Origin: Burkholderiales bacterium | GTDB taxonomy: Bacteria; Pseudomonadota; Gammaproteobacteria; Burkholderiales; Burkholderiaceae_C | Assembly: GCA_030604135.1 (NCBI GenBank) | Contig: JAUVWL010000022.1 | Span: 1 to 64,000 of the forward strand | Reading direction: 5' to 3' | Length of the DNA: 64,000 nt | In this document: piece after piece, positions 1 to 64,000 of the stretch | Layout of the letters: each line of letters starts with the position of its first letter | Numbering within the stretch: position 1 is the stretch's first letter | Position numbers and translations under genes: made by a program | The notes under the pieces: generated by a model | What the model was told of the DNA's origin: nothing | The model's database searches: none | The model's input: only the letters and a program-made list of their open reading frames with translations

Positions 1-1
1 G

Positions 2-1240
2 GTGCGGGTGTTCAAGTGCGGACCGGACTTTCTGGACCCGCACTGGCACCAGCTGGCCAGCGGCCACCCGGTGCACAACCTGGACCTCTGGCTCAACGGC
101 GAGGCGGACATCCGCACGCGCTTGCACGAGGCGGCCTTGAACAGCGACCTGATCCTGATCGAAGGGGTGATGGGGCTGTTCGATGGCGAACCGAGCGCGG
201 CCGACCTGGCGGTGAAGCTGGGCATTCCGGTGCTGGCGGTGATCGACGCCGGCTCCATGGCCGGCACCTTCGGGGCGCTGGTGCACGGCCTGCGCCACTA
301 CTGCCCGGGCTTGCCCTGGGCGGGCGTGCTGGCCAACCGGGTGGCCAGCGACGGGCACGAGAAGATGCTGCAGGCCTCGGTGCGCGGTGACGACCTGAGC
401 GCTGAGCCCGGCGACATCGACGCCGGCTGGCTGGGCGGCCTGCGGCGCGATGCCGGCTTTTCGCTGCCCGAGCGGCACCTGGGCCTGACGGTCGCGTCCG
501 AACTGCCGGATGCCATGGCGCGGCTGGACGCTTTGGCCGATGCCATGGCGGCGACGCCGTTGGGGCGGCTGGATGCCTCGGGTTGGCAACGCTGGTCCGT
601 GCCGTTTGAGCCACAGCCGGTTCGTCCGGTGGCGCCGTTGCTGCGCGGACGCACCGTGGCTGTGGCGCGCGACACGGCTTTCTGTTTCACCTACCCGGCC
701 AACCTGGACACGCTGCGTGCGCTGGGCGCCGAACTGAGGTTTTTTTCGCCGGTGGCCGACGAGCCGGTGCCGGACTGCGATGCGGTCTGGTTGCCGGGGG
801 GCTACCCCGAGCTGCACGCCGACGCGCTGGTGAACGGCACACGCTGCCGCGCCAGCCTGTCGGCGCACATCGCGGCAGGCCAACTGGTCTGGGCCGAGTG
901 CGGCGGCATGATGCCGCTGTTCGACGGGCTGACGCTGGCCGATGGCACCCGTGTGCCGATGTGGGGGCTGCTGCCGGGTGAGGTGGCCATGCAGCCGCGC
1001 CTGGCCGCCCTCGGCCCGCAGCGCTGGGACACGGCGCAGGGCGAGCTGCGCGGCCACACCTTTCACTATTCGCTGACCACGTCGCCGCTGGAGCCGGTCG
1101 CGCAGACAGTGCCGGGCAGCCGGTTCGGACGACCTGAAGCGGTGTACGGCCAGGGGCCGGTGCGTGCCAGCTACTTCCACGCATGGTTCGCGTCCAACCC
1201 CGAAGCGGCCGCGCGGCTGTTCCTGCGGGAGGCTGCATGA
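2..1240 (+). CDS. cobB: Cobyrinate a,c-diamide synthase (5' partial)
   Basis: ATP-dependent amidation of the a and c side chains of (hydrogeno)cobyrinate with glutamine, a cytosolic step of cobalamin synthesis. The visible part begins inside the N-terminal dethiobiotin-synthetase-like ATPase domain at RVFKCGPDFLDP. The P-loop and roughly 35-40 residues lie upstream of the window, so the GTG at position 2 is an internal valine and not the start. Later landmarks are IEGVMGLFDG, the class I glutaminase region WLPGGYPELHADAL, the nucleophile Cys in AECGGMM, and a C-terminal His in SYFHAWF. The stop overlaps the next start as ATGA. It heads the cobalamin operon as seen here. Identity is clear from the two-domain order; hydrogenobyrinate versus cobyrinate as substrate cannot be told from this window. 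Confidence 0.95.
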   Translation: MRVFKCGPDFLDPHWHQLASGHPVHNLDLWLNGEADIRTRLHEAALNSDLILIEGVMGLFDGEPSAADLAVKLGIPVLAVIDAGSMAGTFGALVHGLRHYCPGLPWAGVLANRVASDGHEKMLQASVRGDDLSAEPGDIDAGWLGGLRRDAGFSLPERHLGLTVASELPDAMARLDALADAMAATPLGRLDASGWQRWSVPFEPQPVRPVAPLLRGRTVAVARDTAFCFTYPANLDTLRALGAELRFFSPVADEPVPDCDAVWLPGGYPELHADALVNGTRCRASLSAHIAAGQLVWAECGGMMPLFDGLTLADGTRVPMWGLLPGEVAMQPRLAALGPQRWDTAQGELRGHTFHYSLTTSPLEPVAQTVPGSRFGRPEAVYGQGPVRASYFHAWFASNPEAAARLFLREAA

Positions 1241-2058
1241 CCGTCGCTTTGCCAGGGCCGCAACGCATCGTCTGTCTGACCGAGGAGACCACCGAGTGGC
1301 TGTACCTGCTGGGGCAGGAGGCACGCATCGTCGGCATCAGCGGCTACACGGTGCGGCCGCGCCGTGCGCGCGAGGAGAAGCCCAAGGTCAGCGCGTTTCT
1401 CAATGCCAAGATCGACAAGATCCTGGACCTTGAGCCCGACTGCGTGTTCGGCTTCTCCGACTTGCAGGCCGACATCGCGGCCCAGCTGATCCGCGCCGGT
1501 GTGCAGGTGACGGTGTTCAACCAGCGCAGCGTGGAGGAGATCTTCTCCATGCTGTTCCAGGTCGCGGCCATGGTGGGCTGTGCCGACGAGGGGCTGGCGC
1601 GCATCGCGGCCATGCGACAGCGTCTGGAGGTCATCCGGGCCGAGGTGGCCGCACTGGAAGTCATGGGCAAACGGCGCCCGAAGGTGTTCTTCGAGGAGTG
1701 GGACGAGCCGCACATCAGCGGCATCCGCTGGGTGTCGGAGCTGCTGGGCATCGCAGGGGGCGACGATGTGTTCCCTGAGCTGGCGGTGCAGTTGCTGGGC
1801 AAGGACCGGATCATTGCCGATGGTGCCGATATTGTGCACCGTGCGCCTGACATCATCATCGGCTCCTGGTGCGGCAAGAAGTTCCGCGCCGAGAAGGTGG
1901 CCTCAAGGCCGGGCTGGCAGTGCGTGCCGGCGGTGAAGACCGGCCAGCTGTTCGAGATCAAATCGGCCGACATCCTGCAGCCCGGCCCGGCGGCGTTGAC
2001 CGACGGGGTGGAGCAGATGCACCGCTTCGTGCGCGAATGGATGGTGGCCCATGGCTGA
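1237..2058 (+). CDS. Cytosolic BtuF-like cobalamin-binding protein
   Basis: A 273-residue protein of the periplasmic-binding-protein type 3 fold (BtuF/FhuD-like), beginning LPGPQRIVCLTEETTEWLYL, the usual PQRIV(S/C)L opening of B12-binding proteins. The ATG at 1237 overlaps the cobB stop as ATGA and leaves no room for a signal peptide. The first residues are not hydrophobic, so the protein is predicted to stay in the cytosol. A second, clearly exported BtuF is encoded 560 bases downstream, so this one is unlikely to be the ABC transporter partner. A role in corrinoid handling or remodelling is suggested only by its position between cobB and cobU. Family assignment is confident; function is inferred. 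Confidence 0.8.
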   Translation: MTVALPGPQRIVCLTEETTEWLYLLGQEARIVGISGYTVRPRRAREEKPKVSAFLNAKIDKILDLEPDCVFGFSDLQADIAAQLIRAGVQVTVFNQRSVEEIFSMLFQVAAMVGCADEGLARIAAMRQRLEVIRAEVAALEVMGKRRPKVFFEEWDEPHISGIRWVSELLGIAGGDDVFPELAVQLLGKDRIIADGADIVHRAPDIIIGSWCGKKFRAEKVASRPGWQCVPAVKTGQLFEIKSADILQPGPAALTDGVEQMHRFVREWMVAHG

Positions 2059-2626
2059 CATCGCGCGCAGTGAGCTGATTCTGGGTGGCCAGCGCAGCGG
2101 CAAGTCGCGCCGCGCCGAGGTGCTGGCACGCGACTGGCTGGCGGCAGCGACGGCGCACCGCGCCGTGATGGTCGCCACCGGCCAGGCCTGGGACGAGGAG
2201 ATGCGCGAGCGCATCGCGCGCCACCAGGCCGACCGCACCGAGCGCGTGCCGGGCATGGTGACGGTGGAAGAACCGCTGGCGCTGGCCGATGCATTGCGGC
2301 GCCACAGCGACCCGCAGACCCTTGTCGTGGTTGACTGCCTGACCTTGTGGCTCACCAACCTGACCATGCCGGCCGACCCGGCGCAGGTGCTGGGCGAGGT
2401 GGCCGTGGTCGCAGCGGGCGACGACCTGTGCGCGGCTATTGCCGCAGCGCCCGGCCCGGTGGTGCTGGTGGGCAACGAGATCGGTCTGGGGGTGATACCC
2501 ATGGGCCGCCAGGTGCGTGCCTTTGTGGACGCGCTGGGCCGTCTGAACCAGCAGGTGGCGGCGGCCTGCGAGCGTGTCACCTTGATGGCGGCTGGTTTGC
2601 CTCTGACCCTGAAAGGCAAACCATGA
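2051..2626 (+). CDS. cobU: Adenosylcobinamide kinase / adenosylcobinamide-phosphate guanylyltransferase
   Basis: Bifunctional nucleotide-loop assembly enzyme (CobU in Salmonella, CobP in Pseudomonas): it phosphorylates adenosylcobinamide and then transfers GMP to give adenosylcobinamide-GDP, the substrate of CobS. The 191-residue protein has the P-loop LGGQRSGKS near residues 11-19, followed by ATGQAWDEEM and the kinase signature VVDCLTLWLTNL, then VGNEIGLGVIP and LGRLNQQVA, all typical of the family and at the usual length. The start overlaps the preceding gene by 8 bases and the stop overlaps btuF as ATGA, indicating translational coupling in the operon. Confidence 0.95.
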   Translation: MADIARSELILGGQRSGKSRRAEVLARDWLAAATAHRAVMVATGQAWDEEMRERIARHQADRTERVPGMVTVEEPLALADALRRHSDPQTLVVVDCLTLWLTNLTMPADPAQVLGEVAVVAAGDDLCAAIAAAPGPVVLVGNEIGLGVIPMGRQVRAFVDALGRLNQQVAAACERVTLMAAGLPLTLKGKP

Positions 2627-3585
2627 AGGCGATGCTTCGGCGACTGGTGATGGGGGTGATCGTGCTGCTGGCGCTGCCGGTGCAGGCCGCCCTGCAGATC
2701 ACCGACGACAAGGGCGTGGTGGTGAACTTTGAGCGAGCGCCGCAGCGCATCGTGAGCCTACTGCCCTCGCTGGCCGAAACGGTGTGCGAGCTGGGGCACT
2801 GCCAGCGTCTGGTGGGTGTGGACCGCTACACCAACTGGCCCGAGAGCATCAAGGACCTGCCGCGCGTGGGCGGCGGGCTGGACCCGAACATCGAGCAGAT
2901 CGTGACGTTGCGGCCCGACGTGGTGCTGATGGCCACCTCGTCCCGCGCGGGGGACCGTTTGCGGGCGCTGGGCATCAAGGTGTTGGCGCTGGAGCCCAAG
3001 ACCCACGCCGACGTGCAGCGGGTGATGCTCAAGCTCGGTCAGTTGCTGGAGGTGCCGGACGCGCAGCGCATCTGGCGAGCCATCGACGCGGCGGTGATGG
3101 CGGCGGCCCAGTCGCTACCCCCCGGCGTGCGTGGCACGCGGGTCTATTTCGAGGTCAACCCCGGGCCGTACGCGGCGGGCGAGGGGTCCTTCATTGGCGA
3201 GACCCTGACCCGCCTGGGCGTGAAGAACATCGTGCCGGCCTCGCTTGGCCCCTTCCCCAAGCTCAACCCGGAGTACATCGTGCGCGCCAACCCGGACCTG
3301 ATCATGGTCGGCCAGCGCAGCGTGGACGGCATGATGCAGCGCCCCGGCTGGCACAGCCTGCGCGCCATGCGCGGGCAGCACCTGTGCGTCTTCCCAGCCG
3401 ACGAGTCCGACACCCTGGTGCGTCCGGGGCCGCGCATGGCCGAGGGCGCGCGCATCATGGCGCGCTGCCTGGCGGCCAAAGCACCAGGAGTGAAAAATAG
3501 CCCCCACGCTCCGCCGCTGCGCGGGTCGCTGCCCCCCAGGGGGGCTGATCCGGCTTGGGGCGGCCCTGCGCCGGATCGTTCATGA
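2623..3585 (+). CDS. btuF: Vitamin B12 ABC transporter substrate-binding protein, repeat-extended C-terminus
   Basis: Periplasmic corrinoid-binding protein for the BtuCD transporter encoded next to it. The ATG at 2623 overlaps the cobU stop. Residues 1-23 form a signal peptide with a basic start, a hydrophobic core and a VQA cleavage site. The mature protein begins ITDDKGVVVNFERAPQRIVSLLPS, with GHCQRLVGVDRYTNWP and a conserved C-terminal lobe ending around residue 290. The last 25 or so residues (SPHAPPLRGSLPPRG onward) are not BtuF sequence: they are a translation of the GC-rich repeat at 3501-3578, which has replaced or extended the native C-terminus. The protein is 320 residues, longer than usual by about that amount. 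Function of the transporter lobe regions appears intact. Confidence 0.9.
   Translation: MKAMLRRLVMGVIVLLALPVQAALQITDDKGVVVNFERAPQRIVSLLPSLAETVCELGHCQRLVGVDRYTNWPESIKDLPRVGGGLDPNIEQIVTLRPDVVLMATSSRAGDRLRALGIKVLALEPKTHADVQRVMLKLGQLLEVPDAQRIWRAIDAAVMAAAQSLPPGVRGTRVYFEVNPGPYAAGEGSFIGETLTRLGVKNIVPASLGPFPKLNPEYIVRANPDLIMVGQRSVDGMMQRPGWHSLRAMRGQHLCVFPADESDTLVRPGPRMAEGARIMARCLAAKAPGVKNSPHAPPLRGSLPPRGADPAWGGPAPDRS
3501..3578 (+). repeat. GC-rich palindromic repeat, copy A (3' end of btuF)
   Basis: A 78-base element opening CCCCCACGCTCCGCCGCTGC and containing the short palindrome CCCCCC-A-GGGGGG followed by GGCTTGGGGCGGCCCTGCG. It encodes the last residues of btuF and ends a few bases before its stop. 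Its reverse complement matches the copies at 46758-46835 and 51391-51466 almost base for base. Confidence 0.85.
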
Positions 3586-3595
3586 ACGACCGCGT

Positions 3596-4675
3596 ATGAA
3601 TTCGCGTCGCGCTTCCTGGTTGATCGTGTGCTTGTTGCTGGCGGCTGCCGGCCTGGCCGCGCTCGGCGTCAGCGTGGGCAGTGCCGGCTTCGAGAACCTG
3701 GTCGGCCCGCTGCTGAACCCGGGACTGGATCCGGACGCCACCGCCATGGCGCGGCAGATCGTGTTCGACATCCGCCTGCCGCGCACCCTGGGTGCCTGGG
3801 GGGCGGGCGCGCTGCTGGGGCTGGCTGGGGCCGTGGCGCAGGGACTGTTCCGCAACCCACTGGCGGACCCGTTCCTGCTGGGCAGTGCTTCGGGTGCCTC
3901 GCTTGGCGTTGCGCTGGCGCTGGCGGCACTGGGCGGAGGCGCAGGCATGCTGGGCGCCAGCATGATGAACAGCGGCGTCGCGGTGAGCGTGTTTTCCAGC
4001 AGCGTCTGGGTGCGCCTGGGCCTGACTGGCGCCGCTTTCGGTGGGGCTGTGTTGGCCGTGCTGCTGACCCTGACGCTCTCGCGCGGCGTTCAGCACACGC
4101 TGCGCCTGCTGCTGGCCGGTGTGGTGGTGGGTGTGGTGCTGGGCGCCATGACCCATCTGGTGCTGCTGTTTTCGCCCGAATCGCTGCAGGCCATGCAGGC
4201 CTTCATGCTGGGGTCCACCAGCTTTGTGGGCTGGACCGCTGCCGGCCTGATGGCGGGCGTGTGGGCTCTGTGCACGCTGGCGGCCTGGCTGTTGGCCCGT
4301 GTGCTTGATGGCCTGAGCCTGGGCGATGCCACCGCACGCAGCCTGGGCCTGCCGCTGGGACCCATGCGCGCGGCGCTGGTGGCGGTGCTGGCGCTGGCCA
4401 CCGGTACGGCCGTCGCACAGACCGGTCTGATCGCCTTCGTGGGCCTGGCGGCGCCACACCTGGTGCGTTCGCTGGTCAAGACGACCAGCAGCCGCCTGAT
4501 GCTGCTGGCCAGCTGCATGGGCGGCGCCCTGCTGATGGCGGCCGATACCTTGGCACGGTGGGTGATCGCACCCCAGGAACTGCCGGTGGGTGTGCTCACG
4601 GCGGTGCTCGGGGGCGGTTACCTGCTGTGGCTGATGCACCGCAGCACGCGGCTGGGCCGGGGAGGGGGCTTGTGA
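3596..4675 (+). CDS. btuC: Vitamin B12 ABC transporter permease (FecCD family)
   Basis: Inner-membrane permease of the B12 importer, 359 residues, about ten transmembrane segments. The first hydrophobic segment is at residues 7-25. Family landmarks are RLPRTLGAWGAGALLGLAG, GLFRNPLADPFLLGSASGAS near residues 78-97, the ATPase-contacting region DATARSLGL, and FVGLAAPHLVRSL. The ATG at 3596 lies 10 bases past the btuF stop; an ATG at 3582 runs into a stop after five codons. The start of btuD overlaps the stop as GTGA. Context (btuF before, btuD after, cobalamin genes around) makes corrinoid the substrate rather than iron-siderophore. Confidence 0.93.
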   Translation: MNSRRASWLIVCLLLAAAGLAALGVSVGSAGFENLVGPLLNPGLDPDATAMARQIVFDIRLPRTLGAWGAGALLGLAGAVAQGLFRNPLADPFLLGSASGASLGVALALAALGGGAGMLGASMMNSGVAVSVFSSSVWVRLGLTGAAFGGAVLAVLLTLTLSRGVQHTLRLLLAGVVVGVVLGAMTHLVLLFSPESLQAMQAFMLGSTSFVGWTAAGLMAGVWALCTLAAWLLARVLDGLSLGDATARSLGLPLGPMRAALVAVLALATGTAVAQTGLIAFVGLAAPHLVRSLVKTTSSRLMLLASCMGGALLMAADTLARWVIAPQELPVGVLTAVLGGGYLLWLMHRSTRLGRGGGL

Positions 4676-5475
4676 GCGCCACATCCGCACCCCACACACC
4701 TGCGCTCGAAGCGCGTGGTTTGGGCGTTCGATTCGGCGACGCTGCCATCCTGCACGGCATCACGCTGGCGCTGCCGCGCGCGCGCTGGACCAGCATCGTC
4801 GGGCCCAACGGCGCCGGCAAGTCCACCCTGCTCAAGGCCATGGCCGGCCTGCTGCCGCACAGCGGCACTTCGGTCCTGCTGGGTCAGCCGCTGCCCGACT
4901 GGCCGCACCGCCAGCGGGCGCAGCAGCTGTCGTGGCTGGGCCAGAACGAGGCCAGTGGCGACGATCTGACCGTTTGGGACGTGGCCATGCTCGGCCGCCT
5001 GCCACACCAGGCCTGGCTGAGCCCGCCCAGCGCCGCCGACCACGCTGCGGTGGAGCAGGCGTTGCGCGCCACCCAAGCCTGGGAGTGGCGGGCCCGTTCG
5101 CTCGGCCAGCTGTCCGGCGGCGAGCGCCAGCGCGTGCTGCTGGCCCGCGCCCTGGCGGTTCAGGCCCAGGTGCTGCTGATGGACGAACCCCTGGTCAACC
5201 TGGACCCGCCGCACCAGGCCGACTGGCTGTCCATCGTGCAGGCCCTGGTGCGCGAAGGCCGTACCGTGGTCAGTGTGCTTCACGAGATCGGCATGGCACT
5301 GCATGCCGACGAACTGGTGGTGATGGCGCAAGGCCGGATCACACATCAGGGCGCCTGCGCCGACCCCGCCACGCACCGCGCACTTGAAGCCGTGTTCGAC
5401 CACCGCGTGGCGGTGCGTGAACTGGACGGGCAGTGGGTGGCCTTGCCGCAGATGAAACCCTTGAACAGACCCTGA
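4672..5475 (+). CDS. btuD: Vitamin B12 ABC transporter ATP-binding protein
   Basis: Cytosolic ATPase subunit of the corrinoid importer, 267 residues. Walker [12 protein letters not shown] is at about residues 45-55, the ABC signature [15 protein letters not shown] precedes Walker [14 protein letters not shown], and the H-loop is VLHEIG. A GTG start at 4672 overlapping the btuC stop is preferred. The frame is open further upstream, but that stretch is inside btuC and has no family similarity. It completes the btuF-btuC-btuD set, tightly coupled inside the cobalamin operon. Confidence 0.93.
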
Positions 5476-5476
5476 A

Positions 5477-6046
5477 ATGCACATCGAAACACCCCCCATC
5501 GAGAAGCCTTACGATAAGCCAGAGGGCGAGCGTCGCGGTATCGTGATTGTCAACACTGGTGATGGCAAGGGCAAGAGCACGGCCGCCTTCGGTCTGGCGC
5601 TGCGCGCCCATGGCCGCGGCAAGGCCGTGAAGATCTACCAGTTCATGAAGGTGCCGTCGGCGCGATTCGGCGAGCACCGCATGTTCGAACAGATTGGTAT
5701 CCCGATCGAAGGTTTGGGGGACGGCTTCAGCTGGAAGAGTCAGGACCTGGAGCGCTCGGCTCAACTGGCGCGCGACGGCTGGGAGAGGGCGCGCGCCACC
5801 ATCCTGGCCGGCGAGCATTTCCTGGTGGTGCTGGACGAAGTCACCTACCCGCTGATCTACGGCTGGCTGCCGCTGGACGGTGTGCTGCAGACCTTGCGCG
5901 AGCGGCCCAGCCATGTGCACGTCTGCCTCACCGGCCGCCGCTGCCCGCCCGAGATCATCGATCTGGCCGACACCGTGACCGAGATGACCAAGATCAAGCA
6001 CGCGTTCAACGCCGGCATTCCCGCTCAACGAGGCATTGAAGACTGA
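5477..6046 (+). CDS. cobO: Corrinoid adenosyltransferase (CobO/BtuR/CobA type)
   Basis: ATP:co(I)rrinoid adenosyltransferase that attaches the upper 5'-deoxyadenosyl ligand in both de novo synthesis and salvage. It has 189 residues. The modified P-loop [13 protein letters not shown] lies at residues 27-39, followed by VKIYQFMK, the Walker-B-like [16 protein letters not shown], and [20 protein letters not shown]. The C-terminus [14 protein letters not shown] is the typical conserved tail. It starts one base after the btuD stop and is followed 16 bases later by bioB. Its identity is secure. Confidence 0.96.
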
Positions 6047-6062
6047 ACCCGGAGAGACACCC

Positions 6063-7070
6063 ATGAACAACGTTGTTGAATCCCCCGTGACCCTGCACCG
6101 CCCGGCCAAGACCGCACCGGCCACCGAAGGCCGCTGGTCGGTGGACGAGGTCAAGGCCCTGCTGGACCTGCCTTTCCCTGAGCTGATGCACCGCGCCCAG
6201 ACCGTGCACCGCGAGCACCACGACCCGACCCACATGGAGCTGGCGACGCTGCTGTCCATCAAGACCGGCGGCTGCCCGGAAGATTGTGGCTATTGCCCGC
6301 AGTCGGTCCACTACGAAACGGGGGTGGCGGCCAGCAAGATGATGACCGCCGAAGACGTGCGCGAAGCGGTGCTGGGCGCCAAGGCGGCCGGTGCCTCGCG
6401 CTTCTGCATGGGCGCCGCCTGGCGCGCGCCCAACGACCGCGATCTGGAGAAGGTCGAGGAACTGGTGCGCGTGGTCAAGGACGAGGGCCTGGAGGCCTGC
6501 TGCACCCTGGGCATGCTGACCGGCGACCAGGCCCAGCGCCTGAAGAACGCGGGACTGGACTACTACAACCACAACCTGGACACCGCGCCCGAGCTGTACG
6601 GTGACATCATCAGCACGCGCGACTACCAGGACCGCCTGGACACCCTGGGCCATGTGCGCGAGGCCGGCATCCACGTCTGCAGCGGCGGCATCGTCGGCAT
6701 GGGCGAATCGCGCGCCGGCCGCGCCGGCCTGATCGCGCAGCTGGCCAACCTCGAACCCTACCCCGAGTCGGTGCCGATCAACCACCTGGTCAAGGTGCCC
6801 GGCACGCCGCTGGCCGACGAGCCCGACCTCGATCCGCTGGAATTCGTGCGCACGGTGGCCGTGGCCCGCATCACCATGCCCAAGGCCAAGGTGCGCCTGT
6901 CGGCCGGGCGCCGGCAGATGGCCGAATCGACCCAGGTGCTGTGTTTCCTGGCCGGCGCGAACTCCATTTTTTACGGCGACAAGCTGCTGGTGACGGGCAA
7001 CGCCGATGTGGAGGCCGATCAGGCGCTCTTGAAGAAGATGGGCATGCACACCACCCGGGCGCACGCCTGA
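6063..7070 (+). CDS. bioB: Biotin synthase
   Basis: Radical S-adenosylmethionine enzyme inserting sulfur into dethiobiotin, the last step of biotin synthesis. The 335-residue protein has the radical-SAM cluster motif CPEDCGYC with cysteines at 71, 75 and 78, then [14 protein letters not shown] (auxiliary-cluster region), [24 protein letters not shown] and LSAGRRQM. The ATG at 6063 is preceded by a CCGGAGAGA ribosome binding region; an ATG nine codons upstream is in frame but less well placed. No other biotin gene is near. It lies inside the cobalamin operon, 16 bases after cobO and 7 before cbiB. Confidence 0.97.
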
Positions 7071-7077
7071 CCCGCAG

Positions 7078-8043
7078 ATGACCCTCGTCGGCCTGACCGT
7101 GCCTGACGCTGCTGTGCTGGCGGGCGCGGTGCTGGTCGGGCTGGGGCTGGACCTGGCGTTCGGCGAGCCGCCCGCGCGGGTGCATCCGGTGGTGGCGATG
7201 GGGCGTTATCTCGGCGCCGCGGGGCGGCGCGTGTCGCGTCCGGCTGGTGCGCAGGCGCGGCCGATGGTGGAGTTCTGGCGCGGCGCACTGGGCTGGAGTG
7301 TCGGTGCCGTGCTGGTGTCGGCCTTGGCAGTCGCGGCGGTGTGGGCGGTGCAAGGCCTGCACCCGCTGGCGCAGGCCGGGTTGCTCGGATTGCTGCTCAA
7401 GCCGATGTTCTCGTGGCGCATGCTGCGCGACGAGGTGGTGGCGGTCGAAGCCGCGCTGGCCGAATCGCTGGCCGCCGGTCGGCAGCGCGTGGGCTGGCTG
7501 GTCAGCCGCGATGTCACGGCGCTGAGCGACACCCAGGTGCGCGAAGCCGCGGTGTCCACGCTGGCCGAGAACCTCAACGATTCGGTGGTCGCGCCCCTGT
7601 TCTGGTTCGCCGTCGCCGGTCTGCCCGGCGCGGCGCTTTACCGCTTTGCCAACACCGCCGATGCGATGTGGGGCTACCGGGGCGAGCGCGGCGGGCGCGA
7701 CTGGACCTGGGCCGGCAAGTGGGCCGCGCGCGCGGACGACGCGCTGTCCTGGCTGCCCGCACGCCTCACAGCGCTGCTGATCGCGCTGCCGACGGTGGGA
7801 CGCGGCTGGTCGGTCGTGGTCGCCAACGCCGGCCGCACGCCATCGCCCAACGGCGGCTGGCCCATGGGTGCGCTGGCCGTGGGCCTGGGCATCCGGCTGG
7901 GCAAGCCGGGTGTGTACGAACTCAACGCCCAGGGTAGGGCGCCGGTGGCGGGCGACACGGCACAGGCGCTGCGGCGCTGTGGCCAGGTGGTGGCCCTGCT
8001 GTCCGTGGTGGCGGCTTCGGTGGTCGCGGGGGCCCTGGCATGA
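7078..8043 (+). CDS. cbiB: Adenosylcobinamide-phosphate synthase (CbiB/CobD)
   Basis: Membrane enzyme attaching (R)-1-amino-2-propanol phosphate to adenosylcobyric acid. It is named cobD in the Pseudomonas denitrificans scheme. The 321-residue protein starts with a hydrophobic segment and DLAFGEPPARVHPVVAMG, the family hallmark near residue 25-45, followed by QAGLLGLLLKP, RDVTALSDTQVREAAVSTLAEN (written here in part: STLAENLNDSVVAPLFW), ANTADAMWGYRG, and a C-terminal hydrophobic helix. Seven bases separate it from bioB and the stop overlaps the next start as ATGA. Confidence 0.95.
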   Translation: MTLVGLTVPDAAVLAGAVLVGLGLDLAFGEPPARVHPVVAMGRYLGAAGRRVSRPAGAQARPMVEFWRGALGWSVGAVLVSALAVAAVWAVQGLHPLAQAGLLGLLLKPMFSWRMLRDEVVAVEAALAESLAAGRQRVGWLVSRDVTALSDTQVREAAVSTLAENLNDSVVAPLFWFAVAGLPGAALYRFANTADAMWGYRGERGGRDWTWAGKWAARADDALSWLPARLTALLIALPTVGRGWSVVVANAGRTPSPNGGWPMGALAVGLGIRLGKPGVYELNAQGRAPVAGDTAQALRRCGQVVALLSVVAASVVAGALA

Positions 8044-9032
8044 CGCCGCGCATCCATGGCGGAACCGACGCGCTGGGGCCTGTGCGCTGGGATTTCTCCA
8101 GCAACGCCAACGCCTGCGGCCCGTGCCCTGCGGCCCTGCAAGCGGTGCAGCGGGCCAACGCGGCGCATTACCCCGACCCGACCTACACCCGGCTGCGGGC
8201 CGCCCTGGCGGACCTGCACGGCGTGGACCCGGTGCGCGTGCTGCTGGTCGCCAGCGCAAGCGAAGGCATCCAGCGCATCACCGGATGGCGCTGGCGCGCG
8301 GGCGACCGCCGTTGCTGGACCCCGCCGCACGCGTATGGCGACTACGCGCACGCCGCCTCGGCCTGGGGGCTGGAGCGGGTGAACGAAGCCGGGCTGGCGC
8401 CACTGGCCTGGCTCTGCGACCCGGGCAGCCCGCTGGGGCAGGGCGAATCGCCCGATGCCGTGAAGGCCTTGCTGGACCACACGCCGCGCACCGTGGTGCT
8501 CGACCGGGCCTACGCGCCGCTGCGGCTCAAGGGCGACAGCGCCCTGAACGCGGCGCAGCTCGACCGCGTCTGGCAACTGTGGTCGCCCAACAAGGCGCTG
8601 GGCCTGACGGGCGTGCGCGCGGCGTACGCCATTGCACCGCTGGGTGCGCACGCCGACAGGGTCGAACTGGAGGCGCTGTCCGCTTCCTGGCCCATCGGTG
8701 CGCACGGCGAGGCCATGCTGATGGCCTGGGCGCAGCCCGGGGTGCAGGACTGGGTGGGCGACAGCCGGGCCACGCTGGCCGAATGGGCTGAGGCCCTGCG
8801 CGACCTGCTGGTACGCCACGGATGGACCTGTGCCCCCAGCGACACCGCCTATGGCTGTGCCAAGCCGCCGCAGGCGCTGGACGCCGCGGCCCTGCGCGCG
8901 CAAGGCATCAAATTGCGCGATGCCACCTCGTTCGGCCTGCCGGGCTGGTGGCGCCTGAGTGCGCAGCGGCCCGAGGCACTGGCCGCGCTGGACGCGGCGC
9001 TCGACGAACTGCAACGGGAGACTTCGCGATGA
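8040..9032 (+). CDS. cobD: Threonine-phosphate decarboxylase (CobD/CobC, class I aminotransferase fold)
   Basis: PLP enzyme making (R)-1-amino-2-propanol O-2-phosphate from L-threonine O-3-phosphate for CbiB. It has 330 residues, with the opening RIHGGTDALGPVRWDFSSNAN, ASASEGIQRI, VLDRAYAPLRL and the PLP lysine at residue 185 in SPNKALGLTGVRAAYA. The name differs between nomenclatures (CobD in Salmonella, CobC in Pseudomonas). It is translationally coupled to cbiB upstream and to cobQ downstream, each by a 4-base ATGA overlap. The direct neighbour cbiB uses its product, which supports this role over a histidinol-phosphate aminotransferase. Confidence 0.9.
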   Translation: MTPRIHGGTDALGPVRWDFSSNANACGPCPAALQAVQRANAAHYPDPTYTRLRAALADLHGVDPVRVLLVASASEGIQRITGWRWRAGDRRCWTPPHAYGDYAHAASAWGLERVNEAGLAPLAWLCDPGSPLGQGESPDAVKALLDHTPRTVVLDRAYAPLRLKGDSALNAAQLDRVWQLWSPNKALGLTGVRAAYAIAPLGAHADRVELEALSASWPIGAHGEAMLMAWAQPGVQDWVGDSRATLAEWAEALRDLLVRHGWTCAPSDTAYGCAKPPQALDAAALRAQGIKLRDATSFGLPGWWRLSAQRPEALAALDAALDELQRETSR

Positions 9033-10651
9033 CTGCGGTCTGTGTGATGGTGCTGGGCACGACCAGCGGTGCTGGCAAAAGCTGGCTGACCACGGCACTG
9101 TGCCGCCATTACGCGCGCCAGGGTCTCAAGGTGGCGCCGTTCAAGGCGCAGAACATGTCCAACAATGCTCGCGTGGTCGCCGGCGTTTCGGGCGGGCAGG
9201 GTGAAATCGGAAGTGCCCAGTACTTCCAGTCGCTGGCTGCCCAAGCCGAACCCGATGTCCGCATGAACCCGCTGCTGCTCAAGCCCGAGGCCGACACGCG
9301 CAGCCAGGTGGTGCTGTTGGGTGAGGTCAGTCGCGAGCTCAGCGACATGCCCTGGCGCGGCCGCAGCGAAAAGGTCTGGCCGCACATCACGGCGGCCCTT
9401 GATGCCCTGCGCGCGGAGAACGATGTGGTGGTGATCGAGGGTGCGGGTTCGCCGGCCGAAATCAACTTGCACGCCAGCGACATCGTCAACATGCGCGTGG
9501 CGCGCCACGCGCAGGCGCGCTGCCTGCTGTTGACCGACATCGACCGTGGCGGCGCATTCGCTCACTTGTACGGCACCTGGGCGCTGCTGCCCGAGGACGA
9601 GCGCGCGCTCATCAAAGGCTTCGTGCTCAACAAGTTCAGGGGCGACGCGGCGCTGCTGGCGCCCGCTCCGCAGATGCTGCAGGACCTGACCGGCGTGCCG
9701 GTGGTCGCCACCCTGCCGATGTGGAGGCAGCACGGTCTGCCTGAAGAAGACGGTGTGTTCGATATGACCCCCACGCTCGGCACTGGCGTGTCCTCGCTGC
9801 CCCCCAAGGGGGCGCGTTTCGCCTTGGGGCGGCCCGGCGGCGAAACCATGACCCCCACGCTCGGCACTGGCGTGTCCTCGCTGCCCCCCGAGGGGGAGCG
9901 TTTCGCCTTGGGGCGGCCCGGCGGCGAAACCATGACAAGTCGTGAGTGGACGACCATCGCCGTCGTCGCCTGGCCACGCATCAGCAACCTCGACGAGTTC
10001 CAGCCGCTCAAGAACGTGCCGGGCGTGCGTCTGGTGTGGGCGCGCACGCCGGCCGACTGCGCGGGCGCGGACTGGATCGTGCTTCCGGGCTCGAAATCCA
10101 CCGCGGCCGATCTGGCCTGGCTGCGCGCGCAGGGGCTGGACCGTGCGGTGGCCGAACATGCGGCGCAGGGCGGGGTGGTGCTGGGCATCTGCGGCGGCCT
10201 GCAGGTGCTGGGCGAGGCGCTGATCGATACCCACGGCATCGACGGCAATGCGCCCGGTCTGGGCCTGCTTCCGCTGGTGACGACCTTCGATGCGGACAAG
10301 ACCGTGTGCCGCACCACCGCGACTTTTGGCGAACTGTGTGGTCCCTGGCAGGCGCTCTCGGGTGTCACTGCCTCGGGTTACGAAATCCACCACGGCCAGA
10401 CGGCACCACACCCGGCCATGGCCGCCCAAGGCGATGTCGCGCGCGAAGTCATGCCCCGCCTGGCCTGGCAGAACGCGGCCGGCAACGTGCTGGGCTGTTA
10501 CCTGCACGGCCTGTTCGAGGACCCGGCGGTGCTGCGTGCGCTGTTCGGCGCCAACGTGCCCACTTTGGAGACCGTGTTCGACGGCCTGGCCGATTTTCTG
10601 GAACACCATGTCGAACCCGGTGTTCTGCAAGCCCTCATTCACAAGGACTGA
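9029..10651 (+). CDS. cobQ: Cobyric acid synthase with in-frame repeat insertion
   Basis: Amidates the b, d, e and g side chains of adenosylcobyrinate a,c-diamide using glutamine and ATP. The N-terminal ATPase domain has GTTSGAGKSW at residues 10-19, KAQNMSNNARV, VIEGAGSPAEINL and DIDRGGAFA. The glutaminase domain begins TTIAVVAWPRISNLDEF and contains LPGSKSTAADLAWL, the nucleophile Cys in GICGGLQVLG, and a distal His in GYEIHHG. At 540 residues it is about 55 longer than usual. The surplus is residues 246-301, two tandem 28-residue units starting MTPTLGTGVSSLPP, encoded by the repeat at 9764-9931 and lying exactly in the linker between the two domains. The reading frame is intact, so the enzyme is probably functional. 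Confidence 0.95.
   Translation: MTAVCVMVLGTTSGAGKSWLTTALCRHYARQGLKVAPFKAQNMSNNARVVAGVSGGQGEIGSAQYFQSLAAQAEPDVRMNPLLLKPEADTRSQVVLLGEVSRELSDMPWRGRSEKVWPHITAALDALRAENDVVVIEGAGSPAEINLHASDIVNMRVARHAQARCLLLTDIDRGGAFAHLYGTWALLPEDERALIKGFVLNKFRGDAALLAPAPQMLQDLTGVPVVATLPMWRQHGLPEEDGVFDMTPTLGTGVSSLPPKGARFALGRPGGETMTPTLGTGVSSLPPEGERFALGRPGGETMTSREWTTIAVVAWPRISNLDEFQPLKNVPGVRLVWARTPADCAGADWIVLPGSKSTAADLAWLRAQGLDRAVAEHAAQGGVVLGICGGLQVLGEALIDTHGIDGNAPGLGLLPLVTTFDADKTVCRTTATFGELCGPWQALSGVTASGYEIHHGQTAPHPAMAAQGDVAREVMPRLAWQNAAGNVLGCYLHGLFEDPAVLRALFGANVPTLETVFDGLADFLEHHVEPGVLQALIHKD
9764..9931 (+). repeat. Tandem 84-bp repeat pair inside cobQ (copies B and C)
   Basis: Two head-to-tail 84-base units (9764-9847 and 9848-9931), each opening ATGACCCCCACGCTCGG, with the core CCCCCC(A/G)AGGGGG and the end TTGGGGCGGCCCGGCGGCG. 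The units differ at only two bases, giving Lys/Glu and Ala/Glu changes. Each is 28 codons, so the cobQ frame is kept. The core and the TTGGGGCGGCC block are shared with the copies at 3501, 46758 and 51391, but the 5' half (GGCACTGGCGTGTCCTCG) is a divergent variant. Confidence 0.9.
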
Positions 10652-10654
10652 ACC

Positions 10655-11713
10655 ATGCCCTTCACCGTTCCCCTCATCGACGACATAGTCCAGCCTGCGC
10701 TGGCTGAGCGCCTGCAGCACCTGCTGGACAACAAGACCAAACCGCTCGGGTCACTGGGTCAGCTCGAGCGGCTGGCGCAGCGCGTGGGGCTCATCCTGGG
10801 CAGCGAAGCGCCGATGCTGAAGGACCCGCAGCTGGTGGTGTTCGCCGGGGATCATGGGCTGGCCGCGCGGGGTGTCTCGGCCTACCCCAGTGACGTGACC
10901 TGGCAGATGGTGGAGAACTTCCTGGCCGGGGGCGCGGCGGTGAGCGTGCTGGCGCGCCAGAACGGCATCGGCCTGACGGTGGTGGACTGCGGCGTGCGCC
11001 ACGACTTTGCGCCGCGACCCGGGTTGTTGATCCACAAGGTGGCACACGGCACCGCCGACGCGTTCGAAGGCCCGGCGATGAGCACCGATCAGCGCGATCA
11101 GGCGCTGGCCAGCGGCGCCGCGCTGGTGCGGGCCCTGCCCGGCAACGCGCTGCTGCTGGGCGAGATGGGCATCGGCAACACCTCGGCCGCCTCTTTGCTG
11201 ATGAGCCGGCTGGCCGGTCTCTACATCGTGGACTGCACCGGCGCGGGTACTGGCCTGGATGCCGAAGCGGTGCAACGCAAGATCGGCATTCTGAAAGACG
11301 TGCTCGCCCGTCACCCGGACGCGAGAACCCCGCTGGAGGCCCTGGCGGCCTTCGGCGGTTTCGAGATCGCCACCATGGTCGGCGCGGTGCTGCAGGCCGC
11401 CGCCGAACGGCGCGTGATCGTGGTCGACGGCTTCATCGCCACCTCCGCCGTGCTGGTGGCCAGCAAGCTGCAGCCGGCCGTGTTGCAGCGCTGCGTGTTC
11501 GCCCACCGCTCGGGCGAGCGCGGCCACGCCCTGATGCTCTCCCACCTCAAGGCCGAGCCGCTGCTGGATCTGGGCCTGCGCCTGGGTGAGGGCTCGGGTG
11601 CAGCCCTGGCCTGGCCGCTGATCACGAGCGCCTGCGCCATCCTGCGCGAGATGGCCAGCTTCGAGTCGGCCGGCGTGTCGCGGCAGGACGAAACCCCAGC
11701 CACGGTACGCTGA
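10655..11713 (+). CDS. cobT: Nicotinate-nucleotide--dimethylbenzimidazole phosphoribosyltransferase
   Basis: Makes alpha-ribazole 5'-phosphate, the lower-ligand nucleotide of cobalamin. The 352-residue protein contains NKTKPLGSLGQLE near residue 26, VFAGDHGLAARGVSAYP, MVENFLAGGAAVSVLAR, LLGEMGIGNTSAAS and the C-terminal LGLRLGEGSGAALAWPL, whose Glu is the expected general base. The start is 3 bases after the cobQ stop and cobS begins 4 bases after its stop. Its length and motifs are standard for the family. Confidence 0.96.
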   Translation: MPFTVPLIDDIVQPALAERLQHLLDNKTKPLGSLGQLERLAQRVGLILGSEAPMLKDPQLVVFAGDHGLAARGVSAYPSDVTWQMVENFLAGGAAVSVLARQNGIGLTVVDCGVRHDFAPRPGLLIHKVAHGTADAFEGPAMSTDQRDQALASGAALVRALPGNALLLGEMGIGNTSAASLLMSRLAGLYIVDCTGAGTGLDAEAVQRKIGILKDVLARHPDARTPLEALAAFGGFEIATMVGAVLQAAAERRVIVVDGFIATSAVLVASKLQPAVLQRCVFAHRSGERGHALMLSHLKAEPLLDLGLRLGEGSGAALAWPLITSACAILREMASFESAGVSRQDETPATVR

Positions 11714-11717
11714 GGGT

Positions 11718-12533
11718 ATGGCCTTCATCCGGCACTTTTTCCTTGCTTTGCAGTTCTTCACCCGCATCCCCGTCGTCGGACGGCTGGCGGACTGGGTGGG
11801 TTTCTCTCCAGCCCTGCTGCGCGCCAGCGCGGCGCACTTTCCTGGCGTTGGCTGGGTGGTGGGAGGACTGACTGCGCTGGTGTTCTGGGGGCTGGTTCAG
11901 GTTCTGCCGGCGCAGCCTGCGGCCCCCTGGGTGGCGGCGGTGCTGAGCACCGCCTTCAGCATCTGGCTGACCGGTGCCTTTCATGAAGACGGCCTGGCAG
12001 ACACCGCCGATGCCCTGGGTGGATCGGTCAGCCGTGAGCGTGCCTTGGAGATCATGAAGGACTCGCGCATCGGCAGCTACGGTGCTGTGGCCCTGGTGCT
12101 GGCCCTGCTGGCCAAGGTGCTGCTGCTGGGCCTGCTCAGTCAGGCCGGTGGCGCGTCGCTGGCGGCCTGGGCCCTGTTCGGAGCACACGTCAGCTCGCGC
12201 CTGTGGCCCCTGGCGGTGATCCGCACCCTGCCGCACGTGGGTGACACCGCACAATCCAAGTCCAAACCGCTGGCCGACACCATCGGCACAGGTGGCCTGG
12301 TTGTTGCATTGCTCTGGAGCCTGTCCGCCATGGCGCTGGCCGGGTGGCGCGCGCCCGGCGGACACTGGCTCTGGGCCTTGGCGGGCGGCCTGCTGGGCCT
12401 GGTGTGGATATGGCGCGTGTTGCGCCAGCGCCTTCAGGGTTTCACCGGTGACGGCCTGGGTGCGACGCAGCAACTGAGCGAGTTGGGCTTTTACCTGGGT
12501 CTGGCCCTGGCGCTGGGGCAGGGCGGGGCATGA
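11718..12533 (+). CDS. cobS: Adenosylcobinamide-GDP ribazoletransferase (cobalamin synthase)
   Basis: Membrane enzyme that joins adenosylcobinamide-GDP to alpha-ribazole (phosphate). The 271-residue protein has several hydrophobic segments. It opens FFLALQFFTRIPV, followed by the catalytic region GAFHEDGLADTADALGG near residues 88-104 with the acidic residues that bind metal, and KDSRIGSYG. The stop overlaps the next start as ATGA. It works directly after CobU and CobT, both encoded in the same operon. Confidence 0.95.
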   Translation: MAFIRHFFLALQFFTRIPVVGRLADWVGFSPALLRASAAHFPGVGWVVGGLTALVFWGLVQVLPAQPAAPWVAAVLSTAFSIWLTGAFHEDGLADTADALGGSVSRERALEIMKDSRIGSYGAVALVLALLAKVLLLGLLSQAGGASLAAWALFGAHVSSRLWPLAVIRTLPHVGDTAQSKSKPLADTIGTGGLVVALLWSLSAMALAGWRAPGGHWLWALAGGLLGLVWIWRVLRQRLQGFTGDGLGATQQLSELGFYLGLALALGQGGA

Positions 12534-13084
12534 AACTCTGGCTGTTGCGGCACGCGCGGGTGCAGTTGCCCGAGGGGCTGTGCTACGGCGCCAGCGACGT
12601 GGTGGCCGACCCGGCACTGACCTTGGCGGCCGCCCGGCACTGGGCGCCGCAGCTGCCCGAGGGGGCTCACTGGCGCGTGTCCGCGCTGGGGCGTGCGCAG
12701 CAACTGGCCGAGGCCATCCGGTTCCTCCGGCCCGCGCTGCCTGCGCCGGTTGTCGACGCCCGGCTCAATGAAATGCACTTCGGACAGTGGGAGCTGCAGC
12801 CCTGGGACCGCATTCCCCAATCGGCCTTTGACGACTGGATGCAGGACTTCGCCCATCACCGCTTTGGCGGCATCGAAAGCACCCAGATGCTGCTGGAGCG
12901 GGTGTCGCTGGCGCTGGCCGATCTGAAGGCGAGCGGCGCGGGTTCAGCGGTCTGGATCGCCCACGCCGGTGTCATCCGGGCCGTGTCCTACCTGGTCAGC
13001 GGAGGGCCCATGCCCATTGCGGGCGTCGGGCACTGGCCGCGCGAGGCGCCCGCCCCCGGCGAAGGGCTCTGCCTCGACATCTGA
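12530..13084 (+). CDS. cobC: Alpha-ribazole phosphatase (histidine phosphatase family)
   Basis: Removes the 5'-phosphate from alpha-ribazole phosphate or adenosylcobalamin phosphate. It has 184 residues. The phosphoacceptor motif is LLRHARV with Arg7-His8 (RHA in place of the more common RHG), the acid/base region is LNEMHFGQWELQPWD, and the second histidine is in WIAHAGVIRAVS. It overlaps cobS by 4 bases and is the last gene of the cobalamin operon. A general histidine phosphatase role cannot be excluded from sequence alone, but position favours cobalamin. Confidence 0.87.
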   Translation: MKLWLLRHARVQLPEGLCYGASDVVADPALTLAAARHWAPQLPEGAHWRVSALGRAQQLAEAIRFLRPALPAPVVDARLNEMHFGQWELQPWDRIPQSAFDDWMQDFAHHRFGGIESTQMLLERVSLALADLKASGAGSAVWIAHAGVIRAVSYLVSGGPMPIAGVGHWPREAPAPGEGLCLDI

Positions 13085-13126
13085 GAGGGTGATGGGCTGG
13101 GCGCCGGCTTGGGTTACAACCTCGGC

Positions 13127-14395
13127 ATGAGCACCGATCCCTCGTTGTCGACCGTCTGGTCGCTGGCCCGCATGAAGGCCATCGCGGTTGCCTTGCTGCT
13201 GGGCGCGGCGGCCACCTATGTGTTCGCCACCCTGATGGAGCCGCGGCACCCCGCCTGGGGCTACCTGGCCTCGGCCGCCGAGGCCGCCATGATCGGCGCC
13301 CTGGCCGACTGGTTTGCGGTGGTGGCCCTGTTTCGCCACCCCCTGGGCCTGCCCATTCCGCACACCGCCATCATTCCCGCCAACAAGGACCGCCTCGGGC
13401 GGCGGCTGGCCGAATTCCTGGACCACCATTTCCTCACCCGCGACCGGGTCGACGAGGCGCTGGCCCGCTGGGACATGGCCGGGCAGGCTTCGGGCTGGCT
13501 CAACGAACCCGGGAACGCCGACCGGCTGGCCCGCGCCATCGCGGTCGCGACACCCGATGTTCTGGACACCCTGGACCGCCAGCCGGTGCGCACCTGGCTG
13601 GCCAGTCTGGCCCAGCGCCTGTTGCGGGAGCTGGATCTGGCCACACTGGGTGGTCAGGCCATCGAAGCGCGGACCGGTCAGCGACACCACCAGCGCTGGC
13701 TGGACGGGTTGCTGGACGAACTGGCCGCCTGGACGGCCCGGGAAGACGTGCAGGAACGCCTGACCGAGGTGCTGGCCCGCGAGCTGGCACAGCTGCGCTA
13801 CGTGGGACTGGATCAGGTGGCCGCGCGGCTGGCCACGCGCAAGCTGGTGTCGGCGTTGAACAAGACCCTCGAAGAGGTGGCGGCCGACCCGCAGCACCTG
13901 TGGCGTCAGCGGTTCGACGCCTGGGTGGAGCAGACCGCCAGCCGGTTGCAACAGGACCCCGAGTGGCAGGCCCAGGTCGCCGCCTGGCGCGATGCCTGGC
14001 TGGACCAGCCGCGCTGGCAGGCGCCGGTTGAAGCCTGGTGGCACGGATTCGTGCAGCGCCTGCGCGAGGACGCCACCACCGAAGGCAGCCAGCTGCAGGC
14101 CCACGTGCTGACGTTGCTGCGGGCCTTGGGCCGGCAACTGACCGACGACGCGGACCTGCGTGCCGGTCTGAACCGGCAGGCCCGCGGCGCATTGCTCTCC
14201 ACCCTGAACCGGAGCCGGCCGGCCATCGTCGACTTTGTCAGCGAGCGGGTTCAGGCCTGGGATGCCGAAGAGATGAGTGCGGTGCTGGAGCAGCACATCG
14301 GGCGCGACCTGCAGTTCATCCGCATCAACGGGACCGTGGTGGGGGCCCTCGTCGGCCTGGTCCTGCATGCCATCACCGAAGCCTGGCTGCGCTGA
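13127..14395 (+). CDS. DUF445 family membrane protein (YjiN-like)
   Basis: A 422-residue protein with an N-terminal transmembrane segment (around residues 12-32), the family hallmark SAAEAAMIGALADWFAVVALFRHPLG with IPHTAIIPANKDRLG after it, a long soluble region predicted to be mostly helical, and a C-terminal hydrophobic segment GTVVGALVGLVLHAI. This is the DUF445/YjiN family, of unknown function. The ATG at 13127 is chosen over a TTG six codons upstream. It follows cobC by 42 bases and may be transcribed with the operon by read-through, but nothing links it functionally to cobalamin. Confidence 0.85.
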   Translation: MSTDPSLSTVWSLARMKAIAVALLLGAAATYVFATLMEPRHPAWGYLASAAEAAMIGALADWFAVVALFRHPLGLPIPHTAIIPANKDRLGRRLAEFLDHHFLTRDRVDEALARWDMAGQASGWLNEPGNADRLARAIAVATPDVLDTLDRQPVRTWLASLAQRLLRELDLATLGGQAIEARTGQRHHQRWLDGLLDELAAWTAREDVQERLTEVLARELAQLRYVGLDQVAARLATRKLVSALNKTLEEVAADPQHLWRQRFDAWVEQTASRLQQDPEWQAQVAAWRDAWLDQPRWQAPVEAWWHGFVQRLREDATTEGSQLQAHVLTLLRALGRQLTDDADLRAGLNRQARGALLSTLNRSRPAIVDFVSERVQAWDAEEMSAVLEQHIGRDLQFIRINGTVVGALVGLVLHAITEAWLR

Positions 14396-14397
14396 GG

Positions 14398-14646
14398 CTA
14401 TCTTGCCGTTGCGCGTGGGTAAGTTTGGGGCAATCGTCGCAGGTTAGAATGCTGGGTGCTAGCCGGTATCGCCTTGAGGAGGATCATGCCGGCCTGCCTC
14501 CACGCGATCTGTCCTGAGCCGTCTGCGTTCAGGAGCGGTCCCTCGGGCCGCTGAACAGGTTGTTTGTGCGCCCGTGCCGGCACGGGGCGCCATGACGGTT
14601 TGTCAACCGCTGTGTTCCCTGGAGCTGCCTCGCCCTGACCCACACC
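14398..14646 (+). other. Leader region before nqrA with two stem-loops
   Basis: This 249-base gap has no open frame of note. It contains a possible -10 element TAGAAT at 14445-14450, but no good -35 at the right distance. It also contains two GC-rich stem-loops: one with arms GTTCAG/CTGAAC at 14527-14532 and 14551-14556, and a stronger one at 14568-14590 (arms GCGCCCGTG and CACGGGGCGC with a CCGG loop and one bulge). Neither is followed by a T run, so they are not typical terminators. No known riboswitch consensus was recognised. Confidence 0.4.
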
Positions 14647-15999
14647 ATGATCAAGATCAAAAAAGGCCTGGACCTGCCCCTCGCAGGCGCACCAGCTTCC
14701 CACATTGATGCCGTGCCAGCGCCCCGCGCGGTGGCACTGCTCGGCGCCGACTACATCGGCCTTCGACCCACCATGCGGGTCCAGGAGGGCGAGACGGTTC
14801 GCCAGGGACAGGTGCTGTTCGAAGACAAAAAAACCCCAGGTGTGCAGTACACCGCCCCGGCCAGCGGCACGGTGCGCGCCATACACCGTGGCGCCCAGCG
14901 CATGTTCGAGTCCCTGGTGATCGACGTGGCGCCGCAAGGGCCGGAGCACGATGCGGTCACTTTCGCAGCCCACGACGTCGCCAGCCTGGCCGGCTTGCCG
15001 CGCGAAGATGTCGTCAAGACCCTGGTCGACAGCGGTCTTTGGACCGCGTTGCGTACCCGGCCGTTCAGCAAAGTGCCCGCGCTGGATGCCCAGCCGGCGG
15101 CGGTGTTTGTCAATGCCATGGACACCCATCCGCTGGGCTTTGACCCACAGCCGGTGCTCGACGAAGGCGCTGAAGCCTTCGCCGCGGGGCTGGACGTGCT
15201 GGCCCGGCTAGCTCCCACGGTCTATGTCTGCCATGCTCCGGGTGCGCGCCTGCCGGCTGCCCGTGCGCCGCAGGTCCGCACCGAGGTTTTCGACGGTCCG
15301 CACCCGGCCGGCCTGACGGGCACTCACATCCATTACCTGATGCCGGCCGGACGACAGCGCCAGGTCTGGAGCCTCAACTACCAGGACGTCATCGCCATCG
15401 GGCGCCTGTTCACCACCGGTCGGCTGGACTTCACCCGCGTGGTGGCCCTGGCGGGTCCTTCGGTGCGCCAGCCTCGCCTGCTGCGCACCCGCGTCGGTGC
15501 CGATCTGGGCCAGCTGACCCAGGGCGAGTTGCAGTCCGGTGTGCACCGCATCGTGTCGGGGTCGGTGCTGTCCGGCCGTACCGCCAAGGGGCACAACGCT
15601 TTCCTGGGCCGCTACCACCTGCACGTCTCTGTTCTGCCCGAAGGGCACGATCGGGCCTTCATGGGCTGGCTCTCGCCCGGTGTGGATCGCTTCTCGGCCA
15701 TGCGCATCTATCTGTCGCAGTTCATGGGCGGCAAGCGTTTTGTCATGAACACCAACACCAACGGTTCGCCCCGCGCCATGGTGCCGATTGGCGCCTACGA
15801 GAAGGTCATGCCGCTGGACGTGCTCCCCACGCAGTTGCTGCGTTCACTGATCGTCGGCGACCTTGAGGTGGCCGAGCAGCTGGGTGCGCTCGAGCTCGAC
15901 GAGGAAGACCTGGCGCTGTGCACCTACGTCTGCCCTGGCAAGTACGAGTACGGCGACATCCTGCGCGACAACCTCACCCGCATCGAGAAAGAAGGTTGA
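14647..15999 (+). CDS. nqrA: Na+-translocating NADH:quinone reductase subunit A
   Basis: Cytosolic-side subunit of the sodium-pumping NADH:ubiquinone oxidoreductase, 450 residues. It begins [15 protein letters not shown] and shows the NqrA features [20 protein letters not shown] (biotin-carrier-like hinge), [32 protein letters not shown] and [16 protein letters not shown]. Length is normal. It is the first gene of an eight-gene module with nqrB starting 2 bases after its stop. Confidence 0.97.
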
Positions 16000-16001
16000 G
16001 C

Positions 16002-17222
16002 ATGAAAGCATTGCGCTCACTCCTGGACCGCCTGGAGCCCCATTTTGTCAAAGGGGGCAAGTACAACCGCTTCTATGCGCTGTACGAAGCGGTCGACACC
16101 ATCTTCTATTCGCCCAAGAGCGTCACCCACAGCGGTGCCCATGTGCGCGATGGCATCGACCTCAAGCGGGTCATGATCACCGTCTGGATGTGCACCTTCC
16201 CCGCGATGTTCTGGGGCATGTACAACGTCGGTTTCCAGGCCAACACGGCCATGGCCCAGATGGGCATTGCCGAGGTGGCCGGCTGGCGAGGGTGGTTCAT
16301 CGGCCTGGCCGCTGGCTACGACGCCGCCAACTGGTGGGACAACTTCTGGCATGGGGCGGCCTATTTCCTGCCCATCTATGCGGTCACGTTCATTGTGGGT
16401 GGCTTCTGGGAGGTGCTGTTCGCCAGCGTGCGTGGCCACGAGATCAACGAAGGCTTCTTCGTCACCTCGGTGCTGTTCGCACTCATCCTGCCGCCCGACA
16501 TCCCGCTGTGGCAGGTGGCACTGGGCATCAGCTTCGGCGTGGTGGTCGGCAAGGAGGTGTTTGGTGGCACCGGCAAGAACTTCCTGAACCCGGCGCTGAC
16601 CGGTCGCGCCTTCCTGTTCTTCGCGTACCCGGCCGAAATCTCCGGTGACAGTGTCTGGACGGCGGTGGACGGTTTCAGTGGCGCCACCGCCCTGAGCCAG
16701 GCCGCCGCCGGCGGCGTGGAGGCACTGGCCCATCCCTGGGGCGGTTCTCTGACCTGGTTCGACGCCTTCTTTGGCAACATGCAGGGCAGCATCGGCGAGG
16801 TCTCGACCTTTGCCATCCTGCTGGGCGGCGCCGTGCTGCTGTGGACCGGTATCGCGTCCTGGCGCATCGTCAGCGGCGTGTTCCTGGGCATGGTGGCCAC
16901 CAGCCTGCTGTTCAACGCCATCGGGTCGGACACCAACCCCATGATGAACCTGCCGTTCTGGTGGCACTTCGTGCTGGGCGGCTTTGCCTTTGGCATGATC
17001 TTCATGGCCACTGATCCGGTGTCGGCCGCCATGACCAACACCGGTAAATGGCTGTTCGGTGCCCTCATCGGCCTCATGGTGGTTCTGATTCGGGTGGTCA
17101 ACCCGGCTTTCCCGGAAGGCATGATGCTGGCCATCCTGTTTGCCAACCTGTTCGCCCCCCTGATCGACCACTTCGTGATCAAGGCCAACATCAAGCGGAG
17201 GCAGCTGCGTTATGAGCAGTAA
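16002..17222 (+). CDS. nqrB: Na+-translocating NADH:quinone reductase subunit B
   Basis: Integral membrane subunit carrying a covalently bound FMN and contributing to the sodium path, 406 residues and about ten transmembrane segments. The flavinylation motif is DGFSGATAL, whose Thr accepts FMN from ApbE. Other landmarks are [35 protein letters not shown] and [15 protein letters not shown]. The ATG at 16002 follows the nqrA stop; the frame is open further upstream but only within nqrA. The 3' end overlaps nqrC by 11 bases. Confidence 0.97.
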
Positions 17223-18003
17223 GCAAGATTCCATCAAAAAGACCCTGACCGTGGCACTGGTGCTGTGCCTGGTCTGCTCGGTCATGGTTTCGGTGGCGGC
17301 TGTGGGGCTCAAGCCCATGCAGGACGCCAACAAGGTGCTGGACCGCAACCGCAACGTGCTGTCGGCCGCCGGCCTGCTGCAGCCGGGCCAGAGTCGCGAC
17401 GAAATCCAGCGCCTGTTCGACCAGTTCGAACTGCGCCTGGTCAATGTGGTGGAAGGCCGCTTCGCCACCGACGACGAACTGCGCCAGGCCGGCATCGATC
17501 CGCGCACCTACGAGGCCCGCAGTGCCTCGCGTGACCCGGCGCTGTCGCGCTCGCTTCGCGGTGACGACCCGGCCGGCATCCAGCGCCAGGCAAAGTTCTC
17601 CACCGTCTACCTGCGCCAGAACGACCAGGGCGAAACCGACCTGCTGGTGCTGCCCATCAACGGTGCCGGCCTGTGGGGTGCCATGTACGGCTTCCTGGTG
17701 CTCGAAGGCGACCTGCGCACCGTGCGCGGACTCTCCTTCTATGAGCACAAGGAAACCCCCGGCCTGGGCGCCAAGGTCGAAAACGACGACTGGCGCGCCC
17801 AGTGGGTGGGTCAGGCCGCCTTCAACGACGACGGCAGCGTCGGTGTGACAGTGGTCAAGGGGCGCGCCGGCGGCCCCGGGGAGATCGACGGCCTCAGCGG
17901 CGCCACCCTGACCACCAACGGCGTGAACAACATGGTCCGTTTCTGGCTCGGTGAGCGCGGCTACGGCCCCTTCATCGCCCAACTCCAAGCTGCAAAAGGA
18001 TGA
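17212..18003 (+). CDS. nqrC: Na+-translocating NADH:quinone reductase subunit C
   Basis: Periplasmic-facing subunit with a single N-terminal transmembrane segment (about residues 12-34) and a soluble FMN-binding domain, 263 residues. The covalent FMN site is the Thr of [10 protein letters not shown] near the C-terminus. [15 protein letters not shown] and [14 protein letters not shown] are typical of the FMN-binding domain shared with RnfG. Together with NqrB it is a target of the ApbE encoded downstream. Confidence 0.97.
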
Positions 18004-18008
18004 CCACC

Positions 18009-18674
18009 ATGGCAACCGACAGCAAAAAAGTTCTGATTGAACCCATCTTCGTCAACAACCCGATCGCGCTGCAGATTCTGGGCATCTGCTCGGCACTGGC
18101 GGTCACCACCAGTCTGGACACGGCCCTGGTGATGTGTGCTGCCTTGACCTCGGTGACGGCCTTTTCCAACCTGTTCATCTCGATCATCCGTCGCCATATT
18201 CCGGCCAACATCCGCATCATCGTGCAGATGACCATCATCGCCTCGCTGGTGATCATCACCGATCAGGTGCTGCAGGCCGTGGCCTATGACATCGCCAAGT
18301 CGTTGTCGGTGTTTGTCGGGCTGATCATCACCAACTGCATCGTGATGGGGCGGGCCGAGGCCTTTGCGATGAGCAACCCCCCGTTGCCCAGTTTCCTGGA
18401 CGGCATTGGTAACGGCCTGGGCTACAGCGCGGTGCTGGTGTTCGTTGCCGTCATCCGTGAGATCTTCGGCAGCGGTACCTTGCTGGGTCTGACCGTGCTT
18501 CCCACGGTCGACAACGGTGGCTGGTACGTGCCCAATGGCCTGTTCCTGTTGCCGCCCAGCGCCTTCTTCATCATTGGCGGTTTCATCTGGATCCTTCGCG
18601 TCTGGAAGCGCCAGCAGATCGAGAAGGTCGACCTGCCGATGGCTCAGCAATCCAAAGCCCTGGAGGCCCACTGA
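18009..18674 (+). CDS. nqrD: Na+-translocating NADH:quinone reductase subunit D
   Basis: Membrane subunit of 221 residues with about six transmembrane segments, homologous to RnfE. It shows [23 protein letters not shown] in part, [19 protein letters not shown] and FGSGTLLG. An ATG at 18000 also overlaps the nqrC stop, but the AAAAGGA ribosome binding sequence at 17994-18000 sits at proper distance only for the ATG at 18009, so that start is chosen. NqrD and NqrE together hold the membrane-embedded 2Fe-2S centre with the conserved half-motif IC and TNC cysteines. Confidence 0.96.
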
Positions 18675-19282
18675 TGGAACACTACATCGGACTGTTCATC
18701 CGCGCCGTGTTCATCGAGAACATGGCGCTGGCCTTCTTCCTGGGCATGTGCACCTTCCTGGCCGTGTCCAAGAAAGTCGAGACCGCCGTTGGCCTGGGCA
18801 TTGCCGTGGTGGTGGTGCTCGGCATCACGGTACCGCTGAACAACCTGATCTACCAGTACCTGCTCAAGGACGGCGCCCTGTCCTGGGCCGGCCTGCCCGA
18901 TGTGAACCTCGGCTTCCTCGGCTTTCTGGTCTACATCGGCCTGATCGCGGCCGCGGTGCAGATCCTGGAGATGTTTCTCGACAAGTTCGTACCCACGCTG
19001 TACAACGCGCTGGGGGTGTTCCTGCCCCTGATCACGGTCAACTGCGCCATCCTGGGCGCGGCACTGTTCATGGTCGAGCGCGACTACCAGTTCGGCGAGA
19101 GCGTGGTCTATGGCCTGGGCGCCGGCATCGGCTGGCTGCTGGCCATTGCTGCGCTGGCCGGTATCCGCGAGAAGCTCAAGTACAGCGATGTTCCCGAAGG
19201 TCTGCGCGGTCTGGGCATCACCTTCATCACGGTCGGCCTCATGTCGCTGGGCTTCATGTCCTTTGGCGGCATGTCGATCTGA
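18674..19282 (+). CDS. nqrE: Na+-translocating NADH:quinone reductase subunit E
   Basis: Membrane subunit of 202 residues with six hydrophobic segments, homologous to RnfA and inverted relative to NqrD. Landmarks are [22 protein letters not shown] (cysteine at the intramembrane iron site), [31 protein letters not shown] (second cysteine), and the tail [19 protein letters not shown]. Start and nqrD stop overlap by one base (TGATG). These cysteines are what NqrM is known to help load with iron. Confidence 0.97.
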
Positions 19283-19315
19283 TCCCCCAATCGTTGAGAT
19301 CAAGGAAGAGCAAAG

Positions 19316-20548
19316 ATGGATGTGACCACGATTGCAGGCGGTGTGGCGATGTTCACCGTCATGATCATGGCCCTGGTGTTCGTGATCCTGTATGCCCGCT
19401 CGCACCTGGTGAGCAGCGGCGACGTGAAGATCGAGATCAATGGCGACCCCACGCGCACCCTGACGGTGCCGGCCGGCGGCAAGCTGCTGCAGACCCTGGC
19501 CAACGAAGGCATTTTCCTGTCGTCTGCCTGTGGCGGCGGCGGCACCTGCGCGCAGTGCCGTTGCCACGTCATGGAAGGGGGCGGCGCCATCCTGCCGGTG
19601 GAAGAACAGCATTTCACCCGCGGCGAGATCCGTGACCACGCCCGTCTGGCCTGCCAGGTGCCGGTCAAGCAGAACATGAAGATCGAGGTGGAGCCCGAGT
19701 TCTTCGGTGTCAAGCAGTGGGACTGCACGGTGCTGTCCAACGACAACGTGGCCACCTTCATCAAGGAACTGGTGCTCAAGATCCCCGAGGGCGAAAGCGT
19801 GGATTTCCGCGCCGGCGGCTACGTGCAGCTCGAGTGCCCACCGCACGTGGTCGATTACAAGGAATTCGACATTCCCGACGAGTACCGCGGCGACTGGGAC
19901 CGCTTCAAGGTGTTCGACAACGTCTCCAAGGTCGACGAGACGGTCATCCGGGCCTACTCCATGGCCAACTACCCGGAAGAGAAGGGCCTGATCAAGTTCA
20001 ACATCCGTGTCGCCTCGCCGCCACCCGGCCGCAAGGACATTCCGCCCGGCAAAATGTCGTCCTGGATCTTTTCCCTCAAAAAGGGCGACAAGGTCAGGGT
20101 CTCGGGTCCTTACGGCGAATTCTTCGCCAAGGAAACCGACAACGAAATGGTGTTCATCGGCGGTGGTGCCGGCATGGCCCCCATGCGTTCGCACATCTTC
20201 GACCAGCTCAAGCGCCTGAACAGCAAGCGCAAGATCAGCTTCTGGTACGGGGCGCGCAGCCTGCGCGAGACCTTCTACGTCGAGGAGTTCGACGAACTGG
20301 CCCGCAAGCACGAGAACTTCAGCTGGCACCTGGCCTTGTCGGATCCGCTGCCCGAGGACAACTGGACCGGCCCCACCGGTTTCATCCACAACGTTGTCTA
20401 CGAGAGTTACCTCAAGGACCACCCGGCACCCGAGGATTGCGAGTTCTACATGTGCGGCCCGCCCATGATGAACGCCTCGGTCATCAAGATGCTCAAGGAC
20501 CTGGGTGTCGAAGACGAGCACATCATGCTCGACGACTTCGGCGGCTGA
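19316..20548 (+). CDS. nqrF: Na+-translocating NADH:quinone reductase subunit F
   Basis: NADH-oxidising input subunit, 410 residues. It has an N-terminal transmembrane helix (about 5-27), a plant-type 2Fe-2S ferredoxin domain with [16 protein letters not shown] and a later Cys in RLACQVPV, an FAD-binding domain with RAYSMANYP, and an NADH-binding domain with [12 protein letters not shown] and [10 protein letters not shown]. The C-terminus [11 protein letters not shown] is the typical end. AAGGAAGAGCAAAG lies just upstream of the ATG. Completes the six structural subunits. Confidence 0.97.
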
Positions 20549-20570
20549 ACCACCTGGAAAACGGTTCACC

Positions 20571-21611
20571 ATGCACCGTCGACAGGCGGTCGGCCTGCTT
20601 GCCCTGTTGCCGCTGGCCGCGTCCGTCGGCTTGGGCGGCTGTGCCCGCGAGCAGCCATACCAGCTGCTCGAGGGCGCCACCATGGGCACGCGCTACCACG
20701 TCCGGTTTCGACCGCCCACAGGGTCCTTCGATGCTGTGGGCTTGCACAGGGCCATCGACGCCCGCCTGGAAGCGCTGAACGCCAGCCTCTCCACCTACCG
20801 CCCGAACTCTCTCATCACCGCCTTCAACGAGGCACCGGTGGGGCAGGCGGTGCCTGTGGACGCCGACTTCGAGCACATGCTGGCACTTTCACGGCAGGTG
20901 CACCTGGCCAGCGGGGGTGCTTTCGACCCCACGGTGGGTGCGCTGGTCAACCTCTGGGGTTTCGGCTGGCCCAAACCCCAGCAACCCTTGACCCGCCTGC
21001 CGGAGCCCGCTGCCATCGAGGCCGCCCGAGGGCGCCTGGATGCGGTCGAGCAGCCGGCGCACGGGCAACTGCTCAAGCGCGAGCCGCTGCGACTGGATTT
21101 TTCCGCCATCGCCAAGGGGTATGGCGTCGATCTGATCGCCGAGGTCATTCGCTCGCACGGGGTCGAGCACTTCATGGCCGAGATCGGCGGTGAGGTGGCT
21201 ACCCGGGGCAAGGGACCGTCTGGCGGGCCGTGGCGTATCGGCATCGAGGCACCGGACCCCGGTGTCAGCGGCCGTATCCTGGCGCGGGTGAACCTGACCG
21301 AGGGCGCCCTGGCGACCTCGGGCAACTACCGCAATTTCTTCGAACTGGAAGGGCGCCGCTTCTCCCATGTGATCGACCCGGTCAGCGGTTACCCTGTGGC
21401 CCATCCCCCCGTGTCGGTGAGTGTCATCGCAGCCAATGTGGCGCTGGCCGATGCCTGGGCCACTGCCTTCATGGTGCTGGACGAGGAGCGGGGACTGGCC
21501 GTGGCCGAAGAGAACCAACTGGCGGTTTTCTGGGTCTACGAAGACAATGGGGGGCGCCGCACGCGGCAAAGCAGCCGCATGCCGCCCTATCTGGACATGG
21601 TGCAGCCCTGA
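20571..21611 (+). CDS. apbE: FAD:protein FMN transferase, lipoprotein
   Basis: Transfers FMN from FAD onto threonine in the SGAT motifs of NqrB and NqrC. It has 346 residues. It opens with a lipoprotein signal (MHRRQAVGLLALLPL followed by lipobox LGGC, Cys around residue 24), so the mature enzyme is membrane-anchored on the periplasmic side where those flavins are attached. ATMGTRYHVRF, LDFSAIAKGYGVDLIAE, and HVIDPVSGYPVAHPP are ApbE hallmarks. The ATG at 20571 is 22 bases after nqrF. A strong hairpin follows the gene before nqrM. Confidence 0.95.
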   Translation: MHRRQAVGLLALLPLAASVGLGGCAREQPYQLLEGATMGTRYHVRFRPPTGSFDAVGLHRAIDARLEALNASLSTYRPNSLITAFNEAPVGQAVPVDADFEHMLALSRQVHLASGGAFDPTVGALVNLWGFGWPKPQQPLTRLPEPAAIEAARGRLDAVEQPAHGQLLKREPLRLDFSAIAKGYGVDLIAEVIRSHGVEHFMAEIGGEVATRGKGPSGGPWRIGIEAPDPGVSGRILARVNLTEGALATSGNYRNFFELEGRRFSHVIDPVSGYPVAHPPVSVSVIAANVALADAWATAFMVLDEERGLAVAEENQLAVFWVYEDNGGRRTRQSSRMPPYLDMVQP

Positions 21612-21614
21612 GAG

Positions 21615-21652
21615 GGTGAGAGGGAATCGGCCACGCCCAAGGCCCTCTCACC
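21615..21652 (+). terminator. Perfect 10-bp stem-loop between apbE and nqrM
   Basis: Arms GGTGAGAGGG (21615-21624) and CCCTCTCACC (21643-21652) pair perfectly across an 18-base loop, 3 bases after the apbE stop. There is no T run after it, so it could be a weak or factor-dependent terminator, an mRNA-stabilising or processing stem, or a protein site, rather than a classic intrinsic terminator. Confidence 0.45.
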
Positions 21653-21683
21653 TTCTGAGGCTCACCCCAACGGAAAGACGACG

Positions 21684-21905
21684 ATGGAAATCCTGCTGGC
21701 CCTGGTGCTTTTCCTGGCCTTCTTCGGCGCCCTGGCCCTGGGCCTGATCTTGCGTGGCAAGCCATTGCAAGGTTCTTGCGGCGGGGCCGCCACGCTGATG
21801 GGGGAGAAGCAGTGTGGTGTCTGTGGCCGGGACCCCAACACCTGCGAGCGCAAACAGGGCGAGCAGAAGGTGCTGGCTGTGCTCAAGGGCAGCCAGTCAA
21901 ACTGA
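21684..21905 (+). CDS. nqrM: Na+-NQR maturation protein NqrM
   Basis: A 73-residue protein with one N-terminal transmembrane segment (about residues 3-23) and a small cysteine-rich tail: QGSCGGAATLMGEKQCGVCG and then NTC. These four cysteines and the length match NqrM (formerly DUF539), which is needed to insert iron into the membrane-embedded site of NqrD/NqrE. It sits at the end of nqrA-F and apbE, as in other bacteria with the pump. An AACGGAAAGACGACG ribosome binding region precedes the ATG. Confidence 0.92.
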   Translation: MEILLALVLFLAFFGALALGLILRGKPLQGSCGGAATLMGEKQCGVCGRDPNTCERKQGEQKVLAVLKGSQSN

Positions 21906-21914
21906 CGGTTTCGT

Positions 21915-21935
21915 CCGGTCCTGCCGAATGACCGG
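21915..21935. terminator. Hairpin between convergent nqrM and nth
   Basis: Arms CCGGTC (21915-21920) and GACCGG (21930-21935) with a 9-base loop, in the 47-base gap between two convergent genes. No T run on either side. Possible bidirectional terminator, weakly supported. Confidence 0.3.
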
Positions 21936-21952
21936 GCCGCCAGCGTTCAGTC

Positions 21953-22603
21953 TCAGGCGGTCTTCTGGCGGAAGTTGCAGTGCGCCGACACGGCACACTG
22001 TCTGCACAGGGGCTTGCGGGCCTGGCAGACATAGCGACCCTGCAGGATCAGCCAGTGGTGGGCATCCACCAGGTACCTCGCCGGCACCCGCTTGAGCAGC
22101 GCCTGTTCGACCGCAAGGGGCGTCTTGCCCGGCGCCAGCCCGGTCCGGTTGCCGACCCGGAAAATGTGGGTGTCCACCGCCATCGTCGGCTGGCCGAAGG
22201 CCACGTTCAGCACCACGTTGGCCGTCTTGCGGCCGACCCCCGGCAACGCCTCCAGGGCTTCGCGCGAACGCGGCACCTCGCCACCGTGGCGCTCCACCAG
22301 GAGGCGACAGGTCTCCATCAGGTGCCTGGCCTTGCTGCGGTACAGGCCAATGGTCTTGATGTAAGACTCCAGCCCATCCAGACCCAGGGCCAGGATTTTT
22401 TGTGGTGTGTTCGCCACCGGGAACAGCCGGCGCGTGGCCTTGTTGACCCCCACGTCGGTGGCCTGGGCGGACAGCAGCACCGCCGCCAGCAGCTCGAACA
22501 CACTGGTGTATTCGAGTTCGGTCACCGGCATCGGGTTGGCGGCCTGCAGGGTGGCAAAAAAGGCCTCAATCTGGGCCGGGGTCATGGGCTTGGCGTCTGG
22601 CAT
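21953..22603 (-). CDS. nth: Endonuclease III
   Basis: DNA glycosylase/AP lyase for oxidised pyrimidines in base excision repair. With the ATG at 22603 (MPDAKPMTP) the protein is 216 residues, close to the family's usual length; upstream in-frame ATGs would add up to 24 residues. The helix-hairpin-helix LEALPGVGRKTANVVL holds the catalytic Lys, VDTHIFRV the catalytic Asp, and the C-terminal iron-sulfur loop CQARKPLCRQCAVSAHC has the C-x6-C-x2-C-x5-C spacing. It converges on nqrM. Confidence 0.95.
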   Translation of the reverse strand: MPDAKPMTPAQIEAFFATLQAANPMPVTELEYTSVFELLAAVLLSAQATDVGVNKATRRLFPVANTPQKILALGLDGLESYIKTIGLYRSKARHLMETCRLLVERHGGEVPRSREALEALPGVGRKTANVVLNVAFGQPTMAVDTHIFRVGNRTGLAPGKTPLAVEQALLKRVPARYLVDAHHWLILQGRYVCQARKPLCRQCAVSAHCNFRQKTA

Positions 22604-22728
22604 GGCCTTGTGGTGTTCTTGTGGACTGGGGTGCAAGTCTAGTCTTTTGAACATCGCACGATTCCTGCGTTTCAAATTGGCGACAATGCCAGATTGCCGA
22701 TTTCCCTGAACCGAACACGGACGCCGCC

Positions 22729-23931
22729 ATGCCCTTTGCCACGCCTTTTGCCGATCGCCTCAATAACGTCGAAACCTCTGCCATACGCGAACTGTTCAAG
22801 TTGCTGGGCAAGCCCGGCATCATCAGTTTTGCCGGTGGGTTTCCCGACAGTGCCCTGTTCGATGTCGACGGTATCCGGGAAGCGGTCAACACCGCGCTGA
22901 GTGAAGAGGCTGGCGGCGCCCTGCAGTACGGGGCCACCGAAGGCTACCAACCGCTGCGCGAACAGCTGGCTGCTTTCATGGTCAGCAAGGGCAACCAGGG
23001 GGTGAGCCCCAACGACCTCATCGTCACCACCGGCAGCCAGCAGGCACTGGACCTGCTGGGCAAGACGCTGGTGTCGCCCGGCGACAAGGTCATCGTCGAG
23101 GGCCCCACGTTCCTGGCCACCATCCAGTGCTTCCGCCTGTACGGAGCCGAGCTGGTGACCGCGCCGGTCGACGGCGACGGTGTGCAGACCGATGCGCTGG
23201 AGCGGCTGATCGTGGAGCACAAACCCAAGTTCATCTACCTGATTCCCACCTTCGGCAACCCGAGCGGCGCCATGCTCAGCCTGGAGCGGCGCAAGCGGGT
23301 ACTGGAGCTGGCGGTACAGCACAAGGTCCTCATCGTGGAAGACGATCCGTATGGGGATCTGTACTTCGGTGACGCACCGCCGCCCAGCCTGCTGGCCCTG
23401 TCAGCCCAGGTGCCGGGCAGCCGCGACCACCTGGTGCACTGTGGCAGCCTGAGCAAGGTGCTTTCACCCGGTCTGCGCGTGGGCTGGATGGTGGCACCGT
23501 CCGAGTTGCTGGCCAAGGCCACCATGTGCAAGCAGTTCAGCGATGCACACACCAGCACCTTTGCCCAGGCCACGGCGGCGCAATACCTCAAGGCCGGACG
23601 CATGCCGGACACACTGGCCAAGGTGCGTGCCGTCTACGCCGAGCGGGCTGCGGCCATGGGTGACGCCCTGCGCAGCGGGTTGGGTGAAGCGATCGAGTTC
23701 GTGCAACCGCAGGGTGGCCTGTTTGTCTGGGCCCGGCTGACGGGCGCAGGCGGGAAGGTGGCCGATGGCGGCGAGCTGGCCAAGCGCGCTATAGGCCAGG
23801 GCGTGGCCTTTGTGCCCGGGGCGCCGTTCTACGCCAGCCGCCCTGACCACGCCACCCTGCGCCTGAGCTTTGCAACGGTGGATGTGGACCGCATCCGTGA
23901 AGGGGTGGCACGGTTGGCGAAGGCGATCTGA
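22729..23931 (+). CDS. PLP-dependent aminotransferase, class I/II (2-aminoadipate / multi-substrate type)
   Basis: A 400-residue fold-type I aminotransferase. The start is the ATG before PFATPFADRLNN. IISFAGGFPDSALFD, LQYGATEGYQPLREQLA, TTGSQQALDLLGK, PTFGNPSGAML, EDDPYGDLYF and the PLP lysine in GSLSKVLSPGLRVGW define the LysN/MocR-aminotransferase-like subgroup that contains 2-aminoadipate and valine--pyruvate type enzymes. No DNA-binding domain is present. Exact substrate cannot be told. It is transcribed away from nth and ends 3 bases from the convergent downstream gene. Confidence 0.85.
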   Translation: MPFATPFADRLNNVETSAIRELFKLLGKPGIISFAGGFPDSALFDVDGIREAVNTALSEEAGGALQYGATEGYQPLREQLAAFMVSKGNQGVSPNDLIVTTGSQQALDLLGKTLVSPGDKVIVEGPTFLATIQCFRLYGAELVTAPVDGDGVQTDALERLIVEHKPKFIYLIPTFGNPSGAMLSLERRKRVLELAVQHKVLIVEDDPYGDLYFGDAPPPSLLALSAQVPGSRDHLVHCGSLSKVLSPGLRVGWMVAPSELLAKATMCKQFSDAHTSTFAQATAAQYLKAGRMPDTLAKVRAVYAERAAAMGDALRSGLGEAIEFVQPQGGLFVWARLTGAGGKVADGGELAKRAIGQGVAFVPGAPFYASRPDHATLRLSFATVDVDRIREGVARLAKAI

Positions 23932-23934
23932 GGT

Positions 23935-24429
23935 TCAGCTGGCTTGGCCACAGCCCACCCGCTCCACGCGGGTCGAGCCCATCACGGTCACCCCCTTGCT
24001 CTCCGGGTTGTTGCCCAGCACGGTGGTTCCGTCGGAGGTCAGAGCCAGCTGGGCATCGCAGTGCACCTTGATCTCCATGCCACCCATCACATTGACGGTG
24101 GTGCGCATGCAGTACCAGCCCCTGGGGTTGAGCAGCTCAATGGTGCTGCCACCCATCACGTTCACACCAGGGTTGATCAGAACCAGCGACGGTCCTGATG
24201 TCACCTCGCTGTCAACGGTGTTCTGTCCGATACCAAACACTTTGACCGACGTGGCCAGTGTCTTGTAGCTCGGGTTGCTGCTGAACGGGTGGTTGCCCCA
24301 GGCCTGCAGGCAGGCAGCAATGGTGCTGTTGGGTTCATTCTGGGCACGTGCCGGTCCCATGCCCATCAAACAGGCACCGGCAATCAGCAGGATCGAGAAG
24401 AGATTGCGGGTCAGATGGCATGCAGGCAT
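23935..24429 (-). CDS. Secreted hypothetical protein with V-x-V-M-G repeats
   Basis: Not a family I can name. It is 164 residues, with a clear signal peptide: basic start, hydrophobic core around residues 9-24, cleavage after ARA at about 29. The mature part has short glycine-ended beta motifs at regular spacing: VKVFG (62-66), VNVMGG (89-94), VNVMGG (112-117), TTVLG (135-139) and VTVMG (147-151), with cysteines at 40, 107, 124 and 160. The pattern suggests stacked beta turns, a small beta-solenoid, reminiscent of the repeats in LiaF-type domains; that likeness is inference. A GGAAGGA site precedes the ATG. It converges on the aminotransferase with a 3-base gap. Confidence 0.7.
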   Translation of the reverse strand: MPACHLTRNLFSILLIAGACLMGMGPARAQNEPNSTIAACLQAWGNHPFSSNPSYKTLATSVKVFGIGQNTVDSEVTSGPSLVLINPGVNVMGGSTIELLNPRGWYCMRTTVNVMGGMEIKVHCDAQLALTSDGTTVLGNNPESKGVTVMGSTRVERVGCGQAS

Positions 24430-24595
24430 GGACGTCCTTCCGGGTAAATATGTCTGTTGGTAAGCGCTCTGAGGAAGAATAGCACCGACCTTGATCTTGT
24501 TGTCGGCACACGCAGGCTTTTCTACGCCAGGACCCTGAGCCTTGTACAGATTCGTTGTGCAGCGATTCGATCAACCCGAACTGTTGCTGCGGTTC

Positions 24596-25507
24596 CTAAA
24601 GTGCCCCCAGCAGGCCCAGCGCAAACGGGAGGCTCAAGGTGCCGAGCAGGGTCGAGAGTGTGACCAGACCAGCCACATAAGGTCCGTTATAGCCCATGCG
24701 GGCCGCCAGCACGTAGCAGCTGGAGGCGGTGGGTACGGCCGAGAACATCAGCAGAATGGCCGTCTGGGTGGGGTCCAGTGCGAACAGGCGGGACAGCCCC
24801 AAGGCCATCAAGGGCATGCCTAGGTGCTTGATGCCCAGCACGGCAGTGCCCAGTGCCTTCGCCTGGGCCAGGCTGCCGAACTGCATGCCGGCCCCCGCGG
24901 CCATCAGCCCCAGGGCCAGCGAGGCCTGGCCGATGCGGCTGACACTGGGCTCCAGCCAGGCCGGAATGGTGAAGCCTGCCAGGTTGGCCGCCAGGCCGCT
25001 GGCGGTGGCCAGGATGAGCGGGTTGCGCAGCAGCTCGCGCAGAAAGCCCTGCCCGCCGTGGCGTGCCATGGGCCAGACGGCCCCGACGTTGAACAGGGGC
25101 ACACAGACACCAATGATGACGGCGATCATGAGCAAGCCCTGTGGGCCGGCCACGCGATCGGCCAGGGCCAGTGCAATGAAGGAGTTGAAGCGAAAGCCGA
25201 CCTGGGCGCTGGCCGCGTGCAGCCGGCGATCGACATGCCGGCCTAGCCAGGGCCAGTAGGGGATGCTGTAGTTCAGCAGGATGGCAGCCACCCCCAGGCT
25301 CAGGGCGGCACCGACCAGACTGGACGCGGCGGCCAGATCCAACGGACTGCGCAGCACAGCCTGGAACAGCAGCACCGGGAACAGCACGTAGTAGACCAGG
25401 CGTTCGACCTGACCCCAGACGCCACGATCGAGCGCCGTGAAGCGGCACAGCAAGTAGCCGAACAGGATGAGCGAAAAATCAGGGAAAAGCAGTTCGGCGA
25501 AGTTCAC
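24596..25507 (-). CDS. AEC family transporter (auxin efflux carrier type)
   Basis: An inner-membrane carrier of 303 residues with about ten hydrophobic segments arranged as two halves. It starts NFAELLFPDFSLILFGYLLCR. FNSFIALALADRVAGPQGL, NPLILATASGLAANL, LGIKHLGMPLMALGL and SAVPTASSCYVLAARMG are typical of the AEC family, members of which carry organic acids such as malate or malonate. The substrate cannot be inferred here. It lies between a secreted protein gene and a secreted protease gene on the same strand with no obvious operon partner. Confidence 0.85.
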   Translation of the reverse strand: MNFAELLFPDFSLILFGYLLCRFTALDRGVWGQVERLVYYVLFPVLLFQAVLRSPLDLAAASSLVGAALSLGVAAILLNYSIPYWPWLGRHVDRRLHAASAQVGFRFNSFIALALADRVAGPQGLLMIAVIIGVCVPLFNVGAVWPMARHGGQGFLRELLRNPLILATASGLAANLAGFTIPAWLEPSVSRIGQASLALGLMAAGAGMQFGSLAQAKALGTAVLGIKHLGMPLMALGLSRLFALDPTQTAILLMFSAVPTASSCYVLAARMGYNGPYVAGLVTLSTLLGTLSLPFALGLLGAL

Positions 25508-25543
25508 CGGGCGAGCATATCAAGCTCCGGCCAACGGTGCTTT

Positions 25544-27064
25544 TCACGGTGCGCTCACACGGATCGAGGTGATGCTGTTCTGGCTGGCGTCGTAGGCCAT
25601 GCCGCTGCCGCTGACGTTACTGACTGTGGCTTCGACCATGCGGGTCTTGCTGTTGTAGTTGCCACTGGCCAGCGTGCACGCGCCTGACGGTGCGACAGTC
25701 ACACATTGAACGCGCGTGCCAGGGCTGAAGCTGACCTCGATCGTTGCGCCCCCGACCCCCAGACCCGTGGACAGATCGCGCACAGCGATTGTTGCCTCGA
25801 CGCGCCAGTTTTTTCGGACGGCTACTGCTCTTGCTGTCAGGCTGGACACAGCCACCGAGGTCACGGAAGGTTCGCTGGGTGTGCCCTGACTCAGCGAGAA
25901 CAGCAGCAGGTTGGGTGATCCGCTGCCGATGGAGCTCAGCTTGTTCGACGATGCCGAGCCGAGCAGGTGCTCTGCGACCGCAGCCGGACTGCTGGCCGGG
26001 CTGGCCTCCAGCACCAGAGCGGCCACCCCGGCCACGTGCGGACTCGCCATCGACGTGCCGCTGAGTGTTGCTGATGCGGTGGTGCTGGTGTGCCAGGCCG
26101 ACACGATGCCTTGGCCGGGCGCAAAAACATCGACGCAGCGACCGAAATTGGAGAAGCTGGCGCGTGCATCCGATGACGTGCTGGCGCCTACAGTGAGTGC
26201 GCTGGGTTCGCGCGCGGGAGAATAGTTGCAGGCGTCGGCGTTGTCGTTCCCGGCAGCCACCACTGTCGTGACGCCTTGTGCCACCAGCCCGGCGACAGCC
26301 GCGTCGATGGTGGTTGATGCCGATCCTCCCAAAGACATGTTGGCAACGGCTGGACGGTGGTTCTGGCTCGCCACCCAATCGAGCCCACCCACCACGCCGC
26401 TGAGCGTGCCCGAACCATTGCAATCCAGCACCCGTACCGGTACCAGCAGGACGTTCTTGGCCACACCCCACGGTGTTGCCCCGATCGAGCCTGCCACATG
26501 GGTCCCATGACCGTGGCAGTCCGTGCTGCCGCGTCCGTCGTTGATGGCGGTGTACCCTGGAATGACCCGACCTCCAAAAGCGCTGTGCGTGGCCATGATG
26601 CCTGTGTCCAGCACATAGGCCCTGACGCCGGTCCCTGTGAATCGGTAGGCATAGGTGGTGTCGAGTGGTCGATCCACCTGGTCGATCCGGTCCAGCCCCC
26701 ATGGGGCATTGAGCTGGACCTGGTTGAGATGGATGGTGCTGTCCTGCTCAACCCACCGCACACGCGGGTTTCGGCTCAGCCCGGGCACAGCTGCGGCCGG
26801 CATGCGAGCGACAAACCCTTTGACCGCATGCTCGAAGTGGCCTCGAACTTCGCCCCCCGTTCCTTGCATCAGCTGCCTGGCCACCTCAGGTACGTTGGGG
26901 GTGGAAGGGTCAAGCACCACCAGAAACTGGCCCGCAACGGGCTTGCCTTTGACCGTGCGCGGGGCCTGTGTCGGTTGTGCTGTTGCCGTGGTAACGGCGA
27001 ACAGTGCCGCGAAGCAAAGGGATGAGCTACGCCATTTCCTGAAAGGTGAAAAGCAGCTGAGCAT
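25544..27064 (-). CDS. Secreted S8 serine protease (subtilase, proteinase K-like)
   Basis: Extracellular endopeptidase, 506 residues from the ATG at 27064 (an ATG eight codons upstream is possible). It has a signal peptide in residues 1-30 ending TATAQ, then an inhibitor I9 propeptide with GQFLVVLD and VKGFVARMP and EQDSTIHL. The catalytic domain has Asp153 in AYVLDTGI, His186 in DCHGHGTHVAGS, oxyanion Asn273 in AAGNDN and Ser338 in SGTSMASPHVAG. A C-terminal beta-rich domain from about residue 400 resembles an immunoglobulin-like module. Nothing nearby suggests its substrate. Confidence 0.93.
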   Translation of the reverse strand: MLSCFSPFRKWRSSSLCFAALFAVTTATAQPTQAPRTVKGKPVAGQFLVVLDPSTPNVPEVARQLMQGTGGEVRGHFEHAVKGFVARMPAAAVPGLSRNPRVRWVEQDSTIHLNQVQLNAPWGLDRIDQVDRPLDTTYAYRFTGTGVRAYVLDTGIMATHSAFGGRVIPGYTAINDGRGSTDCHGHGTHVAGSIGATPWGVAKNVLLVPVRVLDCNGSGTLSGVVGGLDWVASQNHRPAVANMSLGGSASTTIDAAVAGLVAQGVTTVVAAGNDNADACNYSPAREPSALTVGASTSSDARASFSNFGRCVDVFAPGQGIVSAWHTSTTASATLSGTSMASPHVAGVAALVLEASPASSPAAVAEHLLGSASSNKLSSIGSGSPNLLLFSLSQGTPSEPSVTSVAVSSLTARAVAVRKNWRVEATIAVRDLSTGLGVGGATIEVSFSPGTRVQCVTVAPSGACTLASGNYNSKTRMVEATVSNVSGSGMAYDASQNSITSIRVSAP

Positions 27065-27155
27065 GTCTGGGTCTCTCTGTTGTGTCATGGTGCCGACCGG
27101 ACGGCAAAGGGCTTACCGGGGTCATATCGGTCAATGACAGAGAAACTTGAGGCTG

Positions 27156-27584
27156 TCAGCGATCGGTCGCTGTGCATGCATACAGGACGGTGATGCCGCC
27201 ATCGGAAAGCAGCCAGTCGGACATGGCACGGCAGCCCTGGCCGGCTGGGCACAACTCGTAGTCCGGCACGAATGCCGATCGGCTCAGGCGCAGCACCGCA
27301 GGGGTAGGCTCGGTCGGCCGGTAGTGGTACCAGCCGTTCTCCAGCCACGCGTCGGGCGGGGGATCCATGCCGGCGCCCGACCCGCGGATCCGGGCCTGGG
27401 TGGCGTGCAAGGTGGCTGAGCCAGGCTTTTTCCCGGCGCGCACCGCGTAGTCTTCCTCCCAACGCTGGCGTTCGATCGAGTGGGTCCATGCCAGCGTGAA
27501 CGATTCACCTGGCACAAAAACAACCGGATCTCCCGTGCCCCCCAGCGTCAGGCACAGGCCCAGCAACAGTGGTGCCGAGCCCAT
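27156..27584 (-). CDS. DUF1850 protein of a TRAP transporter locus
   Basis: A 142-residue protein with a short hydrophobic start and the DUF1850 features FTLAWTHSIERQRWEEDYAV and GSGAGMDPPPDAW, ending near LYACTATDR. DUF1850 proteins are regularly encoded beside fused TRAP permeases of the TAXI type, as here (9 bases after the permease stop). The hydrophobic N-terminus suggests export or anchoring. Its function in transport is not established. Confidence 0.85.
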   Translation of the reverse strand: MGSAPLLLGLCLTLGGTGDPVVFVPGESFTLAWTHSIERQRWEEDYAVRAGKKPGSATLHATQARIRGSGAGMDPPPDAWLENGWYHYRPTEPTPAVLRLSRSAFVPDYELCPAGQGCRAMSDWLLSDGGITVLYACTATDR

Positions 27585-27593
27585 GTCTGGCGA

Positions 27594-29645
27594 TCAGCCA
27601 ACCAAGGGCGCAGCCCGCAGGCGTCGCGCGCGCCAGGTGTGCCAGACCAGGAAAACGGCGATGGCACCCAGACCGATCTCGTCGGTGACCGGCAGGGCGA
27701 CCACCAGGAAGCTGGCTGCAGCAATGGCAAACAGGCGTTCGGCCCAGTTCAGCGGGGCAAACAGGTAGCCGATGGCGCCGGCCCCCCACATGCCGATGGC
27801 CAGCAAGGCCTTGAACACCACCCAGGCGGTGTCGGTCCAGTCACCTGCCTGCAACATGAGTGCCGGGCTGTAGACCGCGATGTAGGGCACCACGAAACCG
27901 GCAATCGCCACGCGCAGGGCCTGCATGCTGATCTTGAGGCCCTTCTCTCGCGCAATGGGTGCGGCGGCAAAGCAGGCGAGGGCGACCGGTGGTGTCAGAT
28001 CGGCCATGATGCCGAAATAGAACACGAACATGTGCGATACGATCAGCGGCACACCCAGTTCCAGCAGCACCGGTGCAGCCAGCGAGCTGGTGATGATGTA
28101 GTTGGGAATGGTGGGAATGCCCATGCCCAGAATCAGGCAGGTGAACATGGTCAGCACCAGGGCCAGGAACAGGCTCTGGCGCCCGATGGCGATGATGTGG
28201 CCACCCAGCTCGGCCGCGACGCCGGTCAGGTTGATGACGCCGATGATGACGCCGACCAGTGCACAGGCGATGGCCACCGGCAGTGCGTGCCGGGCGCCTT
28301 CGACCAACGCACGCACCGCCAGCTGGCGGGCATCGCCGCCGACACGGCGGATGTAGGTCAGTGCAATCAGCACCAGGGTGATCACAAAGAAGGTGGCGAC
28401 CCCAAACTGGAGGAAGCCCGCACAGGCAAAGCCCAGCAGCACCCAGAACAGGCCGCGCAGGGCCAGGCCCTTCACACCGGTCATGACGGCTGCGCCGAAA
28501 ATGAGGATGACGGTCAGGGCCAGGCCGACCGTGCCCGAGAACAGCGGGGTGTAGCCGGAGAACAGCAGGGTCACCAGGCCCGCCAGCGGCAGCAGCAGGT
28601 ACCAGCGCTCACGGATGGCCACCCAGGGGTTGGGGCACTCTTCCTTGGGAAGCCCGGTCAGCCCACGTCGCCCGGCTTCCAGGTGAACCATCCAGAAGGC
28701 GGTCACGAAGTACAGGATGGCCGGAATGACGGCCGCCTTGACGATGGCCAGGTAGGGCACGTTGATGGTCTCGGCCATGATGAAGGCCACCGCACCCATG
28801 ACCGGCGGCATGATCTGCCCGCCCATGCTGGAGGTCGCCTCCACACCACCGGCAAAGGCCGGCCGGTAGCCGAAGCGCTTCATCAGCGGAATGGTGAACT
28901 GCCCGGTAGTGACCACGTTGGCCACGCCCGAACCGTTGATCGTGCCCATGAGGCCCGAGGAGATCACCGACACCTTGGCTGGGCCGCCGCGGGTGTGCCC
29001 GACGGTACCCATGGCGAAGTCGTTGAACAGCCGGATCATGCCGGCCTGCTCCAGGAATGCGCCAAACAGGATGAACAGGAAGATGAAGGTCGAAGAGACG
29101 TAGGTTGGTGTGCCGTAGATGCCCTCGGTACCGAAACTGAGCTGTCCGATGACCTGATCAAGCCCGTATCCGCGGTGCGCCAGGTTGCCCGGCAGGTGCT
29201 GGCCGAAGATGGCGTAGGCCAGAAAGATGCCGCAGATGACGGGAAGTCCCCAGCCCATGACACGGCGCGCGGCCTCGAAGACCAGGGTGAGCACGATGAT
29301 GCCAATGACCCAGTCGGCCTGGGTCAGCTCGCCGGCCCGCAGCGTCAGGTCGGCTTCGAAGACCCACTGGTAGAGACCACTGGCGAAGCCGGCCAGGCCG
29401 AGCAGCCAGCCCAGTGCCTTCCAGAAGGCGTTGCGTCCTCCCATGGGCGGGAACAAGGCAAAGACCAGCAACAGGACAAAGCCCACGTGCAGGGCACGGA
29501 TCACCTGGCTGGACAGGGGGTGAAAGGCGGCCATCCAGATCTGGTAGGCCGAAAAGGCAATGGCGATCCAGAACAGGGCGCTCAAGGGGCGGATCGCCGT
29601 GTGGCCCGGGTCGGTGGCAGGAGCGGCTTCTTGTGGGGCGTTCAT
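27594..29645 (-). CDS. TRAP transporter permease, fused 4TM/12TM subunits (TAXI type)
   Basis: Inner-membrane permease of 683 residues in which the small DctQ-like part (N-terminal four segments, up to about residue 170) and the large DctM-like part are fused. GTEGIYGTPTYVSSTFIFLFILFGAF (in part), GTINGSGVANVVTTGQFTIPLM, ATSSMGGQIMPPVMGA and GMGIPTIPNYI are hallmarks of the TAXI fused permeases. The binding protein is encoded upstream on the same strand with a hairpin between, and DUF1850 downstream. The substrate is unknown; related systems carry glutamate or 2-oxoglutarate-like acids. Confidence 0.93.
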   Translation of the reverse strand: MNAPQEAAPATDPGHTAIRPLSALFWIAIAFSAYQIWMAAFHPLSSQVIRALHVGFVLLLVFALFPPMGGRNAFWKALGWLLGLAGFASGLYQWVFEADLTLRAGELTQADWVIGIIVLTLVFEAARRVMGWGLPVICGIFLAYAIFGQHLPGNLAHRGYGLDQVIGQLSFGTEGIYGTPTYVSSTFIFLFILFGAFLEQAGMIRLFNDFAMGTVGHTRGGPAKVSVISSGLMGTINGSGVANVVTTGQFTIPLMKRFGYRPAFAGGVEATSSMGGQIMPPVMGAVAFIMAETINVPYLAIVKAAVIPAILYFVTAFWMVHLEAGRRGLTGLPKEECPNPWVAIRERWYLLLPLAGLVTLLFSGYTPLFSGTVGLALTVILIFGAAVMTGVKGLALRGLFWVLLGFACAGFLQFGVATFFVITLVLIALTYIRRVGGDARQLAVRALVEGARHALPVAIACALVGVIIGVINLTGVAAELGGHIIAIGRQSLFLALVLTMFTCLILGMGIPTIPNYIITSSLAAPVLLELGVPLIVSHMFVFYFGIMADLTPPVALACFAAAPIAREKGLKISMQALRVAIAGFVVPYIAVYSPALMLQAGDWTDTAWVVFKALLAIGMWGAGAIGYLFAPLNWAERLFAIAAASFLVVALPVTDEIGLGAIAVFLVWHTWRARRLRAAPLVG

Positions 29646-29683
29646 CGGTGTCTCGTTGGATGACTGGGTGCTTCAGCGCGCAA

Positions 29684-29715
29684 CAACAGAAAGGCCCCGA
29701 GCGAGTGTCGGGGCC
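29684..29715 (-). terminator. Intrinsic terminator or attenuator between TAXI and TRAP permease genes
   Basis: On the minus strand, arms GGCCCCGA and TCGGGGCC (29708-29715 and 29693-29700) form an 8-bp stem with a 7-base loop, followed by TTTCTGTTGTTG. It lies 62 bases after the binding-protein stop and before the permease start, the usual place for partial termination that gives more binding protein than permease. Confidence 0.6.
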
Positions 29716-29777
29716 CTGCTGGTATCGGACGCTGGCCGATCACGCTGGCCACCACTGGCCGGGTGGCCTGGCGGGCC

Positions 29778-30734
29778 TTACTTGATCAGGCCAACTTCCT
29801 TGTAGTAGCGCTCGGCACCGGGGTGCAATGGCACAGGCATGCCCTTGATCGCATTGTCCCGGTTGATCGCTCGGGCCGCGTTGTGGGCGGCAAACAGGGT
29901 GTCCAGGTTGTCGTACATGGCTTTGGTCATGCGGTAGGCCATGTCGTCCGAGACGCCGCTGTGGGTGACCAGGAAGTTGGGGATGGCGGCGGTGGCCACG
30001 TCTTCGGTCTGGCCGCTGTAGGTGTTGGCCGGGATGACCGAGGGCTGGTAGGCGGCATCGCCGATTTTGGCGACGACATCGGCCGGCACAGGAATGACCA
30101 CGATCCGGATGGCGGTGGCCAGGTCGCGGATGGAGGCCACGCCCAGACCCGCAGACTGCAGGGTGGCGTCGAGCTGGCGGTTCTTCATCAATTCGACCGA
30201 CTCACCAAAGGGCAGGTACTCGACCTTGGCCAGGTCCTGGTAGCTCAGGCCCGCTGCGCGGAAAACGGCACGCGCATTGAGTTCGGTGCCCGAGCGGGCT
30301 GCGCCGACCGAGACGCGCTTGCCCTTGAGGTCGGCCAGGGTCTTGATGCCGGAATCGGCATTGGCCACGATCTGGATGTAGTTGTTGTAGGTGCCGGAGA
30401 TGCCGCGCAGCTTGTCCAGCTTGTTGTTGAAGCCTGCCTCGGCATTGCCGTTCCATGCATCGGAAAGGGCATCGGCCAGCGTCAGGGCCAGCTCGCCACG
30501 TCCCGCCTGCAACAGGTTGAGGTTTTCCGCCGATGCGCGGGTGACCTGGGCCGTTGAACGCACGTTGGGGATGTCCTTGGCAAAAATCTGGGACAGCGCC
30601 ACGCCCAGCGGGTAATAGACACCCGCCTGGCCGCCGGTCAGCACGTTGATGAACTGTTGCTGTGCCACTGCGGCGCCTGACACCAGGGCGGCACTGAACG
30701 CCAGGCCCAACCCGATCTTCTGAAACATGCGCAT
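29778..30734 (-). CDS. TAXI family TRAP transporter solute-binding protein
   Basis: Periplasmic binding protein of 318 residues with a signal peptide (residues 1-24, cleavage after AVA). The mature protein begins QQQFINVLTGGQAGVYYPLGVALSQIF in outline; VLTGGQAGVYYPLG is the TAXI signature. LALTLADALSDAWNG, GSSRTLADLKGKRVSVGA-type segment KTLADLKGKRVSVGAARSG, and ISGTYNNYIQIV follow. CAGGAGA precedes the start. It is first in the TRAP operon. Confidence 0.93.
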   Translation of the reverse strand: MRMFQKIGLGLAFSAALVSGAAVAQQQFINVLTGGQAGVYYPLGVALSQIFAKDIPNVRSTAQVTRASAENLNLLQAGRGELALTLADALSDAWNGNAEAGFNNKLDKLRGISGTYNNYIQIVANADSGIKTLADLKGKRVSVGAARSGTELNARAVFRAAGLSYQDLAKVEYLPFGESVELMKNRQLDATLQSAGLGVASIRDLATAIRIVVIPVPADVVAKIGDAAYQPSVIPANTYSGQTEDVATAAIPNFLVTHSGVSDDMAYRMTKAMYDNLDTLFAAHNAARAINRDNAIKGMPVPLHPGAERYYKEVGLIK

Positions 30735-30857
30735 GGACGGTCTCCTGTAGGAATGAATGACAAGCGGGCAGAATAACGCAAGTCACGCCCCGGCACCCCC
30801 CGGGATTTGCGTACCCGATGGGGCGGGTTTTCCCCGACAAACAGGTTCGTTCTACCC

Positions 30858-31772
30858 ATGTCCATTCAGGTTGACGGCCACACAGATGCACTGAACGCCT
30901 TTATTGACACCCTCTGGCTGGAGGAGGGGTTGTCGCGCAACACCCTGGATGCCTACCGCCGTGACCTGACCCAGCTGAGTACCTGGCTGGGCCAGCGCGA
31001 GGTGACGCTCGACGCGGCAGGTGAGTCCGACCTGAACGCCTATTTTGCGGCCAGGCACACAGGCACCCGGGCCACCACCGCCAACCGTCGCCTTGCGGTG
31101 TTCCGGCGTTATTACCGCTGGGCCCTGCGCGAGCGGCGCATCGGTGTCGACCCCACACTTCGGCTGCTGGCCGCGCGCCAGCCGATGCGCGTGCCCAAGA
31201 CCCTGACAGAAAGTCAGGTGGAGGCCCTTCTGGCCGCACCAGACACGGGCACGGCCCTGGGAGTTCGGGATCGGAGCATGCTGGAACTGATGTACGCCAG
31301 TGGCCTGCGCGTGAGCGAGCTGGTGAAGCTCAAGGCCTGGCACGTGGACCAGGCGGCCCATGTGCTGCGCATCACCGGCAAGGGCGCGAAGGAGCGCCTG
31401 GTGCCCTTTGGTGAGGTGGCCGGGCAGTGGCTGTCACGCTACCTGGCCGAGGCCCGTCCCGACATTCTGGCTGGCCTGAGCAGCGAAGACCTGTTCGTCA
31501 CGTCCCGAGGGGTCAAGGCAGGGCGGGCCATGAGCCGGGTGATGTTCTGGACCCTGGTCAAACGCTATGCCTTGCAAGCCGGCATTCGCACCCCGATCTC
31601 CCCCCACACCTTGCGCCACGCCTTCGCCACCCACTTGCTCAACCACGGTGCCGACCTGCGGGTGGTGCAGATGTTGCTGGGGCATGCCGACATCTCGACC
31701 ACCACCATCTACACCCACGTGGCGCGCGAACGCCTGAAGAACATCGTGGCCCAGCACCATCCCAGAGGTTGA
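30858..31772 (+). CDS. xerD: Tyrosine recombinase XerD
   Basis: Site-specific recombinase resolving chromosome dimers at dif with XerC, 304 residues from the ATG at 30858. The N-terminal SAM-like domain has LWLEEGLSRNTLDAYRRDL. The catalytic domain has Arg in ASGLRVSELVKL, Lys in GKGAKERLVPFG, HTLRHAFATHLL, LGHADISTTTIYTH and the nucleophile Tyr in that last motif. The length and lack of neighbouring mobile genes fit the housekeeping enzyme rather than an integrase. It is divergent from the TAXI gene. Confidence 0.93.
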   Translation: MSIQVDGHTDALNAFIDTLWLEEGLSRNTLDAYRRDLTQLSTWLGQREVTLDAAGESDLNAYFAARHTGTRATTANRRLAVFRRYYRWALRERRIGVDPTLRLLAARQPMRVPKTLTESQVEALLAAPDTGTALGVRDRSMLELMYASGLRVSELVKLKAWHVDQAAHVLRITGKGAKERLVPFGEVAGQWLSRYLAEARPDILAGLSSEDLFVTSRGVKAGRAMSRVMFWTLVKRYALQAGIRTPISPHTLRHAFATHLLNHGADLRVVQMLLGHADISTTTIYTHVARERLKNIVAQHHPRG

Positions 31773-31785
31773 TGGCGCGTGAGAC

Positions 31786-32382
31786 TCAGAGCGGCTTGAG
31801 CACCAGGCCGATGCGCAGACCCGTTTCGGTGACGGTGATGCTGCCCGGTTGCATGTTCAACGCGTCGGCCATGGCCAGATCCTGCGGGCTGAGCTGATGC
31901 AGCACCACCTCATGCAGCATTTGCTGGCCGATCAGCGGGGCATAGGTGTTGAGCATGTCTTCGACGCCCGGTGCCAGCGTTGGAAAACGCAGGCGGTTCA
32001 GGCGCAACTGGTGGGCGCGAACCGTCCGGTCGCGGCTTTCGTAGCGCAACGCAAAGTCCACATCGAAGCTGCCGCGGTGGCTGCGGTTGAGCGCCGGCCC
32101 CGCAGCCAGCACGGCCATGTTGGCGGCCAGCCGGTTCTGCTCGGGCAGCAAGCGAAGCTGGGGAACCTGCACATCGAGGTTGAGCAGTCCGGGCACGGGA
32201 TAGCGCATCGGGAAGCGCTGCCCCACCGACTGTTGCAGCACGGTCTCGGGCACGTTGAAGCCAGGAGGCAGCTTGCTTCCGCCTTCATCGTCATCGTCAT
32301 CGTCGTTGGAGCCGGCCACTGCCCAGACAGGCCCGGCGAACATGCAAGCGCTCAACGCACAGGCAAACAGGCGTCTATCCAT
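31786..32382 (-). CDS. Exported DUF1439-like protein
   Basis: A 198-residue exported protein. A signal peptide at residues 1-22 ends VWAVA, then a striking run of six aspartates (about residues 26-32) and a lipid-binding-fold-like body: PVPGLLNLDVQVPQLRLLPEQ, FALRYESRDRTVRA, and IGQQMLHEVVLHQL. The layout resembles the YceB/DUF1439 family, which has a tubular lipid-binding fold; assignment is by resemblance only. It is convergent with xerD (13-base gap) and downstream of dbpA on the same strand. Confidence 0.6.
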   Translation of the reverse strand: MDRRLFACALSACMFAGPVWAVAGSNDDDDDDEGGSKLPPGFNVPETVLQQSVGQRFPMRYPVPGLLNLDVQVPQLRLLPEQNRLAANMAVLAAGPALNRSHRGSFDVDFALRYESRDRTVRAHQLRLNRLRFPTLAPGVEDMLNTYAPLIGQQMLHEVVLHQLSPQDLAMADALNMQPGSITVTETGLRIGLVLKPL

Positions 32383-32422
32383 GCAGGACTCCTTCCTGGG
32401 ACAAGTGAATGGGTGACTCGCT

Positions 32423-33841
32423 TCATTCTTCCAGCACCCGCACTTTCACGCTCTTGCCTTTGATTCGCCCGGCATTGAGGCGACTGGCGGCCTGCCGGGC
32501 GATGTCGCGATCGACAGCCACATAGGTGGACCATTCGTTCACGTTGATTTTGCCGACCTGCTCGCGGGTGTATCCGAGGTCGGCCGTCAGGGCGCCGAGC
32601 ACATCGCCGGGGCGGATCTTTTCCTTGCGCCCGCCCTGGATGTGCAGCGTGACCATGGGCGGCACCAGAGGCTCGGCGCTGGCCGGCTTGAGCTCAGCCA
32701 GGGGGTACCAGGTCGATTCGCGCCCCTGGAACTGCTCGATCCGGCCGACGCTGCCCATTTCGTCCAGGCTGGCCAGGTTGAGCGCCAGGCCGGCTTCCCC
32801 GGCGCGCCCGGTGCGGCCGATGCGGTGGATGTGCACCTCGGGGTCGGGCGTCACATCCACGTTGATCACGGCGCCCAGGCTGGCGATGTCCAGTCCGCGC
32901 GCGGCCACGTCGGTGGCCACCAGCACCGAGCAGCTGCGGTTGGCAAAACGCACCAGCACCTGGTCACGTTCGCGCTGCTCCAGCTCGCCAAACAGGGCCA
33001 GTGCGCTGATGCCCTGGGCCTGCAGCACCGCCACCAGATCGCGGCACTGGGCCTTGGTGTTGCAGAAGGCGAGGGTGCTGGCCGGGCGGAAATGGGTCAG
33101 CAGCCGACCCACGACGTCCAGCCGTTGGTTTTCGGTCACCTCGTACCAGCGCTGCTCGATCTGGGCACCTGCATGCTGTGCCTCCACTTTCACGGTCAAC
33201 GGCTCGCGCATGAACTGCGCGCTGAGCTTGGCAATGCCCTCCGGGTAGGTGGCGGAGAACAACAGCGTCTGGCGGGATTTCGGACAGCGCCGGGCCACGG
33301 TCGCGATGTCATCAAAAAAGCCCATGTCGAGCATCCGGTCGGCCTCGTCCAGCACGAGGGTGTTGAGCGCGTCCAGCTGAAGGCTGCCGCGCTCGAGATG
33401 GTCCATGATGCGGCCCGGTGTGCCCACCACGATGTGGGCGCCGTGTTCCAGCGTGGCCAGCTGGCCGCGCAGCGGCACACCGCCGCACAGCGTGACCACC
33501 TTGATGTTGTCTTCGGCCCGTGCCAGGCGTCGCACCTCGGTGGTGACCTGATCGGCCAGCTCGCGCGTCGGGCACAGCACCAGAGTCTGCACGGCAAAGC
33601 GCCTGGGGTTCAGGTTGGCCAGCAGGGCCAGGGCGAAGGCGGCAGTCTTGCCGCTGCCGGTCTTGGCCTGCGCAATGATGTCCTTGCCCAGCAGGGCCGG
33701 CGGCAGCGCAGCGGCCTGGATGGCGGTCATGGACCGGTAACCCAGTTGTTCCAGATTGGCCAGCATGGCCGGGGACAGGGGCAGGGTGGCGAAACCCGAT
33801 GTGGCCGTGGCGCCAGCGGGAGGCAGGGAAGCTGAAGTCAT
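32423..33841 (-). CDS. dbpA: ATP-dependent RNA helicase DbpA
   Basis: DEAD-box helicase acting on 23S rRNA during 50S assembly, 472 residues. Q motif region FATLPLSPAMLANLEQLGYRSMTAIQ, Walker A AQAKTGSGKTAAF, PTRELADQ, TPGRIMDH, DEAD in VLDEADRMLDMGF, SAT in LLFSATYPEG and HRIGRTGRAGEAG are all present. The C-terminal RNA-binding domain (from about 395) with KIRPGDVLGALTADLG and INVNEWSTYVAVDR is what separates DbpA from other DEAD-box proteins. Confidence 0.93.
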   Translation of the reverse strand: MTSASLPPAGATATSGFATLPLSPAMLANLEQLGYRSMTAIQAAALPPALLGKDIIAQAKTGSGKTAAFALALLANLNPRRFAVQTLVLCPTRELADQVTTEVRRLARAEDNIKVVTLCGGVPLRGQLATLEHGAHIVVGTPGRIMDHLERGSLQLDALNTLVLDEADRMLDMGFFDDIATVARRCPKSRQTLLFSATYPEGIAKLSAQFMREPLTVKVEAQHAGAQIEQRWYEVTENQRLDVVGRLLTHFRPASTLAFCNTKAQCRDLVAVLQAQGISALALFGELEQRERDQVLVRFANRSCSVLVATDVAARGLDIASLGAVINVDVTPDPEVHIHRIGRTGRAGEAGLALNLASLDEMGSVGRIEQFQGRESTWYPLAELKPASAEPLVPPMVTLHIQGGRKEKIRPGDVLGALTADLGYTREQVGKINVNEWSTYVAVDRDIARQAASRLNAGRIKGKSVKVRVLEE

Positions 33842-33888
33842 CCCCGATTATCGGCCTTGTGTGTGGGGCCGCGAGGTCTGGTGTCTCG

Positions 33889-35376
33889 TCAGCCAGAAAG
33901 GGTGAAATAGAACGTGGCGCCCTGTCCTGGTGTGCTCTCGGCCCAGACACGGCCCCCGTGGCGCATGACCACGCGCTGTACGATGGTCAGGCCCAGTCCG
34001 GTTCCCGCATAGTCCTGCTCGCGGTGCAGTCTTTGAAAAGGTCCGAACAAGCGATGGGCGAAGGCCATGTCGAAGCCACAGCCGTTGTCACGCACATGGT
34101 AGATCACCTCACCTTCGCGTTCGCTTGACCCCACCTCTATGCGCGTGACGGGGTTTTGGGCGGTGAACTTCCAGGCGTTTCGAAGCAGGTTGTCGATCAC
34201 GCTGCAGACCAGGCTCAAGTCGGCAAGCGCGTCAAGACCGGGTGCGATGCGCACATCGGCCACACGCTGTGGGTCGTCTCGCATCAATTGCTGGGCCACT
34301 TCGCTGGCAATGTCACTGATGTTCACCTTGCCCAGCTGCAAAGGTACCTGGGTCATGCGGGACATGTTGAGCAGCGCGTCGATCAGGGCACTCATGCGCT
34401 GGCCAGCAGATGCGATGCGGCGCACCATGGCCAGGCCATCCTCACCCAGGTCATCGGGGTGCTCCAGCATGATCTCCTGACTGAAACCCACGATGGCCCT
34501 GAGCGGGGCGCGCAGATCGTGGGCCACCGAGGAACTGAAGGCTTCGAGTTCCTTGATGCTTTGGTTCAGTTCGGCGGTGCGTTCATTGACGAGGTGTTCC
34601 AAGCCCTCGTTGAGTCGCTTCAGGCGCAGTTCGCTGTGCTTGCGATCGGTGATGTCCTGTATCACACCCGTCATCTGGTTCATTGGCCAATGCCTTGCCT
34701 CGATGCGGATCCACCGCTCGGATTGCCCGTTGATGTGGACACGGAATTCGTCACTGATGGTCTTGAGCTCGTTCAGGCTCTGCTCGATGGTGGCGGAAAA
34801 GGCCTGCCGATCGCAGACAGCCATGCAATCGAGCAGGTCCGACAGCGTGGCCTTGTGCTGTGGGCTCCAGCCGAACACCGCCTGCGCGCGATCCGATGCG
34901 TTGATCTCCCGGGTTCGGGTGTTGATCTCCAGCACACCGAGACTGGCCGCGTCGAGTGCCTGTTGCAGCAGGCGCTGGTGGCGAACCACCGCTGCTTCAG
35001 CGGCATGTCGCTCCAGAGCCATCTGAATGGTTGCGTGGAGTTCCCTCTCAGAAAAGGGCTTGATCAGGTAACCGTAGGGCTTGGTCTGGCGGGCACGCTT
35101 GAGCGTGGCGTCCTCGGAATAGGCGGTGAGATAGATCACCGGCACTGAAGGCGGGTCCGCGAGCCGCGACGCGACATCGATGCCGTCCATTTCGCCTTCG
35201 ATGTGGATGTCCATCAACACCAGGTCGGGCGCCAGGCGCTCGATCATGTCCAGGCTTTCTGGCCCTGACACCGCCACGCCGGGCACCTCATAGCCCAGAT
35301 GGGCCAGCCGCTGCTGAAGATTGAAGGCGACGATGCGTTCGTCTTCGACGATGAGAATGCGCGGGGGATTCTTCAT
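33889..35376 (-). CDS. Response-regulator-headed PAS histidine kinase
   Basis: A 495-residue cytosolic signalling protein with no transmembrane segment. Order: receiver domain (4-120; ILIVEDERI, phosphoacceptor Asp56 in LVLMDIHIE, LTAYS and YLIKPFSE), PAS domain (about 135-250, ending VIQDITDRKHSEL), short coiled coil, HisKA with phospho-His286 in SSSVAHDLRAPLRAI, and HATPase with DNGCGFDM and GTGLGLTIV. It overlaps the preceding kinase gene by 4 bases (ATGA). The receiver is at the N-terminus, so it can be read as a kinase controlled by phosphorylation from another kinase, probably its neighbour. No DNA-binding output domain is encoded nearby. Confidence 0.88.
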   Translation of the reverse strand: MKNPPRILIVEDERIVAFNLQQRLAHLGYEVPGVAVSGPESLDMIERLAPDLVLMDIHIEGEMDGIDVASRLADPPSVPVIYLTAYSEDATLKRARQTKPYGYLIKPFSERELHATIQMALERHAAEAAVVRHQRLLQQALDAASLGVLEINTRTREINASDRAQAVFGWSPQHKATLSDLLDCMAVCDRQAFSATIEQSLNELKTISDEFRVHINGQSERWIRIEARHWPMNQMTGVIQDITDRKHSELRLKRLNEGLEHLVNERTAELNQSIKELEAFSSSVAHDLRAPLRAIVGFSQEIMLEHPDDLGEDGLAMVRRIASAGQRMSALIDALLNMSRMTQVPLQLGKVNISDIASEVAQQLMRDDPQRVADVRIAPGLDALADLSLVCSVIDNLLRNAWKFTAQNPVTRIEVGSSEREGEVIYHVRDNGCGFDMAFAHRLFGPFQRLHREQDYAGTGLGLTIVQRVVMRHGGRVWAESTPGQGATFYFTLSG

Positions 35377-36401
35377 GCGATGACCCCCAGTCTGAATCGC
35401 AGGGTGAAACAGGTGGGTCCAGCCCGCCGGGTCGTGAGTTCGCCACGCAGCTGCTGCGTCAGCAGATGGACCAGCTGAAGTCCGAGGGAACCGGTGTGGT
35501 CCAGCTCCTTGCTCTCGGGGATGGGATGACCGTCATTGCTGATGGACATTTCGATCTGCTGGTCCTCGTCCTGGCGGATGGCCACGACGATGCTGCCACG
35601 CCGTCCATCCGAGAACCCGTGCTTGAGGGCGTTGCTGACCAGTTCGTTCACGATCAGGCCGCAGGGAATGGCCTCGTTGATCGGCAGTTTCACGTCGCGA
35701 GACTGCACATCGATGCTCACATGCCCTGCGGTGGACGCATACGACTCCATCAGGCGCGGCAGCAGCCCACCGAGGAACTGGTCGAAGTCGACCTGCGCGA
35801 AATCTTGCGACTGGTACAGCGTCTGGTGGATCAGCGACATGGAGCGGATGCGGTTCTGGCTGTCGCGCAGCATGCCCACCAACGCATCATCATTGATCTT
35901 TAGCGCCTGCAGGTCCAACAGACTGTGGACCACCTGCAGGTTGTTCTTGACCCGGTGGTGAACCTCCTTGAGAAGCAGCTCTTTCTGCTTCAGGGCGTTC
36001 TGGATGCGTTGTTCGCTTTGCTTGCGCTCGCTCAGGTCCAGAATGACCGACAGGACCATGGGACCCTCGCCGGTTTCCACCGGGTTGATGCCGATCTCGA
36101 CAGGGAATTCCGAGCCGTCTTTGCGCAGGCCACTGAGGTCACGGCCAGCCCCCATGGGCCTTGGCTTGGTCTCGGCCATGAACCCGTGCCGGAAGCCGGT
36201 GTGACCCGGCCGGTAACGAGCCGGGATGAGCACCTCGACAGGCCGACCCTGCAGTTCAATGGCCGAATACCCAAAGGTGCTTTCGGCCAGGCGGTTGAGC
36301 CGGACGATCTCCCCTTGCGCGTTCACTACGATCATGGCCACCGGAATGCTGTCGAAGGCTTGACCCAGATAGCCATCCAGGTGGATCTGTTGCTTTGTCA
36401 T
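35373..36401 (-). CDS. PAS sensor histidine kinase, HisKA_2 type
   Basis: A 342-residue cytosolic kinase: PAS domain at about residues 10-130 (VAMIVVNAQGEIVRLN, FGYSAIELQGRPVEVLIP, SERKQSEQR), then HisKA_2 dimerisation/phosphoacceptor domain with KEVHHRVKNNLQVVHSLL (His148/149) and a HATPase with VNELVSNALKHGF, SNDGHPIP and GSLGLQLVHLL. This kinase class is common in general stress and light signalling. The gene is coupled by ATGA overlap to the receiver-headed kinase downstream, its likely partner. The stimulus is not evident; the PAS has no clear flavin or haem motif. Confidence 0.88.
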   Translation of the reverse strand: MTKQQIHLDGYLGQAFDSIPVAMIVVNAQGEIVRLNRLAESTFGYSAIELQGRPVEVLIPARYRPGHTGFRHGFMAETKPRPMGAGRDLSGLRKDGSEFPVEIGINPVETGEGPMVLSVILDLSERKQSEQRIQNALKQKELLLKEVHHRVKNNLQVVHSLLDLQALKINDDALVGMLRDSQNRIRSMSLIHQTLYQSQDFAQVDFDQFLGGLLPRLMESYASTAGHVSIDVQSRDVKLPINEAIPCGLIVNELVSNALKHGFSDGRRGSIVVAIRQDEDQQIEMSISNDGHPIPESKELDHTGSLGLQLVHLLTQQLRGELTTRRAGPTCFTLRFRLGVIA

Positions 36402-36512
36402 CCGGGAATCCTAGGTTCACATGCCCGCCTTGTACACCGTGAATCTCGTTAGGGCAAGGCGCTTCATTCTGAACGGTTCCTGCCGATAACGCGGCCAAGA
36501 TCTATCAATGCC

Positions 36513-37358
36513 TCACAACGCGTGAAGGTCGTCCAGTTCGTCGCGGCTGAACCCTGCGGCCAGGCGCGCTGCTTCGTTGAACGGTGGGCGCAGGCGCGGC
36601 GCGCGGTGCAGCCGGGTCAGATGCCGGTAGTGAGGCACCGGCTGCAGACCTTGCCTGGCGCACAACCAGGCGTACCAGTGGTTGCCCACCGCCACATGGC
36701 CAATCTCGTCGCGCAGGATGATGTCCAGCACGCCGATGGCGCGCCGCGACGCCTCCGTGCCGACCTGGCGCAATCGGGCCTGAATGAGCGGGGTGGCGTC
36801 CAGGCCTCGGGCTTCAAGCGTGCGGGGCACCAGTGCCATGCGTGCCGTCACGTCGTGCTGGGTTTTCACACACATCTCCCACAGACCATCGTGGGCATCG
36901 AAGTCGCCGTAGTCGTGACCCAGGGCCTGCAGTTCGCTGCGCACCAGGCCGAAGTGCAGGGCCTCTTCGTCGGCCACCCGCAGCCAGTCGCGGTAGAAAT
37001 CGCAGGGCATGCCCGCAAAGCGCCAGGCGGCATCCAGCGCCAGGTTGATGGCGTTGAATTCGATGTGGGCAATGGCGTGCAGCAGCGCGGCCAGGCCCTG
37101 GGCGGTGAACGGGGATCGCTGTGGAACGCTGCCGGGGGGCACCAGACGCGGACGTGCCGGTCGGCCCGGCAGGTTGCAGTCTGGGGAGGGCTGGAGCGCG
37201 GCTTCGGTCTCGGTGGCGAGCACGGCGTCGTCGACCTGCAGCACCTCCTTCTGCAAGGCGTGGGTGGCCGCCTGCTTGGCGGCCGGCTCGGCCATGCACA
37301 AGGCTTCCAGGGCCTGCCGCCGCAGACCGGGGCGCAAAGCATGTGTTTCGACCGTCAT
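36513..37358 (-). CDS. DUF455 family ferritin-like protein
   Basis: A 281-residue protein starting [20 protein letters not shown] (ATG at 37358; the frame runs on upstream but overlaps a divergent gene there). The core has helices rich in E-x-x-H pairs: [21 protein letters not shown] (in part), [17 protein letters not shown] and [16 protein letters not shown], giving a ferritin-like di-metal pattern. DUF455 members are of unknown function, though they look like ferritin-superfamily oxidases. It is divergent from the carbonic anhydrase gene by about 60 bases. Confidence 0.85.
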
Positions 37359-37419
37359 CCTTACAATTCTAGGGTGCAGACCGCCCCTGGCCTGCCGCGA
37401 AATCAGGAGACAAGCACAT

Positions 37420-37944
37420 ATGGCCTTGTATGAACTCGATGGTGTGAGCCCGCGCCTGCACGAAAGCAGCTGGGTGGCCGACAACGCCCAGGTGATGGGC
37501 AACGTGGTGCTGGAGCGGGACGCCAACGTCTGGTTCGGCGCCACGCTGCGCGGCGACACCGAGACCATCACGGTGGGCCGTGGCAGCAACATCCAGGACG
37601 GCAGCGTGCTGCATGCCGACGTCGGCTATCCGCTCACGGTGGGGCAGGACGTGACTGTTGGCCACATGGTTATGCTGCACGGCTGCACTATCGGAGACGA
37701 GTCGCTCATCGGCATCGGAGCGGTGGTGCTCAACGGGGCCCGCATCGGCCGCAACTGCATTGTGGCTGCCGGTGCGCTGGTCACCGAGGGCAAGTCCTTT
37801 CCCGATGGGTCCATGATCATGGGCAGCCCGGCCAAGGTGGTGCGCGAACTCGGACCCGAGCAGGTCGAAGGCGTTCGCCGCAGCGCGCTTCACTATGTCG
37901 AGAACGCGGCGCGGTACCGGGCTGGCTTGAAAAAGCTTGCCTGA
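37420..37944 (+). CDS. Gamma carbonic anhydrase family protein
   Basis: A 174-residue left-handed beta-helix protein of hexapeptide repeats (YrdA/PaaY-like). The three zinc-ligand histidines are in [20 protein letters not shown], and the metal site lies between subunits of a trimer. [12 protein letters not shown] at the start and [13 protein letters not shown] near the end are typical. The ATG at 37420 has CAGGAGACAAG upstream. Carbonic anhydrase activity is not assured in this family. Confidence 0.88.
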
Positions 37945-37971
37945 ACCCCATCTGCATACATTGGGTTTTTT
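37944..37971 (+). terminator. Possible intrinsic terminator after the carbonic anhydrase gene
   Basis: AACCCCA (37944-37950) can pair with TGGGTT (37962-37967) with one bulged base across an 11-base loop, running into TTTTTT at 37966-37971. The stem is short, and hslO starts 13 bases later, so it may only be a weak attenuator. Confidence 0.35.
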
Positions 37972-37983
37972 CAGGAAGCTGTC

Positions 37984-38964
37984 TTGTCCGAACTGCACAA
38001 ATTCGTTTTTGAGGGCCTGCCGGTGCGCGGAATGCTTGTTCGCCTGACCGATGCCTGGCAGGACATGCTGCAGCGGCGTCAGGAGGCCGGTGGCTATCCG
38101 CAAGCGGTGACCGAGCTGCTGGGTGAAATGACCGCCGCGGCCACGCTGATGCAGGCCAACATCAAATTCAATGGCGCCCTGGTCCTGCAGATCCAGGGCG
38201 ACGGTCCGGTCAAGCTGGCCGTGGCCGAGGTGCAGCCGGATCTGGCCCTGCGTGCCACCGCCACGGTGCAGGGCGAGGTGGCCGATGGTGTGCCCCTGTC
38301 TCATCTGGTGAACGTGAACAACGGGGGGCGCTGCGCCATCACCCTCGACCCGAAAGACCGCTTGCCCGGACAGCAGCCCTACCAGGGTGTTGTGCCCTTG
38401 TTCGGCGACCGCCGGGAAAAGCTGGAGAAACTCAGCGAGGTCATCGAACACTACATGTTGCAGAGCGAGCAGCTCGACACGCGTCTGGTGCTCGCCGCCA
38501 ACGACAGGGTGGCGGCGGGCCTGCTGATCCAGCGCCTGCCTCTGCAGGGCGAGGGCAACCTGTCCGGCACCGGCACGGTCCGGCGGGAAGAAGACCAGAT
38601 CGGGGCCAACGAAGACTACAAGCGCATCGCCATACTGGCCGGTAGTCTCAAGCGCGAAGAGCTGCTCGAGCTTGACCCCGAGACCATCTTGCGTCGCCTG
38701 TTCTGGGAGGAAGACCTGCGACGCTTCGAGCCGTTGACTGGTGCGGAAGGTCCGCATTTTGCGTGCACCTGTTCCCGCGAACGTGTGGCCTCCATGTTGC
38801 GTGGTCTGGGGGCGAGCGAGGTGGAGTCCCTGTTGGCGGAACAAGGGCAGGTCGAAGTGGGCTGTGATTTTTGTGGTGCCCAGTACCGGTTTGACCCGGT
38901 GGACGCAGCACAGCTGTTTCTGCAGAAGGCCGACCAGCCTCCGGGCTCTCCCGGCATTCACTGA
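37984..38964 (+). CDS. hslO: Redox-regulated chaperone Hsp33
   Basis: Cytosolic holdase activated by oxidation, 326 residues. It begins SELHKFVFEGLPVRGMLVRL, and the conserved GEMTAAATLMQANIKF and RREEDQIGANEDYKRIA-type middle leads to the zinc-binding redox switch CTCSRERV and CDFCGAQY (C-x-C then C-x2-C). The start codon is TTG at 37984 with CAGGAAGC upstream; no ATG or GTG fits the conserved N-terminus. The 3' end overlaps the convergent ATPase gene by 7 bases. Confidence 0.94.
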   Translation: MSELHKFVFEGLPVRGMLVRLTDAWQDMLQRRQEAGGYPQAVTELLGEMTAAATLMQANIKFNGALVLQIQGDGPVKLAVAEVQPDLALRATATVQGEVADGVPLSHLVNVNNGGRCAITLDPKDRLPGQQPYQGVVPLFGDRREKLEKLSEVIEHYMLQSEQLDTRLVLAANDRVAAGLLIQRLPLQGEGNLSGTGTVRREEDQIGANEDYKRIAILAGSLKREELLELDPETILRRLFWEEDLRRFEPLTGAEGPHFACTCSRERVASMLRGLGASEVESLLAEQGQVEVGCDFCGAQYRFDPVDAAQLFLQKADQPPGSPGIH

Positions 38965-39632
38965 TGTCGGGGTGACACCCTGGTCTCCACCAGCCGGCTG
39001 AACAGCCGGTGTTCACAGTCGGGGTCGCTGCAGCGTTCACACACCCAGCGGTTCATGCGTACCTGTGCTGCAGACAGGCCGGGCATGAGCGGTCTGCCCA
39101 GTCGGTGGCCGATGATTCGAAGCGCGGTGTGCAGGCGGTCGGCTCCTTGACCGTAGACGGTGTGAAAGGTAATGCCACCGGCTTGCAGCTCTCGCCTGAG
39201 CACACGGTCTGTGGATTCGCGGATGGCCGGCCCATCGCGAAACAGGCCATCGGCCACCCAGGGCAGGTCCAGGCCCATCACCAGGTGCAGATCGTACCGA
39301 CGCTGGTGTTCCAGTGAGCGCGGGTAGAGGCTGGTGTCGTTGAAGTACAGCTCGCTGTAGCAGGCCACCATCAAGGACGACGTGTCGGCCAGCACCACCT
39401 CGACGCCGCCTTGGGCCTGCGCCTGGCTGATCTGTCGCGCCTGTTCGTCCGCAAGGGCTGCCTGCTCGTGCACATGGGGTGCACGGCCCTGGCGCGAACA
39501 CCATTCGCGAAGGTACTCGGGCACCAGCGACACCACCATGCCGTTTTGTTCCATCAGGTGGTGATGCAAAGCAGAGGCCAGGGTCGACTTGCCGGTCGAC
39601 TCGCCACCCAGCAGGCAGACGGTGAGCACCAT
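38958..39632 (-). CDS. NadR-like P-loop ATPase/kinase
   Basis: A 224-residue nucleotide kinase of the AAA_28/NadR ribosylnicotinamide-kinase-like group. The P-loop is LLGGESTGKSTLA at residues 7-19. VSLVPEYLREW, VLADTSSLMVACYSELYF and DLHLVMGLDLPWVADGLFRD match NadR kinase-like proteins. The C-terminus has a small cysteine cluster (WVCERCSDPDCEH) that could bind zinc and is not found in the NadR kinase domain. No nucleotidylyltransferase or helix-turn-helix is fused. Substrate is uncertain. Last gene of the pyrG-eno operon; it runs past the end of hslO. Confidence 0.75.
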   Translation of the reverse strand: MVLTVCLLGGESTGKSTLASALHHHLMEQNGMVVSLVPEYLREWCSRQGRAPHVHEQAALADEQARQISQAQAQGGVEVVLADTSSLMVACYSELYFNDTSLYPRSLEHQRRYDLHLVMGLDLPWVADGLFRDGPAIRESTDRVLRRELQAGGITFHTVYGQGADRLHTALRIIGHRLGRPLMPGLSAAQVRMNRWVCERCSDPDCEHRLFSRLVETRVSPRHQ

Positions 39633-39641
39633 CGAAACCGT

Positions 39642-39956
39642 TCAGGGACGGCTGGGCTGCACCGCAGGTGGTGCCACAGCACCCTGGGCAAACTGCACGA
39701 AGATTTCGTTGGGCTTGACCATGCCCAGGTCGTGCCGGGCGAGTTCTTCGACCATGTCGAGTCCCTCGCGCAGATCACGCACTTCGCTGGCGATCTGGTC
39801 GTTGCGCAGCTGGGCCTGGCGGTTGAGCTCGTCTTGTTCGGCGAGTTGCCGCTTCAGTGAATTCACGTCGGGCACGCTGCCGCGACCCAGCCACAACTGG
39901 CCGTGGATCACGAGCAGCAGGGCCACGAGCAGGGCAGGAACGAAGCGGGACGCCAT
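39642..39956 (-). CDS. ftsB: Cell division protein FtsB
   Basis: Bitopic divisome protein of 104 residues: a transmembrane segment at residues 6-23, then a periplasmic coiled coil (VNSLKRQLAEQDELNRQAQLR region, residues 33-65) and the conserved tail ELARHDLGMVKPNEIFVQF. It works with FtsL and FtsQ. Location after eno in the pyrG-kdsA-eno operon is the usual one in proteobacteria, which supports the call. Confidence 0.92.
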   Translation of the reverse strand: MASRFVPALLVALLLVIHGQLWLGRGSVPDVNSLKRQLAEQDELNRQAQLRNDQIASEVRDLREGLDMVEELARHDLGMVKPNEIFVQFAQGAVAPPAVQPSRP

Positions 39957-40038
39957 GTGCCGGGAGTTTAATCGCTACCGCATTCCGAAACGCCGCCACG
40001 GGCTGCTGCCTCGTGGCGGATCGATATGCGGTGGAAGC

Positions 40039-41346
<1,308 letters not shown>

Positions 41347-41372
41347 TCAAAAAAGAAAGCAGGACAGGGCGC

Positions 41373-41663
41373 TCAGACGCCCTCCACGGCGAACATGCGG
41401 ATCGAACCCGCGCCCTCGCGGACTTTTCGCGCGTGTGTGTAAGTCTCGGATCGATAGTAGGCTTGGGCGGTGGCGAGGTCGCTGAATTTCAGCACGACCA
41501 CCCGCTGGGGGTTCCATTCACCCTCCAGCGGCTCGACCCGACCACCGCGAACCAGCACCTCGGCGGCAAATTCCTGCATGGCACGGGTACTCCACTCTCG
41601 GTACAGCTTCATCTGGTCTTCGTTGGTGATGGTCACCTCGGCAATGATGTAGGCGGCAGGCAT
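41373..41663 (-). CDS. DUF1330 family protein
   Basis: A 96-residue ferredoxin-fold (dimeric alpha/beta barrel) protein: AAYIIAEVTITNEDQMKLYR, GEWNPQRVVVLKFSDLATAQAYY and a C-terminal FAVEG. This is the DUF1330 family, of unknown function. The ATG at 41663 lies 8 bases after the kdsA stop. It sits inside the pyrG-kdsA-eno operon, where it is not an obligatory member in other proteobacteria. Confidence 0.88.
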   Translation of the reverse strand: MPAAYIIAEVTITNEDQMKLYREWSTRAMQEFAAEVLVRGGRVEPLEGEWNPQRVVVLKFSDLATAQAYYRSETYTHARKVREGAGSIRMFAVEGV

Positions 41664-41671
41664 GGTCGGAT

Positions 41672-42526
41672 TCAGTTGAAGTCGTTTTCGAGGAAGCCGC
41701 TGCGTTTGGTGACCCCGTCCAGCGCGACCAGGGTCTCCAGCAGCGCTTTCATGCGGCCCAGCGGCACGGCGTTGGGCCCGTCGGACCATGCATCGGCCGG
41801 CTTGGGGTGGGTTTCCATGAACAGGCCGGCGACACCGACGGCCACACCCGCCCGCGCCAGCACCGGCACCATTTCGCGTGCACCACCGCTGACCGCGCCC
41901 AGGCCGCCGGGCTTTTGCACCGAGTGGGTCACGTCGAACACGACCGGCGCGCCGGACTGACGCATTTCGGCCAGACTGGTCATGTCGGCCACCAGGTTGT
42001 TGTAGCCGAAGCTCACGCCGCGTTCGCAGGCCAGGAAGCGATCCTCGGACAGCCCGGCTTCCTGGGCGGCAGCACGCGCCTTGTCGATCACGTTCTTCAT
42101 GTCCCAGGGCGCGAGGAATTGCCCCTTCTTGATGTTGACCGGCTTGCCCGACTGGGCCACGGCGCGGATGAAGTCGGTCTGGCGGCACAGGAAGGCAGGG
42201 GTCTGCAGTACATCGACCACGCTGGCGACCTCCGCGACCTGCGACGCCTCGTGCACGTCGGTGAGCACCGGCAGTCCGGTCTGGCGACGCACCTCGTCCA
42301 GGATTTTCAGGCCCGCATCCAGACCGACACCCCGCTGGCTGCTGCCCGACGACCGGTTGGCCTTGTCGAACGAACCCTTGTAGATGAGGGGTATACCCAG
42401 GGCCGAGCAGATCGCCTTGAGCTGCCCCGCCACGTCCAGCGACATCTGCAGACCTTCGATCGAACAGGTGCCGGCGATCAGGAAGAAGCGCTGGTCCAGG
42501 CCGACGTCGAATCCGCAGAGTTTCAT
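41672..42526 (-). CDS. kdsA: 3-deoxy-8-phosphooctulonate synthase
   Basis: Condenses arabinose 5-phosphate and phosphoenolpyruvate to KDO 8-phosphate for lipopolysaccharide. The 284-residue protein starts [19 protein letters not shown] and has [32 protein letters not shown] (in part), [27 protein letters not shown] and [18 protein letters not shown]. The ATG at 42526 is 15 bases downstream of the pyrG stop. A frame open further upstream is antisense-like read-through and not coding. Confidence 0.96.
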
Positions 42527-42540
42527 GAGTGGTGTCTCCG

Positions 42541-44241
<1,701 letters not shown>

Positions 44242-44330
44242 TTATAGGCGGCGGGGCAGGGAGGGCCGTCCGTCTGCAGGTCCAGCTGGAGTCTCGATGG
44301 TTGGGGTTCACCCTCTGTTACATTGCGCGC

Positions 44331-45566
44331 ATGAAGGATCTGGCCGGCAAGCACATTGTTCTCGGGCTCTCGGGCGGCATCGCCTGCTACAAAGCGGCCG
44401 AACTGTGCCGCGCGCTCATCAAGGCGGGCGCCTCGGTGCAGGTGGTGATGACCGAGGCGGCGGGCCAGTTCATCACCCCAGTGACCATGCAGGCCCTGTC
44501 GGGACGCCCTGTTTTCAGCTCGCAGTGGGATGAGCGCACTTCGGGTGGCATCGACAACAACATGCCGCACATCAACCTCAGCCGGGAGGCCGATGCGATT
44601 GTGGTGGCACCGGCCAGCGCCGACTTCATGGCCAAGCTGTTGCACGGCCGGGCCGATGACCTGCTGAGCCTGATGTGCCTGGCCAGGCCCCTGGAGTCGG
44701 TGCCGCTGGTACTGGCACCGGCCATGAACCGCGAAATGTGGGCCCACCCGGCCACCCAGCGCAACGTGGCACAGCTGCGGGCCGATGGCGCCACGGTGCT
44801 GGACGTGGGGGTGGGGGACCAGGCCTGCGGCGAAAGTGGTGATGGCCGCATGCTGGAACCCGAGGAGCTGCTGTATGAGCTGACGCGCTTTTTCACGCCC
44901 AAGCTGCTGGCGGGCCAGCATGTGCTGGTGAGCGCGGGTCCGACCTTCGAGGCCATCGACCCGGTGCGGGGTCTGACCAACCTGTCCAGTGGCAAGATGG
45001 GCTTTGCCATTGCCCGCGCGGCGCATGAAGCCGGCGCCCAGGTCACGCTGGTGGCAGGACCCGTGGCCTTGCCAACACCGCGCGGTGTCGGCCGTATCAA
45101 CGTGAAGTCGGCGCTGAACATGCAAAAGACGCTGAACGTGCTGGCGCAGACCTGCAGCGTGTTCGTCTCGGCAGCGGCGGTGGCCGACTGGCGGCCGGTC
45201 AGCGAATCCACACAGAAGATCAAGAAGGACGGCAGTGGCGCTGTGCCGACGCTGTCGTTCGTCGAGAACCCGGACATCCTGGCCGGCATTGCGGCCAGCG
45301 CGCGGGCCCAGAGTGGCGCCCTTTATTGCGTGGGCTTTGCGGCCGAGAGCCATGACCTGGCCGAGAACGCCCAGGTCAAGCGGTTGCGCAAGGGTGTGCC
45401 ATTGCTGGTGGGCAATATCGGACCGGATACCTTCGGGCAGGATGACAACGCCTTGTTGCTGGTGGATGAACAGGGCAGCACCGAGCTGCCGAGGGCCAGC
45501 AAGCTTTCTCTGGCGCGGCAGCTGATACAGGAAATCGCTAGGCGCTTGCCCGCAGCGGCCACCTGA
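44331..45566 (+). CDS. coaBC: Bifunctional phosphopantothenoylcysteine decarboxylase / phosphopantothenate--cysteine ligase
   Basis: Coenzyme A synthesis, 411 residues from the ATG at 44331. The FMN-dependent CoaC half has LGLSGGIACYKAAEL, the catalytic His in NMPHINLSR, APAMNREMW and the active Cys in DQACGESGDGRM. The CoaB half has SAGPTFEAIDPVRGLTNLSSGKMG, SAAAVADWRP, KIKK and VGFAAES. Upstream in-frame codons are not conserved. A GC stem (GCGCGC at 45569-45574 and 45581-45586 region) follows the stop and overlaps the next promoter. Confidence 0.95.
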   Translation: MKDLAGKHIVLGLSGGIACYKAAELCRALIKAGASVQVVMTEAAGQFITPVTMQALSGRPVFSSQWDERTSGGIDNNMPHINLSREADAIVVAPASADFMAKLLHGRADDLLSLMCLARPLESVPLVLAPAMNREMWAHPATQRNVAQLRADGATVLDVGVGDQACGESGDGRMLEPEELLYELTRFFTPKLLAGQHVLVSAGPTFEAIDPVRGLTNLSSGKMGFAIARAAHEAGAQVTLVAGPVALPTPRGVGRINVKSALNMQKTLNVLAQTCSVFVSAAAVADWRPVSESTQKIKKDGSGAVPTLSFVENPDILAGIAASARAQSGALYCVGFAAESHDLAENAQVKRLRKGVPLLVGNIGPDTFGQDDNALLLVDEQGSTELPRASKLSLARQLIQEIARRLPAAAT

Positions 45567-45572
45567 GCGCGC

Positions 45573-45625
45573 TTGTCCCCGCGCGCAGCTGGCGCTATGA
45601 TCCTCAGAATAAGTAATTGCTTATT
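45573..45625 (+). promoter_or_regulatory. Promoter with overlapping AT-rich dyad before the hydrolase gene
   Basis: TTGTCC (45573-45578) and TATGAT (45596-45601) are spaced by 17 bases, a good sigma-70-type arrangement. Seven bases past the -10, where transcription would begin, lies AATAAGTAATTGCTTATT (45608-45625), an 18-base dyad matching at 8 of 9 pairs and very AT-rich for this region. This is a typical place for a repressor operator. The regulator is not identifiable from the window. Confidence 0.6.
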
Positions 45626-45651
45626 TGTGGATTGAGGCCGAGGAGACTGCC

Positions 45652-46713
45652 ATGATCGAGGAACAAGCGTCCCAGACCCGGTGGGACGATAAGGGTATGC
45701 GCCACAACCGCCGCCGATGGTTGGGCATCACGGCAGGTTTGGGGCTCGGGGCCGTTGCCCTGGCGGCTGTACCCGAGGTTCGGGTGTTTGCCCGTCAGCT
45801 GCAGGACTTCATTGAAGGTCCGCCGGTCCCGGACATCCGGCCGGAGCGGCTTTCGGACCACGTCTGGATGATTTATTCCAGGGACGGTTTTCCGACACCG
45901 GAGAACCAGGGCATGATGGCCAATGTGCTGTTTGCCATCACGCGCGAAGGCGTGGTCGTCATGGACAGTGGCGGTTCGCTGCAAATCGGCGAAATGGCCA
46001 TTCGCATGATCCGATCCGTCACGGACAAGCCGGTGGTGGCGGTGCTCAACAGCCACTACCACGGTGATCACTGGCTGGGCAACCACGCTTTCACCAACGC
46101 TTTTGGCAAGGACTTGCCCATCTACGCCCTGGGCCACACCGTGGAGCAGATCAAGGGCCACGAGGGCAATCTCTGGCGCAGCCTGATGGAGCGCTGGACC
46201 AACCAGGCTACCATGGGTACCCAGGTGGTGGCACCCAACCGGGTGGTTGAGCACGGCCAGGTGCTCGATTTCGGTGATGTGCAAATCCGTCTTCACCACT
46301 ACGGACAGGCGCACACGCCGTCCGACCTGTGCATGGAGGTGGTTCAGGACCGCCTCACCTATGTCGGCGACATTGCCATGGAGAACCGCATCGCCAACAT
46401 GGACGATGGCTCCTACCCCGGCACGTTCAAGTACTACGAGGAACTCAAACGAGCCGCAGGAGAGCAGGACTGGGTGCCCGGGCACGGCCGTGGCAGCAAA
46501 AGCCTGCTGGACAGCTATGGGACCTTCATGCGGGGTATCTGGGAGCCCTGTGTGCAGGCCGTCAAGGACGGTGTTCCCCTCGACGGTGCCAAGGCGCTGG
46601 TGTTGAAAGACCCCCGAGTGGCCAGCCGGGCCGCCAACATGGACGGCTTCGACAGCAACATTGGCAAGTACACCAGCCTGGCCTACCTGGAGGCCGAAAA
46701 AGAAGCCTTCTGA
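45652..46713 (+). CDS. Tat-exported metallo-beta-lactamase-fold hydrolase
   Basis: A 353-residue zinc hydrolase. Near the N-terminus NRRRWLGITAGLGLG (about residues 19-33) reads as a twin-arginine signal, so the folded enzyme is likely exported to the periplasm. The MBL core has the metal motif SHYHGDHWLGN (H-x-H-x-D-H), a distal His in HYGQAHTPSDL, YVGDIAMENR, and a third His in VPGHGRGS. The pattern is close to SoxH-type and other exported MBL proteins; the substrate is unknown. The ATG at 45652 has AGGAG 8 bases upstream, and an in-frame TTG/ATG region further up overlaps the dyad. Confidence 0.85.
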   Translation: MIEEQASQTRWDDKGMRHNRRRWLGITAGLGLGAVALAAVPEVRVFARQLQDFIEGPPVPDIRPERLSDHVWMIYSRDGFPTPENQGMMANVLFAITREGVVVMDSGGSLQIGEMAIRMIRSVTDKPVVAVLNSHYHGDHWLGNHAFTNAFGKDLPIYALGHTVEQIKGHEGNLWRSLMERWTNQATMGTQVVAPNRVVEHGQVLDFGDVQIRLHHYGQAHTPSDLCMEVVQDRLTYVGDIAMENRIANMDDGSYPGTFKYYEELKRAAGEQDWVPGHGRGSKSLLDSYGTFMRGIWEPCVQAVKDGVPLDGAKALVLKDPRVASRAANMDGFDSNIGKYTSLAYLEAEKEAF

Positions 46714-46725
46714 CCGGGCTCAAAC

Positions 46726-46835
46726 CCACGCAGCGGCGCAGCGTGGGGGCGCAGGAGCCCGGCGCAGGGCCGCCCCAAGCCGGGTTCGCACCCCCTCGGG
46801 GGGCAGCGACCCGCGCAGCGGCGGAGCGTGGGGGC
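46726..46835 (-). repeat. GC-rich palindromic repeat, compound intergenic copy (D and partial E)
   Basis: Read on the minus strand, a full copy runs 46835 to about 46758: CCCCCACGCTCCGCCGCTGC, GGGTCGCTGCCCCCCGAGGG, GGCTTGGGGCGGCCCTGCGC. It is followed at 46749-46726 by a second, truncated start CCCCCACGCTGCGCCGCTGC. The full copy begins two bases beyond the ppk2 stop codon. Nothing else is seen in this gap. Confidence 0.85.
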
Positions 46836-46836
46836 A

Positions 46837-48114
46837 CTAGAGTATCGCGCTTCCCGGCTGTTCACCTCGCTCGTAGACCACGTGAGCGCGCCCGACAATC
46901 AGTGAATCCAGGGTGCCGATGTTGCTGCTGTCCTTGTTCGTGTAGGGCAGCTTCTGCAACACATACCGCATGGCGTTGAGGCGTGCCCGCTTCTTGCAAT
47001 CGCTCTTGATCACTGTCCATGGCGCATCGGCGGTGTCCGTCTCGAAGAACATCGCCTCCTTGGCCTTGGTGTAGTCGTCCCATTTGTCCAGGCTGGCCAT
47101 GTCGATGGGGCTGAGCTTCCATTGTTTGAGGGGGTGGGCCTTGCGCTCCTTGAAGCGGCGGCGCTGCTCCTCGCGGCTCACCGAGAACCAGAACTTGATC
47201 AGGTGAACACCGCTGCGCACCAGATGGCGCTCGAACTGCGGAGCCTGGCGCATGAACTCCTGGTATTCCTCGTCGGTGCAGAACCCCATGACGCGTTCCA
47301 CCCCGGCCCGGTTGTACCAACTGCGATCGAACAGCACGATTTCTCCCGCCGTCGGCAGGTGTTGCACATAGCGCTGGAAGTACCATTGACCTCTTTCGAC
47401 CTCGGTGGGTTTTTCCAGGGCCACCACACGTGCGCCCCGTGGGTTGAGGTGTTCCATGAAACGCTTGATGGTGCCCCCTTTGCCAGCCGCATCGCGGCCC
47501 TCGAAGAGAATCACCACCCGCTGCCCGGTGTCCTTGGCCCAGGCCTGCAGCTTCAGCAGCTCGACCTGAAGCAGGTATTTCTGGGCTTCATAGACGCGTC
47601 TGGACAGCAGGTTCTTGTAGGGGTAGGCACCGCTGCGCCAGTCTTTGGCCAGTTGCTCGTCCGGGTTGACTTCCAGCTTGGCGCTGCGTTGCCTGGCCTT
47701 GGTTTCGCCCTTGATCAGCTGCCGGATGGCCTTGGCGTCATCGGGAGCGGCGCCCTCCAGAATGGCGCGCAGCGATTCGGCCTTGGTCGCTGCATCCGTT
47801 TGCGGCTTTGACAGGATGTCGCGTACGGCCGCCAACTGCCCTGCCTGCCGAGCAGCCACGCTTTGCTTGACCGACGCCTTGCGGATTTGAGCGGGACGTT
47901 GGCTGCCAGTGACGTCGCCGAGACTGACACGTCGAGGCTTTTCGACGGCTTCGGTGGCGGCCTCCGTCCTCGGCTTTGCGTTGGTCGAGCGCTTCCTAGT
48001 GGCACCCGTTACCGTTGCCGTATCGCCCGCCCGAACCGCAGACCGGCGCCTGGCGCTCGCATTTGTTGCAGCAGATTCGCCAGGGTTGGAGGGGCGGGTG
48101 GTGCGCTCGGCCAT
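46837..48114 (-). CDS. ppk2: Polyphosphate kinase 2 with long basic N-terminal extension
   Basis: Transfers phosphate between polyphosphate and nucleotides. The protein has 425 residues. The kinase core begins about residue 155 (KDWRSGAYPYKNLLSRRVYE) with Walker A FEGRDAAGKGGTIKRF, Walker B FDRSWYNRAG, and lid RRRFKERKAHPLKQWKLS, typical of single-domain class I PPK2. The first roughly 140 residues are low-complexity, rich in Ala, Arg, Lys, Ser and Thr, like histone-H1-type tails, and are not part of the enzyme. The TAG stop is followed after two bases by a repeat copy. Confidence 0.93.
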   Translation of the reverse strand: MAERTTRPSNPGESAATNASARRRSAVRAGDTATVTGATRKRSTNAKPRTEAATEAVEKPRRVSLGDVTGSQRPAQIRKASVKQSVAARQAGQLAAVRDILSKPQTDAATKAESLRAILEGAAPDDAKAIRQLIKGETKARQRSAKLEVNPDEQLAKDWRSGAYPYKNLLSRRVYEAQKYLLQVELLKLQAWAKDTGQRVVILFEGRDAAGKGGTIKRFMEHLNPRGARVVALEKPTEVERGQWYFQRYVQHLPTAGEIVLFDRSWYNRAGVERVMGFCTDEEYQEFMRQAPQFERHLVRSGVHLIKFWFSVSREEQRRRFKERKAHPLKQWKLSPIDMASLDKWDDYTKAKEAMFFETDTADAPWTVIKSDCKKRARLNAMRYVLQKLPYTNKDSSNIGTLDSLIVGRAHVVYERGEQPGSAIL

Positions 48115-48249
48115 GCTTTGTCATCCTTCCAGAGAGAATCCATCCATTGTCCTCGCATGACACTTTGATGACTTGACAAATATCAAGCCGATCGGGCGTC
48201 GACTGAACTTGCCCACAGCCGCGCGACACAGCCAGCATGACCGAGGGAA

Positions 48250-49587
48250 TCAGAGCTTCTTGACCAGCACCAGACTCTTGCGGTCCCAGTTGTACTTGCG
48301 CTTTCGCGCCTCCGGCAGCCACTCGGGACTGACTTGCGAGAAACCGCGCTTGAGGAACCAGTGCAGTGTCCGGGTGGTGAGCACAAAAATGCTCTGCAGA
48401 CCCTGGGCTCGGGCACGCGACTCGATGCGCTTGAGCAGCCGCTCGCCGTCGCCCTGGCTTTGCGACTGGGGCGACACCGTCAGGGCCGCCATCTCTCCCG
48501 TGCGTTCTTCCGGGTAGGGATAGAGCGCCGCGCAACCGAAGATCACGCCGTCGTGTTCAATGATGGTGTAGTAGCCGGCGTCGCGTTCAATTTCGGTGCG
48601 GTCGCGTTTGACGAGGGTGCCATCCTTCTCGAAGGGTTCGATCAGGGCCACGATGCCACCGACATCGTCCATGGTGGCTTCCCGCACGCTCTCGAGCTTT
48701 TCGTCGACCACCATGGTGCCGATGCCGTCGTGCACATAGATTTCGAGCAGCAGCGAACCGTCGAGTGCAAAGGGAATGATATGGCTGCGTTCGACACCGC
48801 CTTCGCAGGCGCGGATGCAGTGCTGGAGGTAAAAGCCGGTGTCGGTGGGTACGGTGGGCGCGGGCAGGCTGCCCAGCAGGCGCTTGGCATCGGCCAGGGG
48901 CAGTTCGGTGTCGATGTCGCTTTGCGGGTCTGCCGTATCGACCCGGATGCCGGGCACCTCCGTCATGAAGATGAGCTTGTCGGTCTGCAGGGCAACCGCC
49001 ACCGAGGTGGCCACGTCCTCCATGCTGAGGTTGAATGCCTCCCCGGTCGGTGAAAAGCCGAAGGGTGAAATCAGCACCAGCGCGCCCAGGTCCAGCGTGC
49101 GCTGGATCCCCTCGGTGTCGACCTTGCGCACGAGCCCGGAGTGAAGGAAATCGACGCCATCAATCACACCGACCGGACGCGCGGTGATGAAGTTGCCGGA
49201 GATCACGCGCACGCGGGCACCGGCCATCGGGGTGTTGGGCAGTCCCTGGCTGAAAGCCGCCTCGATTTCGTAGCGCAGCTGACCGGCGGCTTCCTGTGCG
49301 CAATCCAGCGCCACTTCGTCGGTGATGCGCATGCCGTGCGAATACCGGGCCTCTTGCCCCTTCAGGCGCAGTTGCTCGTTGACCTGCGGTCGAAAGCCAT
49401 GCACCAGCACGATCTTCACGCCCATGGCCTGGATCATGGCGATGTCCTGGGCGATCGAGGCCAGCTTGCCCGCCGCAATGGCTTCACCCGTCAGGCCGAT
49501 GACGAAAGTCTGGTGCCTGAACTTGTGGATGTACGGTGCCACCGATCGGAACCAGGGCACGAAGGTGAAGTTGAAAACGGTGGACAT
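48250..49587 (-). CDS. argA: Amino-acid N-acetyltransferase (N-acetylglutamate synthase)
   Basis: First step of arginine synthesis, 445 residues from the ATG at 49587. The N-terminal amino-acid-kinase-like regulatory domain (MSTVFNFTFVPWFRSVAPYI onward; KIVLVHGFRPQVNEQL, SGNFITARPVG, LVLISPFGFSPTGEAFNL) is followed by a GNAT acetyltransferase domain from about residue 295 (VREATMDDVGGIVALIEPFE, CAALYPYPEERTGEMAALTV, WFLKRGFSQ). This is the classical long ArgA type with arginine feedback expected. It is divergent from hrpA. Confidence 0.95.
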   Translation of the reverse strand: MSTVFNFTFVPWFRSVAPYIHKFRHQTFVIGLTGEAIAAGKLASIAQDIAMIQAMGVKIVLVHGFRPQVNEQLRLKGQEARYSHGMRITDEVALDCAQEAAGQLRYEIEAAFSQGLPNTPMAGARVRVISGNFITARPVGVIDGVDFLHSGLVRKVDTEGIQRTLDLGALVLISPFGFSPTGEAFNLSMEDVATSVAVALQTDKLIFMTEVPGIRVDTADPQSDIDTELPLADAKRLLGSLPAPTVPTDTGFYLQHCIRACEGGVERSHIIPFALDGSLLLEIYVHDGIGTMVVDEKLESVREATMDDVGGIVALIEPFEKDGTLVKRDRTEIERDAGYYTIIEHDGVIFGCAALYPYPEERTGEMAALTVSPQSQSQGDGERLLKRIESRARAQGLQSIFVLTTRTLHWFLKRGFSQVSPEWLPEARKRKYNWDRKSLVLVKKL

Positions 49588-49671
49588 TGGCGGGCAGACG
49601 TGGGACCGGGTACGGGCAGGTGGGAGGACAGGGATAATTGCCGGTTGCCCGATTTTGACCGAAGTTCCATC

Positions 49672-52600
49672 TTGACCGCTGCCCGTCTGCACCTGGAGTT
49701 CCCCGAATCGCTGCCTGTCTCTGCCCGCCGGCACGAGATCGAGGCGGCGCTGCGCGAACACCAGGTGGTCATCGTCTGTGGCGAAACCGGTTCGGGCAAG
49801 ACCACCCAGTTGCCCAAGATCGCGCTGGCGATGGGCCGGGGACGCTGCAACGCGGCGCCGGGTGAGCGCGGACGGTTGATCGGCCACACCCAGCCGCGGC
49901 GGATTGCCGCCAGTTCGGTGGCCAAGCGCATCGCCGAAGAACTGCAGACCCCGCTGGGGCAGGTGGTGGGCTACAAGGTGCGTTTCCAGGACCGACTGAG
50001 CAAGGATGCCTCGGTCAAGCTGATGACCGACGGCATCCTGCTCGCCGAAACCCAGACCGACCCAGACCTCAAGGCCTACGATACGCTGATCATCGACGAG
50101 GCGCACGAGCGCAGCCTCAACATCGACTTCCTGCTGGGCTACATCCGCCAACTGCTGCCGCGCAGACCGGACCTGAAAGTCATCGTCACCTCGGCCACCA
50201 TTGACGCCGACCGCTTCGCCCGCTATTTCGCCTCTTCCAGAGGGGCCGCACCGGTACTCATGGTATCGGGCCGCACCTTTCCCGTGGAGGTGCGCTACCG
50301 GCCATTCGAGGAGAGCCGTGACTACGATCTCAACCATGCGATCGCGGACGGTGTGGATGAACTGTGGCGTGGTGGCGCAGGCCAGGGCGGCGACATCCTC
50401 GTTTTTCTGCCCGGCGAGCGTGAGATCCGCGAAGCCGCCGACCACCTGCGCAAGCACCTGTCACACCAGCCGGTGCTGCGCAACGCCGAGGTACTGCCCC
50501 TGTTCGCCCGCCTGTCGCAGGCCGAGCAAGAGCGCATCTTCCAGCCCCACGGCCAGCGCCGCATCGTGCTGTCAACCAACGTGGCCGAGACCTCGCTGAC
50601 GGTGCCGGGCATCCGGTTCGTCATCGACGCAGGCACAGCGCGGGTCAAACGCTACAGTCTGCGCCAGAAGGTCGAGCAGTTGCTGGTCGAGCCGATCAGC
50701 CAGGCCGCGGCCAACCAGCGGGCCGGTCGCTGCGGTCGGGTGGCCGACGGCATTTGCATTCGGCTGTACGACGAGGCCAGCTTCAACAGCCGTCCCCGTT
50801 TCACCGACCCGGAGATCCTGCGCAGTTCACTGGCCGGCGTGATCCTGCGCATGAAGGCGCTGCACCTGGGATCGGTAGAGCATTTTGCCTTCATCGAGCC
50901 GCCCACGGGGCGTGCGATTGCCGATGGCTACCAGCTGCTGGCCGAACTGGGCGCGGTGGACGAGGCCAATGAGCTGACCGAGATCGGGCGGGCACTGGCT
51001 CGGCTGCCACTCGATCCGCGCGTGGGCCGCATGATCCTGGAGGCGCGCCAGCGCGGTGCCCTGGACGAGGTGCTGGTGGTGGCCGCTGCGCTGTCGGTGC
51101 AGGACGTGCGCGACCGCCCGCTGGACAAACAGACCCAGGCCGACCAGGCGCACAAGAAGTTCGACGACGACAAGAGCGAGTTCACCGCCACGCTCAAGCT
51201 CTGGAAATGGCTGGAGGACAGCAGGGGAGGCCACGGCACCGACCACAAGCTCAGCCACCGCCAGTATGAAAACCTGCTGCGCGAGAACTTCATCAACGTG
51301 CGGCGCGTGCGCGAGTGGCGCGACATCCATTCGCAGCTGCACACCGTGGTGGCCGAACAGGGGTGGAAGGCCTCTGTGCAGCCGGCCCGCCCGGCGCCGG
51401 GCAGCCCCAAGCCGGGAGATGCCCCCTCGGGGGGCAGCGACCCGCGCGGCGGCGGAGCGTGGGGGCCAGCCACCTATGATCAGCTGCACCTGTCCATGCT
51501 CGCCGGCCTGCTGGGCAACATCGGCTGCAAGAGCGACACCGAGGACTGGTACCTCGGCGCGCGTGGGATCAAGTTCCACCGCCACCCCGGCGCCAACCTC
51601 AGCAAAAAACCCGGCCGCTGGATCGTCTGCGCCGAGCTGGTGGAAACCACGCGCCTGTTCGGTCGCGGCATCGCGGCCATAGAGCCGCAGTGGCTGGAGC
51701 AGGTCGGATCCCATTTGCTGAAAAAGCAGGTGCTTGACCCGCACTGGGAAAAGAAGGCGGGCCGGGTCAGCGCCTACGAGCGCGCCACGCTGTATGGGCT
51801 GGTGGTCTACCAGCAGCGACGCGTCGACTACAGCAAAGTGGATCCAGCCGGTGCGCGTGAGCTGTTCGTCCGCGAGGCTCTGGTGGGTCATCTGCACGAG
51901 GACACCTGGGACAGCAAGCTGCCCTTCCTGGCAGCCAACCGCCGCACCGTGCGCGAGGTGCAGGACCTGGAGCACAAGGCGCGCCGGCAGGACGTGCTGG
52001 TGGATGACGAGCTGATCTATGCCTTCTATGACCAGCAAGTTCCGCCCGATGTCAGCAACGGCGTCGCTTTCGAGCGCTGGTACCGCGATGCGTCGAGAGG
52101 CCACCCAAAGCTGCTGTTTCTGACCCGCGAAGAATTGATGCGCCACGAGGCCGCGGGCATCACCACCCAGGCCTACCCCAGGACAATCCGCCTGGGGGGC
52201 GTGGACTGCGCCGCCACCTACCTGCACGAACCGGGCGACCCGCGCGACGGCGTGAGCGTGACGGTACCCATCTTCGCGCTCAACCAGGTCAGCGAGGACC
52301 GCTGCGAGTGGCTGGTGCCGGGCATGCTCAAGGACAAGGTGCAGGCCTTGCTCAAGACCCTGCACCAGCGTCCGCGCTCGCGCCTGGTGCCGCTGCCGGC
52401 CACCGCCGAGAAGATGACCGAGGCCCTGTGCCAACCCGAGATTTTCGCCAGCGGCAACCTGATGGACGCGCTGCTTCGGCTGGTGCGTGAGGCCACGCAG
52501 TTGCCGGTGCAGCGCAACGACATCAAGGTGGACATGCTGCCGGCCCACCACTTCATGCACCTGCGGGTGGTGGACGAGCACGGGCGTCAGCTGGGTCAGG

Positions 52601-53682
52601 GGCGCAACCTGGGCGCGCTCAAGTCCGAACTGGGTTCCAAGGCGCGCGGGGCCTTCCAGGCGCTGGCGTCCCTCAAGCTGCAGGACATCGCGGCGCCGGC
52701 CGCTGCGGCACCGAAACAGGCAGCCGCCGCCGATCCAGCGCGCCGTGCGCCCGCCCCGGGCAAGGCCCAGGCCCCCGCAGCGCCCATGGCCAAGTCGTCC
52801 AGCGCCGAGCAGCGCCACACCACCTGGGACTTCGGCGAGCTGCCCGAGCTGATGGAAATCCGAAAGGGCGGCCAGACCCTGATCGGCTTCCCGGCGCTGA
52901 TCGACGACGGCGACGCGGTTCGCATCGAGGTCTTCGATGAGCCCGAGGTGGCCCAGGGACGCCACCGCGCCGGCCTGCGCCGCCTGTTCGCATTGCAGAT
53001 CAGGGACGCACTGAAGTACCTGGAGAAGAACCTGCCCGGCCTGCAGGCCATGGGCGTGGCCTACATGGCCGTCGGCAAGACCGACGGCGGCGGGGGCGGT
53101 GGCACGCTGGAGGAGCTGAAGACCCAGATCCTCGACCTGGCACTGGACCGCGCTTTCCTGACCGATCCACTTCCGGCCGATGCCGCCAGCTTCAAGGCGC
53201 GGGTGGACGAGGGCAGGGGACGCCTGACCCTGATTGCCAACGAGATCACCCGTCAGGCCGCCATCATCCTGAGCGAGTACGCCGCGGCCCACCGCAAGCT
53301 CAAGGACAGCAAGCCGCCGGCCGATGTGGCCACCGATGTGCAACAGCAGTTGCATCGACTGGTCCCCAAAACCTTCCTGAACTCAACCCCTTACGCGCAA
53401 CTGCAGCACTTTCCGCGCTACCTCAAGGCGGTGCAGCTGCGGCTGGACAAGCTGCGCAGCGACCCGGCCCGTGATGCGGCCAAGTTCGCTGAGCTCAGGC
53501 CGCAGGACCAGCGCTTCTGGCGTCTGGTGGCCGAACGAAAGGGCGTGCAGGACGCCCGTCTGCAGGAGGTGCGCTGGTTGCTGGAGGAACTGCGGGTGAG
53601 CTTCTTCGCTCAGGAACTGAGAACGCCGCAACCCGTCAGTCTCAAGCGCCTGGACAAAGCCTGGGCCCAACTCAACGCTTGA
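49672..53682 (+). CDS. hrpA: ATP-dependent RNA helicase HrpA with repeat insertion
   Basis: DEAH-box helicase of 1336 residues. The TTG at 49672 (MTAARLHLEFPESLPVSARR) is the best start; no ATG or GTG precedes the conserved region closely. GETGSGKTTQLPK at about 35-47, HTQPRRIAAS, DEAH in IIDEAHERSLN, SATIDADRF, and QRAGRCGRVADG are present, then the HrpA-specific long C-terminus ending LKRLDKAWAQLNA. Residues about 571-599 (PARPAPGSPKPG then GSDPRGGGAWG) are the in-frame translation of the repeat at 51391-51466, in a region between GWK and ATYDQLHLSMLAGLLGNIG. A second Ala/Pro-rich low-complexity stretch lies near residues 1005-1040. Confidence 0.95.
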   Translation: MTAARLHLEFPESLPVSARRHEIEAALREHQVVIVCGETGSGKTTQLPKIALAMGRGRCNAAPGERGRLIGHTQPRRIAASSVAKRIAEELQTPLGQVVGYKVRFQDRLSKDASVKLMTDGILLAETQTDPDLKAYDTLIIDEAHERSLNIDFLLGYIRQLLPRRPDLKVIVTSATIDADRFARYFASSRGAAPVLMVSGRTFPVEVRYRPFEESRDYDLNHAIADGVDELWRGGAGQGGDILVFLPGEREIREAADHLRKHLSHQPVLRNAEVLPLFARLSQAEQERIFQPHGQRRIVLSTNVAETSLTVPGIRFVIDAGTARVKRYSLRQKVEQLLVEPISQAAANQRAGRCGRVADGICIRLYDEASFNSRPRFTDPEILRSSLAGVILRMKALHLGSVEHFAFIEPPTGRAIADGYQLLAELGAVDEANELTEIGRALARLPLDPRVGRMILEARQRGALDEVLVVAAALSVQDVRDRPLDKQTQADQAHKKFDDDKSEFTATLKLWKWLEDSRGGHGTDHKLSHRQYENLLRENFINVRRVREWRDIHSQLHTVVAEQGWKASVQPARPAPGSPKPGDAPSGGSDPRGGGAWGPATYDQLHLSMLAGLLGNIGCKSDTEDWYLGARGIKFHRHPGANLSKKPGRWIVCAELVETTRLFGRGIAAIEPQWLEQVGSHLLKKQVLDPHWEKKAGRVSAYERATLYGLVVYQQRRVDYSKVDPAGARELFVREALVGHLHEDTWDSKLPFLAANRRTVREVQDLEHKARRQDVLVDDELIYAFYDQQVPPDVSNGVAFERWYRDASRGHPKLLFLTREELMRHEAAGITTQAYPRTIRLGGVDCAATYLHEPGDPRDGVSVTVPIFALNQVSEDRCEWLVPGMLKDKVQALLKTLHQRPRSRLVPLPATAEKMTEALCQPEIFASGNLMDALLRLVREATQLPVQRNDIKVDMLPAHHFMHLRVVDEHGRQLGQGRNLGALKSELGSKARGAFQALASLKLQDIAAPAAAAPKQAAAADPARRAPAPGKAQAPAAPMAKSSSAEQRHTTWDFGELPELMEIRKGGQTLIGFPALIDDGDAVRIEVFDEPEVAQGRHRAGLRRLFALQIRDALKYLEKNLPGLQAMGVAYMAVGKTDGGGGGGTLEELKTQILDLALDRAFLTDPLPADAASFKARVDEGRGRLTLIANEITRQAAIILSEYAAAHRKLKDSKPPADVATDVQQQLHRLVPKTFLNSTPYAQLQHFPRYLKAVQLRLDKLRSDPARDAAKFAELRPQDQRFWRLVAERKGVQDARLQEVRWLLEELRVSFFAQELRTPQPVSLKRLDKAWAQLNA
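51391..51466 (-). repeat. GC-rich palindromic repeat, copy F inside hrpA
   Basis: Same element as at 3501-3578 in reverse orientation: CCCCAAGCCGGGAGATGCCC, CCTCGGGGGGCAGCGACCCG and GGCGGAGCGTGGGGG. The hrpA frame stays open through it and no stop is created. Confidence 0.88.
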
Positions 53683-53686
53683 TGGG

Positions 53687-54679
53687 CTATTCGGCCGAGA
53701 GGGCCACGCGGGACTGGGTCAGCAACAGGCGTTCGCCCGCCGACAGGCGGTTCAACACATGTTCCGCATCTTCGCGGGTCGCCAGTTCATTGATGCGGAC
53801 CTCGTGCCGCCCCTGGCGGATCACCACCTCGGCCGGATAGCCGGCCGCGCGCAAACGGTCGCGCAGTCCTGAGGCCTCGTTCACGTTGCCGGACACCCCG
53901 GCCACCACACGCCAGCGGCCACCGGCCACCAGCACCCCGCGGCCAGGCTGCATGTCGGCCTGGTCGATGAACTTGGCCAATTGCTCTGGTGTGGCCTGTC
54001 CGGCGGGGTTCTCGGGCTGCCCGGTGAACACCACCCAGAAGGCGCCCGGCTTGCTCAGTGAAATCGTGTCCTTGCCCTCGCGCAACACATCGACCTTCCC
54101 CTCGAACACACAGACCGCGTCGTGGTCGGCATCGGTCATGCTCCAGAAATCGGTGCCCCGTATGCCGACCGTGGCTGTGGCCATGCGCAGATTCACCTGC
54201 CGACCATGGCCAAGCGCCTTGCTGCTGTAGTCTGTGGCGTACCGGAAGACGCCTGTGATCAGATTCAGGCTGGCATTGAGGTCGGATCGGCCCGCTGCGT
54301 CACGGGCATGCATGTCCATGCGTTCAATTTCAAACCGTGTGTCCTCGCCAAGCCGGATGGTGCTGCGATCGGGCATGCGCAACAACATGCGGGAGCCCGA
54401 TGCGGTGACGGCCAGATCACCGGGGCGCAGCATCTGCCCGGGCTGGGCGGGGCGTTGCTGACCGTGACGTTCGACCCAGGCGGGCAGCTGTACCGCCTCC
54501 ACCGCAGTCCCCTGAACTGCGGCCCACGCATGCCCTCCCGTCAGACATGTCGAAACCAGCAGCAAGGCGCCCAGGGCTTCACGAACGCGTGCCTTGAGGC
54601 GAACTGGATGTGCTGCCGCCTTGGGGCGTGTCGCGAAGCAAGTAGTCTGGTGCCTGTCGGTGGCTATTGGCTTGCGCAT
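53687..54679 (-). CDS. Exported FecR-domain protein with SPOR-like C-terminus
   Basis: A 330-residue exported protein. A basic leader is followed by a hydrophobic segment (about 36-53) ending at HAWA. The FecR domain has QMLRPGDLAVTASGSRMLL, STIRLGEDTRFEIE and NLRMATATVGIRGTDFW, and VFEGKVDVLREG; the C-terminal 75 residues (RWRVVAGVSGNVNEASGLRDRL, then EVRINELATREDAEHVLNRL) look like an SPOR peptidoglycan-binding domain. No sigma factor is encoded nearby, so it is not an anti-sigma factor in context. It is divergent from the Rieske gene, and converges with hrpA (4-base gap). Confidence 0.8.
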   Translation of the reverse strand: MRKPIATDRHQTTCFATRPKAAAHPVRLKARVREALGALLLVSTCLTGGHAWAAVQGTAVEAVQLPAWVERHGQQRPAQPGQMLRPGDLAVTASGSRMLLRMPDRSTIRLGEDTRFEIERMDMHARDAAGRSDLNASLNLITGVFRYATDYSSKALGHGRQVNLRMATATVGIRGTDFWSMTDADHDAVCVFEGKVDVLREGKDTISLSKPGAFWVVFTGQPENPAGQATPEQLAKFIDQADMQPGRGVLVAGGRWRVVAGVSGNVNEASGLRDRLRAAGYPAEVVIRQGRHEVRINELATREDAEHVLNRLSAGERLLLTQSRVALSAE

Positions 54680-54819
54680 CTGTTTCCTTGGCGAGAAATG
54701 GGGCGGAATGAACTGTGGTTCAGGCTGTATCGACCGGATGGCCGCACGCTTGAATTACGGTCCGGACCGCCGCCTGGATGCAGCAGTTCCCAGCATCAAA
54801 CCCGCTTTCTGCCTTGTGT

Positions 54820-54835
54820 CGTGAACGATTTCACA
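54820..54835. promoter_or_regulatory. CRP/FNR-family-like dyad in a divergent intergenic region
   Basis: CGTGA-ACGATT-TCACA fits the CRP consensus TGTGA-N6-TCACA with one mismatch, midway between the FecR-protein start (54679) and the Rieske start (54959). Either gene could be under its control. This is a motif match only; the 279-base gap has no other recognised feature. Confidence 0.4.
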
Positions 54836-54958
54836 GGCATGGGCCCAGGCTTGGATCGGAGCACATGTACTCGGAGGCTGGCGCGGACAGGATTGACAGG
54901 CCGAGGCCGCTGCGCTTCACTACGGGGGACTTCGAGTGGCACTGTGGCAAGGAGAGCT

Positions 54959-55675
54959 ATGGAACGGCGAGTGTTTGTTGAAGCCTGTGGTGTCGGCGCG
55001 GCGAGTGCACTGGCACTGATGTCGCAGGCGGCCTGGGCCGCCCAGGTTCGCCCCAAATCCTATGGACGGGTCGTGCTGATGGATGAAGAAGGTCGCCCGC
55101 TGCGGGCATCGACGCTGAAGCCGCAGACCAACTATGTCTTCCACTACCCGTTTGAGGCGACACCCGTATTTCTCCTTGATCTGGGCAAACCGGCCCCCCC
55201 CATTGACCTTCAGACGCGTGACAAGGCCCGTTACAGGTGGCCTGGAGGCGTCGGACCTCGGGCCAGTATCGTGGCGTTCTCAGCGATCTGCGCGCACAAG
55301 CTGGTGTATCCGACCCGGGAGTTGAGCTTCATCAGCTTTCGCAAAGGGGCTGCGGTCAATCCCCAAACCCCCAGCAAAGGCGACGACCTGATTCACTGCT
55401 GCGCCGACCACAGCCAGTACGATCCTGTCAAGGGGGCTCAGGTGCTGTCCGGACCCGCAGACCAACCCTTGTGTGCCATCCTGCTTGAACACGATGCCCG
55501 CAGCGACAGACTGATCGCCACGGGAACACTCGGGGGTGAGTTGTTCGACGAGTTCTTCCGCAAGTACGAAATGAAGCTGAGCCTGGAGGTGGGCCCGCAG
55601 GCGCGCCAGATCGTCGCCGCCCAGAGTGTGGTGCGTGAACTGGATCGTTTCTGTCGCAACCCCGTTCGTTGCTGA
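54959..55675 (+). CDS. Exported Rieske [2Fe-2S] protein
   Basis: A 238-residue protein with a Tat-like N-terminal signal (ERRVFVEACGVGAASALAL, AWAA near residue 28). The Rieske cluster motifs are ICAHKLVYP (C-x-H) and CCADHSQYDPVKGAQVLSGP (C-x2-H with the usual downstream Pro-rich loop), with other motifs replaced or missing. The C-terminus continues about 60 residues and ends CRNPVRC. No cytochrome b or other partner is encoded near, so it is an orphan electron carrier. The ATG at 54959 has AAGGAGAG upstream; the frame is open for hundreds of codons before this but without coding features. It abuts the next gene's stop. Confidence 0.85.
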   Translation: MERRVFVEACGVGAASALALMSQAAWAAQVRPKSYGRVVLMDEEGRPLRASTLKPQTNYVFHYPFEATPVFLLDLGKPAPPIDLQTRDKARYRWPGGVGPRASIVAFSAICAHKLVYPTRELSFISFRKGAAVNPQTPSKGDDLIHCCADHSQYDPVKGAQVLSGPADQPLCAILLEHDARSDRLIATGTLGGELFDEFFRKYEMKLSLEVGPQARQIVAAQSVVRELDRFCRNPVRC

Positions 55676-56860
55676 TCAGAGCCTGGCCAGACGCCGCAGA
55701 GCCTCCTGCAGGGTTTCATCCCGCTTGGCAAAACAGAAGCGGATGAGCTTCTGGTCGAAGCCGTTGCCATAGAACGCCGACAGGGGAATGGCGGCCACGC
55801 CGATTTCGCGTGTGAGCCATTGGCAGAAGTCGGCTTCGGGGAGATGGCGCTCTGGCACGCTCAAATCTTCTATGGAGACACACTGGAAGTAGGTGCCTTG
55901 ACCCGGCAGCAGCCGAAAGCGCGTGTTCGCAAGGCCTTGGCGGAAAAGGTCGCGCTTGCGCTGGTAGAAACCGGGCAGGTCCAGGTAGGGGGAAGGGTCA
56001 GCCATGTAGGCGGCGAGCGCATGTTGCATCGGCGTGTTGACGGTAAACACGTTGAACTGATGCACCTTGCGGAACTCGGCGGTCATGGCGGGCGGTGCCA
56101 CCACCGTGCCCACCTTCCAGCCGGTCACATGGTAGGTCTTGCCGAAACTGCTGACGATGAAGGCACGCGCTGCCAGGCCAGGATAGCGGGCGACGCTTTC
56201 GTGTCGCTCGCCGTCATAGACCATGTGCTCATAGACCTCGTCGCTGAGGAGCAGAACGTCTGTTGGGGCCAGCAGAGCCTGCAGCTGCTCCATGTCGGAC
56301 CTGTGCCAGACCTGACCGCTGGGGTTGTGGGGCGTGTTGACCACCATGGCTCGGGTTCGAGGGCCAATGGCCGCAGCGATGGCATCAAAGTCGGGACGGA
56401 AGCTGCCAGGCTTCAGTGGCACCCGAACCACCACCCCACCCGCCAACTCGATGTTGGGCACGTAGCTGTCGTAGCACGGCTCCAGCACAATCACCTCGTC
56501 CCCGGGGTGCACAACACTCAATATGGCGGTGAGAATGGCCTGGGTGGCTCCTGCCGTGACCGTGATCTCCGACTGGGGATCGCAAGACAACCCGTAGAGT
56601 GCCAGCATCTTGTCGGCCATCGCCTGTCGCAGGGGTGCAGCTCCCGCCATCGGCGGGTACTGGTTGTGTCCTGAGAGCATGGCCTGATGAACCGCCTCGA
56701 TCAGGGCGGGGTCACAGGCAAAGTCGGGGAAACCTTGCCCGAGATTCACCGCTCCGGTTTCTGCCGCCAGAGACGACATCACGGTGAAGATGGTGGTTCC
56801 TACGCCAGGCAGGCGAGATCGCAGTTCAGGCGTGTGCCCCGGATGGGTGGATAGGGTCAT
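55676..56860 (-). CDS. PLP-dependent aminotransferase (methionine/kynurenine aminotransferase type)
   Basis: A 394-residue fold-type I enzyme: GTTIFTVMSSLAAETGAVNLGQGFP, GHNQYPPMAGAAPLRQAMA, TVTAGATQAILTAI, NTPHNPSGQVW and PLP lysine in SSFGKTYHVTGWKVG. This is the YbdL/kynurenine aminotransferase group; YbdL prefers methionine. Exact substrate is uncertain. It lies 200 bases after cysB on the same strand, which might connect it to sulfur metabolism, and its stop abuts the Rieske stop. Confidence 0.85.
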   Translation of the reverse strand: MTLSTHPGHTPELRSRLPGVGTTIFTVMSSLAAETGAVNLGQGFPDFACDPALIEAVHQAMLSGHNQYPPMAGAAPLRQAMADKMLALYGLSCDPQSEITVTAGATQAILTAILSVVHPGDEVIVLEPCYDSYVPNIELAGGVVVRVPLKPGSFRPDFDAIAAAIGPRTRAMVVNTPHNPSGQVWHRSDMEQLQALLAPTDVLLLSDEVYEHMVYDGERHESVARYPGLAARAFIVSSFGKTYHVTGWKVGTVVAPPAMTAEFRKVHQFNVFTVNTPMQHALAAYMADPSPYLDLPGFYQRKRDLFRQGLANTRFRLLPGQGTYFQCVSIEDLSVPERHLPEADFCQWLTREIGVAAIPLSAFYGNGFDQKLIRFCFAKRDETLQEALRRLARL

Positions 56861-56899
56861 GAGGCTTCTGAAGGGTTGCAGGTGGTTGTATCCTGGCTC

Positions 56900-57059
56900 A
56901 GAGGCTGAGAGGGCGTTGGGCGTACCAGAAAGGGCACCTCAAAGCGCCGCCGGCCAGACGCAAAGCACAGCCGTGGCTCTGGCTACGGTGTGCATTTGCA
57001 ACGCCGCGGGCGGTGGTTTGGGGAGGCAAGGCGGGCATGACCGGTTCCTCTCAGCCTCT
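56900..57059. repeat. 160-bp segment bounded by a 13-bp inverted repeat
   Basis: Arms AGAGGCTGAGAGG (56900-56912) and CCTCTCAGCCTCT (57047-57059) are perfect inverted repeats flanking most of the gap between cysB and the aminotransferase gene. The right arm touches the cysB stop. No open frame lies between and no clear target-site duplication is seen at the edges. Confidence 0.5.
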
Positions 57060-58003
57060 CAGATTTCGTAGTCTTCATCGGACCCCGACATGGCCCGCAT
57101 GATGCTCTCCCGGCTGAGACGGTCACTGAGCAATTCGGCAAAGCGCAGCACGAAGTGCCGCAGGTAGGTGCCTCTCTTGAAGGCCACCCTGGCCAGGTTG
57201 TGGCCGAACAGATGCGATGCCGGCCGAGCCACAAGGTCCGCCGACTGGTTCTCGCCGAGCACAGCCATTTCGGCCACGACACCCACTCCCATGCCCAGCT
57301 TCACGTACGTCTTGATGACATCCGAGTCGATCGCTTCCAGCACCACGTTGGGCTGCAGGTGCCGCTGGGCAAAGGCCTGATCGATACGGCTCCGACCGGT
57401 GAAGCTGGGGTGGTAGGTGACCAGGGGAACCTGCGCCAGGTCCTCCAGCGTGAGCCGTTCACGGTCCAGCAGCGGATGGCCGAACGGAAACACCAGCATG
57501 TGCTGCCATTCATAACAGGGCAATGTGACCAGCTCCGGGTATCGGGTCAGCGATTCCGTGGCCATGCCGATCTCGGCGACCTCTTCGAGCAACATGCGGG
57601 CGACCTGATCGGGCGACCCCTGGTGCAGACTGACCGCCACCTTGGGGTAGGCCTGTCGAAGCTTGGCCACAGGTCCTGGCAGCACGTAGCGGGCCTGGGT
57701 GTGTGTTGTGGCAATCGACAGTGTGCCACTGTCCTGGGCAGAGTACTGCTCACCGATGCGCCGCAGATTGTTCACCTCGCGCAGGATGATTTCGATGCTG
57801 CGCAAGACCTGCTGACCGGGCTCAGTCACCCTCTTGATGCGTTTCCCGTGGCGGGCAAAGATCTCGATACCCAGTTCGTCTTCGAGTTCGATGATGGCCT
57901 TCGAGACGCCTGGCTGAGAAGTGTGCAGGGCCTTGGCTGCCTCGGTCAGGTTCAGGTTGCGGCGAACCGCTTCCTGCACGAACTTGAACTGATGCAGGTT
58001 CAT
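57059..58003 (-). CDS. cysB: LysR-type regulator CysB
   Basis: Transcription factor of sulfur assimilation, 314 residues. The N-terminal winged helix-turn-helix MNLHQFKFVQEAVRRNLNLTEAA (in part) with TSQPGVSKAIIELEDELGIEIF and the CysB-specific ARHGKRIKRVTEPG identify CysB over general LysR proteins. The effector domain has TTHTQARYVLP and LHQGSPDQVARM and VTYHPSFTGRSRID. Effectors are expected to be N-acetylserine and sulfide/thiosulfate. The start overlaps the stop of cbiX as ATGA. Confidence 0.93.
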   Translation of the reverse strand: MNLHQFKFVQEAVRRNLNLTEAAKALHTSQPGVSKAIIELEDELGIEIFARHGKRIKRVTEPGQQVLRSIEIILREVNNLRRIGEQYSAQDSGTLSIATTHTQARYVLPGPVAKLRQAYPKVAVSLHQGSPDQVARMLLEEVAEIGMATESLTRYPELVTLPCYEWQHMLVFPFGHPLLDRERLTLEDLAQVPLVTYHPSFTGRSRIDQAFAQRHLQPNVVLEAIDSDVIKTYVKLGMGVGVVAEMAVLGENQSADLVARPASHLFGHNLARVAFKRGTYLRHFVLRFAELLSDRLSRESIMRAMSGSDEDYEI

Positions 58004-58365
58004 TCCGTGGGCTCCAGTGCGATTCGGGCCAACAGTTCCGTCAGGCGGGGATCCTCGCCGGCTGCTGGAAGCTTCTCCAGGTGGACGCCAGGGTGGGCCA
58101 GGCGAAGCTGCTCCATCAGGATGGGCACGTCTTCCCGGGCATGTTTGCCCATGCCGAAGAAAAGCGGCAGCACACGCAGGTGGGTCACACCCGACGCGAT
58201 CAATTCGGAAACCGCAGAGGACAGGTCGGGCTCACTGAGCTCAAGGTAGGCGCATCGCACGGCGACAGCCGGATCGGCCGCGGCGATGGCGGTGGCCACG
58301 GCTTCCACCGGCTGACGCCACAGCGGGTCCCTGGACCCGTGCGCAAAGACCACGATACCCCTCAT
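58000..58365 (-). CDS. cbiX: Sirohydrochlorin chelatase, single-domain (CbiX/SirB type)
   Basis: A 121-residue protein starting RGIVVFAHGSRDP, with RCAYLELSEPDL and LRVLPLFFGMGKHAREDVP, the CbiX/SirB chelatase motifs (His of AHGSRDP and of GKHAREDVP as metal ligands). It is half the length of two-domain CbiX proteins and must act as a dimer. Sirohydrochlorin receives iron (siroheme) or cobalt (cobalamin); linkage to cysB argues for siroheme in sulfite reduction. It starts 4 bases after lptG and overlaps cysB by ATGA. Confidence 0.87.
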   Translation of the reverse strand: MRGIVVFAHGSRDPLWRQPVEAVATAIAAADPAVAVRCAYLELSEPDLSSAVSELIASGVTHLRVLPLFFGMGKHAREDVPILMEQLRLAHPGVHLEKLPAAGEDPRLTELLARIALEPTE

Positions 58366-58369
58366 GTGA

Positions 58370-59488
58370 CTACCTCCTGAGCACCAGCCAGCCAAACGCA
58401 CCCAAGGACACGACCGAATAAATCAGCGCCGGCGAAGCCGCCGCCAACCACGGACGCCAGTCGTTGAGGTTGCCGATGTAGCCGAACACATTGTTCAGCA
58501 GGAAAAAGCTGATGCCGATCATCACGCCACCGAAGACATAGCCGGTGATGCTGCCCGATCGGAAGTGCAGGTAGGCAAAGGGCAAGGCGAGAACCACCAT
58601 CACCAGGCAGCTCAGGGGGTAGAACACCTTGCGCCAGAACTCGATTTCATAGCGTTGCGCCGTCTGGTTGTTCGCTTCAAGGTGCCGAACATAGGCAAAC
58701 AGATCGGTGGTTCGCATGCGATCAGGTCGAAGCAAGGCCACCGACACCATCTCTGCTGTCAAGGAGCTGGGCCAGCGAAGCTGATCTTCGGTGATCTTGT
58801 TGATCTGCGCAGAACTCAACCCCGCCGTGTCGAATTCTCGCCTTTGCACCCGTCGCAGCGTCCACGCCTCGTCCACCTCGATCTGGCCGGTGGCAGCTGT
58901 CATGGTCGAGACCAGAAACCCCTGGTTGTCGAACTCGAAAATTCGTATGTGGGTCAGTTCACCACCGGGCGTCATGGACTCAACGTTGACCGAAAAATTG
59001 CTGTACTCCTGACGTTCTTTCAGCCACGCTCCTGTCTGGCCTCCAACCAGGCGGCCCTGGTATCGGGCCTTGAGCAACTGGGCCGTCTTGTCCGTCTCGG
59101 GTGCCACATAGTCCCCGATGGCAAACGTGATCGCCACAAACACCACACCCATGCCGAGCATCATTCGAAGCGCACGCCAGGGACCGAGCCCGCTGGTTCG
59201 CAAGATGGTGTACTCCGAACCCTGTGCCATACGGGCCAGCACAAAAACCGCACCGATCAACACACCGATCGGCATCAGCTCGTAAACCCGGCTGGGCAGC
59301 AACAGGGTGACATACAGGAGGGCATGCCTGAGTTCGTAGATGCGCTCAGGCTCCAGGCGCGAAGGCCGCCCCAACGCCGCGAGTTCATCGACGAAGTCAA
59401 AGAAAAAGAAAAGCGACAGGAAGGCGATCAGTACGAACCCCACTGCCGTGAAAACCTCTTTGTAGAACCAGCGTTGCAAGGTGTTCAC
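58370..59488 (-). CDS. lptG: LPS export ABC transporter permease LptG
   Basis: Inner-membrane subunit of the LptB2FG complex, 372 residues: four transmembrane segments in the N-terminal part (NTLQRWFYKEVFTAVGFVLIA onward), TLLLPSRVYELMPIGVLIG and SEYTILRTSGLGPW, a large periplasmic beta-jellyroll, and a C-terminal pair of helices with FWRKVFYPLSCLVMVVLALPFA. It follows lptF by 61 bases. The proteins extract lipopolysaccharide with LptB and LptC. Confidence 0.95.
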   Translation of the reverse strand: MNTLQRWFYKEVFTAVGFVLIAFLSLFFFFDFVDELAALGRPSRLEPERIYELRHALLYVTLLLPSRVYELMPIGVLIGAVFVLARMAQGSEYTILRTSGLGPWRALRMMLGMGVVFVAITFAIGDYVAPETDKTAQLLKARYQGRLVGGQTGAWLKERQEYSNFSVNVESMTPGGELTHIRIFEFDNQGFLVSTMTAATGQIEVDEAWTLRRVQRREFDTAGLSSAQINKITEDQLRWPSSLTAEMVSVALLRPDRMRTTDLFAYVRHLEANNQTAQRYEIEFWRKVFYPLSCLVMVVLALPFAYLHFRSGSITGYVFGGVMIGISFFLLNNVFGYIGNLNDWRPWLAAASPALIYSVVSLGAFGWLVLRR

Positions 59489-59549
59489 TGGATCGTCCTC
59501 CGTGCTCTGTGCATGGGTATGGTCCAGGCAAGGAAGGGGCTTGCCATGT

Positions 59550-60668
59550 TCATGTACCCGCCTGCCCCTGTGGCTTTTCGTTCTGGCCGATGCGCGCCAA
59601 GGACCACAAGCTCACATTGTGGTGGCGTGCCAGCAACCAGCCAATGGCCAGCAAGAAAACGGTCCCATGCAACAGGAACAGCATGCTGCCCAGGCCCAAC
59701 ATTCCGCTGCCAACCCAGCGCTGACCCACGTTCAGAAAGTTGAAGTAGACAATGAAGGCGAACAGCGTGAAAAACAGGTTGCCGCCGCGACCCGCACGAG
59801 GGTTGCTCACGGTGGTTGCCACGCCAATGAGGACGAAATTGAACGCGGTCAGCGCCACACCGATACGCCATCCGAGTTCACCCTGGTTCTCCATCGTGGG
59901 CTCCTTCACGAGCTCCCAGCTCGGTCGTGCCTTTCGTGCGTGTTCGTTACGCGAAGAAATGCGTGCCACGCCAATCTGGGCTGCATACTCTTCGAACTCG
60001 CTGACCTTGAGCTCGCCAGTGTTGCTGATGTCCAGGCGCTGACCATTGCTCAGTATCAGGAACGGTCGACCTCCTATGGTTTCGATCCGCCCGGAACGAG
60101 CCGAAGTGACGTTCTCACTGCCGTCGTCTTCCAGTGTGGAGATGAAGATGTTGCGGCCCTCGGTGCCTTCGGCTGTGTCTCTGTCGATGAAGAACACCCG
60201 CCGCCCTCCGGATGACTCCTGAAACTCCCCCGGCGCGATGCGTTCAAGGTCGCCCCGGGCTTCGAACCGGTCCCGGAGCTCGTCGGTCTGCTGGTTGGAC
60301 CATGGCCACACGAACAGGACCATCAAAGTGATGACAATCAGCACAGGCCAGGAAAACCTCATCACCGGCTGGAGCACACCCCCCAGGGAACTGCCACTGG
60401 AGAACCAGATCACCATTTCGCTGTCCCGGTACATGCGCGACAGAGTCGACACGATCGCGATGAAAAGGGCCAGGGTGAGGATGGTGGGCATGCGTCCCAG
60501 CACCGTGTAGCCCAGCACCAGCATGATCTCCTCCGGGTTGACGCTGCCCTTGGAGGCCAGACCCAGGGTTCGGATCAGAAGCATGGTCAGCACAATGGTG
60601 AACAGAATCACCAGCGTCGCACCAAAGCTTCGCGCAAGCTCTCGTCGGATCGAAGAATGGAATAACAT
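59550..60668 (-). CDS. lptF: LPS export ABC transporter permease LptF
   Basis: The partner of LptG, 372 residues from the ATG at 60668 ([20 protein letters not shown]). It has transmembrane segments at about residues 19-39, 55-80 and 100-120, the coupling region [16 protein letters not shown], a periplasmic domain with VFFIDRD, and C-terminal helices. The frame is open further upstream but would overlap pepA. Only 28 bases separate its start from the divergent pepA start. Confidence 0.95.
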
Positions 60669-60683
60669 GAAAAGCGAAAGGCA

Positions 60684-60713
60684 GGAATACCCGATTATGA
60701 ACTTCGAACTCAA
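60684..60713 (-). promoter_or_regulatory. Possible lptF promoter inside the start of pepA
   Basis: On the minus strand, TTGAGT (60713-60708) and TATTCC (60689-60684) are spaced 18 bases, 16 bases upstream of the lptF start. The -35 element would overlap the first codons of pepA. Weak match to consensus. Confidence 0.3.
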
Positions 60714-62199
60714 AGCCCTGGCCGCGACCCAGATCGCCCCCCTGAATGTTGACGTTCTCATTGTGCTGGTGCCGGACGAGCCGACCTGGTCTGACGCCGG
60801 TCCGATCCTGGCGCCTTTGCTCAGGACGGCCCATGAAGACGGTCTGCTGGAGAAGGGTGCGGGGAAGACCGTGGCCTGCTTTCAGGTGCATGGTGTCAAG
60901 GCAAGCCAGTTGATCATGGTGCGCTGCAGCAGCTGTGAGCCTGCAGGCATCCGCACCGCCGTTGGAGCAGCCGCAAGCCTGCTCAAGCACCCAAGGGCCA
61001 AGCGCGTCGGTCTTGTCACCCACCTGCTGAAGTTGACACCTGAGGCGGTGGCCAGTGCAGTTCAGGCGGTGGCCCATGCCACCTATGTCTACACCTCCAC
61101 CAAGCCGTCGGCCAAGGCAAGACACCTTGAGCGCTGCCTGGTGCTGGCGGACCAGACTGGCCACCTCAAGAGTGGGCTGCAGCTGGGCCGAGCTAGGGTG
61201 GCCGGCGTTGAGTTCGCCCGCGAGTGGGCCAACCGGCCTGCCAACCATGCCACCCCTTCGATGCTGGCCGATGCCGCCAGAAAGCTGGGGAAGGCCAAGG
61301 ACTTCAGGACCCAGGTGCTTGGCCCCAAGCAGGTGGAGCAGCTGGGCATGGGCGCCTTTCTGTCCGTCGCTCGCGGGTCCGCCGAGCCCTTGCGCTTCAT
61401 CGTCATGGAGTACAACGGGGCGGCCCGAACCGACGCCCCGGTGGTGCTGGTCGGCAAGGGCATCACCTTCGACACCGGGGGTATCTCGATCAAACCGGCG
61501 GCAGGCATGGACGAGATGAAGTTCGACATGGGCGGTGCTGCCAGCGTGCTGGGCACCTTTGCTGCCCTGGCCGAATTGCGTCCTCGGATCAACGTGATTG
61601 GCCTCATCCCTGCCTGTGAAAACATGCCAGATGGACTTGCCACCAAGCCGGGGGATGTGGTCACCAGCATGAGCGGGCAGACCATCGAGGTCCTCAACAC
61701 CGACGCCGAAGGGCGGCTGATCCTGTGTGATGCGTTGTCGTACGCAGCCCGGTTCAAGCCACGAAGCGTCATCGACATTGCCACCCTCACTGGCGCCTGC
61801 GTGATCGCCTTGGGCGGCGTGCGATCCGGACTGTTCAGCCCGGACGACGAACTCGCCAGGCAGTTGCAGCAGGCCGGAGAGGATGCGCTGGATCCCTGCT
61901 GGCGCATGCCCCTGGACGATGAATACGCAGAAGGTCTGAAGTCCAATTTTGCGGACATGGCCAATGTCGCGGGACGCGAAGCGGGGTCCGTGACCGCGGC
62001 CAAGTTCCTGCAGAAGTTCGCCGGCGGGATGCGCTGGGCGCACCTGGACATCGCGGGCACTGCGTGGAAGAGCGGGGCCGCCAAAGGCGCGACCGGCCGT
62101 CCGGTGCCCTTGTTGCTCGAGTACTTGCAATCCGAGGCCAAGCACCAGGCACCTGTTTCTTCGAAAGCCAAGTCCCGGTCTCCGGCTTCGCGCGCCTGA
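60697..62199 (+). CDS. pepA: Leucyl aminopeptidase (M17)
   Basis: Cytosolic manganese/zinc aminopeptidase, which in some bacteria also binds DNA. The protein has 500 residues from the ATG at 60697. The N-terminal macro-like domain precedes the catalytic domain with [43 protein letters not shown] and the M17 signature [21 protein letters not shown] follows. The tail of about 20 residues ([17 protein letters not shown]) is a variable basic extension. Divergent from lptF and followed by holC, a common arrangement. Confidence 0.96.
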
Positions 62200-62216
62200 A
62201 CGGTTGGGGGGACAAG

Positions 62217-62639
62217 GTGGTCGCGGTGGCCTTTCATGTAAACGTGCCTGACAAGGTGAGCTACGCCTGTCGCCTGCTGAGAAAGGCTTATCTGAAGGGA
62301 TCCCGTTGTCGGGTTGTGGGCCGTCAGGAGGACCTTCTCGCCCTCGACAGCGCCCTGTGGACGCGTGCGCCGGGTGAGTTCCTGGCGCACAGCACCGACA
62401 CCGACCCCCCTTCTGTCCGCGAGCGATCATCGATTCACCTTGGGTATGACACGGCATCGGCGGTGGACGTTCTGGTCTTGCTGGGCGGGGCAGATGCCCC
62501 TGCCGACACCGCACAGGTTGAGCGCGTGATCGAGGTGGTTTCTGCGGACGAACTGGATCGGGAGCAGGCGCGAGCAAGGTGGAAGCGCTACCGGCAACAG
62601 GGCATCGAGCCCACGCTCCACGACCTGGCCGCGCCATGA
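62217..62639 (+). CDS. holC: DNA polymerase III subunit chi
   Basis: Clamp-loader-associated subunit that binds SSB, 140 residues. GTG at 62217 (preceded by TTGGGGGGACAAG) is the best start, giving VAVAFHVNVPDKVSYACRLLRKAY at the N-terminus. RVVGRQEDLLALDSALW, GEFLAHS and LGYD follow, then LDREQARARWKRYRQQG near the end, typical of HolC. The frame upstream of 62217 lies inside pepA. Order pepA-holC is common in proteobacteria. Confidence 0.9.
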   Translation: MVAVAFHVNVPDKVSYACRLLRKAYLKGSRCRVVGRQEDLLALDSALWTRAPGEFLAHSTDTDPPSVRERSSIHLGYDTASAVDVLVLLGGADAPADTAQVERVIEVVSADELDREQARARWKRYRQQGIEPTLHDLAAP

Positions 62640-62826
62640 TGGGTTTGTCTCGATCAAATAGTCTAATGGGGTATGCAGGGAAGTGATTTACCCTCGGGCA
62701 AACCCTTGGGCCGAGCTCCGCATCCCACGCGACCAAGGAATCGTGTGCGGTTTTCGGGTATCTTTATGGGTGTGGAGAAAAAAGTTCCCTCCGCGTCTCA
62801 ACATCCATTCCTTTCTGAGGATTTCT

Positions 62827-64000
62827 ATGCAACTGAACCTGAAACTGGCCGTGATCGCAGCGGCCGTTGCCCTGGCCGCCTGCGGCAAAAAAGAAGAGGC
62901 GGCACCTGCTGCGGCCTCGGCCCCTGCAGCTGCGCCTGCCCAGGTGATCAAGATCGGTCACGTCGGACCCACCAGCGGCGCCATTGCACACCTCGGTAAA
63001 GACAACGAAAACGGCGCCCGCATGGCCATTGAGGAGCTCAATGCCGCAGGCCTGACCATCGGCGGCGCTCCGGTCACCTTCGAGCTGCTGGCTGAAGATG
63101 ACGCCGCAGATCCCCGTCAAGGTGTTGCTGCCGCGCAGAAGCTGATCGACGCCCAGGTGGCTGGCGTCGTGGGGCACCTGAACTCAGGTACAACCATCCC
63201 GGCTTCCCAGCTGTACCACGACGCAGGACTGGTTCAGATTTCACCATCCGCGACCAACCCCCAATACACCCGCCAGGGTTTCCCCGGCGTGTTCCGTATG
63301 GTGGCGGACGACACCCAGCTGGGTGGCACCCTGGGCCGGTACGCCGTTGAAACACTGGGCGCCAAGAACGTGGCCGTGATCGACGACCGCACGGCTTATG
63401 GCCAGGGTGTTGCCGACGAGTTCGAGAAGGCTGTTGTGGCCGCTGGCGGTACCGTGATCGGTCGCGAGTTCACCAACGACAAGGCCACCGACTTCAACGC
63501 CATTCTGACCACGCTGCGTGCCCGCAATCCCGATGTGGTGTTCTTCGGCGGCATGGACGCCGTGGCCGGCCCGATGCTGCGTCAGATGCAGCAGTTGGGC
63601 ATCAATGCCAAGTTCATGGGTGGTGATGGCATCTGCACCGGTGAACTGCCCAGGCTGGCCGCAGACGCGCTGGGTGAAGAGCGTGTGTTCTGCGCCGAGG
63701 CTGGCGGTGTCGAGGGCGACGAACGTGCCGGCATGGACAAGTTCCGCGCCGACTTCCGCGCCAAATTCGGCATGGATGTCCAAGTCTACGCTCCGTACGT
63801 CTACGACGCCGTGAAGGTCATGGCCAGTGCCATGGTGACCGCAGGTTCGGCTGACCCGGCTGCCTACCTGCCTGCCCTCAAGGCGATCGATCACCAGGGC
63901 GTGACCGGTCGCATCCGTTTTGACGAGAAGGGCGACATCGTCAACGGGGCCCTCACGCTCATGACCTATAAGGGTGGCGAGCGTACCACCATTGCCGTGA
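62827..64000 (+). CDS. Branched-chain amino acid-type ABC transporter substrate-binding lipoprotein (3' partial)
   Basis: A Leu/Ile/Val-binding-protein family member (LivJ/LivK-like). Residues 1-19 are a signal with lipobox LAAC, so the mature protein is probably lipid-anchored, followed by an Ala-rich linker and KIGHVGPTSGAIAHLGKDNENGARMA (in part), VVGHLNSGTTIPASQLYHDAG, SATNPQYT, AYGQGVADEF, and APYVYDAVKVMASAM. It starts at the ATG at 62827 behind GAGGATTTCT and runs off the right edge after TIAV, so only a residue or few are missing. The permease and ATPase genes, if linked, lie outside. The ligand cannot be told. Confidence 0.9.
   Translation, partial: MQLNLKLAVIAAAVALAACGKKEEAAPAAASAPAAAPAQVIKIGHVGPTSGAIAHLGKDNENGARMAIEELNAAGLTIGGAPVTFELLAEDDAADPRQGVAAAQKLIDAQVAGVVGHLNSGTTIPASQLYHDAGLVQISPSATNPQYTRQGFPGVFRMVADDTQLGGTLGRYAVETLGAKNVAVIDDRTAYGQGVADEFEKAVVAAGGTVIGREFTNDKATDFNAILTTLRARNPDVVFFGGMDAVAGPMLRQMQQLGINAKFMGGDGICTGELPRLAADALGEERVFCAEAGGVEGDERAGMDKFRADFRAKFGMDVQVYAPYVYDAVKVMASAMVTAGSADPAAYLPALKAIDHQGVTGRIRFDEKGDIVNGALTLMTYKGGERTTIAV

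Follow-up and report, generated by a model that had tools for sequence, protein, structure and literature searches.

The window analyzed here, the whole stretch of 64,000 nucleotides from a Burkholderiales bacterium, harbors several copies of a GC-rich palindromic repeat, some of which lie between genes and others within genes. What kind of element is this repeat, and why is it found where it is? On balance we lean towards a family of structured, non-autonomous mobile repeats of around 80 nt, which would be kept in genomes as a hairpin in the mRNA directly after the stop codon.

The repeat unit and its copies in the window

The repeat unit is around 80 nt in length and, where it occurs in tandem, has a period of around 84 nt. 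The window contains five full units, with boundaries set by a covariance model, and one partial copy, all of which had been picked out in an earlier, sequence-only reading. The first unit (3501..3579, forward strand) supplies the bulk of the final 28 codons (SPHAPPLRGSLPPRGADPAWGGPAPDRS) of a gene for a BtuF-like periplasmic binding protein (2623..3585, forward strand), the called C-terminus of which lies within the unit. The cobyric acid synthase gene cobQ (8822..10651, forward strand) hosts two tandem units on the forward strand, one at 9768..9848, in the sense orientation and in frame, and another at 9852..9932; together they represent an 84-nt tandem duplication (9764-9847 and 9848-9931). 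A further full unit (46754..46834, reverse strand) starts 2 nt past the stop codon of a same-strand polyphosphate kinase 2 (PPK2) gene (46837..47835, reverse strand), and its array is closed by the partial copy, which consists of the head only (46726..46749, reverse strand). The last unit (51386..51465, reverse strand) is antisense to hrpA (49069..53682, forward strand) but in frame with it, beginning at about residue 772, close to residue 774, where the strongest part of the HrpA profile match stops. Three loci, in the BtuF-like gene, cobQ and hrpA, are indeed located within called reading frames, as had been claimed.

The core of the repeat, TCGCTGCCCCCCNNGGGGG, gives five matches in the window when up to 3 mismatches are allowed, all of them exact, against a mean of 1.35 in 100 shuffles, one of which reached 5. 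Taken by itself and searched with 2 mismatches, the loop motif is not above chance in the window (9 vs 9.13), and Rfam at gathering thresholds gives no match within it.

Distribution among genomes

The covariance model identifies at least 124 matches in the host's own genome at E<=0.01, a lower bound because only 150 of 5421 candidates were scored. These matches are around 78-83 nt long, and neighboring units are spaced 75-90 nt apart, mostly 82-87 nt. The view that the copies belong to a dispersed palindromic family is supported, and the possibility that only the copies in the window exist is excluded. The profile scan that had been proposed finds copies in 12 of 12 genomes of the genus (6-120 each). 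Across the family, 165 of 200 genomes have matches, representing 122 of 141 genera and including Hydrogenophaga, Acidovorax, Rhodoferax, Polaromonas and Variovorax. Achromobacter and its family have matches in 54 of 151 genomes. A class-wide scan found matches in only 2 of 274 genomes, both from the host's genus, and 20 of the 272 match-free genomes were listed, of which 1 is from the host's family; this draw does not bound the range of the repeat, since the Achromobacter family matches as often as it does. With one unit as the query, 2 of 72,556 plasmid records and 0 of 50,697 phage records were matched. Twelve of the 65 arrays in the own genome are found at contig ends.

The same sites are empty or carry one to four units in relatives, and the number of units varies at a single site. 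In the cobQ linker, 7 of 29 genus genomes have 1-3 units, and a probable remnant of a unit is found in the linker at locus L218, beyond the 7 that are filled. Of the 29 loci read between glyS and gmhB, 8 have full units, 4 of them in a row in the own genome and a single one at each of the remaining seven; the identities of RecG, GlyS and GmhB were confirmed by profile. No common target duplication, which alongside terminal inverted repeats would mark a MITE and for which a search had been recommended, was seen in the flanks read by eye at cobQ and glyS-gmhB and tabulated for 161 arrays. The copies may have spread through a putative trans-acting activity, after which arrays would gain and lose units via recombination between the repeated heads.

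Placement behind stop codons

In the Comamonadaceae, the main habitat of the repeat is directly behind stop codons, in the sense orientation. With gene calls from a home-made gene caller, the arrays outside genes that begin 0-15 nt past a same-strand stop codon number 24 of 33 for the own genome and, for the loci of other genomes, 58 of 71; random intergenic points lie there in 265 of 2640 cases (10.0%) and 329 of 4372 cases (7.5%), respectively. Two pairs among these 82 stop-proximal arrays each represent one site in two genomes. Only an opposite-strand stop is nearby (3' end within 30 nt) for 10 of 104 arrays, and 38 of the 82 are operon-like, with a codirectional gene no more than 60 nt downstream. 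The repeat sits at stop codons with a precision of a few bases in several genera. In the Achromobacter family, 11 of 44 arrays are stop-proximal (11 of 43 with a double-counted locus taken once), and their orientation is mixed.

Placement and shape hint at an unstudied role at message ends. E. coli REPs that lie less than 16 nt from a stop codon are reported to control how stable the message upstream of them is, or how much it yields (PMC12306157). By analogy, the transcribed hairpins of the present repeat would stand where the terminating ribosome meets 3' exonucleases, and could thereby set the stability or yield of the message upstream, often within operons; post-stop copies, we propose, may be kept because they stand at this meeting point. 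REPs within 15 nt of a stop number 260 of 496 in an older E. coli count (PMC12306157). Against such a role, a newer count has only 446 of 4,072 (PMC12306157), and the Achromobacter family shows neither a marked stop preference nor a uniform orientation. More tentatively, and short of an even chance, the mobile structured repeat could have become in the Comamonadaceae a family-wide 3'-end control cassette behind coding-strand stops, acting on the terminating ribosome or on mRNA decay. The repeat may then be delivered to, or retained at, the few bases behind stops, with insertion guided by the transcript or by the termination of translation and not by DNA sequence. Were this true, many operon genes across the family would bear the same post-stop hairpin module. 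A question that becomes testable is whether dispersed palindromes in bacteria have an effect on translation termination and on mRNA ends, or whether these are simply the places where they land.

Hairpin structure and covariation

In each unit a conserved head, CCCCCACGC, is followed by three hairpins, of which A is variable, B (GCTGCCCCCC..GGGGGC) is almost constant, and C is both long and variable; C is capped by a short stem D inside a conserved stretch (CTTGGGGCGGCCCGGCG). Two-sided changes are found in 8 of 20 pairs among 34 own units (shuffled mean 5.2) and in 14 of 22 pairs among 37 units from two families (shuffled mean 9.8); in the latter set 93.6% of paired cells pair, compared with 79.6% when shuffled and at most 58.7% when slid. 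Stem C is Watson-Crick in 84% of cells vs 43% with the arms re-dealt, and occurs as 167 distinct stems; 85 of these are perfect, and among them 41 different 7-bp arms are found. Less favorably, the minimum free energies are unremarkable for sequences this rich in GC (z -0.46 to -2.21 for 7 units, three of which fold another way), and in an unguided consensus on MAFFT columns the covariation term is only -0.51 and two-sided changes affect 3 of 20 pairs. The hairpins are kept through paired changes even where the repeat has become protein: in cobQ, both arms at loci L205 and L223 are unlike those at L194, such that the peptide is altered and the pairs are kept. Pairing is in fact better in copies inside genes (0.90-0.92 of cells) than in those at stops (0.83), a difference not expected from a post-stop RNA role by itself.

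Copies inside genes

Called genes contain 49 of the 161 placed arrays, 21 in sense and 28 in antisense, in agreement with the claim that copies enter genes on both strands without breaking their frames. The further claim that the repeat can be read through in nearly any frame is not supported, as a single frame per strand serves 37 of the 49 arrays in genes (34 of 45 once the arrays at one RecG and one cobQ site are collapsed). The proposed near absence of stop triplets is moderately supported, with 0.88 per own unit vs 1.24 in shuffles and with 31 of 100 own units free of stops in six frames and another 56 in five; however, one sense frame contains a stop in 45 of the 100. Tandem spacings are divisible by 3 in 10 of 12 cases in genes and in 19 of 32 at stops, numbers too few for a frame rule, which was dropped. 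Copies in open frames would survive when the host frame yields a harmless Pro/Gly-rich peptide. The repeat accounts for the unusual inserts rich in Pro and Gly that CobQ, HrpA, RecG and other conserved proteins carry, and also for assembly breaks.

Alternative explanations

The placement could instead reflect an insertion preference, with a putative transposition machinery using coding-strand sites near stops, marked by a G just before the head and a purine-rich flank, and with copies persisting as they do little harm. This is possible but somewhat unlikely. In each of the three site classes, 76-81% of arrays have a G at -1, TAG is overrepresented at the stops concerned (20 of 82, vs 119 of 1036 in all called genes), and presence at glyS-gmhB and cobQ is patchy, all of which fit such a preference. 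Yet the in-gene copies have no strong orientation bias, so the machinery would have no coding-strand preference there, and the stop preference is not marked in the Achromobacter family. The structure, in turn, could be a mutational by-product, in which paired arms covary since replication corrects imperfect palindromes by copying arm from arm. We consider this unlikely, even though pairing inside genes is equal or better and is accompanied by altered protein residues, because the short stem D changes in step too (GGG/CCC to GAG/CTC) and because G-U cells (57) exceed A-C cells (26) on the element's sense strand, the excess expected if that strand folds, albeit in cells that are not independent.

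The chance that the copies are ancient protein segments which resemble repeats is close to nil. One RecG site is common to four loci, including Acidovorax and Xylophilus, and to this extent the same site does recur in distant genera, a pattern that the sequence-only reading had named as pointing to such segments; but most placed arrays are outside genes, which excludes this origin for the repeat family in general. Moreover, copies occur on both strands and in several frames, and those in cobQ retain base pairing despite an altered peptide. That the repeat is an intrinsic transcription terminator cassette is improbable. Among 68 Achromobacter-family units (one of them entered twice), 69% carry 5 or more T in the 9 nt that follow hairpin B, and one unit is terminator-like vs 0.6 expected in shuffles of that stretch, but such a T tract follows in just 6% of 216 Comamonadaceae units, the operon-like position of many stop-proximal arrays would make termination there polar, and orientation is mixed in the very family that bears the T tract. 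A classical REP/RAYT system, in which a REP-associated tyrosine transposase moves the repeats, is more improbable still. The genome does have one RAYT-like gene (PF01797 24.9 bits, cut-off 23; NF047646 46 bits, cut-off 80), and NF047646 is matched in 167 of 200 genomes of the family, with scores above the cut-off in 57. The HxH motif is expected in RAYT proteins, but the own RAYT-like protein has DRWMLL at that position. RAYT genes are flanked by their REPs (PMC2817692), whereas no unit is present in the stretch covered at the best 30 RAYT loci, of more matches in the 200 genomes, or at locus L043. The GTAG/CGTC tag is also absent, the head being CCCCCACGC in 37 aligned rows bar one-base variants, and no mover of the repeats was found.

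Comparison with known repeat families

Rickettsia palindromic elements insert within open reading frames, where they are translated as additional peptide. The resemblance that had been drawn to them stands as far as in-gene, unbroken insertion is concerned, with most in-gene copies held to one frame per strand; the present repeat differs in being mainly behind stop codons and in other bacteria, and is likened by behavior only. It is similar to intrinsic terminators in the combination of hairpin B and a T tract in many Achromobacter-family copies, but differs in that the tract is rare in the Comamonadaceae, where copies often stand in operon-like pairs. With the REPs and BIMEs of Enterobacteria and Pseudomonads it shares the character of a high-copy palindrome and, in a REP-like manner of action, hairpins within 15 nt after the stop, less so in the Achromobacter family. 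However, its unit is around 80 nt with four stems, as opposed to 20-40 bp, and has neither the tag nor the company of RAYT genes. Some REPs are found within ORFs, and those of the GTAG type can supply a stop codon (PMC3733652).

The repeat is very probably BRE, the Beta-proteobacterial repeat element, matched by description and not by sequence letters. BRE was named in 2011 without a function, and is GC-rich, 75-91 bp in Bordetella, and found in tandem with few nt between units, the number of which varies between genomes (PMC3110155). It is chromosomal and mostly intergenic, with some copies entirely within coding sequences, and has been reported in Bordetella and the Comamonadaceae at up to 29 copies per genome (PMC3110155). 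The assertion that no such family had been described is not supported. The unit length and tandem spacing of the present repeat fit the 75-91 bp, its hosts include both Comamonadaceae and Alcaligenaceae, it is nearly absent from plasmid and phage records with under a third of arrays (49/161) in genes, and its unit number differs at one locus between genomes; its copy number, at least 124 in the present genome, differs from the 29 or fewer of that report. In genome G553, loci of 3 and 2 units have gene orientations as printed for B. avium BRE loci 12 and 11, and one unit lies between convergent genes around 31 kb from the 3-unit locus, an arrangement like that of B. avium locus 13, for which 2 units are given. 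The agreement with locus 10 is less clear for the two other single-copy loci of G553. A motif search at 28 loci for lexA, sought to tie the copies to a BRE locus, found none beside them. Literature searches on Comamonadaceae and REP returned no description of the present repeat, the full name of BRE returned PMC3110155 only, and the literal sequence an unrelated match only; as far as these searches show, BRE is named yet hardly studied. The BRE section of PMC3110155 does not deal with structure, stop-codon placement, frame usage or function, and relative to that section the placement at stops, the covarying hairpins, the use of frames inside genes, and the sites that are empty or hold 1-4 units are new.

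Abundance and architecture of the repeat

The repeat family is real, large and structured. The five copies and one partial copy claimed by the sequence-only reading were all confirmed where it had placed them in the window, and the host's own assembly (3.98 Mb, 51 contigs) contains 75 exact copies of the head CCCCCACGCTCNGC, against a single match to the reversed control pattern. A covariance model made from 34 units gave at least 124 matches in this genome at E<=0.01, a lower bound as 150 of 5421 candidates were scored, and the pattern finder used for placement found 100 full units in 65 arrays. Further loci were read around head matches and around additional covariance-model matches. Contigs C3, C4, C12, C13, C19, C20, C29, C36, C41, C44 and C47 of this genome (G000) end inside arrays, so these assembly breaks are attributable to the repeats.

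Each unit consists of a head, CCCCCACGC, followed by hairpin A, hairpin B (GCTGCCCCCC..GGGGGC), a left arm, CTTGGGGCGGCCCGGCG with the short stem D located within it, and a matching right arm. A few extra bases join one unit to the next, and a partial head frequently closes the array. The sequence of stem C varies by site while its self-pairing is kept: across 167 distinct stems, Watson-Crick pairs make up 84% of cells, compared with 43% after the right arms are re-dealt, and the stem is perfect over 7 bp in 85 of the 167, which include 41 different arms. When the four helices are named, two-sided changes are seen in 14 of 22 pairs, compared with 9.8 in shuffles, and slid structures are far poorer than the named one (both from 37 units). 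In place of the usual stem A, units of the Achromobacter family have pairs that are quite different, and their stem D is GAG/CTC rather than GGG/CCC. Counting against structure are the ordinary folding energies of seven units folded singly (z -0.46 to -2.21), an alternative fold in three of the seven, and the little covariation in an unguided RNAalifold consensus.

Several loci depart from this plan. At L244, a glyS-gmhB junction in genome G005, an additional GC-rich hairpin sequence lies within stem C, as though the unit had been invaded by another element. Several subtypes coexist in a single Achromobacter ruhlandii genome (L284-L291), where units with a quite different hairpin A accompany canonical Comamonadaceae-like units (L287) that may be recent arrivals. 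A second repeat, roughly GTCACTCCCGCG..CGCGGGAGTCCA, is found closely downstream of arrays at L008, L014, L016, L040 and L041, and is reminiscent of the dRS3-type repeats of Neisseria.

Placement behind stop codons

Gene calls came from a home-made codon-usage caller, identical for test and control. Of 65 arrays in the host genome, 12 lie at contig ends, 18 in genes, 2 across a gene end, and 33 outside genes with an upstream neighbor. Among these 33, 24 are stop-proximal, starting 0-15 nt after a same-strand stop codon, versus 265 of 2640 random intergenic points. In other genomes the figures are 58 of 71 arrays versus 329 of 4372 points, from 114 loci that exclude Achromobacter and whose exact-pattern choice favors canonical copies. 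The unit at 46834 (minus strand) in the window, for instance, starts 2 nt after the PPK2 stop. Ten of 104 arrays lie near an opposite-strand stop alone. In total 82 arrays are stop-proximal, two pairs of them being one site in two genomes; for 38 of the 82, a codirectional gene follows within 60 nt. Not every lineage shares this bias. With a retrained caller, the arrays of the Achromobacter family have mixed orientation, and 11 of 44 (43 distinct) are stop-proximal. Just one intergenic copy was met in a record annotated independently, that of an Acidovorax plasmid; it lies antisense, its end roughly 10 nt from a stop on the other strand.

The glyS-gmhB junction, both genes being confirmed by profile in the host genome, carries full units in 8 of 29 readable loci (30 in all): the host genome has four units there, and seven other genomes have a single unit each. 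By eye, six of the seven single units begin 2-3 nt after the TGA and that of L227 11 nt after it; in the host genome the distance is 12 nt. L225 retains the head alone, and L243 has a visible unit tail missed by the pattern finder.

Copies inside genes and their history

Copies within genes had been proposed to be readable in nearly any frame, a claim that is not supported, as frame usage is uneven. The 49 in-gene arrays comprise 21 sense and 28 antisense cases; 16 of the former encode PHAPPLRGSLPPEGA... and 21 of the latter AGPPQGE.APSGGSDPRSGGAWG, or close variants. Some arrays share a site, four antisense ones in RecG and two sense ones in cobQ, leaving at most 45 independent sites, 34 of which use the two favored frames. 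By eye, L010 and L065 seem to be one more shared site. In hrpA, the best profile stretch stops at the unit start. The antisense recG unit occupies one site in an Acidovorax, a Xylophilus and two MAGs (L062, L076, L094, L129), reflecting either an insertion that predates these genera or a transferred allele.

Comparison of the cobQ linker shows insertion. A search of 40 genomes of the genus returned 30 loci, 29 with a readable linker; seven hold 1 to 3 units in frame, 21 are short, of the type DDRTRASGAV, and one, L218, looks like a remnant. Two filled alleles, L205 and L223, depart from the window copy in both arms of stem C, altering the peptide but keeping the pairs. A tree of the flanks requires at least five changes between filled and empty states on well-supported branches; it has 28 rows, seven of them filled, with L200 too short, L209 unread and L218 counted as empty. 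Five filled alleles have an unusual head in common. Either repeated insertion or allele transfer would account for the filled states.

Host range and an unlikely candidate mover

Matches occur in all 12 genomes of the host genus (6 to 120 each) and, with at most 23 candidates scored per genome, in 165 of 200 genomes and 122 of 141 genera of the family. Eight genomes scanned from other families of the order gave no match. Among the matches listed for an exact 37-base sequence, Hydrogenophaga is the most frequent record title, and Acidovorax, Rhodoferax, Polaromonas, Variovorax, Xylophilus, Curvibacter and Achromobacter ruhlandii also appear. The Achromobacter genome contains 29 matches, and at least one match is present in 54 of 151 genomes from its family. 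Matches were found in 2 of 72,556 plasmid records and in none of 50,697 phage records.

The unit is absent from all 30 loci examined for REP-associated tyrosine transposases (RAYTs), the best of a larger number of matches in 200 genomes. The RAYT profile NF047646 matches 167 of 200 family genomes, 57 above the cut-off. Only one RAYT-like protein was found in the host genome (L043:1240-2118); it reads DRWMLL where the catalytic motif, presumably HxH, is expected. Judged by its sequence, it looks degenerate there, and is perhaps a domesticated transposase.

Possible action and relation to known repeats

According to passages of PMC12306157, E. coli REPs at a distance below 16 nt from a stop codon reduce translation. 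The distance window and strand are alike in the present family, and because of this match a REP-like action is our leading idea: by analogy, a post-stop hairpin would meet the terminating ribosome and exonucleases. Base pairing is, however, even better in in-gene copies than in post-stop ones, so structure must matter, or arise, apart from any post-stop role, either for spreading of the repeat or as a product of palindrome correction.

The sequence-only reading knew of no described family, yet this one has very probably been named already, as the Beta-proteobacterial repeat element (BRE) of PMC3110155. We infer the identity, with high confidence, from the description, since the main text of that paper prints no BRE sequence. 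The term "stop codon" is likewise absent from that main text, and the literature searches made found no description of the placement and anatomy reported here. REP-like families that lack terminal motifs are mentioned for the Bordetellae in a passage of PMC3733652. As far as the main text of PMC3110155 describes BRE, the two agree in size and host range, in their tandem arrangement, in the presence of some copies within coding sequence and in variation from locus to locus.
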